Origin: Gaeumannomyces sp. JS-464
Taxonomy: Eukaryota > Ascomycota > Sordariomycetes > Magnaporthales > Magnaporthaceae
Assembly: GCA_002197995.1 (NCBI GenBank)
Contig: NGZR01000012.1
Coordinates: forward strand, 1-64,000
Direction of reading: 5' to 3'
Length of the DNA: 64,000 bases
Numbering within the stretch: position 1 is the first letter of the stretch; the number at the start of each line of letters is the position of its first letter. Below, one piece after another: positions 1 through 64,000 of this stretch. The translations under genes and the position numbers were made by a program. The notes under the pieces were generated by a model. That model was not told the origin of the DNA and did no database searches. It saw only the letters and a list, made by a program, of their open reading frames with translations.

Positions 1-400
1 TACACTACACCACACTACTTACTGCTCTACCACGGTACACACCTCCACGCACGCTTCGACGACACCTACTTCACTCCCACTTTTTACACTACTTTACACT
101 ACTACACTACACACACGACTTTCTTCACTCTTTACACCTGTTTTACACTTCTTTCTTGACTACACACTGACACACGCTTTTTTACACACTCTACACGTAC
201 GTCTACACACTACTTTGTTGTACTTTACACTTACTACTTTACTCACACTACTTTCTACTTACACCTTGTACACACTACTCTTTACGGACTGTGTACACCT
301 GTACACACTCTACCACGCTGTTACTCGTACACACTTGCACACTGTCACTTACCCTACTACTTACACTTTTTTTTACTGACACACTTACACACGCACTTCT
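1..400 (-). CDS. LAGLIDADG homing endonuclease, 3' part (runs off window)
   Basis: In the collapsed reading one minus-strand frame is open over about 100 codons and runs off the left edge. It has the layout of the C-terminal half of a LAGLIDADG protein: a helical block with YKLIEILINIIKYNKYL, then a Lys-rich stretch, then KNGMNSSR, matching the family's conserved K..MN block. Tryptophan is written TGA in the upstream part. No good start codon was found; an in-frame TAA lies just upstream near 425, so the 5' part may be broken or shifted. It lies downstream of cox3 and the tRNA-Ser/Asp/Gly group. The host intron is not identified. A decayed free-standing copy is possible. Confidence 0.45.
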
Positions 401-429
401 TGTCGTCACACCACTGTACACCTCACACT

Positions 430-1500
430 TTTACACACTACACACTGACGACCACCTACGACTACTACTTACCCACACGTTTACTTTTTACACACACTAC
501 ACTTACTACTTACACACACTTACCCCTCTGCACTCCGACACACACTCCTGACACACACTCACCCTTACACACACACACTTACTCACTCGGACTACCTACG
601 ACGTTGACACTACACTGTTTTTACTTTGCTGCTACACACCCTTACACCCCTGACTACACACCACACGACCTTTTGTACACTACTTACGCGGACCTACTAC
701 ACTTACGACTACCTACTACTACGGTGTACGACACCACACACTACACTACACACACTACACACGACACACCACACACTTTACACTACTGTACGCACACTCA
801 CGACTGACTACACACACACTACACTTGTACGCTCCTCGTTCTTCGCTCACACACACACTTGTGTTTACACTTACACCACCGTACCCTCACTACGACGTAC
901 ACGACTTTACACCTCACCGCGGCGTGACTTACACCACACACACACACTACACGACTCTTGCGCCACACTACTACCACCACCACCACCACACCGCACCCAC
1001 ACTACTAACACACCACACACTACACACACTACACACTACTACACTACACACACTACTACACACTACACACACTTACACACACTACACTTACTACACTTAC
1101 ACTACACGACACGACTACTACCCTGCACACACACACACCCTACTTACACACACTACTACACTACCTGACCACCTACTACGGACTTTTTACCTACACCACT
1201 TACCACACACTACTGGCACCACTACACACACACGACACACACTACACACGACACTTACCACCTTACACACACTGTCTACTACTTACTACACCACACTTTG
1301 TACTACACACACTTCGACACTACCTACACACTACACACTTACTTCACTACTTTTTTTTTTACACTACACTCTCCTTACACTACACGTTTACGTTTTTACA
1401 CTACTCTACTACACTACTACTACTACTACACTACCTACTACTACGTACTACACTTACCCACACTACTACACTCACCACTTACACTACCTACACACTACTT
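430..1500. other. AT-rich stretch, no gene recognised
   Basis: Collapsed sequence is very AT-rich, with homopolymer runs including ten T near 1350. No tRNA, rRNA block or protein family was recognised. Confidence 0.5.
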
Positions 1501-1507
1501 ACACTTC

Positions 1508-1614
1508 GGACACACACGACGACGGACACTCGACACCCTCCACGGTGTACACACACACCACTACTTTACGCACACACTACTCTTACCCTTACCCACACTG
1601 GACACACCTTTTCC
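1508..1614 (-). tRNA. trnS: tRNA-Ser (GCU)
   Basis: Collapsed minus strand folds as a tRNA. The acceptor arm is GGAAAAG against CTTTTCC. The T-arm has five pairs around a TTCGATT loop. The anticodon loop is TTGCTAA, giving anticodon GCU on a four-pair stem, and the variable region is longer than usual, which suits a class II serine tRNA. The T-stem pairs only if one C is removed after each A, so this gene helped fix the decoding rule. It is the first of three tRNAs in a row downstream of cox3. Confidence 0.8.
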
Positions 1615-1624
1615 TTCCTTCGTG

Positions 1625-1738
1625 CTGTACCTTCTACACTACCTACTGACACACTACACGACACGTACGGCACGGCTTACCTTCTACCTGCTGGCTTCTA
1701 CTGACACACTACACGCCACGCCACGCACGACTGCTACC
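1625..1738. repeat. Palindromic hairpin cluster
   Basis: Between tRNA-Ser and tRNA-Asp the collapsed sequence holds inverted repeats built from CTTCTACTGCTGGCTTCTA and its partner, with a TATGAAATAAG core. The same core recurs in hairpins near 12.69-12.73 kb and 13.2-13.5 kb. They look like members of a dispersed palindromic repeat family. Confidence 0.6.
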
Positions 1739-1832
1739 GACACCTACGACCCGGACTTCGACACCCGGCACTCTACTTCCCGTGACCACACGGGACACTC
1801 CTTTACCCACACTTACACGTTACCTACGACTC
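1739..1832 (-). tRNA. trnD: tRNA-Asp (GUC)
   Basis: Collapsed minus strand has anticodon stem TTCCC/GGGAA around loop TTGTCAC, giving GUC. The T-arm is GCCGG-TTCGAAT-CCGGT and the D-loop contains AATTGGTAA. The acceptor stem has six of seven pairs with one T-T mismatch. A related copy with an insertion in the anticodon loop lies near 22.2 kb. Confidence 0.8.
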
Positions 1833-2071
1833 TTTACTACCACACACTACACGACGCTACGCTTTACACCTCACCTTACCCCTTACACGGACTACACTGC
1901 TTACACTGTTGCTTTTACACTCCTACACACGTTTACGCTGCACGCTGGTGCACGTTGTACGCACGCACGCTGGCTTCTTACCTTCGTACTGACACACACG
2001 CACACACCCACCACTCACACCTACTACCACACTCCTACGGTACACACACTTACACCTACTTGTACTACTAC

Positions 2072-2161
2072 CGACTTACGTCGGACCTCGACACCCGACC
2101 ACTACCGCTGTTTGGACACGACCACGTACACTCCTACCCACTTACACACTGACTACACTCG
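2072..2161 (-). tRNA. trnG: tRNA-Gly (UCC), copy 1
   Basis: Collapsed minus strand has anticodon loop TTCCAAA (UCC), T-arm GTCGG-TTCGAGT-CCGAC, and an acceptor starting CGATTA that pairs with TAATCG. A copy identical over the tRNA body is found at 13,335-13,424, beside tRNA-Asn. Confidence 0.82.
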
Positions 2162-2361
2162 TTTTGTTACTTTCTGCTGCTGACCTGCTGGCTTACGCAC
2201 GCCACGCGTACCGACACGACCTTCGTACCGCTACCACTACACTACACACACACCTTTTGTACTTCACTACCACTACACACTACTGCTTGCTACACACTAC
2301 GCACACGCTACCTACCACACACACACTACTTTTACTTTACACTTACACACACTTACACACA

Positions 2362-3530
2362 CTTACACCACTACTACACACCTGCTTTACGTACCTACAC
2401 TACACTACACACACTCCCTCCACTCTGCACTCACACACACACACACTCACGGCACTACTCACCTCGCTTGTTTTTCACACGTACCACTACACTCTACTAC
2501 GGACGACTCCTCCACTCACCCTTTACGACACGACTCCTTCACTCACCCTTTACGACACGACTCCTCCACTCACCCTTTACGACACGACTCCTCCACTCAC
2601 CCTTTACGACACGACTTCTCCACCCGCCTTTACTGACTGACTTTTTACCCTGACACTCACTCTTTACGGTGGACTTTTTACCCTGTACCTTGACACTCAC
2701 TCCTTACGACTGACGTTACTTACCTTGTACCTTGACACTCTTCCTCACGACTACACGTTACTTACTCTGTACCTTGGACCCACTCCTTACACCTGTTGTA
2801 CGCTGTACCCACGGACTGACACTACTCACTCACGACTACACTTTACGGACCGTTTTGTACCTTGTACCTGGACTTTTCACTTTTCCGCTGACTTCACGAC
2901 TTCCGACCGCACGCACCGTCTTTTTCTTACACTCACTGACACTACTCCACTCACTCACGGTACCTTCTACGACTGTACACACCTTGGTTTTTTTTTTCCT
3001 TTCGCTTCCACTTGCTGCTTTTCTCTCTGTCTTTCACCTCTTCACTTACTTTTGTTGTCACTACTTGACGACTTGTTTCACGCTTCCACACACGCTTCAC
3101 TCCACGACTTACGACCACACACACACTTCTGTACCTACTCCTTACGCTTTACTTTACACACGCTTACGGTCTTACACACTTTTGCACACCTCCTGACACG
3201 TTGTTCACTTACTCTCTACGGCACACACACCTCCACGCTTGTTGCTTTTCCACTTGCTTCACTTTACACACACGTACACTCTCTGCTCACTACTACACAC
3301 TCGTCCACCTTTTTTCTCACACACTTCGTCACACTACGTTTTTTTTTTACTTTGGACTCTTCACTCTTCTTCTGACCTCACGACACGACTGACTGACGTA
3401 CTTCTTCACTCGCTACTTTGACACTCACCTACTTTTCCTCACTCACTCTGACTTTACTTACTACACACTACACACTACACGGACGTACGCTTTACGCACC
3501 TTTGTGTTGCTACACACTTTACACTGACAC
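2362..3530 (-). CDS. Unrecognised hydrophilic ORF with 7-residue tandem repeat
   Basis: In the collapsed reading a minus-strand frame of roughly 280-300 codons lies directly downstream of the cox3 stop. The N-terminal part is acidic and serine-rich (YSSSSESEEDEDP), followed by a helical, coiled-coil-like Lys/Glu/Gln-rich region and a Lys/Arg patch. The C-terminal third is a linker of Ser/Asp/Lys/Gly with about five copies of GDGGSSK. It ends near IDYVLEKQASDMPDFFDADG and a stop at 2362. TGA must be read as Trp at several places. At least two single-base breaks are needed (near 3150 and 2880), and the start is not resolved: a TAA lies upstream near 3520 and no ATG follows it closely. I recognise no family; no catalytic motif is visible. 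It may be a plasmid-derived or lineage-specific mitochondrial ORF. Confidence 0.5.
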
Positions 3531-3661
3531 ACTTACGTACTCACACGACTACCTACACTTTCACTTACACTGTACTTCCGACACACGGTCTACGCACACG
3601 CTACCACACACGGGTACGGGACTACGCGACACGTACTGCTTCGGACCGGCACCTACCACAC

Positions 3662-3894
3662 TTACACGACACCCTCACTACACTACACACTACGACACAC
3701 TACTACTACACACACACACGTCACTACCACACGTCTACCACACACACTGTCACACTACACACGGACTACCCACGCTTCACACACTCCTACACACTGACTG
3801 GTTGTCACGTTACGCTGACTACTCCACTACTACTCACCACACACGCCACCTGACCACACACACACACTTGTTCCACACTTACTACACCGTGTAC
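3662..3894 (-). CDS. cox3: cox3, last exon (cytochrome c oxidase subunit 3)
   Basis: Cytochrome c oxidase subunit 3 is a membrane subunit of respiratory complex IV in the inner mitochondrial membrane. The collapsed minus strand gives HVIIGTIF, then YGYQLTDNHHLGFEAG, ILYWHFVD and the terminal WGS before TAA at 3662, the classical end of the protein including the conserved YWHFVD motif. Trp in this segment is TGA. The exon starts with TACACG after an intron, completing the Gly-Leu-His codons begun in the exon at 8.18 kb. About four single bases are missing between HVIIG and the stop, so the frame is broken as written. No such clustering is seen in the upstream exon, which makes a real local peculiarity worth checking. 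Confidence 0.85.
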
Positions 3895-6800
3895 CACACT
3901 GACTACTACACCACACCTCACTTACTTGACTTACGACCTACTGTCACTCACTACTTACGTGCTTGTTACACACACACACACACACACACACTACACTTTA
4001 CACACACACTTACACTACTGACACACACGCTTTACCGTCACACTTTTTACCTTTACTGCTACACGCACGCGACGCCTCGTCACACACACGCTCTACCTCT
4101 TACTTACACACGTACACCACCACACTGTTACACTTGACCTACGTCGTTGGACCCTTTACTACTACTGTCACTACACACACACACTACTACCTTGGCACGC
4201 ACACACTTACTCACTTACCTTACCACGACACACACACTGACCTTTCTTGCTACTTACACCTTTTACACACACACACACACTTTTACTTACTACTACACTT
4301 TACCTACTACTTACACTTTACACACACCACACACGTACTACCCCTTTACTACACGACACTTACCCTGACACCTTACACACCACTTTTTTACACTACGTTT
4401 TTCTACGACGACTACTTACACTACGCTTTCGCACCACTTCACCTCACTACCTACCTACTACACACTGTTCCTACTTGTTACTTACTTACTCTACTACACC
4501 ACACCACACTACCTACGCACGACTTCACCTTACCTACACTTTACTCCGTACTTTCTACACTACTACCGTACCCCCTGTGACTCTTACTCTCACTACACGG
4601 GCTACTCACGACTACACACTACACACGTGCGGACTACACTACGACTTGTCTACTTTCACACCACACTTGACACACTACCGTTCTTTACTTACCCCACACT
4701 ACACACTTACTCACTTTGTTGTTACACTCTACTACTTTACTTACACTGTGTACACTTTTACTTGCACTCACACACTACTGTACTTTACCCTTCGACGTGT
4801 ACGTGTGACTACACCCTTTGTACACTACCACTACTCTACCCACACACTTTACACCCACTACACTGACACACACACTCTTTACGCTTTTACACACACTTTT
4901 TACACTACACTACCTCCTTCTTTACTACACTACGACACTCCTCACTACACACTACACGGGGTACTTACACACACTACTTTACTACACGTTCACTGTACTT
5001 TTACTTACACTTTCTACACTACCTACTTGTACGGACTTACCTACTCGACCACTTACTGTTCTCTACGGTGTACGTTACACTACACACACACTTACCCTGT
5101 TTTACACTACACACTTCTTTTACTTTTGTTACTACCACACCTCTACACTTCTTTACACTACTGACTTTTCCACACCTTACACACCCTACGGTACCACTAC
5201 TTTACTTACGTTGACACACACGGTACGCTTCACGCACTCACTACACACTCCGGCTACACTCACACTACTTACGTTTACTTACACTTCTACTCACCTACAC
5301 TACGACACCCACGGTACTTCACTTTACTTTTTCACTACCCTGTCACTTTCTTTTTTACTACACCCTACTACACTACGCCACACTTACCCTTCACGCTGAC
5401 TACACACTGACTACTTTACTTTTCACGTTACGTACACGACCTGCCTTTTCACACACTACACTTTACACACACTGACTGGTACTTTTGACACCTACTTACA
5501 CGACTTCACCACTACACTTACACACTACTACGGTACTTACTACACCACTACTACACACACTGACTTTACTGTCACTTTACCACACACACTACACCTTACC
5601 TTTACTCTTTACGACCTTACGACACTACTGACCCACCACTTTTACACACGTACTTCTTACACTACTACCTCTACACACCCTCGACTTTCACTCCTTACTG
5701 TACACACTTACACTTTGACACACTGTACACACTTGACGCACTACTTTACTACACTTGGTACTCTTTACACACACTCTGTACACGTCTACACTGTGGACAC
5801 ACTTACCCTTCTCCACTCACGTACACACCCCACACACTCACCTCTACTACACACTCTTCTACTCTACACACGACACTACACGACACTTACGCTTCTTTGG
5901 TACGACACGTTGTTGGGACTACGACACACTACTTTACACTTTCTCACGCCTTTCCCGCACGCTACACGCTACCCCACGGACTTGGGACCTCGGCCCCCTT
6001 CTTTTACGGGCACGTGTACGCTGCTGCTGCTTTGGCGACCCTACTTACACACGTCTCCCTCCGCGACACGCGGCTACTCTTACGTACACTACTGTCTCCG
6101 ACCTTTGCGGGACCTGACCGTACTTACACCACACTTACACACACGGCACACTTGCTTTTACACGCGACACGCACCGACACACCACTACGTACACTACTTA
6201 CTACTACACACACACTTTACTACGGACCTACCACACACCACTCCACTGACCACCTACACTACTGACTACACCACTACGTACTACACGTTACACTACTACT
6301 TACTGTTACTTTCACGTACTTTCACCACACTACCTGTTCACGACCTACTACTCTTCTTACACCTACTACTACACCACTACCACGTCACACGTACACACGC
6401 ACCACACACACGACTACACTTCTTTTACTTACGTCGTGACACCCTTTTACACCACCTACACACTTTTTTCGCACACTACACTTTACGTACACACACTACT
6501 TGGCTGCACTACTTTTCTTGACTTACCTTACTACTTACGTACACACACTCACACGACTCTTCACTGCACACTTACACCTTTACTTTTCTGTTTACACTTA
6601 CACTACACACACTACGCTTACTACTTTACTACACACTTTACACACCACGGACCCTACCACCTACACTTTTTACTTTTTTTTACACTTACGCCTTGCTCCT
6701 ACACCCACGACGGGTGCTTCGCTCTGCGACACGCACGACGGACACCACCCTGTACACACGGGTGCGTTACCGACACGTACGGCGTACCCCTTTGGCTCAC

Positions 6801-8179
6801 GGGGCACTGACGACTACACACTACACACACTTACTACTGTTACCCACGTACTTCACTACCCACGACTTTTACACACGACTCTTACTCTTCTTTACACACC
6901 CTTCACACGACGTTACTACTGGGACTTTACTTCTTACACTACACGCTCACGCTACTCGTACCTACACACGTCTTTACCACACTCCACTACGACCTTTACC
7001 TCCACTGTACACACACACTTTTTGGACACACACACACGGGACTTACTTTACTCACTACCACCGTCACTTACACACTTTACTACTACCACACCACACGGTA
7101 CGCACCTACGACACGGTCTTGTTGACCACCTTCTCGACTCTTACCCACCCCCCTACGACTACGTCACACTTACACTTTACGCTACACTACACACGCCTCA
7201 CTCTCTCGCGTGTTGACGACTACTACGACGACACTGACTACTACACTACACCTGACTACCCCACCACTACACACTACACGCACTTACTTTTTCCCTTACA
7301 CCACTACACACACACCACACCCCTCTCCACTCTACCACACACCCCTGCCACTTCACACTTACGGACTCACGGTACTCCCTTGACACACACCACGACCTAC
7401 ACTGGACCGTGGTACCACGGTACACTACCACGTTGGACACACTTGACGTTTTTACACTGTTTCGGACTACACACCCGGTACTTCACTTGACACGCTTTAC
7501 ACGACCTTACTACACTCTCCCTACACTACCCCTCACTACGACTTTACGCTTTTACACACGCTACACACACGCTCTACCACCCACCGCTTACACACTACAC
7601 ACACGGTACACTCCGCTTTTTTTTGACGACACACTTACACACGGACACACTTTGTCACACACACTGACTACACTACCACTTACACTTACTACTCTCGGTA
7701 CACGACCTGACACCACCTACTACTACCTACTACACTACTTTCTGTCTTTACCGTTCACCTACACCACTACCCTACCACCCACACACACACGGACGTGTAC
7801 TTTCTCTACACTTACACTTGTGTACTCTTTGCTACTGCACACCTCACACTACCTACACACTGCTGGTACTTACCACCTTCACGCCACGACTACTCGACGG
7901 TACCTTTTTTACGCTACACTTTACACACACCTACACACACCTTCCTTCTGCGTCACGCACACACCCCTGTACACCCCACACTACACGGGGACACACGCTT
8001 CGACTTGTACTCTTACGTACCTACTACGTACGACACTCTACTTACTGTACTACACTGTTACACACCTTACACTACTACGTTACTTTACACACTACACCGG
8101 TACGGTACGACACCCTACCTGACACCCGCTACACTACTACTTTACACACACACACACACGGGGTTACGACACACCACAC
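3895..8179 (-). other. cox3 group I intron region
   Basis: Between the two placed cox3 exons the collapsed minus strand carries group I core motifs. CCAACGACTAG (R-like, near 4145) is followed by GATGACATAGTC (S-like, near 3940), just before the 3' exon. GCTGCGGGAAA (P-like) lies near 5950-5980. A second S-like motif, AAGATATAGTCTGAAC, near 6330-6360 suggests either two introns in tandem or a twintron. A LAGLIDADG ORF fills 4.3-5.9 kb. The stretch 6.4-8.1 kb is AT-rich with nothing else recognised. Confidence 0.65.
4318..5945 (-). CDS. LAGLIDADG homing endonuclease with C-terminal DNA-binding repeat, in cox3 intron
   Basis: Homing endonucleases of this family cut intronless alleles so the intron is copied in; some also help splicing. 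The collapsed minus strand reads GFTDGEGNF near 5850, the first LAGLIDADG catalytic motif, followed by about 450 codons with helical blocks such as SAEG and TLEGKY. It ends with a NUMOD1-like helix-turn-helix segment (SSMSECAKAINISRKTIKK) and a stop at 4318. The upstream extension reaches at least 5945 in frame. The frame needs about seven single-base corrections, mostly in T or A runs, plus one two-base gap near 4560. As written it would be inactive. The family call is firm; its functional state is not. Confidence 0.75.
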
Positions 8180-8581
8180 ACGCCACTGGACACCCCCGTT
8201 CCGACACGTACACACACACACACACGTCCCACACACGGCACCCGTCACCTTACTACGTACACACACGACACGACTACCACCTACTACCTCTACTTCCTTG
8301 ACACACGCCTGTACACACGACTTACTACGCTACACTACACTACTTGTACGCACACCTGACACCCACTACTACACGGCTCCTTCTCTTTTACCCTTGACAC
8401 TTACTGCTACTGGTGTGCACTACTGTCACCACGTACGCTCCGCTACGACTACACTACACACACTTACCACGTGTTCACACCACTTGGCACGCTCGACACT
8501 GGACTTACTGGGTTCTACTACCCTACTTGGTGGTCACTTGACGACCCCCACACCTCACACTGGTTGGTGTTACACACGCAC
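8180..8581 (-). CDS. cox3: cox3, main internal exon
   Basis: The collapsed minus strand gives about 105 codons of cytochrome c oxidase subunit 3, with the diagnostic blocks ALTPTIELGSQWPP, INPFELPMLNT, SSGATVTYAHHS, QGKREGALYG, FTGFQGIEY, FTISDGAFGT and TGFHG. All are expected, in this order, in the second half of the protein. Trp in SQWPP is TGA. Only one single-base gap, at ATTAAT near 8510, breaks the frame. The exon begins after an intron end (GTGAG before GCTTTAACA) and ends inside the codon after FHG, where the intron to the 3.66 kb exon starts. The 5' part of the gene, to the right, was not located. Confidence 0.92.
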
Positions 8582-8619
8582 CTCACCTTTACTTTGTACA
8601 CACCTTACCTTTACACTAC

Positions 8620-9330
8620 TACACGTACTACGCTACCACACACTACTACGACTTTACACTTTTACTACTACTCTACACACTTTTACTACCTACTTTTCTC
8701 TTTTTACTTCACTTCTACCCTTTTACTTACACTTTCACACCTCACTCTACACCCCTTTTCTACGTTACACACTGGTCTTTGTTTCCTACTTACACTACAC
8801 GCCGCCACACCTTACACACACTCCTCACACACGTCTACGGGACTTTACACCTCCACTGTACGCTTACACACTTTTTCACACTACTACGGTACTACACTTT
8901 TACCCCTGACACTACTCTGACACACACTTTTTCACACCTACCACACACCTCCCCACCACACTCTGGTTTACGACACACTACTACCCTACCCACCACTTTT
9001 ACACACGTTTGTACTTACACACCTACCCTACACACACGACGCTTTACTCTCTACACTACTGTTGACGTTACACACACTACACACCCTTACACTCACACAC
9101 CACGTTTCCCCTACACTTTTGACACTTACGGTGACTTTTTTACACTGCTACTACACACACACACACCACCCCTTCACGCGTCACGTACACACACCCACCT
9201 TACACCCACGTGACACACGTCTTGCACTACTTTCTACTTTGCACACACTTCTGGGCTTACACACACCGGGCTCTACACGTCACGGGACACACGCTACACA
9301 CCTTACACACTTGTCACGACTACTTTTACC
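8620..9330 (-). CDS. LAGLIDADG homing endonuclease in upstream cox3 intron
   Basis: The collapsed minus strand reads DFHWLSGFTDAEGCFFIAL near 9220-9130, a textbook first LAGLIDADG motif with its conserved DAEG and FFI residues. It lies immediately upstream of the main cox3 exon, so it most likely sits in the preceding cox3 intron. I did not trace the full frame; both ends given are estimates. The second motif should lie closer to 8.6 kb. Confidence 0.6.
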
Positions 9331-10094
9331 CTCTACTTTACACTACCGGCTTTACACTACGACCACCTACTTCTACTTACTACCCTTCTACACACGACAC
9401 ACGACTGTTTACCCTTCTTTCACTTACACACGCTACTACACCTTCTTTACACACACACGTACACTACGTTACTACACTGTTTACTACGGTTACACTACGC
9501 GGGTACACTTACTTACACACTGACTCACACTACACTACACGACTACTACACACTCCTCTACACACCCACGACGACCTCTACTACTTGACACACACTTCTG
9601 CCCCACACTTTACGTTACTACTTACCCTACCTCCACACACGACCACACTTTACACTTTGTTCTACACCACGACGCGACGACTCTTTTTCACTGACACGAC
9701 CCTACTTTGACACACTGTACGCTTTTACCCCTACACACGCCTGTTTTACCACCCTACGGGTCTGACACCTACACTTCCTACCTACTACACACCACCCCCT
9801 CCACTCACGTCACACACCCTGTACACTACTACACACGGACTTTACACTCTTGACACGTACGACACACACACACACGACTTTTGACTTACACTACTTCGTA
9901 CTACTACGACACTACTTTTTTTACGCACACACACGCACACACGCCACCCACCCCACACTACCTACTTACCGGGGACGTACGACTACTACACCACGTACTT
10001 ACACACTTTTTTACTTGGACTACTACTACACACACACCCACACGTTTCCCTGGCTCTCACGACGCACCACCCTTACCACACTACTTTACGACAC

Positions 10095-10360
10095 ACACTA
10101 CTTGACACGACACCCGTCTGCTCGTTGCTCTTTTACCACGACTACTACGGACCTACTCTGACTTTACGACTCCGCGACTTACCCCACTTCCACTCCTTCA
10201 CTACGGACTGACACTCTCTACACTGACTGTTACCTACTACCCCTCTACTCACTTACACTGACGGCCACCTACTACACACTACTTTCTACACACTACTACG
10301 TTTACGTTACTTACGACGCTTTACGGGCTTACCCCGGACGTTTGGTTCTTGTTCACCACG
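10095..10360 (-). other. Group I intron core (copy 1 of a four-member family)
   Basis: The collapsed minus strand has GGGGTAAGCCCGTAAAGC (P/Q-like), GGGTAATCGCGGATC (R-like), a downstream TAGTCC, and a closing block GTAAAAGAGCAACGAG. The same arrangement recurs near 17.0, 25.7 and 48.3 kb; in rns it lies inside a proven intron. The flanking exon was not recognised here; it may be the 5' part of cox3. Confidence 0.6.
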
Positions 10361-10369
10361 TGCTACACA

Positions 10370-12480
10370 CCTACACACACACACACACGCTCACGACACT
10401 ACTACGCCACTACACAACACACTACACACGCTTCACGACACACCTACTACACACCGACTACACCACCCTACACACTTTACACTCCCTTTTGTACCACGCC
10501 ACGACGTGTGGTCACCCTACACACACACACGTCACTACACTTTTCACACTACTACTTACCTACTACTTGACTTGGACCTTTACTACTAACTCACACTACG
10601 GTTTACTGACACACCGTACTTGACTCTTCACACCGTACACACGTCTCTGACGGGTCCTACCTACACGACTACTTTACTTCGTCTGTTGGTTCCCTGCTGA
10701 CTACGCCCTACTACACACGACTACGGGTTTCCACGCACTACACGTTACACACTTTACACCGACGGGCACCTTTTACTGTACTACACCCACCGTACGCACA
10801 CCACTACGCGACACTTACCTTACACTCTACGTTTTCCTACTTACACTTCTCTACACTTTTTACACTCTACCCTTCACTCACGTACACGGTGTTGTTTACG
10901 ACACACTTACTCACTACTTACTACACACCTGACACACCTCACTTTTACCACTACACCTACTCACTACTTTCTCACCCTACACTACACTGGACTACTTTAC
11001 TCACACACACTACACTTACACTTACACACACACTGACTACTCTTACTCTACTACGACACGACTACTGTACTACACACGACTACACTACCTTCTGACTCTG
11101 GTTTTACTTACCTACTTACTACACCACTTTTACACACTTACGTACTCTACACACTACTACACACACGACTACACTCTCCACTACACACACGGTTTCACTA
11201 CCTACCACACGACTGTACGGTTTACTCTACACCACACCGTTGACTCTACACTCTACACACCCTTACACACCTACACTTTTTCACCTTACCACGACTCTTT
11301 TACCGACGTACTCTGACTTTACCCTTTGCTTTCTACTACTACTTTACACTACCCACACACACTGTCCGTCACGCTTCGGTACACACACCCACGTTACACT
11401 CACACCTACTTACTTACTTGACACACTCCGTCGCTTGCGCACTCCACACTACACACCTTTCACGACTACTACGACTACACTACACACTACTTTACTCACT
11501 TACACACACACACTTCACACTTACACTTTACTTACACACGGTTACTACTTTTACGGTGTCTTACACTTTTCCACTGTACTCACACTTTACTACACACACA
11601 CGACACGTACTACCCTTCTTTACTCTCCACACTTACACTACACCGTACGACGTACTTTTACCCTGACTACACTTGACACACACCGTCCTACTACCCACCC
11701 TACACTTCTGACTTGACACTACACACTGCACACACACACGACCCTACACACTTACTCACACTACTGACGACACGTACACACACACCTACTTCTACGGACT
11801 TACACGTACTCTACTTTACACGGTTGTACTTTCCTACACTGACACGGACACTACTACTACTACTGACCCACTCACCCTTCTACACACACGACCCACCTTA
11901 CACACTACACTACTCCACACACTACACACTTACGGACTTACTTTTTACTACACACTACTTTTTACGTACGACACCACACGTACGACACTTACTACTACAC
12001 ACTCTACGTCTTACACTTACACTTTCTTCTTTGGGTACTACGCTTTACGCTGTTTTCACACTACTCACACACGACTTCGACACTACTACTACGGCTGTAC
12101 CCCTCTGCTACTTACTCACCGACACACTCACACACACCACTACGACTGACCACTTACGCACGTACTTACACACGCTACACACTACACACTGACTACACTA
12201 CTCCACTTACTTAACACACTTGTGCACTACGACTACACGGCCCCACCTACGACACGTTACACACGCTACACTACACACTACTACCTACGACACTACTACA
12301 CACGGTCACGGACGACACGGACGACACACCTACACTGACACACACGGACTGACTCTTGGACACACTTACCTTCTTACCTGACACACTACGTCACACACAC
12401 ACTTTTTTTACTTTACTACTTACTTACGTTACTGTACTTTTCCCTACACCACTTGGTTTTTACTACGCTGCTACTGCTCC
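10370..12480. other. AT-rich stretch, no gene recognised
   Basis: Sampled, not fully collapsed. No tRNA, rRNA block or known protein was noticed. The missing 5' exon or exons of cox3 may lie here or near 9.4-10.1 kb. Confidence 0.3.
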
Positions 12481-12574
12481 TGACTTTACCTACCGTACGT
12501 ACCTACCGTACGCGACTACCCACGGTACGCACACTTGACACACACACTACTACTTACTTTTCACTTACTCACAC

Positions 12575-12760
12575 TACGCTTCCTACCGACACGTACCGAC
12601 ACGTACCGACACGTACCGACACGTACCGACACGTACCGGTACCGGACGTACACGCACACGCGACACGCTACGCGACACGCCACGCTACCTACTGACACAC
12701 TACACGCACTTGCTTACTTTCACTACGTACGCTACGCACACGCACTCACTTCTACCTTGT
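12575..12760. repeat. TACGAAG tandem units and large hairpin
   Basis: The collapsed sequence has about five consecutive units of TACGAAG, then a long hairpin with arms GCTACTATGAAATAAGCA and TGCTTATTTCATAGTAGC. The unit TACGAAGTA and its relatives recur near 13.0-13.5, 28.75-28.81, 45.5, 47.25 and 47.9-48.1 kb. These look like dispersed palindromic elements of mitochondrial GC-cluster type. Confidence 0.75.
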
Positions 12761-12845
12761 TACACGCTACTACACACACACACTTTTACACGTACACTGT
12801 ACACACTACACCACTACACACGCACACGCACACGCACACGCACGC

Positions 12846-12940
12846 ACACGACGTACCTACGGACACTCGACACCCCACGACACCTGGACACGGTTGACAC
12901 GCTTCTACACTTTTACCCACTTACACACCTACCACCTCTT
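12846..12940 (-). tRNA. trnW: tRNA-Trp (UCA)
   Basis: The collapsed minus strand folds with acceptor AAGAGTG/TACTCTT, D-loop TTTAATGGTAAAA, and a T-arm around TTCGATT. The anticodon loop is CTTCAAC, giving UCA, which reads both UGA and UGG. This agrees with TGA used as Trp in cox1 and cox3 (genetic code 4 or similar). Four of five anticodon-stem pairs form. Confidence 0.78.
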
Positions 12941-12960
12941 ACTACACACACACTACTACT

Positions 12961-13056
12961 ACGGACCCTGACGGGACTTCGACACCCCCTCCACTTACCG
13001 ACTTACACACACGTCACTACACGTACCTACCCACTTACTACCGACACACACTCCCT
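12961..13056 (-). tRNA. trnK: tRNA-Lys (UUU)
   Basis: The collapsed minus strand has anticodon loop CTTTTAA (UUU) on a full five-pair stem, T-arm GAGGG-TTCGAAT-CCCTC, and D-loop TATAATGGTAGTA. The acceptor begins AGGGATT and has one mismatch. It lies just upstream of tRNA-Trp on the same strand. Confidence 0.75.
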
Positions 13057-13059
13057 ACC

Positions 13060-13330
13060 GTACTTACGTACGTACCGTACTTACCGTACTTACGTACGTA
13101 CCGTACTTACGTGTACCGTACTTACGACACGTGTGCTTCCACTACCTTCTTACTACACACCTTCTACACGACACGTACCTGCTTACTTTCACTACCTTCT
13201 GCTACCGACACGTACACGCACACGCGACACGCTACGCTACCTACTGACGACACACTACACGACACGACCCGTACCACGTACGTGCTACCACCACCACGAC
13301 ACGCACACGCACACGCACGTACACTCACCA
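13060..13330. repeat. GTACGTATTAG and GAAGTAC repeat block
   Basis: The collapsed sequence shows at least three copies of ACGTATTAGTAGTACGTA-like units, then a hairpin TACTTCT...AGAAGTA and a GCTACGAAGTAAGCAAGC element. It fills the gap between tRNA-Lys and the second tRNA-Gly. Confidence 0.65.
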
Positions 13331-13334
13331 CTAC

Positions 13335-13424
13335 CGACTTACGTCGGACCTCGACACCCGACCACTACCGCTGTTTGGACACGACCACGTACACTCCTAC
13401 CCACTTACACACTGACTACACTCG
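13335..13424 (-). tRNA. trnG: tRNA-Gly (UCC), copy 2
   Basis: The raw text matches the 2,072-2,161 tRNA-Gly across the whole gene: same anticodon loop TTCCAAA and same T-arm and acceptor. It differs only in the flanks. The two identical copies imply a recent segmental duplication or recombination between repeats. Confidence 0.82.
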
Positions 13425-13604
13425 TTTGTGTGACACGCGCTTGCTTACCTACCGACACGTACCTACCTTCGTACGTACACGCACACGCTTGCTTACTACT
13501 GACACACTACACGACACGACCTTCGACCTTCGTACCGCTACCGTACTACACTACACTACACACCTTTTTACTACTACTTACTCTACTTCACTTGACTACT
13601 ACGT

Positions 13605-13696
13605 ACGTCCCTACACGACTGACACTCGACACCACTCTACTCGCACGCACTTACACCACGTGCCGACGCTCTACCCGTTGACGCTACTACGGGACC
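13605..13696 (-). tRNA. trnN: tRNA-Asn (GUU)
   Basis: The collapsed minus strand gives a nearly perfect cloverleaf: acceptor GTCCCTA/TAGGGAC, D-stem GCTC/GAGC, anticodon loop CTGTTAA (GUU), T-arm AGATG-TTCGATT-CATCT. It lies upstream of tRNA-Gly copy 2. Confidence 0.85.
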
Positions 13697-13714
13697 ACTA
13701 CGGACACGACACAC

Positions 13715-13810
13715 ACGGACCCGACACCCTTCGACCACGCTACTGACTACGCTACACTGACGTTTACCACGCTCACACCCCGTCACTACCCCACCACACA
13801 CCGGACACCC
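13715..13810 (-). other. tRNA-like remnant
   Basis: Next to tRNA-Asn the collapsed minus strand has a GAAGG-TTCGGTC-CTTTT T-arm and a D-arm-like GAGCTGTAAACTC. The anticodon arm has an A where T33 should be and the acceptor does not pair. It may be a decayed or edited tRNA, possibly Met. Confidence 0.3.
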
Positions 13811-15139
13811 TTCCTGACTACTTACGACACTACTCACTTCTACACTACTTTGACTCTTCACTCACTACTACACTCTACTTTACTTACACTACTGACTACA
13901 CACACACTTTACTCTACACCCTTCACCTTTACGACTTACACACACGACTCTTGTACTGACACACACTACCACACGACTCTTGTACTACACTTACACACTT
14001 ACTACCTTTTTTTTTTTGTTACACACACACTCACTTACACTCCCGTGCACACCTTCCACCTACCACCGACACCCGTACTTTCGACCTTACACCACCTACT
14101 TACGACGTACGCGCACTACCGACACGACACTTCTACTTACTACGTTTTCTACACACTCTTACTACCACTTTACCTTACTTACTACCACACTACGACACAC
14201 ACGCACACACTTACTTGCACCCACCTCCTTTCACGCACTGTGACCGACGTGGACGTACCCACACTCCGACGGTTGGACTTCACCCGTGACCACTGGTGAC
14301 TTCACCGACTTACCTACTACACTTACCTTACTTCACTGTACGCCGACGTTTCACGACCTACCACACTCCACTACTTCTTTTACTCCTACTTTTGACGACT
14401 TACGCTTACACACTTCGCACTTTTTGCACTCTCTTTGTTTTACGGACACACTGTGGCACCGTCTACTACGCCCCACCACACTGTACACACACGCCACTGA
14501 CCTTGTCTTACGTCCCTTTTACTCACTTACACCCGCTACTTACTGGCGACACTCGGCTCTACTACACACACACTTACACACTTTACTACACTACGACGCA
14601 CACGGGCTTCCGTTACACTTTCACTGGACTTTACACCCACTTACTTTCACCACACCACTTACACCTGACACACCACGCCGTGCACACCACTCTGTACTAC
14701 ACACTACTACCACTACTTGTGGTACACGGTTTTTCGTGGACTCACTCGACACTTACACACCACACCACTACCTTCACCTACCTGGTGTCACGACACACCG
14801 GTCACGTGACTTTCACGTTCCGTTGTTGCCACACTTTACCTCTTGACGGTGACACACTGCTTACCACCTTTCACTTTACTACGACCACACCTACCTGACT
14901 GACCTCCGCTGTACACACCTACACTTTTTTTCACTACCTACACACACACACACACACACCACGCTACTACCTTCACACTACACGTACACGTACTACTACT
15001 TACTTACACACTACTACACACTTACACACTACACTACCTACACGTACTACGTACTTACTTTTACTTTACTACTACACACTACTACTACACACTACACTAC
15101 ACTACTACTTACACACACACCACTACGACTACACCACGC

Positions 15140-15255
15140 CCTGCTACCGACACGTACTGCACTGGCTACGCCGACACTGGCTACGCCCTGCTACCGACAC
15201 GTACTGCACTGGCTACGCCGACACTGGCTACGCCGACACTGGCTACGCCACCTAC
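15140..15255. repeat. Direct repeats inside rns variable region
   Basis: In the collapsed reading CTGCTACGAAGTATGCAT followed by GGCTAGCC-type units occurs twice, and the unit GGCTAGCCGAAT about four times. The block sits just 3' of the 790 helix of rns, where a variable helix is expected. The palindromic TACGAAGTA element appears to have entered an rRNA expansion segment. Confidence 0.7.
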
Positions 15256-15555
15256 GGACGACGTCACGCTGACCCTACTGGCACTTCACTACTTTTTCTG
15301 CACACACGACCTACCTTGGGTACTCTACACTCCTTTCGTGCCCTTTGCCTTCGTCCTTCACACCGTCACGTTTTACACGACTACACACACGGTTGCCTTC
15401 GCCTTACACCCACGTCCTCTACACGTACTCACCACGACACTTTTACTCTCTCCTCCTACTACGTACCTACCCTTTCACTACTACACACACCTCTACGTTA
15501 CCACTTTTCCTTACTTACTTGGACACTTACTACACCCGTCTACGGTACCCCTTTA

Positions 15556-17240
15556 CACCACCGGCACACTTTACCACCCTGGGCACACACGACGTGTACA
15601 CACTTTTTTCACGACTTTACTCACTACACACACTTACACGACGGACTACACACTCTTACTTCACACTTTGCCCTACTACGACTTGCCTACCCCTTACTTC
15701 ACTACCCCTCCTTTACTTTTTGTACTTTTGGCCGCACCCACTCTCACGTACACACTGACACCTTTACTTTTCACTTACACACTCTGCTACCACTACACCA
15801 CACACACTCGGCACACACACTCTTTGGCCTTACTCACCCTACACGACTACGGACTACTTTTTCACACACACACACACACCACTGACCTTTACTCACGTAC
15901 ACTACTCGACTACACACTTTACACACACACCTTGGACACTTCACTACTACCACTCCCTTTTTCTTGTTACACTTACCCACCACACCCTACACGTACACTC
16001 TACTCACACACCTTTTCACTCACACCACGCTCACTCACCGTACTGTGTTGACGTTACTACACTACACACACCTTCACACTACTACTTTGACTACTCCACG
16101 TGACACCGTCTTACGACTTTACGACCACACACCTACCCACTACACACACCACACCCTTCACGCTGTCACCACACACTCCTGACTACACTCACGTTACCAC
16201 CCTTGGACACTACCTACACTGACACTACTGTACTTCTTACTACGCTGGTACTACACTACTTACGGACACACACGCACGCCTTTACACTTGTTCTGACTAC
16301 GACCCTACACACTTTACACACGACACGCCTTACACACGACACGCTACTTTTTACACACACGACCACTCTTACGTTACACGTGTTCCTTTACACTTTACAC
16401 TTACGTTCACTACGGCTGCTTACACACACACGTACACGTACACTCCGCTTTTTTTTACGTACACTTACACCGGACTACTTTACTCTACACACTGCTTCAC
16501 ACACGCACCACGTACACTTTCACTCTACACACGTTTGTACTCTACTACTACTTGACACTACACGACTTTTTTCCACGACTACCACTGACACTTTGCCCTA
16601 CCTCCTACGACACACACTTTTACACTGCTTCTACACTACACTGCTCTACTCTTTACTACACGACTTACACTTTGGACACACACACACGTTGTACCTCTTC
16701 ACACCCTACTTTCTCTGTTGACTCTTACGTTACACACGCTACTTCTACACACACCACCTCCCGTCCACACTACACACTCCTGTTACACACACTCACACGG
16801 ACTTGACACACTTACGTTTGGTTACACTACACTACTGCCTACGTTGTACGACACTACACACACCCTGACTCTTTTACTCTACACTTTTACGACACGGGAC
16901 TTCTGACTCTGACTACACTTTCTTTCGACACACCCCACTACGACACCCTTACACACCCCTTGCACACTTACACGCACACTTGTCACACCTCACTCTACCT
17001 CGTTGCTCTTTTACCACGTACCTACTTACCCACTTTACACCACACTACCTGACCTACGACTCCGCGACTTACCCCACTTTCACGTTTCCTTCACTCCACT
17101 TCGCTTACTTACCTTACCCTACACGGACACTTACGCTCACGCCACCACACTCACTACTTTGGTTTACGTACCGACACTGGTTTTACGGGTGTCCCCGGAC
17201 GTTTGACTACACTTTACACACACCTGGCACCACTACCTAC
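15556..17240 (-). other. Group I intron in rns
   Basis: The intron lies between the 530 loop and the block near position 570 of rns. The core is on the right: CTCCGGGGACACCCTAAA (P/Q-like) near 17,190, GGGTAATCGCGGAGTC (R-like) near 17,060, and GTAAAAGAGCAACGAG near 17,005. The endonuclease ORF follows the core on the 3' side. Related cores are near 10.2, 25.8 and 48.4 kb. Confidence 0.75.
15656..16950 (-). CDS. Two-domain LAGLIDADG homing endonuclease in rns intron
   Basis: The collapsed minus strand contains FLGVGQIHVSGKN near 16,580 and HLDKYPLITKK near 16,460, the usual signature behind a first LAGLIDADG motif. A second domain follows with FEKYPILGDKAKDFADF near 15,880, a VHLTEDG-like block, and IKEGMNKGRQSIGQIE just before a TAA at about 15,656. 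The presumed role is spread of the rns intron. At least four single bases are missing in the second domain (for example in GA(A)GAT and in a run of six A). These losses are of both A and T. The start codon was not located. Confidence 0.7.
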
Positions 17241-19019
17241 TACACACGACACCCCACCACTCACTACACACGCACACCACACACACACGACTGACACTAC
17301 ACCACCTACGTCTCTTACCGTACTTACCCGCGACCTGCTGGCACCGCACACTTACGCCACACGACCACTACACTACTACACTACACTCCACTTACTACTA
17401 CCTTACGACACCTTTACTTCGTGACTTACGACTTCTACACGACGCGTACCTCTTCCGTCTTCCACACTTGCCACGTTCACGCCGTTACGGCCACTTGACC
17501 CACACGACTTCCTCACCTGCTGTACCGTACCTTGCACTTGGGACTTCTTCACTCCCCACACTGTGGTCGACTCACACCCTCTCACGTTTCGACCTACCGC
17601 GACACTTACTACACGCTACGTTACACGCCACTTACCCTTACACTACCTACCTACTCCCGACTTTACTTACCGACTTCACTCTTACACACGCACGACACCT
17701 TACTACTACACGACACTACACTACACTACTACTACACGGCTTGTTTACACTTACTTCTTTACGTACACCTTCCTGCTTACCTACACACTACACAACTACA
17801 CACTACACACTACACACCACACACACACACCTTTTACTTACTACTACGGGACTTTTCCCTACACCTTTACACGGTACGGTTGTACACACTACTTTTTTAC
17901 TACCTCACCCTGTTCACCCCACCTTTTACACTACACACACACACTACACCTTCTTTTTTTTTACACGACTACTTACACACTACTACTTGACACTTACACA
18001 CCGTTCGACTTACGCACTGTGTCACACGCACTTTGGACCACGTGTTCACACTCACGACGCCACTCACCCACACGCTCACACTTACACGACTTACGACCAC
18101 TACACTCACTTCTACTTCACTTACTACACCCTTTTACTACGACTACTACACACACACACTACTACACTTACACTACTACTTGACTTACCGTCACCTTACT
18201 ACACACTTTTACACCTACACACACACACACACTTTTTTTTCTTACTCCTTCGGACTTACGACACGCACGGCGTTACACACACACCTCTGCTGCTACGGAC
18301 GTGACTGGGTACTTCCTACGTACGTACCTTTTGCTACCCACTCGGTGTGACTACGGGGTGACTGACTGTGTACTCCTGCTACCACCTTCCACACCGCTAC
18401 TGGACTACGTGACACGCACGACACTTGTGTACTTACGGGACTGGTGTGTACTGTTGCTTCGACTACCGACACGTACTGCGTGTTACCGGACTGACTGTGT
18501 GTGGACGCTGGACGTACGGACGCTGGACGACTTTTTTTCTACTTGTTCTTACCTACACGACACTTACACACCACACCTTTACACCACTCACACTTACCCC
18601 ACACACTCACACTCTCCACCTTCCTCCTTTCACGCGACACGCACGCCTTGACGGACACGTGGACGCACGCCGTTGCTCTGGCTACCACGCTACCTACACA
18701 CTACACCTTACTTTCACTGCCTACCGACACGTACCACACACGACACCGCCTTTACTCACACTACTACTACCACTTACTCTACGACACTACACCACACTAC
18801 CCACGACGTTACCTACCCCGTTTACTCTACGCCTTGCGCGCACCTACGCACACGGACGTGCGCTACGGCACGCACGGGGCACGGACACTTCTGACTACAC
18901 TCGTTACACTGACTGTACGACTTTTCTGACACTTCTACTACACACACTGCTTGTGACTGACTCCTTACTTGTACTTCACGGGACTACACACACTCACGCT
19001 ACACTTTTGACACCACACA

Positions 19020-22000
19020 CCCGACACACTACCACTACACGACACGACTACACACTCACTTACCCACTCCTTACACACACTCACACTTACACACTCTGTA
19101 CTGACACACTACCACTACACTACACCCACTGACACACTTTACACACACTTCACACACTACTACGGTACCTTCACTACACACACTTACACACGACCTTACG
19201 TACACACTTCACACCACGGACCCACTACACTCACTTCACTACACGGGACTTCCACTACCCACCTACTCACGGACGCTACGACACGACTACCACCACACTA
19301 CTCCTTACTTACCCACTCACTTACCTACTGTACTACACACCACTACCTACTACTCTACACGCTCACTACTACACACACACACCTTGTACTCACACACCTT
19401 ACACACCCACTCTACACTACTACTCTTGCACACACACCACCTACTGACACACTCACCTACTCACGACACGTTTTACTTTGTACCTACTTACTCCCTACGA
19501 CACCCACTCACACACACACTGACACTACGACACGGTACACTCACTACACTACACTACACTTTACTTACTCTTCACACACGGACACTCTTGTACACACGAC
19601 TTTACCCCTCACCTCGACTGACACTTACACACACTTCCGCACCTTGTACACCACACACCTACACTACCTACCTGACCTTACGTACACACACACACACCAC
19701 TTCTACTACTACTACTTACACTTACTCACTACTACTTTTTACTACTTACACGACCTACCTTGTTCTTGACACACACACCTACACTACACACCACGACCAC
19801 GACTCTTACTACTTACGTGGGCACGTTACACTTACACCGCCTACTACACACCACTTACCACTCTTTTTGTGTGTGACACGCGCGACACGCGTACGACGCA
19901 CCCTACTACACGTACACGCGACTACACTTGTTACGACACGCTGGGGACGCACTACACGTTACGTACGCTACGACCTACACTTTGTGCTACACGACTACGC
20001 ACACGCTACTTCCTTACGGTACGCTACACCTTCGTTACACGCTGGCTACACTCGTTTTTACTACACTACACACCGACACGTTGTTACTACCTCTGCTGCG
20101 TGCTGCGACACGCACGCGACACGCCGCACGCCACGCACCTACCACTACTTACACTTACTTACCTTTCTTACCTACGTCTTACGCACGACACTGTACGGAC
20201 ACCCCTTACACTACACGACACTACTACTTTACGTACTTACACACTACTACTTTTACCTGACTTCCCCCTGTGCGACACGCGCGACACGCGCGACACGCGC
20301 GACACGCGCGCGCGACACGCGCGACACGCGACGCGACACGCGCGACACGCGCGACACGCACACGCACGGGGGGTTACGCACACGCGGTTACTACTTTACC
20401 ACCCCTCCGTCGCTTGCGCACGCGACACGCACGCGACACGCACGCACACTACTACACTTCGCTCTGTTACTTTTACTACGACACACTACGGGTACTACTC
20501 TCCACTACTTCACCCACTTACACTACTACTTTTTTTACTTTACACACACTTCTACTACACTACGTACTACTTTCTGCACCCACGCTACCTGACACTACAC
20601 GTACTGCACTTACACACCTGTTACTTCTACTACTACTTCACCACTTGTACGCTTCACTTACCCTGCTCTACTACTCGGACTTCACCTACACTTACACTTT
20701 GTTACACCACTCTTTTTCTACACTTTACTTTACTGTCACACACGGACACCACGGTTCACACCTTCGTACGCGTTGCACCTACCACGTACTTTTTCACCTA
20801 CACACGACACCTTGTACCCTACACACACCACACTTTTACTTCCTCTTTCGACACTTCTTTGTTTACCTTCTTCTACCTTCCTTTTCGACGGCGTTTTCTT
20901 GCTACGCGGTTTTGGCGACTTCCTGTTACTTTGGTTGCTGGGGACGTGCTTCGCACGGGGTTACTCTCCACGACTCTTACTTCTTCACACACACGGACAC
21001 ACTGGTGACTACTTAACTACACTACTACACACTTCTTTGTTTGACTACTTACACTCACACTTTACGTTTTACGTTTACACACTCCACACTTGCTTCTACT
21101 TCTCCGTGACGGGGGGTTACCTCACGACACACGTTTACCTCCTACACTACACTGACACTTTACTTACTTTCACTTACGTTGGTGTTTTGACACACGACGT
21201 TACGACTACACACCGTTACTTTACTACTGACTTTTACACACTTCTCTCTACTTTTTACCACTACCTACACTGACTACGTGACACACACACGACGTTACTT
21301 ACTACTTTACTTGGTTGACACTCACTACTGACCACGTTACTTTACTTTTACACGACGGACGGGTGTGTCACACGTGACGTTGACTACCACACACACCTTT
21401 ACACACACCTTACACACTACACTACTTTTTTGTACTGTGTGACTTTTTTTCACTACCGACACGTACACACTTACCTGTACCTTCTACTCTACCGACACTA
21501 CTTACACGTACACTACACTTACTGACTCACTACACACACTTTTTACCCACTACGACACTTGTACACCACTGACGACACCTACGCACTACGACACTTGTAC
21601 GCACTGACACTACGTACGTACTACTACACTTGTACTCACCTTACTCTTACACACACACACACACACGGTACCTCTACACTTTACGACGTACCCCTTTTTT
21701 TTTACCTTACGTACACTACTACGTTTGTTACCACGTACTTACTACACTTACCTTTACGTCTACACTACGTTTACCACCACCACCCTTTACGCCACTACCG
21801 GCACACGACACACGTACCCTCACCGACTACACCACACACTACACTGACACTGACGACACACACACCGCCCCGCCTTACCGCTACTACACCCTTACCTTAC
21901 CACGACCTACACTACCACACACGGACCGTACACCACTTTGGGACACACCTGGTTGTTTTCGACCACTCGTACACCACCACACACTGACACGGACACTCCT

Positions 22001-22140
22001 ACCACCACTGTCACTACGTTCTTTTGGCGACTCTGACTTTCGACCCTTGGTCCTTTGGTTGGTACGCTTGCTACCGACACGTACCACCTACCGCACGACA
22101 CACGTACCGACACGTACCGACACGTACCACACTGGACACA
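19020..22140. other. Repeat-rich stretch, no gene recognised
   Basis: Sampled only. Near 20,270-20,370 the collapsed sequence is an array of about eight GCGAAGC units, with relatives near 19,880, 20,105 and 20,410. A GC-rich block lies near 20,880-20,960. No conserved protein or RNA was recognised. Confidence 0.4.
20270..20445. repeat. GCGAAGC array
   Basis: In the raw text GCGACACGC is repeated in close tandem; collapsed, the unit is GCGAAGC, about eight to ten copies with GCGC spacers. It is the densest of the palindromic short repeats in the window. Confidence 0.8.
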
Positions 22141-22161
22141 CCTTTCCCTTCGCTACGACAC

Positions 22162-22263
22162 GTACGACCTGACACTTCGACACTCACGCACTCTACTTCC
22201 CTTGCCACTGACACACGGTGACCACACGGGACACTCCTTTACCCACGTTACACGTTACCTACC
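22162..22263 (-). pseudogene. tRNA-Asp-like copy with insertion in the anticodon loop
   Basis: The collapsed minus strand repeats the tRNA-Asp of 1,739-1,832: AACTTAACTGGTAAAGGA, then TTCCC-TTGTCAC and later GGGAATAGATGC, then T-arm TTCGAAT. About 12 extra bases (CTTTCATGGCAA) lie between anticodon and 3' stem. The T-stem is weaker and the acceptor differs. It is either a decayed duplicate or a tRNA with a tiny intron at an unusual place. Confidence 0.6.
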
Positions 22264-22269
22264 GCCTAC

Positions 22270-25200
22270 CCTTACACTTGACACTGTACTGTGTGCTTAC
22301 GCTTGCGCACGTACCTTACGCTTGCGCACGTACTCCCCGCACGGGGACTACCTGCACTGCTACCTACACCTACACACTTACCTCTACTACACTGCTTCGC
22401 TTACTTTCGTACCTTACGTACGCACACGCGCTGTGACACACCGCTACACACGCTACGCACACACTTCTTTACTACACTCACTCACTCACTCACTCACTCA
22501 CCCACTCACACCACTACTTCCTACGCTTTCCACTACCTTCTTACGACACGTTTCGTACCTACACACCTCCTACACGGACGCACGTACACTTGACACTACT
22601 TACGTACACCTACTCTACCCTACCTACTACTCACACTACTACTTACCACTTTCCTACCACTACGTACTTGTACACACCCACTCCACACACACACACACAC
22701 ACGACACGGACTACTACTTCCACACACACTACACTACGTACACACACACACACCTACTACTACACACCACACTACACACCGACACTTCTCTTTTTGTACA
22801 CTACTCACTTGACTACTTTTCCTCACACACACACTTTACGTACACACTGACACCCCCACACACACGCTACTTCTGTTACACACCACTACTACTACTACGT
22901 ACTACTGCACGCACGACTACACTACTACACTACGACACACACACCTTGCACACTACCACCCTACACTACACACGGTACACTCTTTCACACACACCCCCCA
23001 CTACTGACCTACGACTACACTTCACCTACCACACACTACACACGTTGCACACGGTGCCCCACCACACTTACGCACTACACCACGCACACTGACACGACCG
23101 ACTACACACTACTGGACGACACTACACACGGCACTACACTCTGACGCTACTTCCTCTACTACACACACTACACACTTACACTCTACGTACCCACGACTCT
23201 ACTCACTACTACACTACTACCCTCCACACCACCACACACACTACACCACCTACGACACACACACACACTCCGTGTGCTACACACCCTACACACACGTACT
23301 ACCTTCCTTCTACTACCCTTGACACTTGTACTTACCTACACTGCACCCTACTTACACACTACTACCACGCTGCACTGTGACTACCACGACACCTACTACT
23401 GCTACTTACACTTCTTTACACTACTCACGTACGTTCTCACACTGTACCTACACACACCTTGCACTACTACTACACTACGTACACTTACCCCCTACTTACA
23501 CACTACCACCTACTACTACACGTACTACGTTACACTACGACACGCTTTACGGTACACTACTGGTACACTTACACTCTACACACACTACCCGTACTACACA
23601 CCTTACACCTTCACACCACACTACCCTGCTACACACACTTACCTTCCTCCTACACGGTGACTTCTACCACTGACGCTTTTACACTACACTCACACCTGTT
23701 TACACACACGACTACGTTGGACGTTTTTACCACGCACACACACGCTACTACACTACTACCCACCACACACACTACACACACACACACTTGTGTACTTACT
23801 ACACTCACACACTTTGTTTTACGACTACACACGCACCCACACACACTCACGTTGTACCCCACTTACTACGACTGACCACTACGCTACACACACTACGACT
23901 ACTACTACACACACTACACACGACCCTCACTACCGTTACTGACGCACCACTTACACTGTGCTTTTACTTTTCTTTACACTTTACGGGTTACCTTCACACT
24001 TCACTACCCGGCTACACCCGGCACACTTCACACACTACACTACGTACACTACGACTTTACTTACACACTTTTTCTTACACTACACTTCACTACTTGGACT
24101 TTTACTTTTTACACTTTTACGACTACACACCCTTGTTCACGTTACACACTGTTCTGTACTTACACACCACTTACTACTACTGCTGCTTTTTTACACTGCG
24201 CACACGCTACCACGACACTACACTCTACACGGCTTTACACTACCCTTTACACTACGGGTACTTTACTCACACTACACACGGACTACTTTTTACTGCGACA
24301 CGCACCACACACACTACTTGACACACTTTACACCTACCTACTACACACTACTACCACGCTGACTTGTTTCACACTACACTACACTTCACACTTTTACCCA
24401 CCACTCCACACGGCTACGACACACTTACACACTTTCCACTTACGTTCACTACTCTCTACCTACTGTTGACACCACACTACTGGACACTTTTACACTACAC
24501 TACCACGACTTTACCCTTACGCTACGTGGTACGACTGACACTTACCACTACTACGACACACTACTACACACACACACCACTCCACTCACCCACCTGGCTA
24601 CACACCCTGCTACTTCACACTTACGGACTCTACTACTTACTTTTACACTTACACACACTGACACGGTCTACGACTACTTGGTTTACACTACTCACGGACA
24701 CACACGACTACACTTTCACTTTCTACCGTACGTACCTGACTACACACCCTACACACTTCACTGACACGCTTTTACTACCACACACTACACCCTTTACTAC
24801 ACACCCCTTTTCTACTCTACGACTGCTCTTTACTTTTTACACTTACACTGACACACCTGCACTCTTTACACACACGTGTACTACACTCACACCCCACTTT
24901 TTGTGCTACCCCCTTTGGGGTTGCTTCGCTACGCACGTACGCGCTTACCTGCTTCGCACTGACACACTACGTACACGCGCTTCGCACTTACACTACACCG
25001 GACTACTTTACTCACACACTGACGCTACTTACTTTTACTCTACACACTCCTTTACACACGACTTTACACCTGTACTACCTGTGACACGTACTTCTCTCCA
25101 CTGCTTTGTTACCACCTACCCTACTACCCACACACACACACACTCTTTACACCTTGACTACTACACCACACTTACTTACTCTTTTTACTGCACCACCTAC

Positions 25201-25600
25201 CTACGACACGTACCTACCTTCGTACGGCCTACGTCCCACGGCCGTACACGGCCGGGGGGGGGCGACACTACGTACACTTTTACACACACACTACGCTTGA
25301 CACTTTGACTACACCCCACACTTTACTACTTTACTCACCTTTTACACACACACACACGCTACTACGTACACACACGACTCCTTCTGCTTCTACCTACGTC
25401 CTGTACACCACACACACTACACGGGTCTACACACACCACGACTTTACGTTGTACGACTACCGACACTCTTTTTTACCACTACCTACTTTGCTACCTACTA
25501 CCTACTTACTTTGACTACGGCTACCGCACTTACGCACTTACGCACGACGACACTGACACTTTTTCTACCCTACACACACCTGGTTTCCCACGCGACCTAC
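22270..25600. other. Unassigned stretch with palindromes
   Basis: Sampled only. Near 22,300-22,340 the element CTTGCGCA-GTA is repeated twice, and near 24,900-24,990 a GCTTCGC/GCGAAGC palindrome cluster follows a CCCCTTTGGGG hairpin. No gene was recognised. Confidence 0.35.
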
Positions 25601-25674
25601 GACGTACCACCTTTACCGACACTCTTCACACACACGTGTTTTTTGACACGACACTTCGACACGACACCCACTCT

Positions 25675-25985
25675 ACCTCGTTGCTCTTTTACCACCCCTT
25701 ACTACTTCCACTACCACCTGTGTGCTACCGACACGTACACGCACCACACACCACGGTTTACACACACTACACGGACTGACTTTACGACACCCGCGACTCA
25801 CCCCACTACTACTCTGCTACCTACACACACGTACGCTTTTCACGACACTGACACACACCTACGTGACTGTTACCCACTACCCCTGACGTCACTTACACTC
25901 ACGGCCACGTACACACACTTTCTCTTACTTACCTTTGGTTACCTACGACGCTTTACGGGCTTCCCCGGTGTTTGGCTCTTTTACC
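25675..25985 (-). other. Group I intron core (family copy 3)
   Basis: The collapsed minus strand has GTAAAAGAGCAACGAGTAG at the left end and GGGGAAGCCCGTAAAGC at the right, with an R-like GTGATCGCGG between, as in the rns intron. The flanking exon is not identified, so the host gene between rns and cox1 is unknown. Confidence 0.55.
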
Positions 25986-25999
25986 ACCTTGACGACTTA

Positions 26000-26123
26000 C
26001 ACACTGTACTACTACACACACTACTACACACACACCTACGCTCTTACCTTTACTTACCTACGACTCCACTACTACACACCCTACTTACACTACACACACT
26101 ACACACGGACGGCACACTACTAC

Positions 26124-26154
<31 letters not shown>

Positions 26155-29100
26155 CACACACACTACTACTCTACACGACCCACACACACACACACCCGCT
26201 ACACTACACACACACGTTTCTACACCACACTACACCACTACACTTACTTACACACTACGTACCTTTACTACTTTTCACGTACACTGGACACTTTCACACT
26301 TACGACCACTACACTGCACACTACGGCACTTACTTACTTGTTGTTACACTACGCACCACACACACTACTACTACGACTTTCCACTCTACCCCTACACACT
26401 ACACACTACTCACACACACACACCTTACACTTCACTACACTGTTCTTGTACCACACACTTGGACACTTGACTTACCTACCTACACACACACACACTACAC
26501 ACTACACTACACTACTACACTTACACTACTACACTTACACACTTTACACTACACACGACACGTTACTTACACACGCTACTTTTTTTACACACTTACACTT
26601 GTTTTTACTACGTTACACACTCACTACACGACACGTTACCACCTACGACACACTACACTGACACTACTACCCACACTTACACACGGTACTTACACTACAC
26701 TACACACGACGGACTACACTACACCACTACACTACTTGACTTTACTACACACACCTTACCACTACTACTTTCCTACTTTACACTTACACGTACACTACAC
26801 GACACGTACTCACTCACACACACGTACACACACTTACCTTGACTGTACACGACACACGACTACTACACACACTACTACTACGCTTTACTACTCGCGCTAC
26901 CGTACTTACGTACGTACCGTACTTACGTTGTACCACTACTTACGTACGTACCGTACTTACGTACGTACTGTACTTACGTACGTACCTACCTACTGACTAC
27001 ACACTCCTACCTACTTACACACACTACACTGCACACTACTTACGCTGTACACACCACTACTTACACACGCTACCACGCACCACCACACGGGACCTACACT
27101 ACACACTACACTTGCACACACTACCACACTTGGTACACTACACTACCTGTTCACACCACGACACACCTCACTCACACCTGGTCACACACCCGTACTTCTA
27201 CGGGACACGACTGCTCTACGCTCACACACTACACACACGTACACTACTCACTTACACACGACACTTTTACACCCCCTACGACACTTACACACCCACTACT
27301 ACACTACACTCCTTCTACGACACTCGGACTTACCTACACACACCACACGACTGCACTACTACTGACTTCACCACACGTACTACACTTACACACTCTACTA
27401 CACACACACACGACGTTCACTACCACTTACTACTACACTTACACTTGCGGTACACTTACTACTACACGTACACTACTCACACACTACACTACACACTACA
27501 CCCTCCTACACACACGACACTACCTTGTTACACTACTACCACCACTCACACACACCTACTACCGTACCTCACCTACACGACACACACACACACACACTAC
27601 CACACACCACCTACCTGCACGCACTGTTCACGTCACTACACACTCCACCTACACCACACGCTCTGACTTCTGCTTCACGCTACACACTCACACACGGACG
27701 CCCTACTTACGTTTCACGCTACTACGACCCCACACTACACACACACACTACTGACACTACTACGGACACTACACACGGCACACTACTGACACTCACACAC
27801 CACGCTCTTTGACGACTTCTGTACCACACACCACGTTACACACTTCACACACTTACCCACGTTACACCACTACACTACACCTGTTACACTACTACGCTGA
27901 CACCTTACACTACTTACGTTCACTACACCTACACTACACGTTGACGCTGTACCTTCTACACGACGACACCCACACGACACACACGCACTACTTTACCTAC
28001 TTACGCACCTTCACTCCGGCTACACTACACACACTTCCACTACCGTACGCTACACACGACTGACTACCACGCTACACCACTACACACACGACTACCCTAC
28101 ACACTTACACACACTCACGTACACTACGCTACTACCCTGGTCCACTACACGGTACTACACCACGCACTACACCCTACACTACACACGACACACACACTTA
28201 CACACGTTACTTACCTGGCCCCACACACACACACACACACACACGACTTACTACTTACGACTGTGTACGGTGCACACCACTACTTCTTTTACACACGACA
28301 CGTTTACACACGCACTCACGCACACACTGCCTGTACACTACACACCCACTACACTACACCCACACCACACCACTTACGGTCCTACACTCTTCTTTGCACT
28401 GCTTGCCACTACGTTTTTCTCTCGGCACACCTGTACACCACTACACGCACACTGCTACGTACACACGCTGGACACCACACGTACTTACACACACTCACCT
28501 TCTGACTACACACGACTACTTACACTGTACGGACACACACTACTACACTACACACACACACACACTTTTTTTTTTGACCACGTACTTCTACACACACACC
28601 TGACGTTGACGACACTTTACGTACTACACTACACACGCACACTGTTTACACACTACACGACACTTACTACACGGCGGGGTGGCTACACTACACCTTACTT
28701 TACCACGACTACTACTCCACTCTACTCCACTTCGTGCCACCGACACGTACACGCACGCGTACGTGCGTACGCACGCGTACGTGCGTACGCACGCACTACG
28801 CGCTACCGACACGTACACGCACTGGACCTCGACACGACACTACACTCGTACACTACACCTTACACACCCCGTTCTTACACCTTACACGACTACACACTTA
28901 CACCTTACACCTTACACCTTACACCTTACTCTTACTCTTACTCTACCTACTACACACACTACACGACACTTACTCGTACTTTTTTTCACTTTTCTGCTAC
29001 CGACACGTACACGGACCGCTACCGACACGTACCTTCGTACCTTCGTACGCACACACGCACTCCTTCACTGCACTACGGTACCCGACTCTTACTCGTACCT

Positions 29101-30390
29101 ACTTACTTCACTTACACACACACTACACTTACTACACACGACACGACACACGGTACACCTTACACCACACTTACCACACTGCACTGACGGTTTACGGTGG
29201 ACCTACCTTACACTGCTCACTTCTACACACCTACGGACTACGCTTCTACTTTACACACACTACGCTTGTACACTGTACTCACGTACTACACACACCTGAC
29301 GGACGTCACTTCACACGGTACTCTACTTACGCGGACTTCACCCTTGTACTTACACTTGACACTACTACTACACACTACTACTACACGACCACACTCACAC
29401 GCACGCTACCACACACACCTACACACACTACGACTCCACACACTACCTTACTTACACGTTTCACCCCTGCACACACACGCGTCACGGACTACGTCACCTT
29501 ACTTCTTCTACGGCCACACTTACTGTTACCTTTACACACGGACTTTACCCCTTTACACTCCCTTACTTCTCACCCACGGGTTCACGACCTACTGTCACTC
29601 ACTCTTACCTTTACACACCTACTTACTCTACACTTACTACTCTACACGTTACACTCGACCGGACGGACCACCTCGTGGACACGACTTACTTACTACACAC
29701 ACACACACTACACTTTTCTTCTACGTCGTTGACACCGTTCTTACTTACACTACTACTTACACTACACACCTACACACACTACACGCTTCGCTTCACACGT
29801 TACACCTTTACCCACTTTACCACGTTTTTCTTGACACACTTCACTCCTCTTTTACCCTTACTACACTTACTTACGCTACTACACGGGGACACCTACTTCC
29901 TACACTTCCTTGTACGCGTTACTTACTACCACACTCTGTCACTACGACACTGTACACTACTTTACCACTTCTACACACTTTACCACACTACACTACTCGT
30001 GGTTACGACTACCTACTACTTACACCCACACTACACCTACTACCCTTACTCTGACACTTGTACACGGACTCTTTCGACACACACACACGTACTTTACCCA
30101 CTTACTGTACTTTCCTTACTTACTTTACTCCTTTTTTTACACGGTACTTGTTACCACCACACCTTACACACTACACACCGACGTACCACCACTACACCAC
30201 GTACGGACTACCACCCCCTACACTACACTTTACTACACTTTTGTGTACACCACTCACTACCACCACACACACACTCACTTTTTCTTACACCTTACGTTAC
30301 ACACGTCTGTTCACGACCTTACGTCTTACCACACACCACTTGGACTTACTTTCTGCGCACACGCGACCGGACTTTACTCTCTACACTTTG
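26000..30390. other. AT-rich stretch, little recognised
   Basis: Sampled only. Near 28,735-28,830 there is a dense cluster of GTGCGTAGCAGC-like and TACGAAGTA palindromes. The last cox1 exons, after the QHFLGL mini-exon, should lie somewhere left of 30.4 kb but were not found. Confidence 0.3.
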
Positions 30391-30399
30391 TTGACGCTA

Positions 30400-31346
30400 C
30401 TACACACGGCACTCGGACTTTACACTCTTACTTACTACCACTACGGACTTCACTTTCACCCTTTTTTACACTTTACCTCACTTTTTACACTACACACTTT
30501 TCTTCCGTACTGTTTGTACACCCCACTACCTACGACTCCTGGTACCGTTACACGTACTACTTTACACACACTACGCTACACACCCACTACGGTTTTTACA
30601 CACGTCCACACTCTACACGACACACACTTTTTCTCTACCTTACACGACTACTGACTCTTTACGTGACCACGTACGACCGTTTTTCCACCACACACTCTCT
30701 ACACACTACACTGACCGGACACACACGCTACGCACTGACCCACTACTTTTACACTACTACCTTTGACTACTACTTACACACCTACTTTTTTCTTACGGAC
30801 TACGACACGGCTGACACACGTACACGTACCCTACACACCGTCTACGACTCCACTTTACCACCCACCTACCCTACTACTACTACCTCTACCCTGTACACTC
30901 TTACTTACACTCACCACTGTACGACTTACTACGCCACCACTCTTTACACACGTCTTTACTACACACTACTCACACCTTACGACACACCACCTGGCGTCAC
31001 TGACTACCACCTTTACACCACGGTGTACCACACGGGTACACACGTGGGGACTTTACGCTACACACTTACTTACGACGTTTTTACTTTCACGACACGACTT
31101 TACTTTGGTTTACTTACCTTTTACGGACTCTTCACGGTGACCCCTGACACGGTTTTCCTTGTACTACCTGTTACCTACCCACTCGTCACGACTACTACTT
31201 TTTACCCACTCTTCTACCTACACACGACTTTACTTACTCTGACGACCTGACACTACACTACACACGACACTACCACACACGACCCACACACACGCACTGT
31301 ACACACACACGACTACACACTACACACACCCGACTTGTACACCACT
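30400..31346 (-). CDS. GIY-YIG homing endonuclease with N-terminal membrane segment and linker, in cox1 intron
   Basis: The collapsed minus strand starts with ATG at 31,346 and a hydrophobic segment MLQSVLFIFLHAFGLCILYY. A Ser/Asp/Lys/Pro-rich linker of about 50 residues follows, then PLYPCTPVKVYHDASVSKL, typical of the region before a GIY-YIG domain. The domain itself reads IIYMWLINKITGRVYIGSG, with the YIG motif after one single-base correction. Further frame gaps lie near 31,080 and 30,945. It lies 3' of the group I core at 31.6 kb, so it is probably carried by the cox1 intron after the QHFLGL exon. The C-terminal end was not traced. Confidence 0.65.
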
Positions 31347-31564
31347 TTTTACTACTACTCTTGCTTACACACACTACACACTACACTTTACTTGTACACT
31401 TCACGACACACACACACGTACTTTACTTTTTGTTTACACTTTTTTCGTACTTTACACACTACCTTTTTACACTACCTCCTCCTGCTACGTACGCCGCCGC
31501 CCACGACGGGTCGACCTTCGCACGACGCACACTACTACCTTTACACCACTACTCACCTACTGTT

Positions 31565-31705
31565 ACACTTGGACCTACTTCTTTCACACCTTTACACACG
31601 TTGCACACCACCGTACTACGTCTCTGACGGACTCCTCACGACACACTTACACACTACCACCACTACTACCGTACTTTACCTCTGGACGTTTCCTGCTACA
31701 CTTGT
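31565..31705 (-). other. Group I intron core, cox1
   Basis: The collapsed minus strand has AATTAGCAGGAAACTCC (P), GGATCCTCAGAGACTA (R) and GAATAGTCC (S). The intron follows the QHFLGL mini-exon. Confidence 0.8.
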
Positions 31706-31817
31706 CTACTTCTACACTGCCTACACACACTTACACACTACGGCGTTTACGCACTACCACGTGTTGTACTTACACTTTCACTACTCACCTACTGCACACA
31801 CACACACGGCCTACCTG

Positions 31818-31843
31818 TACACACCCTACACGACACACTGTTG
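31818..31843 (-). CDS. cox1: cox1 mini-exon QHFLGL
   Basis: Cytochrome c oxidase subunit 1 is the catalytic, haem-bearing core of complex IV. Here six codons, QHFLGL, directly follow the preceding exon ending in FFP; together they give the invariant FFPQHFLGL of transmembrane helices X-XI. The exon is bounded on the right by the end of a GIY-YIG intron and on the left by the start of the intron with its core at 31.6 kb. An exon this short is unusual. Confidence 0.75.
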
Positions 31844-31865
31844 CGTTTACGGCGCACCGCACTTG

Positions 31866-33360
31866 TTACTACACTTTACTCTTTGTACACCTACTACTAC
31901 TTTTACCCACTTACTGACGACACTTTCCACTTTTCACACTACACGACACCTTTTACACTGACACTACACACGTTTACCTTTACGCACTACTTTCACACAC
32001 GCTTTACGACTACCACCCACTTGACACTTTTGCTACACTACACTTCACTGACGTACTTGCTACTCACACACTGCACTACTTGTTTTTCTGTTGGACACAC
32101 TACTCTTTACGACTACTTACGTACACACACACTTCCTTACTACTTCACCCACTTGGCTACTGGCACGTTCTACGCTACACTTTACCCGTCACACTTTGGA
32201 CACACTACTCTACGCCACTTTCTCTACCCACGACTTTACACACCTCCGCTACCTACCACTCACTTACTCACTCACTTACTACACACCTACACTGTGCTTA
32301 CCGTACTTTGACCTACTCTCTTACCACGGTTTTTCTCGACTACCTCACGTACACACACTCCTCTACCTACTTACACTACTTCACACACGGACTACTTACT
32401 ACACGACCTTGACTTTACTACACTACTACTTTACTTACTTACACTACTACACTTTACACTACGACGTACCTACTGACCTACACTTTGTACACTCCTTTTA
32501 CGACGCCTTACTTTACTACGACTGACACTACACACCCACTTGGCTTTTTACTCTACGTACACTTACACTACTCACTACTACCACACACTACCTACACACA
32601 CACACACTACACTACTTTACTTACTCCACTACTCTTCACACTACCTACTACACTTTACACACCCACTTACGCTACTTTTACACACACGTCTTACACGGAC
32701 ACCACACGTACACTCTGTTACTACACCCTGACGTACTTTACCACGACACACACTTTGACCACCACACACTTTTCGACTACGTTCACACACTACGCACTTA
32801 CTCTACACACTTACTTACCCCCACCTGACGGGTTGACTTCTACGGTACTACACCTTTACACACACGTACCTGTTACACTACGTTGGTTTACACACTTTTA
32901 CTTACTTGCACTACTTGTTCACTACACGCTACACGGACACGTTTGACGGCGTACGTACACTACACTACTGACACCTCTACACACCTTCACACTCTCGGGC
33001 GGGACGCCCGACGACTACTTTCTACACTTCTGACACGACTGACACCGACGGACTTACCTTACACACCCTTTACGTTACGTTTACTTACTACTTCCTCCAC
33101 TTCTTCTACGCTACGACTTGTTACGACACCTACCCTACTACTACGACACACCGACCTACTACACTCACTTTTTACTTTGTTACACTTTACTACACACCAC
33201 CCACGACACACCACCCTACACACTACCTTGACACCTTACACTTTGTTCACCACTCCTTCACTGACACGACGACACTCACACACCTTACACTACTCACTAC
33301 TTACTCTGTTTCACGACGACACGTTACTTACTTTACCCGTGCTACGTACGACGTACCGAC
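31866..33360 (-). CDS. GIY-YIG homing endonuclease with two C-terminal DNA-binding repeats, in cox1 intron
   Basis: The collapsed minus strand reads KYLGVSGVYKLTNKNDYSRF then FYIGSS, the GIY and YIG halves of the catalytic motif, at about 33,200-33,120. ARRMEEYNKLTKG (conserved Arg-containing helix) and YEQYAII.FKP (late Glu motif) follow. Two NUMOD-like DNA-binding repeats lie at 32.25-32.10 kb and 32.09-31.87 kb, ending KIYSYKDKL and TAA. The intron lies between the FFP and QHFLGL exons. Three or more single-base gaps break the frame. The start is uncertain: an in-frame ATG is at about 33,260, but the open frame begins further upstream. Confidence 0.75.
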
Positions 33361-33559
33361 ACCGTTTACACACTACACGCCACTTTTTTCACTACTTTCT
33401 GGACCTCACACACTTACCGTTTACTTACGACTGACACTACACACTTTTGGTACACACTCTACACTTTACGACTACACACACTACTCACACTGCTTACTTA
33501 CGTCACCTACACTACACTTTACGACTCACTACTCACTTACCCACTTACTTTTACACACT

Positions 33560-33700
33560 ACACACTTACACTTTACACACACTACTACGGGTACCTTGGC
33601 ACCTTGACTCGTTGACACGTTGCTTTACTACTTACACTACACACACTTACCCTGCTGACTTGGACTACTACACACTGTCTTACGGACTACCCACTACACC
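33560..33700 (-). other. Group I intron core, cox1 (FFP/QHF intron)
   Basis: The collapsed minus strand has GAATTGCTGGAAA (P), TATCCTAAGACA (Q) and TTCAACGATCAAG (R-like), just after the FFP exon and before the GIY-YIG ORF. Confidence 0.75.
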
Positions 33701-33803
33701 ACTCTTTCCACGCACACTTCACCCACACGTTTTTCACGGACACACACTTGTCCTTTTACCACCTACCACACACTTTCTACTTGTACGGCCCCCACACCTT
33801 TAC

Positions 33804-33831
33804 ACGGGACACGACACTGTACACGACTTAC
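33804..33831 (-). CDS. cox1: cox1 mini-exon NLTFFP
   Basis: About 19 collapsed bases, TAATCTTACATTCTTCCCT, code for the end of V-N-L-T-F-F-P, the conserved segment before QHFLGL. It sits between the S motif of one intron (ATATAGTCC near 33,850) and the 5' end of the next. The boundary on the right is inferred from the terminal G expected of group I introns. Confidence 0.65.
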
Positions 33832-33849
33832 CACCACTTGTGCGGACCT

Positions 33850-33985
33850 ACTACTACTTACACTTGTTTACACTCACTACTCACTACCGACTTACACACC
33901 ACACTTTCCTTCGTTTACGTCTCTGACGGTTCCTACCTCACTACACCGTGGCTTGTTACTTTTGGTTTCCTGCTGACTTGTCTAC
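33850..33985 (-). other. Group I intron core, cox1
   Basis: The collapsed minus strand has AATCAGCAGGAAACC (P), AACCTCAGAGACTAAACG (R) and ATATAGTCC (S). It lies directly upstream of the NLTFFP mini-exon. Confidence 0.82.
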
Positions 33986-34539
33986 GACTACTACCTTACA
34001 CGACTTTTACCTACACTTACACACCACACGTACCTTACACGCCTTACTGACGACTTTTCCACGCACTACTACGACACGACACTTGTGACGACGGCTACAC
34101 TCACTACCTACTTTCTGTTACGGTTTACGTGCTTCGCTACTCCGTACCCCTTTGGGTACGTACGGACTACGTACACACACTCCACACTCTTCTCCTTGAC
34201 ACGACGTTACTTCACTTTTTCACGTACTCTACACACTTTTTTTTACTTACACACGTTCACTCTTACCTTTACACACGTGTTGTTTACGTCGCACTTACAC
34301 TACGACACGGACACACACACTTACACTTCTTTACCCTGTTTTACCTACTACACCACGACACACACGACCTTTCCTCCTACTACCCGTACTTGTGCACGAC
34401 TACACTTTACCCTTTTACACTCCTTTGGCTGGACTGTACTACTTACGTTACACACTACACACACTTTTGTACTTCCTTCACCTACACTACGCTTTTTTTT
34501 TTCACTCCACTGCTGCGCTGTGACACACCGCTACACACG

Positions 34540-34590
34540 CTACGACCCCACGGTCCACACACCCTCTGGGTCTGGACCCGACGGGGGACA
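34540..34590. repeat. GC-rich palindromic element
   Basis: Collapsed: GACCCAGGTCC, a short loop, then GGGTCTGGACCGAGGGGG. A GC island in AT-rich sequence, related in style to the elements near 44.85, 57.84 and 61.0 kb. Confidence 0.6.
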
Positions 34591-35499
34591 CGACACGTTA
34601 CCACGTACCCACACACCTTACGGACTGACTTTTCCTTACTTGACACCACTTTGTTTGTACGCTTGCGCACTTACACACACTACGTACTCACACTTTTGTT
34701 TACACACTCCTGCTACCGCACGGACACTTACCCTGCACACCCTTTACACACACCACTTACTACGTTACGGCTTACTACTTTACTCTACACTGCTTTTTGT
34801 ACGCGACACGCTACCTACACACTCACACGACCACACACTTTCACGACACTCTTTTTTACCACACACACTTCTACGACACTTCCCACACACGACACACACT
34901 TTTCTACACACCCGTACTTTTTTCACTTGCTCTTACTTACTTACCTACTTTTGCTACACGTTTACTCTGACACTTACGTACTACACTACACTACACTACA
35001 CCTACACCCACTTCTTTTACGTTACACGTTACACGACCTACCTACCCTACTACTACACACACACTCCTTACGTTTTACTTGTTACTACACGCACTGTACA
35101 CACCACCCCGACTTTACTTTCTTACACCTCTTTACTACTACTACTCTTTTTTTTCTTCCTTACACTACTTACACACACACACACACACTACACCACACCT
35201 CTCCACGGACTTGGACTGGCGACACCCTCTACCTACTACACGACTTTACCTACTACCCACTCTCTTACCTTACTTCCACGACACACTACCTTCCCTTACT
35301 TTTTACACCCCCTACTACACACTACACTACTTCACGACACTTGTACCTTTACGACCACACTACACGACTACTTACTACACTTTACACACCCTACACCACT
35401 TTTACGGTACTTCACGACACGTACTCACTCCACCTACACACCACTTGCACACACCACCACGCACCCCACTACCTTACACTACCACTACGTGGACACACT

Positions 35500-36560
35500 G
35501 CTACTTTACACACTACTACTACTTTTACTACTTTACACACTTTGGACCTACTACTCACTTACTCTACACTTTTTTGCACCACACACTGGTACTTTACTAC
35601 CCACTACTTGGACTTTTTACTACTTGTACTTCACACTCTACTACACTGACACACTCTGACGTACTTTTTACACACTGTTACTGCTACTCCTTACGGACTC
35701 ACTTTTTACACTCCCTTACTTACACTACTACACACTCCTTTACACTTTTTGACCACCTCTACTACACACTTTACACACACTCTGACACTACTACACCCTG
35801 TTTTTCACTGACACACTACACTCACTACCACACACACTACCCACTACCCACCCTACCTGTTTGGTACTTTACACACCGTTACTACGACACTCACTGACGA
35901 CTTTCTACACACCGCTACCACGACTGGTTTACTACACACACACGGTACTCACCACTTACTCTACACACTTACACGTTTTCTTGTACTACTTCACTTACTC
36001 TTTACACACCTCTACACACTTACCACTTCACACTTCTACTTACCCTACCACTACACTTACTACTACTTACCTTCCACTCGGTACTCTACCTACACACCTG
36101 ACGACACTACACGACGTCACACACGCTTCACACTACTACTACACTTACGCTTCTTTACTACCTCTACTTCCTACGACTACACTTACCACACGACCTTTTA
36201 CACTCCACTCTACCTTTACACGTCTTACTTACACTCCACTTTACACTTTACTTACACTTACACTACACACTCACTTTCTGCTTTTGTACCTACACCTACT
36301 TCCACTTGACACTGTGGTTTACTTTTTACTCACGCCCTTACTTCTACCTACTACTGTACACACGTACTCTTGACACTACTGACGTTACACACACTTCTTA
36401 CACTCTCTACTTACTGTACACTTTACACTTCTACACTACGCTTTTACACTACCTACACTTTACGACACTTACACGTTTTCTTACTGTCACACACTTACCC
36501 GTCACCCACTCACACTTACTTCCTGCTACACTCACTTTACACACACACACACCTCTCTTC
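35500..36560 (-). CDS. Two-domain LAGLIDADG homing endonuclease in cox1 intron
   Basis: The collapsed minus strand has WLAGIIDGDGNF near 36,530, the first LAGLIDADG motif. It is followed by HNRDLRILTHIQDT, a GRIRADKNK strand, MIYLINKLNGLIRLKVDG and GIEYKEANYIL. A second motif with LVDTDGS is near 36,080. This is the complete two-domain layout of intron-encoded endonucleases. It follows the R motif at 36,600 closely, so the ORF begins inside or just after the intron core. Several single-base gaps occur, one right after DGDGN. The left end was not traced. Confidence 0.72.
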
Positions 36561-36597
36561 ACTTTTACACACTTACGACTACTTTGACCACTACTAC

Positions 36598-36640
36598 GTC
36601 TCTGACGACACTCTTTACCACGTTTTCTGCTGACTTGTGT
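36598..36640 (-). other. Group I intron core, cox1 (VVAH/FHYV intron)
   Basis: The collapsed minus strand has AATCAGCAGAAAAC (P) and ATTCTCAGAGACTATATG (R). The intron starts after the TYYVVAH mini-exon, near 36,870. Confidence 0.78.
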
Positions 36641-36871
36641 GTCCGTACTTTTTACTACACACTACACCACGGTTACTTACTTACTTTTCACCTACTTTAC
36701 ACACTTTCACTCTACTTTTACACACACACGACTCGTTACTTTACTTACTACTACACACACTACGTACACTACACACCTACACACACACCACCACGTTCCC
36801 ACGCACTACTACGTCACACACTGCGACACACTACACCACACTTACTTACTTGTTACTTACACGGCCCCCCT

Positions 36872-36901
36872 CACTGACGCTACCTACCACTACGTACACG
36901 T
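36872..36901 (-). CDS. cox1: cox1 mini-exon TYYVVAH
   Basis: About 21 collapsed bases, ACTTACTATGTAGTAGCTCAT, code for TYYVVAH, the invariant block of cox1 ending in a histidine next to the haem ligands. Group I intron sequence flanks it on both sides (S motif TATAGTCC near 36,970; next intron starting GAGGGGGGCC). Three cox1 exons of six or seven codons in one gene is notable. Confidence 0.78.
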
Positions 36902-36959
36902 CACTACACACACTACCCTCACTTTTTTTTACTACTACCACACCACCTGCTCACCGCAC

Positions 36960-37120
36960 GTGGACTCGGACCTACTACACCTTACTCTACACTCACTTTA
37001 CACCTACACACTACACCTTTCGACTTGTCACCGTTTACGTCTCTACCGGACTCCTACCTACACCTACACTACACTTACACTACTACACTCACTTACGCTT
37101 TGGTTTCCACCGGTACTTAC
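36960..37120 (-). other. Group I intron core, cox1
   Basis: The collapsed minus strand has GGATCCGTAGAGACTAAACG (R) near 37,040 and AAGTTATAGTCC (S) near 36,970; the TYYVVAH exon follows. Confidence 0.78.
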
Positions 37121-40100
37121 TCTTACTACCGACGCTTACTGGCTACTTTTTTTTTGTGCACTTACCGACACACACCACTACTACACGACCTTCACCCGTT
37201 ACGCACACACACTACACACTACTACTTTACTTTTACTTTTACTTTACCCGACACACACACTGTACTACACACTTTTCCACTGGTGACCACACGACACACC
37301 ACCGACCACCTTACCTACGACACACGCTTTTTACCTGACACTTTACTTTACACGGACCTCTACACTTTCTCACCCTACACCACACTGGTACACTTACGTA
37401 CCACACTGACACTACACTACACTTTTGGACTACGACACCACTCTTTTTACTACTACCTTCCACACACGTACACACACACTTACCCACTACACGGACTTTC
37501 TACACCTTTACTTACGTTACCTTACACACTACACTGTTTACACTACGTTTCTACTTACTACACACGGTCACTCACTTTTGTCCGACTTGACACACACGAC
37601 ACTGACTTACTTACGACTTTTCTTACTTGACACACACACACCCTTCTGCCTCACTACACACCCGGACTACACTCACTCCTTTACACACACACCCACGGTA
37701 CGACACACTACACACTGTACTTACGACTTTTACTACACTACGTTACACCTGTTCTTACTACTTTTACACACTTTCGACTTTACACTACACACTACACGTT
37801 TTTACCTTGTGACACGCTACCTGCCCCCCTTTCACGTTACACACACTCTTTTACACACACTGCACACGTTGACCACGACTTTTTTTGACACGTTACACAC
37901 GGACGGACTACACGTACTCACACACGACTTTTTACTACACTACTCTTCTACCTTCCTGCTTTTTACTTGACCTACCTCACACACTACACCACTCTGCTCC
38001 TTTACCCTGTACACTTTTTACCTGTTCCACCCTACTTACCTTTGGCACACTCTCACACTCACACCACTTTTACTACACTTACGACTGGACACGGTTACGA
38101 CTACACTTACACTGACCTACACTCTACTTTACACTGACTTGTTTACCGTCACACTGACTTACACCTTGACACTACCTTCCGTCTCCACTCCACTTACACC
38201 CCTACCTCACACACACCACTTTTACACCACTACTTCACTTACTACACTTACTCTTTACGTACACCTTTACCCTACACCTACACACTCACACTACACACGT
38301 TACTCACTCCTTACTTACTACACTTACGACTTTACTCTTTACTACCACACTACCTTTACGTACACACACACTACACACACTACACACACTACACACACAC
38401 TACACACACTTACACACACCACACGTACTTTTTACTTCCTACACTACACACCCACGTACACACCCCGTACTCGTGGACACTGCACACTACTCACACGTGA
38501 CACGCACTTACGCACACGACACCACACCTCCTGACTACACTCCCCCTGTTGTACACACCACTACACACTACCACACACACCCTACACTGCACACACTACG
38601 CACTTGACACGGTGTTACACTTTTACACACGACTCCTCCGTACGCACACGTACGCTACACTCACACGACGACTACTTTTACACTTCCTGTACGGTACCTG
38701 CACACTACACTTACACTGTGACACACTACGACACGACTTGGCCCCACACCACACACCACTGACGTACACACACCCCACTACACTTGTCACTTACGCCACA
38801 CACACACCCTTTCCCGACACCCGTACCGTGACTACGTTTCCCACTCACTACCGGCTCTCCTGACGACGACACACACACCTGTACCCTACTTTTCTCTCCT
38901 GTTTCCTTCGCACTACACCCACCACCCACTTACCACGTGGGACTACACCTACCTACCGACACACACCCGTCACCCTCCGGTCTTTCGACACCCTCACGGT
39001 GACTCCTACACACTTCTTTACACTACACACACCCCACTTACACACTACTTCCTTTACGGTTCACACTACCACACTCTACACCCACCGGTTTTTTTTACTT
39101 ACTACGTCTGCACACCTTCTACTACACTACCGTGACTACACTGTTACGACTACTGTTTTTACTTGTTCGTTTACCCTACACCCACTACGGACACTCTACG
39201 CTCGACACACGTGACACCACCTTACTTACTACTACACGACCACTTTTACTTGACTTACTACACGTTACACTCTCCCTTTTTACGACCACTGCTGTTTTCA
39301 CGCGTACTACGTTGGCCTACTACCTACCCTTACACTCTACACTGCTTTACACACCTCTACGTGTGGTTACACTCTTACTACTACACGACACACTGACTCT
39401 GACACACACTACCGGCACACTACACCTTACTGTTTACTTTTCACACACTCCCTCTCACTTACACTACTGACACTTTGACTGCTCACGTCTTACGCTACGC
39501 TCACGGTTTACGACTCCTTTACTACTACCTTTACGGACTCCCACCGACGTTTCACTACACGACACTACGACTACGTACGGTTGACACTACTCACACACTT
39601 ACACTTACTTACACACTACTTGACACTACGTACACACACTTACCTTCTTTTACACACCTACACACTCCACTGCGTACACTTACACACGACACACCCTTTA
39701 CTTACCGACCTACGACTCCACTCTCCCTGTACTTCACACTGACGCCACGACGCTACTGTACACTCCACACACTACACACACACGACACTTCACGGTTTAC
39801 ACTGGTTTTACACTTACTACTTACCCCTTACTGCTCCTGACGTACTACACACACACACGACTTACACACACACTTTCCACTACACACACCACACGGTACA
39901 CTTGTCTACGTTTGACACACACGACTCACACCTACTACACACACCGTTTTACCCTCTCACACTCTACGCTTTACCTTTCACACACCACACACGGACCCTG
40001 ACACCACACACTACACGCTACGCTCACTTACTACCTACACCCACTACGACTACACGGACACACACTTTTTACACCTGACTTGTTTTACACACCCTACTCC

Positions 40101-40590
40101 TACGGACTTTCACACTGCCCACTGCTTACTTCACTTCACACGCACTCCGACACACGTACACTACTACCCTACCACACTTACTACCTTCTACACCTCTACG
40201 GACGTTACACTTGTACACACACGACTTTCTCTCTACACGTTCGTACACTTTTACCTTTTTCGACTTACTGTGACACGACTACACACCCTACACACGGTTT
40301 ACTTTCACACACACGTTACACTGCCGTACCTCTTACGTTTTGTCCGACACGCGACTTACACTTACGCTTCTTCACGCCCTACCACACGTACACACTACCT
40401 TCTTACTACTACACACTTACCCACTTACACACACACCACACGACGTGGACGTACCTTACCACCTCACACGGTTTACTTACACACTGACGACTACGCGCAC
40501 CGTTGCACGCTGTGACACTACTGCTCTTGTCGACACCACTTTTGGACCACGTACTCTTACACTTTACACCACTACGACACTGTTACACAC
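37120..40590. other. cox1 intron sequence, not resolved
   Basis: Sampled only. By position this should be cox1 intron sequence with further exons between the QHLF and TYYVVAH exons. No exon was recognised. Confidence 0.3.
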
Positions 40591-40599
40591 CTTCTTGCG

Positions 40600-40632
40600 T
40601 GCTTGTCTCTGACGGACTCCTTTTACACTGAC
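40600..40632 (-). other. Group I intron core fragment (R motif)
   Basis: The collapsed minus strand contains AAGGATCCTCAGAGACAAGC, the P7/R signature seen in the cox1 introns. The rest of the core was not traced. Confidence 0.65.
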
Positions 40633-42164
40633 ACACTACCGTTTACACTTTTACACACACTTCCTTTTCTTCTACACACTGTTTACCCTTCTGTTACTCA
40701 CTACACTACTACACACCTTTCTACACACTTTACACTGTACACTCTACCACTACCTTACCTTGCACACTACACCTACTACTTTACTCACACACGTACACTT
40801 ACACTCACACGTGACTACTGCACGTTTTACTACACCCTGTACCTTTACTACACACACTCACTACTTCTGTGTGACTTGACGACACACGACTTACCCCACT
40901 TTCTACACTTGACTTACTACTACACTACTCTTACACACACTACTCTCACTTTTGTACACACGACACACACTTCCACACTCTTACCACCTACTACTCCTGT
41001 TTTACACCTTTTTGCACACGACCTTACTACTGACACACACCACCACTCTTGACGTACACACACCCACGCTACTCACACTACACTTACTCTACACTGACTA
41101 CACACACACACGGACGGTACACACACTTACACACACACACACCTACTACACTACTACACTTACACTACTTCACTACTTTACACTTACCTACTACACACTT
41201 TTCCACTTACACTTACACACCACTACACACTACACACGCACTACTCCCTCTACTTTTACCACACACTACTACTCTACACCACGCTTACTTTACTTACTAC
41301 TTTACCCACTTACCACTACTACCGTTTTTTACACTTACGACTACACGCCACACTGACTGCTTCACTCACACACACACTACTCACACTGTACTTCTTTTTT
41401 ACCCACACTCACACGCCACTCACCTTCTACTTACACCACGCTACACACACACACTACACCCACACACCTCTTGACTCACTTACACGACTTACTTACACTC
41501 TTACTTACTACGGACACCACTGCTCACGACACACTTTTACGGTACACTTCACACACTACTTTACTTACTACACGTACTTTTTACGTACGCACGCCTTACG
41601 CCACTTGTACCTACACACACTACTACACACACACGTTTCCTGCTGACTTGTCTTGTTACACACTACTACACGTACGACTTACTTCCTACACCGCTACTAC
41701 ACACACACCGTGGACCCACCTTACACTCACACGACGTTCCCACGCACTACTACGCACACGACTTTTACTACTCCCCTGCGTACGCACGGGGACACACGTG
41801 ACACCACCACACGTTTACTCCACCGTCTACACACCCACACACACACTACTACTGCACACACCTTACGACTACGACTGTACTTACGACACACTACACGCTA
41901 CTACACACCCTTTCACTTTGCACACTACACGCACCCTACGGTGTTTTTCACACTTTCTTGACTCACACTTACGACTGTACACTTTCCTGCACTACCGACA
42001 CGTACGCGCTACCTGCTACGACACGTACGCGCGACACGCGCGACACGCACGCCGTACCTTCGTACGGCTACCTACCTACGCTGTACGTGGGACACTTACT
42101 ACTCACACACCCCTTTGCACCCACTCTCCACTTACTTACACTTACACTGGGTTACCTACACGTT

Positions 42165-42330
42165 CCGACCTGTACCACTTCGCGACGCACTTTCACGCTC
42201 TACCGTACGGTGACACCCACGTCTGTACGCGACTGACTCCTACGTCACCCGACCGGTCTTCACACCTACACGGGCACTTGTTACACCCGTTTTCACCCAC
42301 TGTCACACACTTACTTACTTTACACACCAC
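42165..42330 (-). other. Group I-like intron core, second structural type (copy 1)
   Basis: The collapsed minus strand has GACCGTCGGTGACTAGGAT, then CGCTACAGACTGGTTCACC, then GAATGTACAGTCGG. The raw text is nearly the same near 48,831-48,990 and similar near 49,246-49,380. The ACAGACTGGTTC block resembles the R motif of some group I introns. Host exon not found. Confidence 0.5.
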
Positions 42331-44199
42331 TACTTTACGGACACTACTGTACACTACTACTCACTGTTCCTCTGGGACACGTTGCCACTGACACTACACT
42401 ACACTACACCTACGGTGGGACTTTTACACACCCCACCTGCACCCTACACTCACACGTTCTCACACTGCACACACACTTTGACACTACTACTCTACACTCA
42501 CTTACTCCTTACTTACACTTACACTACACACCTCACACTTCTTTTACACTTTTACTCACTACCCACGCTACGACGACTTTACTGTTCCTTACTTTACACA
42601 CACCACCACACTACACTACACACCTACCTTTTCACTTTTTCACACACGGCTACACTTGTTTTTTTGTTCTTACACTGTGTACACGTACTTGACACACTAC
42701 TTCTACTACACCTACACACGCTACACTTTACTCTACGTTTACGTTACGACGCACACACTCTGTACACTTACGACACTTTTTACCGACGCACTACACACTT
42801 GACACCCGACACACCTACACACACGACTTTTCTACACTTGACTTACACACTACACACGGTACACTCCGTTTTGTTGACTCTACCACTACACACTCTTACA
42901 CGCTTACTACCTTTACTTGTTTTTACGACTACCGTACTACCACTTACACACACCACACCCTTCACGCGTCCACCACACACACCTGACACACACTCACGCT
43001 ACTTGTTACACACTGACTACTTTTACCACGGGTCACGTACACTTACCTTTACACACGGACTTACTCCTTACTTTTCACTTTTACTTGTTACACACTACAC
43101 TACTACGACTCACTTTTACCTACACTTGACTCGACTTTTGTGTTCACACTACTGACACGACTTACCCGTTACACACTACACGTGGACACTACACTACACT
43201 ACACGACCGCTTGACTTTACTCCCTACACCTACTGACACCCTACGACACACACTTGACTCACACACTTCTGTTACCACTACACCCACACACACTTTACAC
43301 TACCACTCTCTACACCTTTACTACTACACGACTTTTACGACTTCTTTTTGTGTTACACGACCACACACGACCACGGACACTACTTCTCACTTACACTTCC
43401 TACGACTACTCCACTCTCCTTCACGCACACACCCTACCACACTCACACGCTACACTCACACTTACGGACTCTACGTGTACGTACTTACACACTTTTTCAC
43501 GACACTACACACGTTTACTTACACACTTTACTCACACACGGACTACACACTCACTACACACTACTTTTTACTCTTCGCACTGTACTCGTCCGACACGCGG
43601 TACCCCTTCACACTTGGTGACTGCTGCTACACTGACTACACGGACGCTTACCGCCCCACTCACACACACCTGTTACTACACTACTTTTACTACTTTACCC
43701 CACTACCACACACACGTGTACTGCTTCTTTTACCACGACACGTGTCGGACCTACTACTCTTCACTCTTTACACGCCTTTCCTGTTTTACTACGCTTGCGC
43801 ACGTCACTACCTACTTACTTTACACACTTGACTTTGTTTTTGCACACACGTTCTTACCTTGCGACTACACTCCTTTTCACGTTACACGTGTACACTTTCT
43901 GCGACACGCGCTACCTACTTTCACTGCGACACGCACGTACACCCGCTACCTGCTACGCGACACGCACACCCACACACGGGTTGCTTCGCTACGCACGACC
44001 ACCTTGGTTACTGACACTACGTTACACTCACTTTTTTACACACGGACACACGACGCTTTTTTACGTTTGTACACTGGACACACTACACTTTACACACGTA
44101 CTGCTACTTACCACTCACTTTACACCGCTTTACACACTCCACGTACGCTGTACTACACCGACTACTACCACTTACTCACGTTCCACGACTCTTACACTG

Positions 44200-45000
44200 T
44201 TACCTTTACCCACACACTCCACACACTACACTTCGTACTACTTTTACTTTACGTACTACACCACCTACTCTTTTTGGTCTACGCACTACTACACCGCACT
44301 TTTTACTACACCACTGACCCTACACTGTACTACTCTACGACGTTTGCTGTACACTACGACTACCACTTACACACACTCCTTCACGCGTCACGTACACACC
44401 CCGACTACACTCACGCCACTCCTGTACACTGTACACCCGACACACCACGGGACTACTTACTTACACCTTTACTACGTTTCACTGCGTACGCACCCACACA
44501 CCGACTTACTTTACACACACCACTTACACCTCACTACGACCCTACACTTGGCTACACTTCTACTGGTTTTGTACGCGACACGCTACCTACACACTTACCC
44601 ACTTACACACTACACACACACGCTACACACACGTACACGACTACTGTGACACGGACTTACTCACACCCACTTCACTCTACTACACACACACTTACTTTTT
44701 ACCACGCGACACGCACCGACACGCGACACGCTACCTCTTTCCCTGACGGACACACACTGTTTACACCTACCACCCTACTGTTACACACTTTACACACTTG
44801 TACTTTTACTGTACGTACTACTCACCTTTCTTTTTGACCCCTTCGGCCTACGCCCACGGACCCACACGTCCTGTGCCTACGGCCTGGCCGACACACGGGT
44901 ACGACACCACACACACCGACACCTCTTTTACCCTTCACTCGTACGGTTTGACACTACGCTCCACTCTCCTTCTGCACACACCCCACACTACACACTCACA
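44200..45000 (-). CDS. LAGLIDADG homing endonuclease
   Basis: The collapsed minus strand reads WFIGFAEGDGAIQTY near 44,980-44,940, a LAGLIDADG motif with a TGA-coded Trp. It lies 3' of the group I core at 45.1-45.2 kb and presumably belongs to that cox1-region intron. The frame was not followed to the end; the left limit is an estimate. Confidence 0.55.
44840..44900. repeat. GC-rich palindromic element
   Basis: Collapsed: CCCTTCGGCCTAGCCCAGGA, CCAAGTCCTGTGCC, TAGGCCTGGCCGAAAGGG. It is strongly self-complementary and similar in plan to the pair at 57.8 and 61.0 kb, and interrupts the endonuclease region. Confidence 0.65.
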
Positions 45001-45109
45001 CGTTACACCTCACTCTGACACACTACGGACTCTCTACTCTTTACACCCACTGTACTTACTACACTACGCACTGACACACTGCACGACACACACTTCACAC
45101 ACACGACTG

Positions 45110-45235
45110 TTTCGCGTGTACGTCTCTACACGACCACCTCTGTTTGTACTCACTTTGTACGCCTGCGACACGCACGGCACTACTTTCGCCACGGACACTA
45201 CCACGGGACCACGACTTGTCTGCTGACTTGACGTA
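45110..45235 (-). other. Group I intron core
   Basis: The collapsed minus strand has CAATCAGCAGACAATC (P-like) and GTCTTAGAGACTAC-like (R). A LAGLIDADG ORF follows on the 3' side. Confidence 0.65.
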
Positions 45236-45249
45236 CTACGCTACACTTA

Positions 45250-48200
45250 CTACTTTTTACCCACTACCACACGGTACACTACACTTACGCACCTACACAC
45301 CTACTTCCACGCACTACTACGCGACACACTTACACTTACTACTTACCCACGCCTCCCGGCTGGGTGACACGCCACTCGTTACCTCGACCTTCACACACCA
45401 CACTACACACTCCTACACTACTTCCACACTACGACCACTCACTACGCGTACACACCCCGACGTTTCACGACCTTTGACCCTGTTTTTTACACTGCTACCG
45501 ACACGTACTGCGTACCTTCGTACTGACACGCTACGTACCCACCCACGTTTTTTACACTCGTCCCCACCCACGTACTACGTCACGGACCCACGTTTCACTC
45601 CACTTACACACTCTTGACGCCACTTTCACCTACGCTGTTTCACACGACTTGGACCTTTACCACCGTTCTTTACACACTCCTGTTTCTCTTTCCTACCACA
45701 CCTACCTACACCCTCTCTGCCTACACACTCACTCCTTCCACTTCTACACTCTTTCCTTTTCACTACTTGCTCCTTACTACCTGCGGACTACACTCACGAC
45801 TCTCTTTTGTACTTTCCTTACTGTACACTTTTCCTCCTCTTTTTGTACACTTCCTGCGTCACTCTTTTTACACACCCCACTTACGCTTCTACTACTCTAC
45901 TTTTTTTACTCTACACACACACACGCCACCACGGTTTACGGGTACTGCTGGACACACTTCCTTCTCTACACGTTCTCCACACCTTTTCACGTCACTACTT
46001 ACCCTACCTACGTCTACACGTCTCTCACTTCTGGACACTTCCTTCACACTACACTTCTCGCACTTCTTTCACGGACGACGACCACTACGACCCGCTACAC
46101 TTTACGCTACTACCGTTCTTCTACACTTACTCTGTGACCACTTTACCTTTCTGTCTACACTCACTTCACACTTGTCTACCTTCCCTACCCACCGACTTAC
46201 ACGTACACACACACACTTACCTTTCTTCTTGTCCTTGCTGACGACACTGTGACACGCTACCTCCCTGTTCTGCTACACTTTACTCCTGCTGTGCCTGCGA
46301 CACGTACCCTGCCTGTTCTGACTACACTTTTTCTTGCTCACCGTCCTTTTTCCACTGGCTTTACGACTTGACCCCACTTTTTTTTTACTACTTCTTCCAC
46401 TTTCTTTACCTACACACGGCTGACGGCTCTACTTACACGACACTTTTACTCTGGGTCACGCTACACCACTGGGTTTACGACTGTACGTACACACACTTTC
46501 TTTTACCTACTTACCCTACACACGTACGTGCTACCGCTCGCTACGACACTACTGCTACACACTTTTGTTCACACTTCACACTTGACACCTACCTTGTCTT
46601 ACTACTACTACACACGTTTTTTTTACCACGCTGGCTTTTTACTTTACTACGTGTCACCACACACGTGACGTGTCCTTTACTACACACTACGGTACACCTT
46701 CACTACACTACCTTTCACCTACTTACACACACTTACGACACTCGGGACTACTTCACTACACACTACTCCTGCTCTACGACACCACACACGACACGTTGTG
46801 GACACTCTGTACGGGACTTTTGGTCCTACCACTACTCTCGTCACACTTTACGGACCTTACTACTCACTGTCCCCACACACACACACGGGTTCTTTTCTAC
46901 GACGCTACTACACGTTTCTACACACTTCTACGTTCACGACCTTGTGACCCCACACACCTCTTTCTCGTTACACACGGACACTTGGTCTTTTACACTACGT
47001 TACTTACCTACTTACACTCACTACTCACACACTTACTACTACGACACTACACTTCTTGTACGACCACCTCCACGTCTTTACACCGTACCACCTACGGACT
47101 ACTACCCACTTGACACACACTACCCTACACGGACTTACGGGGGCTACGCCTGTCTTACTTACTTTTGCTCCCGTGACACGACGCGCGCACACTCACGTAC
47201 TTACTCTTTCGCTACGCTACACGACCTACTTGTGACACTACTGTGCTGCTACCGACACGTACACGCACCTACACTGGTTTTGTTTTTTTTACGTGCTTGC
47301 TTACCTTCGTACGCACGCACACACACTACTACACTACTTTACACGCGTTTACCACACTACCACACCTACACTACACCGCTTACACACCTGCGACTACACA
47401 CGTACGTGTTTGCTTACCTTACGTACGCACGCACCGACACACTCACACCACGGACTCCACGTGACACGGACTGGACTGACACTCCTACTGACTGGTCGCT
47501 TGCGCACGGACACTGGACTGGACTCACACTACACACTGGTACACTCTTGACACACACACTACACACTACACTGGACTCTACCGACACGTACGTACCTTCG
47601 TACGCGCACTACACACACGACACACACTTACGACGACACACGACGCGTTGACTGACTGTTACACGACACACACACACACACTTACCACTGCACGACGACT
47701 ACACACACACCTGTGTCTTGCTTACCTTCGTACCTTCGTACCTTCGTACCTTCGTACTGCTACTACCCACGGTCTACGCTACTCTTACTTTACTTTACAC
47801 TTACTTCTTACACTTCCTACGACTTACCTACGTACACGACACGACCTTCGTACGCCCTGCTTTGCACGGGCTACCACACACGTACCTGCTTGCTACCGAC
47901 ACGTCTTCTTACTTTCTGCTACCGACACGTACCTACCGTACGTACCTACCCCCCGTACGACACGTACGCGTACGCTGTACTCACTACACACTACACCTCA
48001 CTCACCTTCACTGCTTACCTTCTACGCGACACGCGTACCTTCGTACTGACACGTACACGCACTGGGACTTTACTACCACTACCTACCTACACCTACACTA
48101 CACCTACCACGCACTACGCTTGCTACCGACACGTACCTACCGCGCTACGGACACACTACGACACCACACACCCTTCTTTCACACGGCTACCTTACGACAC

Positions 48201-48250
48201 TACCACCCTTACACACTACTACACACACACACACTTTTTACTACTCCACG
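45250..48250. other. Unresolved stretch with palindromes
   Basis: Sampled only. TACGAAG/CTTCGTA palindromic units are frequent at 45,490-45,530, 47,250-47,320, 47,580-47,760 and 47,880-48,140. No exon was recognised. Confidence 0.35.
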
Positions 48251-48255
48251 TACCC

Positions 48256-48490
48256 ACTCTACCTCGTTGCTCTTTTACCACGTACACTACTTACTTTACA
48301 CTACTTACCTGACTTTACGACTCCGCGACTCACCCCACTTTCTACTTACCTACACACACTCTTCTGGCTTGTTACCCACTACTCTGACGTACACTTACGT
48401 TCACGCCACCACTACTACGCCTTTCACACCTACTACGCTTGGTACCCACGACACGCTTTACGGGCTTCCCCGGACGTTTGACTACCTGAC
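48256..48490 (-). other. Group I intron core (family copy 4)
   Basis: The collapsed minus strand has TCCGGGGAAGCCCGTAAAGC on the right, GTGATCGCGGAGTC in the middle and AAAAGAGCAACGAGTAGAG on the left, as in the rns intron. It lies within the cox1 span. Confidence 0.6.
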
Positions 48491-48830
48491 TGACACCTTA
48501 CACTACACTGACACACCTTGCTACACACGGTTTCTTACACACTTCCACACTACTACACCCACACACTACCACGACTTTACTTTGACACTTACGCTGACTA
48601 CTACGTTGTACCTACACTTACTACCACACACACGCTGGTACCACACTTACACACACTACTACACACCTTCACGGCACACACCTTACACTTACTCTTACAC
48701 GTGACGCTTGCCTCACCACGACTGTTTTTTGTGCTACTACCGCACCTTACTCCTTCACCACTCACACTACACACTCACACACACTACACCTACTTGTTAC
48801 TCTTACACACTCTGACTCTACTTACTACAC

Positions 48831-48990
48831 GTTCCGACCTGTACCACTTCGCACACACCACTTTCACGCTTTACCGTACGGTGACACCCACGTCTGTACG
48901 CGACTGTTTACTACGCCACCCGACCGGTCTTTGACCTACGGACTGTCGTTACACCCGTTTTCACCCTTGTCCGGCTGTTACTACTTTACA
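48831..48990 (-). other. Group I-like intron core, second structural type (copy 2)
   Basis: The collapsed minus strand shows AACAGCCGGACAAGG, GACCGTCGGTGG, CATCGCTACAGACTGGTTC, and GAATGTACAGTCGG. It closely matches the 42,165 copy. Confidence 0.5.
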
Positions 48991-49245
48991 CTTGTACTTT
49001 GCTACTACACCACTTACTCTACCACACTTACACTACACCACCTACGGTGGGACTTGTCTACCCCACCGACCACCCACACTTTACACACTGTCCGACACGA
49101 CACTCCACACTTTCTTACTTACTACACACGTTACTACTTTCACCCCCTTACACCTTTACTACACCCTTACTACTTACTACTACACTGTACGACACTACTA
49201 CACGCCTTTTACGTACGCGGACGCTACCACACACGACGACACACT

Positions 49246-49380
49246 CCGACCTGTACCACTTACACGCACGCACTTTCACGCTACCCCACCTACGTGACAC
49301 GCACGTCTGTACGCGTTCACTTTACGGTACACACCGACCGGTCTTACTTACCACGGTTACACCTTTGACCCGTGCCACCT
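49246..49380 (-). other. Group I-like intron core, second structural type (copy 3)
   Basis: A more divergent copy of the 42,165 and 48,831 cores, only about 250 raw bases from the second. Shared blocks on the collapsed plus strand include GACGGTC and CTCCGACTGTACATT. Confidence 0.42.
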
Positions 49381-50905
49381 ACGTGTACGCTTTTACACTA
49401 CTTTTTGTTTTTTCCTACACACACACTTACCACCACACTACTACTTACCTACTTACACACACCTACGGGCTGTGGTACTACCTTTCGTACTTCACTTACA
49501 CTTACACACGTCTTACACTTTACTTTTACCACTCTGCTTTACACTACACTTTACACTACGCTTACGGCTACACACCCACACTCCCTTTTTTCCTGACCAC
49601 ACACTACCACTTACTTTACTTTACTTTTTTTACCTTACACGTCCTTTACTTTCGACACTCTTTTTTCTGTGCGCACACGCTACCACACACTGACTCACCC
49701 ACTTTTTTACACTTTACTACACTACGACCTTCCTTTCACTTTTTTTACACCTACACGACCCCTTTTGACCTACTTACACGGGTACACACTTTACTCACAC
49801 ACACTACTTTACACACGACGTTTTTCACCACACTTTTTACCCCCACTTTACCTCTACACGTTCTCACACACTTACACACACACTTACTTTTTACGACTTC
49901 ACTGACTGACGGACCACTACTTGCCCCACACCTTTACTCTCCGACACTACACACTTACTTTACTACTACTTCCACACTGTACGGTTTACTTACCTACTCT
50001 CACTTTTTACACGTTACACTACTACTACTCTACACACTCTACTACTCCTGTACCTACGGTTCACGACTACACGACTACCTACCCACGTGACACTGACTGC
50101 TTCACCCACTCTGACACACTACCCACGACTACGTCACTGCACTCACTCTACACACGACACGGTACACTACCTGTGCTTTCTACTACACCACGACTACTTT
50201 TCTCCACTGTTACTTTTTTACACTACACTTTTTCACTTACACTACGCACGACGACACACTACTTACACACACTTTACGCACTTTCTACGTTACGACACAC
50301 TACCCACTACTTACCCACTTACACACTACACGTTACCACACACTACACTTACTTACACACTTTTTACACTACTCTTGGACCTACTACACACTCTACTGAC
50401 GTACTTACTTTTTTACTACGACTTGTTTACACTACACCTTTACCCACACACTCCTACACGTTACTCTTTACACTGACACACTTTACACACCACACTCTAC
50501 TCTGTACGTTGACTTGACGTTACTGACCACACACACGACACACACACTCTCCTCTTTTACGCTACCTGTACACACACGACACCCTTCCCTTCACGTACAC
50601 ACTCCTACTACACGTCACCTCACCTCACCTACACACACACACACACTTTTTTTTTTACGACGACGACGACACTTACGGTACACTTTTTTACTCTGGACTA
50701 CTACACTTTACACACGTACTTCTTTACACACACTACCTTCACACACGTTACACACGGACCTTACTCCGCCTTACTACCTCCACACCACGTCACACCACTA
50801 CTACACACGTACACTACACCACTACACACTACACTACACGTACACACTACGTTACTTGTACACTACACACACTACTACTACACTGCACACGTTTGTTTTA
50901 CTTAC

Positions 50906-51035
50906 ACGACACACACGACTGTTGGACACTACACTACTACGGACTCACCCACCACCCACGCTGTTTCACACACGACACTGACACGTACTTACACACACTT
51001 TCTACTCACGTACACGTACCCACTTGTTACTACCC
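50906..51035 (-). CDS. cox1: cox1 exon, GITMVLTDRNFN to QHLF
   Basis: The collapsed minus strand reads GITMVLTDRNFNTSFFETAG, then GGDPILFQHLF. This is the cox1 segment leading to the haem-copper site, with the invariant DRNFNTSFF and AGGGDPIL.QHLF motifs. One G is missing in the Gly-Gly-Gly codons near 50,955. The exon ends at the codon before WFFGHPEV, a common fungal intron site. On the right it starts after an intron. Joined to the 54.55 kb exon it gives LPVLAG-GITMVLTD, as expected. Confidence 0.88.
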
Positions 51036-51049
51036 ACACACTACACACT

Positions 51050-54000
51050 TACACTTCTTGACTCTACCTACGACCTACGGTCTCACTGGTTACACTACTT
51101 TTACACCCTCACTACACACCACACACACTTGTTTACACGGTACGACTACCTCACACTACTGTCTCCACTACTTGTTGGGACACACTACTTTTACTTTGTA
51201 CTACGTTACTACACACACACTACTTTACACACTGTTCTCACACTTACACACTTCTGTTCTTTTACTTACTTCACTTGCGACTTTACACTTTCCACCTACT
51301 ACGCTTTACACTACGACTTCACGGTTCTGTCTGACTTTTTACGTTTCACACACACTACACGACCACACTACCTTTTACTTCACACTCTTTACTACACTTT
51401 ACACACTACTTTACCTACGACACACACTACACACGGACTACCTTTTCACACGACTACTTCTACCTACACTACTACTACACTTACCTACCTTACACACCTC
51501 GTACGTTCTACACCTCTACTACTTCACGGTTTTGGTTTACTTCACTTCTACACTTTCTTTTACCTGTACGACACGTTACGACACACGTCACGCACACTTA
51601 CACACTTACGACACACTTCACTACACTTACTTTTCACTTACTTACTGACGCGGTTTGTCTTTGACGACCACACTTACTTCGCCCACCCACTCCCTACCCC
51701 TACACACGACTTACACTTACTGTACACCACTACTACACTTACTCTCTACACCACACACTACTACACTTGTCTCTACACCTACACTACACACTACACTTAC
51801 CTACCTTCTGTACTGACACGTTACGCTTCGCACTACACACACACGGACACACTACACCTACCTTACCTACACTACTCTTTACGTGTACACACTACTACGA
51901 CACTTCTTTTTTACTACTACTTACTACTCTTTACTCACACTACTACTCTACGACACACGTGTACCGACACTACCTGCACACTCACACACTGTGACACGCC
52001 TCACGTACTACACTTTTACACACACACTTTTACTACACGACACTTTTCGTACCCTACACACACTACGGACTCACACACTTTACACACTACTACACACTAC
52101 CTTTTCTGCTACTTTGTTACACCCACACTTTTTACGTTTACGTACTCACTCTGACACTGTACACTTTTCCTACTTTTACACGACTTACCTCACTTTTTAC
52201 GTTTACGTTTCTTCTGTACTGACACACTTTACCTACACACCACTACGGACTTACTTTCACTTACACTTTTGGCTTTTTTACACACTTTACGCTACTTGTG
52301 ACTACGCTGACACTGTTTACACACACCTACACTACACACGACTCCTGCACGTTCTTACACACACTACTTACTACTTCACGGGTTTACGACACGACTCACA
52401 CTACACACACTTGTTCTCTACCTTACTTACACTACTCTTTACGCTTCACCTTTTACGTTACACACTCTTTTACCACTTACACCGTACTTCACACGACACT
52501 ACGTTACACACGACACACACACGCTGACACTGTCCACTACGTGACACGTACACCGCACTTACCACTACTTCTACCTACTTACGTGTTACCGTGTTACACA
52601 CTTACGCTTTACGACACTACACTACACTACTTTACACACCCGTCTACTACTACACACTTTTCTGACTGACGCCTACCACTACCACTTTTACTTACGACTT
52701 CTACACACTGTGTTACACTACGACTACTACTACCCTGACTTTACTCTTTACTTACTCACTCTACACTACTTGACTTGTTTTTCTACACCACACTGCGTTA
52801 CGTACTACTACTACACCACGACTGACACACCACACACTACGACTTTGACTTTACTTTACACACTTACTCACTTACACTACACTTACACACCGTGTACTTT
52901 ACACTACACACCGTGCACCGTGCGTACGGCTCCGCCTACCGGTACACACTGACACGACACACACTTTTCTACGTACACACACTTTGACACTTACTTTACG
53001 TACACACTTACTTCGTACACTACGTTACACTTTTTACTTACTTACACGGCCACACACACTTACGACACCTTCTACACTTTGTTTACGTACTCACCACACA
53101 CTACTCACACACACACACTTACTTTACACACTGACTTTCACACTTACACACTTCTGTTCTTCGACTACTACTTCTCTTTTTACACGGTTACTTACACCAC
53201 TACTTCTACACACTCTACACACTTACTCTACACCTTTACACTCCCGTTTTTTTACTTACGACTACGACTCTTTTTTACACTACTCTCTACACTACTTACA
53301 CCACACACACTCCTGACGACACTCTACACACTACTTTTACCACGACGACACACACTACGGGACACTACACACGCTACACACTACGTTACACGTACACACA
53401 CTTTCACTTACCTTTTACACTGTTTTGTGTTTTACACTACGACACACACTTACACACCCCTTTACGACTGTTTTTACCTTGTTTACACACACCTACTACA
53501 CTCACGGTACTTGCTACACGACACTTTGCACACTACTTCTTCACTCACACACTGTTTACGTACTTTTCACACTACTCTACACACACTACTTACTTTACAC
53601 ACCACACACACACTCGACCACACTTCACACACTTTACCACTTCTACTTCTTGGACTACTTTACGACACTCTACACACGTTGTTCTTACCTGACGACACAC
53701 TGACCCACTCTGCACTCTACGACACACCCCTGCTACACTCACACCACACTTACGACGTTTACTACTTGCTCACTACTCTTTACTTTTTCTTTTCTACTAC
53801 CTTACACACTCACTACTCTTGACACTTTACACTCACGTCACACTTACACTCTACTGTACACACACCACTACACACTTTTACGGGGTTCTCACTACTACAC
53901 CCACTTTACTACACTGTGGGTTACTTACGACACTTACTACCCTTCTACACTTTACTTACACCTGTTACACTACCACTACACGCACTTACACACCCTTTTT

Positions 54001-54540
54001 TTTTACGACACACTACGACTCCGTGGCTTACACTTTACGACTTGTACACTACTTACACACGCTACACGGACACACACTCTCTTGACACTCGACACTACCT
54101 ACTTTGTACTACGACACGGACTACACTACTACACACTCACCCTTTTGGGGACTCTTTCGGTTTTACGGTACCTACTTACTACGTACCCACTCTCCTTCGA
54201 CTTACACACCCGGTTACACACTACACGACGGCACACACTCTACACTACTCACACACTTCTTTACTTGTTACTTACACACACGACCACACACTCTCTTTTC
54301 ACCTACCCCGGACGGGTGTACACACACTACACTCTACCGACTCTACCTTTTACACACTTTTTACACACACCACTACCACACACTTTTGGCACTACTACGC
54401 CTCTGACACGACTACCTTACTACACTACTGTACACTTACGTTACACGCACTCCTGCTGACTACACACGACTACTACACTACACACTACACACTACTACTC
54501 TGTTTCCACGCACACTTACGCCACACACTTTACACACGCT
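51050..54540 (-). other. cox1 intron between LPVLAG and GITM
   Basis: Bounded by two firmly identified cox1 exons, so this is intron sequence of about 2.7 collapsed kb. I did not trace the ORF it probably carries. Confidence 0.6.
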
Positions 54541-54553
54541 GGCACGTACTTTT

Positions 54554-54721
54554 ACCCACGCTACACCACCACGGTACACTGACTACACTACACTACACTA
54601 CACTACCACGCTGTACACTACACCTACCACGCTCACTCCACACACCACACGGCTACGCTTACTGTACACTCTTACTACCCTGGACGTTCTCACTACTTTA
54701 CCACACTTGTTGTACACTGAC
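54554..54721 (-). CDS. cox1: cox1 exon, ITTIVNMRTPG to LPVLAG
   Basis: The collapsed minus strand reads, without any frame gap, ITTIVNMRTPGIRLHKLALF, GWAVVITAVLLLLSLPVLAG. This is the canonical cox1 segment between transmembrane helices V and VI (about residues 170-210), just before GITM. The Trp in GWAVV is TGA. The exon starts within the Phe codon of GAINF-ITT after a group I intron whose core is at 54.76-54.9 kb. It is the most upstream cox1 exon placed; the N-terminal third must lie to the right or beyond the window. Confidence 0.93.
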
Positions 54722-54759
54722 CACCGACACTTTACTTACACCACTACACTACTTACCTA

Positions 54760-54905
54760 CTTACTGACTTGGACCCACTACTCTTACACGCGCACTCGAC
54801 TTACACTCGACCACCGGTCTACTACACCGTACACGGCCTCTGACGGACTCCTACCTTACCACGTACACGGACTTACCTCCTGTTTTGGTTTCCTGCTGAC
54901 TTGTC
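54760..54905 (-). other. Group I intron core, cox1 (GAINF/ITT intron)
   Basis: The collapsed minus strand has AATCAGCAGGAAACC (P), GGATCCTCAGAGGCC (R) and TATGGTCC (S), followed by the ITTIVNMRT exon. Confidence 0.8.
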
Positions 54906-54974
54906 CTACACTACACACACTTACACTGCACACTACACACCACTACTACACACTACTACTACTTTTTTACCACT

Positions 54975-55040
54975 ACGCCTTGACCGGCGACCTTACCACA
55001 CGGACGTCGCCTACGGCACGCCGGACGGCCGGGACACTAC
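54975..55040 (-). mobile_element. GC-rich element A, copy 1
   Basis: Collapsed minus strand: CCCGGCCTCCGGCTGCCTAG, GCGACTCCTTGTAAGTCGCC, GTCAAGGCTATG. The same 50-odd bases occur on the plus strand at 63,872-63,928. GTCGCC and GGCGAC form an internal stem. A GC island in AT-rich intron DNA, present in both orientations, suggests a mobile GC cluster. Confidence 0.7.
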
Positions 55041-55059
55041 GGACTACTTCCACACTACT

Positions 55060-57810
55060 ACGTCACACACACTTTTACTACTCACACCCTCACCTACCTA
55101 CCTTTTTTACACTACTACACACTACACTTCGTTACGTACTACGTACACACCTTACCGACACGTACCACCTTCGTACTGCCTACCCTACCGGACCTACGCT
55201 ACCGACGGTACTGCTACCGCCACACACACTTTTCGTTGTTTTTACCACACACTACTACCCCACCGACTACACGGTACTACTTTGTGTCTACGTCGTTTAC
55301 ACCTACACGGTTGCTTGACGACGACCTGGTACGACCCTTGACCTTACACGACACGACACCTTTACCACCACTTTACCCTACACACCTTTCACACACACCA
55401 CACTTTCACTCTCCACCTTTTACACTACTTGACTTACACTACACTACCACGACTACCACCTACTGTTTGCTACACTACGGTTTACGTTCTACTTACACAC
55501 CTTACACTCTGTCTTGTTGTACACCACTTACTACGCTACTTTCTGGTACACACGTCACTCTCCGTACACCTTTGGCACGTACTCCACCCCGTTCCCTTAC
55601 ACACACTACACACTACTTTTCCTACGGTACACTACACGTTCCCTTACCTCACGGTGTTTACGTACACACCGTACGTACTGACTCACACTACTTACACGTT
55701 TACGACTACTACACACACTCCTTTTGTTGTACACACGTACACACACTACACTACACACGACACTACGACTTTACTCTCTACTTGTACCACTACTACACAC
55801 GGTTTACGCTCCACGACTCCACCTACGGACTTACTTCGACACACTTTTACTACGTACTTTACACACTTACACACACGACACGGGTCCACACTACACACTA
55901 CACTTGCTCTACACACACCACACTCTCTGGTTTTACTACTCACGGACTACACTGACGGTACACACCACTACTTACCTTCTACACTCTACACACACCTACG
56001 ACTACACACCCTTTTTCCTTACACTTACACGGACACTTACACCTTTCCTACTACCTTCTACTGTGTTCCACTTTACACACTACACCCTTTACACTCTACA
56101 CACACGCCACACCTGTGACACGACTGACACCCTACCACTACTTTTGACTTTGTACCCTACTACACGACCTACACACGACTACTACACACTACCCACCGTT
56201 GTTGTACACTTTACCCACTGACGGTACACGCCTACACCGCCTTACTCACACTTACACTCTTCTACGTTTCTACACTTTACTGTACACACTCACTTACACA
56301 CGACTTACACTCTACGGCACTACTTACACTTACACACGACACGTTACACTGTTTCTTCACTTACACACACACTACCCTGACGTACACGCTACACACACTA
56401 CTTACTTTACACTACCCTTTACACGGTACACCACGGTTTACCCACCTTACACTACGTTGACGCTTTACGCTACACCTGACTGACACCACTACACACCACC
56501 TACTCTCCTTTACCGTACGCGACACGCTACCTACACACACTACACACACCCACCACACTCTGACTTCTTTACTTTGACACTCTTTACGCCACGTTTTCTT
56601 TCACACGGTGCGTACGGCTGCACCTGACACCACCACCCTTACTTACCTTTGGGACTTCGCTACCTACTACGTTACGCTTTTACGTACTTACACGCTACCC
56701 TTTACGTGACGGCTTCTACTCCTTTACGTACGCCCTTTACGGACCTACGTACGTACACGACACACCACACCTACGACCTTTACACTGTGTACGCCCTTAC
56801 TGGGCTACCACGTGTTACACTACGCGGACGCACCTTCGTACGCGGACCACCGTTGTACACTTTTCACTACACTTACACACACTCTACACTACACACTTTA
56901 CACACTTGACTACGCCCCTACACTACACACCTACCTTACCACCCTGACACACGTGTACACACGCACACACACACTACGCCACACGTCTACCACCTACGGT
57001 CCACCTGTGACCTTTGTACCTCCTGACTACACTGGACGGGTACACCACACACTGCGCGTTGACTACACCTTCACTTTACTGCTTGCTGCGTACACCCACG
57101 CACACGCACTACACACTGACACTGTTACTACCTCACACTACACACTTTCTTGTACTTGTTCGGACCTACTACCCACTCACTCCTTACACACTCTACACTT
57201 TTTTACTTTCCACACTACACTGTTTTTCTTACTTTTTCTACACTACGTACTCTCTACACTGTTTGACTACACTTTACTCACTACACTTACCCTTTACTAC
57301 TTGTACTACTGACTCTACGCTCACTACTTTTACTACTTCTACACACGACTTTTACCACCCTTTCACTTACTACTCTTTACACACACTACACTACACACTA
57401 CACGGTGTTCTACTTGTTTTACGACGTTTGTTGTACTCTACACTACTACTACACTGACTTACTGTACTTTCTTTACACACCCTTACCTTTACCTACGGTA
57501 CTACTGTACACTACACTACACTCTTACTACCTTTCTACACACACCACACTACTTACTCTACACTTTTTGACGTTACACACCCACACACGCCACTGTACCT
57601 ACTTCTACTTTGACACTCTTTCGACCACCTACACACTACACACACACCTACCCTTCACGCTTCTACTACACACTCCTACCTACTTCACACGGTTTACGTA
57701 CACCTACTACTCCTTACACTTACTACTTTACTACTCACGTTACACACGGTACACGACTACTACTTGTTCCACACACCACGGACGACTACACACTACTTAC
57801 TCACTCTTTT
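55060..57810. other. Intron-rich stretch, not resolved
   Basis: Sampled only. Near 55,270-55,320 the collapsed minus strand has TTAAACGACTAGAC, an R-like group I motif. No exon was recognised. Confidence 0.35.
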
Positions 57811-58310
57811 TTACCCCTCCGGCCCACGGACCCCACCGGCTCCTGACGCCTGGGGCCGACGGGGCTTTTTACACGTACTTACACACGTTCCTTACTCTCT
57901 TTGTTCTTTACGACCACTACTCTTTACTCGTTTACACTACACACTACTACACGGCTTGTTTACACACTCTACGACTACACTCACACACACTACTTTACCT
58001 ACGTTACACTACACACGGACTACTTTACTACACACACACTACGGTACACTACTTACTACTCTTCTACTGTGTTTCTGTCTTCTCTACTACACACACACAC
58101 CTGTCCTTTACTTGTTACTCTTTACGTACACCACGACACCCTACCACCCTACACCTCTTTTTTTACTACTACACTACACGTACACTCTTACACACTTACT
58201 ACTCTACGACTTACACGCTACTTTTACACACACGACTACACTCCTCACTTTACCCACTTACGACGTACACTTGACTACGACACACACACTTACCCACTCA
58301 CCCACTCGGT
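57400..58310 (-). CDS. LAGLIDADG homing endonuclease
   Basis: The collapsed minus strand reads TWLVGVTDGDGNFSINY near 58,310-58,260, a LAGLIDADG motif with a TGA-coded Trp. It starts right after the R motif at 58,385, the same plan as the ORF at 36.5 kb. The rest of the frame was not traced, and a GC-rich element lies inside the presumed ORF at 57.84 kb. Confidence 0.55.
57815..57868 (+). mobile_element. GC-rich element B, copy 1
   Basis: Collapsed: CCTCCGGCCCAGGACCCACG, GCTCCTGAGCCTGGGGCC, GAGGGG. Its exact reverse complement over about 44 collapsed bases is at 60,983-61,032. Strongly self-complementary. Confidence 0.75.
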
Positions 58311-58369
58311 ACACCACCCTACCTACACTCACTGTTTCACACACTACACGCTTTACGACTCACACGGAC

Positions 58370-58425
58370 TGCTCTCCGTTTACGTCTCTGACTGGACTGA
58401 CACACTTTACTTTACCCCACACGCG
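58370..58425 (-). other. Group I intron core (R motif)
   Basis: The collapsed minus strand has CATCCATCAGAGACTAAACG, the P7/R signature, directly followed by the LAGLIDADG ORF at 58.3 kb. Confidence 0.72.
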
Positions 58426-60982
58426 TGTTGTCTCCACTGACACTCACTACCACTTTTTACCACTACCGTACTTTACTTACACTACTCTACACACACCACT
58501 GACGTACGTACTACACACACTTACTTACGACACGACGTTTCACCCTGTACACACTTTACCCCACGGCGTGTTGCGACCACACGGACACTACACACACTTT
58601 TTACCGACACTGCTTTACACACTTACGCACACGACGTACGTTTACCACACCTTACACTACACACACACTACACACTGGACACTACACGGGTTACACACAC
58701 GTTTACACTTTACGTGACTTTTACGGTACTACTTCTACTTCACCTACTACGCTTTACGGTTGTCTACGCTTACCGCTACTACCTACGCTTTTACCGTCTA
58801 CCCTACACTTTACGTACACTACGTTTTACTTTACTTTTACACTTACCTTTACTCGACTACTTACGTCTTTCGACTACACTACACTGTGCCACCACGACTC
58901 ACTACACCTTACACACTTCTACGACGACTTTCACTACCCACCGGACACCTTACCCTTTACACACTACTACTCACACTACACTACTTGTTACACTGTCCCT
59001 ACGACACTTACCCTGTACGACTACACTACCACTGACACTACTTTCTACGCTTTACTTACTACACTTACACCACTTACCTTTTACACTACTGTACACACGT
59101 ACCGTTACACTACACGACACACCACACTACACGACACTTTACTCTACACTTTTTGGACCACACTACGTACACACACTCTACTACCGACACCTTGACCTTG
59201 GACTACACACCACTACACCACCACACACACTGCCCTTCACGCTTCTACTACACACCCCGCTACACTCACACTACACACCACGACTACTACACCACGTACG
59301 CACACTACCTACTTACTGACTCACCTTTCTGCGTTTACACACTGGCTACACTACGCACGGACGACACACTACTACACTTACGCTGGACACGTTCACTCTA
59401 CACACACACGACACACACACACACACACGACTACACACTCACACACACGACACCTTCCACTACACTTACTACTTTCTCCTGCACTTACGCCACTTTACAC
59501 ACCGCACGACACACGTGACTCACTACACTACGTACTTGCTACCTGTTACTACTCTGTTTACTTGACTTACGCGGGGTTTACTACGACACGCTGACACGGG
59601 CACTTTTGGTGTTTACTGTTTACTCCACACGTCACACGTTCGTACTACGACTTTTACCTACTTGTCCACACACACACTTACGACTACACACTTCTTACTT
59701 GTTTCTTACTTACACACCGTACCTTTACCACTACTTACACACGTACACTGTTACACTTACTACACTACACACGCTACGACACTACTTCACTGTACTTACT
59801 CTACCACGGTACACTTCTACGGGACCACTTACACCACACTACTTACTTGACTACTACTTTACACACGGTACACGTTCCGTGGTACTGACACACTCTCTAC
59901 GACACTTTACACGTTACTGACTCTGTGGCACACACTTACTTACTCGACACACGACCTACACTACTCGACTACACACGTACACTTACACACACTACACACT
60001 ACACACACCTACTTACCTACACTTACGGTACGACCGTACACACACGCTACGTACTACGCGTACACGCTACGACCACACCTACACACGCTACTACGTGACA
60101 CTACGACACTACTACCCTACACACACTCACCTACACTTACACACCTTTTTACACCCCTTTACTTCCACTTTACTTTTTACTTACACGTTGTACACACCTA
60201 CCTCTTGCTACACTTTACACACGCACTTCGTACACACACACTGTTTACTTCCTTGTCGCACACCACCGCCTGGGTACACACTTTACCACGGTGACACACC
60301 TCTTCTACACTACACTTTTACTACCTACCTCACTGTTTTACTTACTACTTACACTACACACTACCGTACTGTACACACACACTGTACTGACTTCACTGGA
60401 CGACCACACACCGCTTGGGTACACACTACACACTTTACTCCACTCACGACGACCTACACACCGGACGACGCACTCCTTGACTCTACACACGCTTACTTTT
60501 GACACCACACTGACTTACGTACGGTGTTACCCGACTGGTGACTGGTACACTTTTTCTACTCACACTTACCTCTACACTGGTACACTGACGGACTTACTCT
60601 TTTACACACTACGCTTACACTCTACGACTACTACACTTTACACGACTTACCTTTACTTACTACTACACACACACACGACGTTACGGTGTACGGTTCTGTT
60701 ACCTACACACGACTACACCACACTACACACGGACCACGTTTTTACTACACGACGACCACGACACACACCACCACTACGACACGACTACTACACTACTTAC
60801 CCTACTTTTTGACTACACTACTCCTTTACTTACACCTACGTACACACTACTTTTGACTTACTTCTACGACTTTACACACACGCCTTACTACTTTACTTAC
60901 ACACCGACTACACGACTACTGTCTACACACGACACCACACGACGACTACACGGACACCTTTTACACTACCTTACACACACAC

Positions 60983-61032
60983 GCCCCTCGGCCCCACGGC
61001 TCACGGACGCCGTGGGTCCTGGGCCGGACGGG
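60983..61032 (-). mobile_element. GC-rich element B, copy 2 (inverted)
   Basis: Collapsed plus strand: CCCCTCGGCCCCAGGCTCAG, GAGCCGTGGGTCCTGGGCC, GGAGGG, the reverse complement of the element at 57,815-57,868 with no difference seen. Confidence 0.75.
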
Positions 61033-61049
61033 TACACACACACGACTGA

Positions 61050-63860
61050 CTACACACTACTTTACTCTCCTGTTTGGACACCACACTACTACTCTTTACC
61101 CTTTACACCTGACTACTACACACTACTACTTACACGGACTACTACGTTACCTACACACCCTTGACACTACGTACGGACTTTACTACGACACGCTGACACG
61201 GTACGTTTTTACTTTACGTGTCGACACGACTTCACACACTACGACACTACGTACCACTGGCTTTGGTTTACACCTCACACACACTTACGACTACACTACT
61301 TGTTTTACGACACACGTACTACACGACTTACTTACTTACCACTACTACCCTACGTACACACGTACACGGTTTACACACGACACACTACCACTACACTCAC
61401 TTACTACTACTTACGACTACCACACCACAACCTCTACACACACACTACGACACACCCTTACTTTACTTACTTTTACACACGACTACTACACTGACACACG
61501 GTGTACACACTCTTTACGACACTACTACACACTACTGACTACGACTCACTACTACCTACACACTACTACACACGGTACACTTACTGACTACACACTTACT
61601 CACACACACTTACGACGACTACCTACTTACGACACACACTACACGACACACACCACACTTACTTGGACACACTACACACACTTACGACTTTACACGGACT
61701 GACTGGTACTACGTCCGACACCACTACCACACGACACACTTTACTTGACGTACTACACCACTTCACTTTACTGCTTGCTGGTTACCGCACGCACACGCAC
61801 TACACACTGACACGTTACTCACACCGCGCACTTTGTTACCCCTCCACTTACTCACGGACGTACCACACGTCACCACGTGGACCCTACGTGTACGACCTTG
61901 GCTACTTTTTGCTTTACCACCTTACTCACGGTGTACACGTACGTTTACTTACGGGGCTACTCACACTTTACACACTTTACTTACGACTTTTACACTTACT
62001 GACACACACTTACCACACCGTGTCCGCTACCGACACGTGCTCCGCTACTTACACCACCTGTACGCCCACTACACGGGCTACCACCACTTACACACGTCTA
62101 CGTTGTTTTCTTACCTACCTACGTCCTACACACGGGCTACCTACACACGGACTACGACACGCCTCACCTACACACGGTACGCTTACACTACCTACACACA
62201 CGCTACACCTACTACGTACGCGACACTCCCACACACGTACACTACACGGTGTGTTCACGTGCACGCCTACCGCACCCTTGACACACGACACACACCTGGC
62301 TACACACGACTTCACACACTACACACGACACTCACGACTTGTGGTTTTACTTTTACGTACGCTTCGCTACCGTACACACGGACGACTACGTGTTTACTGT
62401 TCACTCACGTTACGCTACACACGCTCACACCTACTTACACGTGGTACACACCCTGTTACCCTTACACACGGTACTTACACACTACACTACTTTTACGCTT
62501 ACCTCACGGTACTTTTACGTTACACTGACACGACACACCACTTACACCTTCTTTACACTTACACTACTGCCTACGACTTACACTCTTTACACTGACTTTA
62601 CCACTACACACTTACGACACACCTACGACACGACTTACACTTGACTACACGGCGTTACGGCTTACCCTCACTGGTACACACTTACCACACCACACCGTGG
62701 TACTTTACTACTCTTTACGTCTTACTACGGTACCACACACTCACACACACACTACTGTACGGTTCACTCTTCACCACGTTGGCTTTTACGACTTACACAC
62801 GGGTTACTTTACACACTGGACACCACCACTACGACACGTACTACGGACACACGTTACACTTCCTTTACACTTACACGGACACACACGGTTTACTCTACGT
62901 TTTACGACTTACGACGACACTACTGTTTACCCTCACTTACTCCTGACTACTACACACACCCACGACGACTTGTTTTACGACGCACACTACTTACTTTACT
63001 TGGACCCCTTCTTTTACACTTTACACACTACCTACTACACACACTTTCGACACTACACTCCTACGTGGACTCTGGACGCTACACACCCTTTACTACTGTA
63101 CCACACTACGACGACTACACTACTCTTTACTTACTTTTACTTTTACCTTTACACCACACACACGGACTTTTACTACTCTACACACCTTACACTACTTGAC
63201 TCACTACCTACCGTTTACCTACACACCACCCTGACGTACACGGGACACCTTACTTACCCTACGGACACACACTACTTTACTTTTACACGGGACACCGGGT
63301 GGACTACCTGCCACACGTTACCGGACGACTGACCTTTACCCACGACACACTACGCTACTACACTGTTACCACACCACACGACCACGACGTTACACGTTTA
63401 CACTACGACACCTACACACCCTACTTACGCACACACCACTACGTGTACTCTGTACTTACTTACACTCACACTACTTACACACACGTGGACGACTGACACA
63501 CTTGTTTTTGACACACGTTTACGGTACACACTGTGTACACACGTTCTTCTTACACGTCACACGGTCTACCCACGTCTCTCACACGCACACCCTTACGTTA
63601 CACACCGACCTACGACCACCACACACTACTACCCTTACTCGTGGGTACTACTTTGTACACACACCACACCGACACACACTTTTGGCGTACGCACTACCCT
63701 CGTACGCTACGTCCGTACGGTACGGCACTACCGACACGTGTACCTTCGTACACGTTTACCTACTACCTACACCGACACTTACTTTACTACTTACACACAC
63801 ACTACGTACGTACGTGACGGTTGACTACTACACACTTTTGACCTACTACTGCTGGACACT
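61050..63860. other. AT-rich stretch, not resolved
   Basis: Sampled only. It should hold cox1 introns and possibly 5' exons; none was recognised. Confidence 0.3.
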
Positions 63861-63871
63861 ACTCCTACTTT

Positions 63872-63928
63872 CCCGGCCTCCGGCTGCCTACGGCGACCTC
63901 CTTGTACACGTCGCCGTCACACGGCTAC
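63872..63928 (+). mobile_element. GC-rich element A, copy 2
   Basis: The collapsed plus strand matches, as far as read, the element on the minus strand at 54,975-55,040, including the stem GGCGAC/GTCGCC. Confidence 0.72.
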
Positions 63929-64000
63929 TGTACACACACACACACTACTACTACTTACTACTGTCTTACTTGCACTTACACTTTTACTTTACGGACCACA

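Follow-up and report, generated by a model that had tools for sequence, protein, structure and literature searches.

The 64,000-nucleotide stretch of DNA analyzed here in full (the window; bases 1–64,000 of contig C4, 76,821 b) is very probably mitochondrial DNA, most likely of fungal origin, built from long reads in which a base-calling fault acting strand by strand called a C after each A. Contig C4 belongs to an assembly of 53,005,781 bases in 34 contigs, and the code that it carries, an extra C behind the A's (the AC code), is a sequencing or base-calling artefact and a fault of the assembly, not a biological feature. Biologically there is nothing new in this observation; its relevance lies in a data fault that affects 20 of the 34 contigs where sampled, with coded contigs that resemble sequence without relatives and real genes that are hidden from ordinary searches. 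Counting C after A, or G before T, flags such contigs at once and is applicable to public assemblies.

A cytosine after nearly every adenine

Among the 16,454 A's with a following base in the raw window, the dinucleotide counts were 16,447 for AC, 7 for AA, and 0 for both AG and AT, which confirms the first-pass annotation in its description of a C inserted after every A, no AT or AG, and almost no AA. By chance ~38% of the A's would be followed by C, because C makes up 38% of the raw window bases. The seven AA exceptions are located at positions 1007, 10416, 10588, 12213, 17794, 21015, and 61429, and the entire contig C4 contains 19,928 AC, 8 AA, 1 AT, and 0 AG. Replacing each AC by A (the collapse) reduced the window to 47,553 bases, of which 70.3% are A+T, and left unremarkable dinucleotide ratios (0.79–1.29).

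As the same annotation had anticipated, gene and similarity searches fail on the raw window, which returned 0 tRNAs with ARAGORN and 0 Rfam matches at the gathering score. Almost no stops are present on the raw plus strand under code 4, where false open frames reach up to 20,997 aa because hardly any TAA or TAG survives the AC code.

Mitochondrial content of the collapsed window

The collapse of AC to A had been put forward as the key to the window, and it does yield mitochondrial content (Table 1): cox fragments, tRNAs including Trp(tca), an SSU rRNA motif, and a high A+T. The tRNAs expected on collapse were recovered (six with ARAGORN, compared to none in the raw text), and 0 were found in each of the controls, which consisted of an AC-to-C replacement, ten random deletions of an equal number of C's, and ten triplet shuffles of the collapsed window. 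The collapsed window has 25 ORFs of ≥100 aa, and ten of them were submitted to a Pfam scan (one as the first 60 of its 117 residues); seven had matches (COX3 ×2, COX1 ×1, LAGLIDADG_1 ×3, and GIY-YIG ×1) and three had none. The predicted cox1 and cox3 are therefore present as fragments in the Pfam results, with frames that are still broken after the collapse as single-base deletions persist in the window. The 16S landmarks that had been reported were borne out by a single motif, GTGCCAGCAGTCGCGGTAA, which we take to be the SSU rRNA 515-region motif and which is exact on the minus strand of the collapsed window; the other five of the six rRNA motifs tried had no match within 3 errors. Intron-rich mitochondrial DNA of this kind makes a fungus the most likely origin.

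Table 1. Features of the window in raw coordinates; genes and motifs are those recognized after the collapse
Feature	Position	Strand	Evidence
AC code of contig C4 (A then extra C)	1..64000	+	16,447/16,454 A's followed by C
tRNA-Asp	1738..1832	-	ARAGORN
tRNA-Gly	2069..2162	-	ARAGORN
LAGLIDADG intron endonuclease fragment	5675..6226	-	PF00961, E 1.9e-06
cox3 fragment	8119..8588 (ORF limits)	-	PF00510, E 1.8e-15; residues 1-60 of 117 scanned
cox3 fragment	10367..10819	-	PF00510, E 2.1e-05
tRNA-Trp(tca)	12844..12940	-	ARAGORN
tRNA-Lys	12960..13055	-	ARAGORN
tRNA-Gly	13332..13425	-	ARAGORN
tRNA-Asn	13605..13696	-	ARAGORN
SSU rRNA 515-region motif (presumed)	17324..17345	-	Exact; end reckoned from 19 bases + 3 extra C's
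cox1 fragment	35051..35500	-	PF00115, E 1.7e-11; profile 346-391 of 436
Fold-back palindrome; both strands carry one mitochondrial stretch, AC-coded in each	42424..64000	.	Self reverse-complement match
LAGLIDADG fragment	43957..44510	-	PF00961, E 8.3e-14
GIY-YIG endonuclease fragment	52422..53033	-	PF01541, E 2e-08
LAGLIDADG fragment	57298..57868	-	PF00961, E 2.6e-09

Removal of the extra C was said to restore natural DNA, and this is nearly so, but single-base deletions remain and a fold-back palindrome is present, such that the collapsed text is no clean natural sequence. The palindrome continues beyond the window to the end of the contig (raw 42,424 to 76,821) with 96.5% identity over 25,814 columns and 164 mismatches, and is centered near 59,400 on a loop rich in A, ~31 nt long when counted by eye. 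Coded reads from the two strands, once joined by either a fold-back read or a short natural hairpin, would give two AC-coded arms, as is the case here. No mark of a sequencing platform was found, as the SMRTbell core adapter motif was absent within 4 errors at the palindrome center and at the other loci examined.

Spread and strandedness of the code in the assembly

Sampling covered C4 in full, 1.5–5 kb of every other contig, taken from the start (except for C1), and, for 20 small contigs, also the final 0.8 kb. Where sampled, 10 contigs were AC-type (C3, C4, C5, C15, C16, C19, C22, C25, C26, and C27), 10 were GT-type, the reverse complement with a G before every T (C6, C7, C8, C11, C13, C14, C17, C18, C20, and C28), 13 were normal (C1, C9, C10, C12, C21, C23, C24, and C29–C34, with the large contigs covered in small part), and one was masked (n = 34). 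All 19 of the coded contigs with a sampled end were coded there, and the end of C9 was coded as well. Together the 20 coded contigs would account for 612,897 bases, or 1.16% of the assembly, if the code runs through their whole length. Among the contigs with normal starts, C24 (L035), C32 (L042), and C12 (L023) open with a common A+T-rich sequence (86–96% alike), which looks subtelomeric as C12 begins with CCCTAA telomere repeats.

An alteration limited to the text of the window would be in keeping with the near-perfect rule within it, but the window itself holds seven exceptions and the code reaches beyond it into the remainder of C4 and a further 19 contigs, with both orientations represented. 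With the mosaic contig C9 described below, the occurrence of the code in other contigs refutes an alteration of this kind, to which we attach practically no probability. The presence of both AC-type and GT-type contigs where sampled instead indicates a fault that follows the strand.

The identity of the coded contigs could be assessed for just over half of them. The collapsed starts of C3, C7, C11, C14, C20, C22, C25, and C27 overlap C4 for >1 kb at 93.5–97%, on both strands, and, judged by these overlaps, nine coded contigs including C4 are assigned as mitochondrial; C16 and C19 are assigned as rDNA on their similarity to the normal gene copies. Thus 11 of the 20 coded contigs have a placement, nine mitochondrial and two rDNA, and both kinds of DNA are high-copy. 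Contigs C15 and C18 overlap each other (96.8% over 913 columns), while C5, C6, C8, C13, C17, C26, and C28 had no long overlap with the sampled sequence among the 60 longest matches.

To look for a complete mitochondrial contig free of the code, a collapsed 418-nt piece was compared with the assembly; it matched only C9 (75%), in a largely coded part of that contig. The COX3 model had a single match in the assembly, also in C9, and the COX1 model had two, in C31 (L045; internal TGA) and C33 (L046; internal TAG). The C31 match and the collapsed window share 97.8% identity across 725 columns (3 mismatches, 10 gap openings), and both COX1 matches, in large contigs, are probably nuclear copies of mitochondrial DNA.

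Normal versions of the same DNA do exist within the assembly, in the normal part of C9 relative to the window and in C10 relative to C19 and C16. Contig C10 is normal nuclear rDNA with SSU, 5.8S, and LSU. Collapsed C19 matches its plus strand at 98.3% over 5,008 columns (3 mismatches and 66 gap openings) and collapsed C16 matches its minus strand at 98.6% over 5,001 columns (4 mismatches and 51 gap openings). Compared to an AC-encoded version of C10, C19 has 2 substitutions, 85 deletions, and 10 insertions (97 differences in 6,041 columns) and C16 has 0 substitutions, 107 deletions, and 2 insertions (109 differences in 6,255 columns), where a lost A and its C count as two deletions. Residual deletions amount to about 1.3–1.7%, and frames are broken by small deletions. 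As a separate observation, a group I intron match occurs within a nuclear SSU rRNA gene (L021 1535–1822, minus strand; Rfam RF00028, 57.6 bits).

Because C19 and C16 each show the AC code when read in their own orientation, A is followed by the extra C on either strand, according to which was sequenced, and AC coding of both rDNA strands is impossible for any single duplex molecule. A real molecule with a C after every A has nothing to recommend it except the regularity itself. The collapsed coded rDNA matches normal nuclear rDNA almost base for base, and a duplex would give a G before each T on its other strand, whereas both strands are AC-coded here; the strand symmetry refutes such a molecule and leaves it with next to no probability.

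A few probes were also directed at the occurrence of the fault elsewhere. AC-coded universal 16S motifs (two patterns) had 0 matches in GTDB genome contigs, a 79-base stretch of E. coli 16S in AC code had no match in E. coli genomes, and an AC-coded telomere repeat occurred 0 times in this assembly. With these few probes of GTDB, the E. coli genomes, and the assembly itself, no further case was found.

Graded onset in contig C9 and the origin of the fault

Contig C9 is normal mitochondrial DNA at its start and AC-coded at its end, with a switch from ~10.6 to 13.2 kb (~2.6 kb). This graded change lies within locus L051 (C9 8001–16000). The A's of C9 were scored through an alignment with the opposite strand of the collapsed window, in which the same positions read as T's that the code leaves untouched. 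An extra C was present at 1 of the 146 aligned A's before 10,600, and at 0/65 in the bin at 10,401, 27/54 at 10,801, 51/62 at 11,601, and 45/46 at 13,201. From 10,601 onward, the share per 200-base bin was 0.09, 0.50, 0.53, 0.75, 0.81, 0.82, 0.81, and 0.86, followed by 0.92, 0.96, 0.92, 0.92, 0.97, 0.98, 0.96, and 0.93. Within the transition the share differed mildly with the next base (A 55/80, G 29/48, T 26/53, and C 11/23).

Coded and uncoded A's are intermixed without clustering in all three zones of the transition, where runs tests gave 62 observed versus 60.6 ± 5.4 shuffled, 86 versus 85.2 ± 5.0, and 29 versus 29.4 ± 1.7. As all-or-none reads would tend to agree at adjacent A's, the unclustered mixing favors a probability that acts on single bases and increases along the reads; this stochastic, base-by-base behavior was observed in one contig only, and near-tied consensus votes combined with alignment noise could also produce the unclustered pattern.

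Incomplete coding was also detected at contig ends. The left end of the AC-type contig C5 is slightly incomplete (0.96, 0.97), as is the right end of the GT-type contig C17 (1.00, 1.00, 0.94, 0.85), and these two ends and the left end of the AC-coded C9 agree with a 5′-to-3′ onset in the read. Onset inside single reads is suggested by one clear contig (C9) and these two weaker ends. Small dips to 0.97–0.98, one or two 200-base bins long and of unclear direction, occur at the ends of eight further contigs, both among the AC-type (C16 and C25 at both ends, C26 at the left, and C3 and C27 at the right) and the GT-type (C14 at both ends, and C13 and C18 at the right), and the GT-type contig C28 drops to 0.985 past its first 800 bases.

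Combined, the GT contigs, the AC coding of both rDNA strands, and the gradual change in C9 point to an error that arose in each sequenced strand before the reads were assembled. They also qualify the first-pass reading of a rule applied to the text and not biology, which was correct in excluding biology but not in proposing a simple rule on the text. Base calling of part of the reads, presumably long reads, would emit a C after A, with the fault following the reading direction of each sequenced strand and a probability of the extra C that seems to climb from 0 at first to almost 1 further along the read; a signal from one nucleotide that is split into two calls is a speculative cause. Since coded reads of the two strands would match neither each other nor the normal reads, the assembler would build separate contigs from them, AC-coded or, where a contig is written in the opposite orientation, GT-coded. 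DNA with enough copies would then assemble as ghost contigs that organelle and contaminant screens are likely to miss, and possibly only high-copy DNA was deep enough to do so. It is unusual for a signal fault to act as a near-total rule across tens of kb, although the consensus step would make the rule sharper.

The same near-total rule, and the near absence of substitutions, would also follow from a script or file fault that, ahead of assembly, turned A into AC in some of the read files, with each read affected wholly or not at all, and read-level substitution would likewise yield AC and GT contigs. Pure reads, however, would tend to agree at adjacent A's, and the mixing in C9 is unclustered over ~2.6 kb. 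Further, reads altered by substitution could not contain the AA, AG, and AT exceptions seen in the coded contigs, although a few of these might be due to consensus errors. A script or file fault is thus improbable, and strand-wise base calling is the preferred explanation. We are evenly divided as to whether this represents a failure mode of long reads, in which correct calling gives way gradually, over a few kb of the read, to a locked A-to-AC state. If true, the locked state would yield self-consistent, strand-separate ghost contigs that are invisible to search tools and organelle screens, and such contigs may hide in other public assemblies. In the literature searched, titles and abstract openings contained no description of an A-to-AC fault.

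Several known systems offer a partial likeness. Fold-back (inverted duplicate) artefacts arise in long-read data, and C4 similarly folds onto itself round a short loop, but no adapter was recognized in that loop. The usual content of an intron-rich fungal mitochondrial genome includes cox1, cox3, LAGLIDADG and GIY-YIG endonucleases, and tRNAs. The collapsed window shares these, in part as fragments, together with the SSU motif, and is unlike such a genome in being coded, in its residual deletions, and in being in part a fold-back palindrome. Mis-calls of telomere repeats in nanopore reads are reportedly strand-specific. Such mis-calls have been described as systematic base-calling errors (PMC9414165). 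They share with the AC code a systematic, repeatable mis-call, while the AC code differs in being an insertion that is saturating and affects virtually every A whatever its context.
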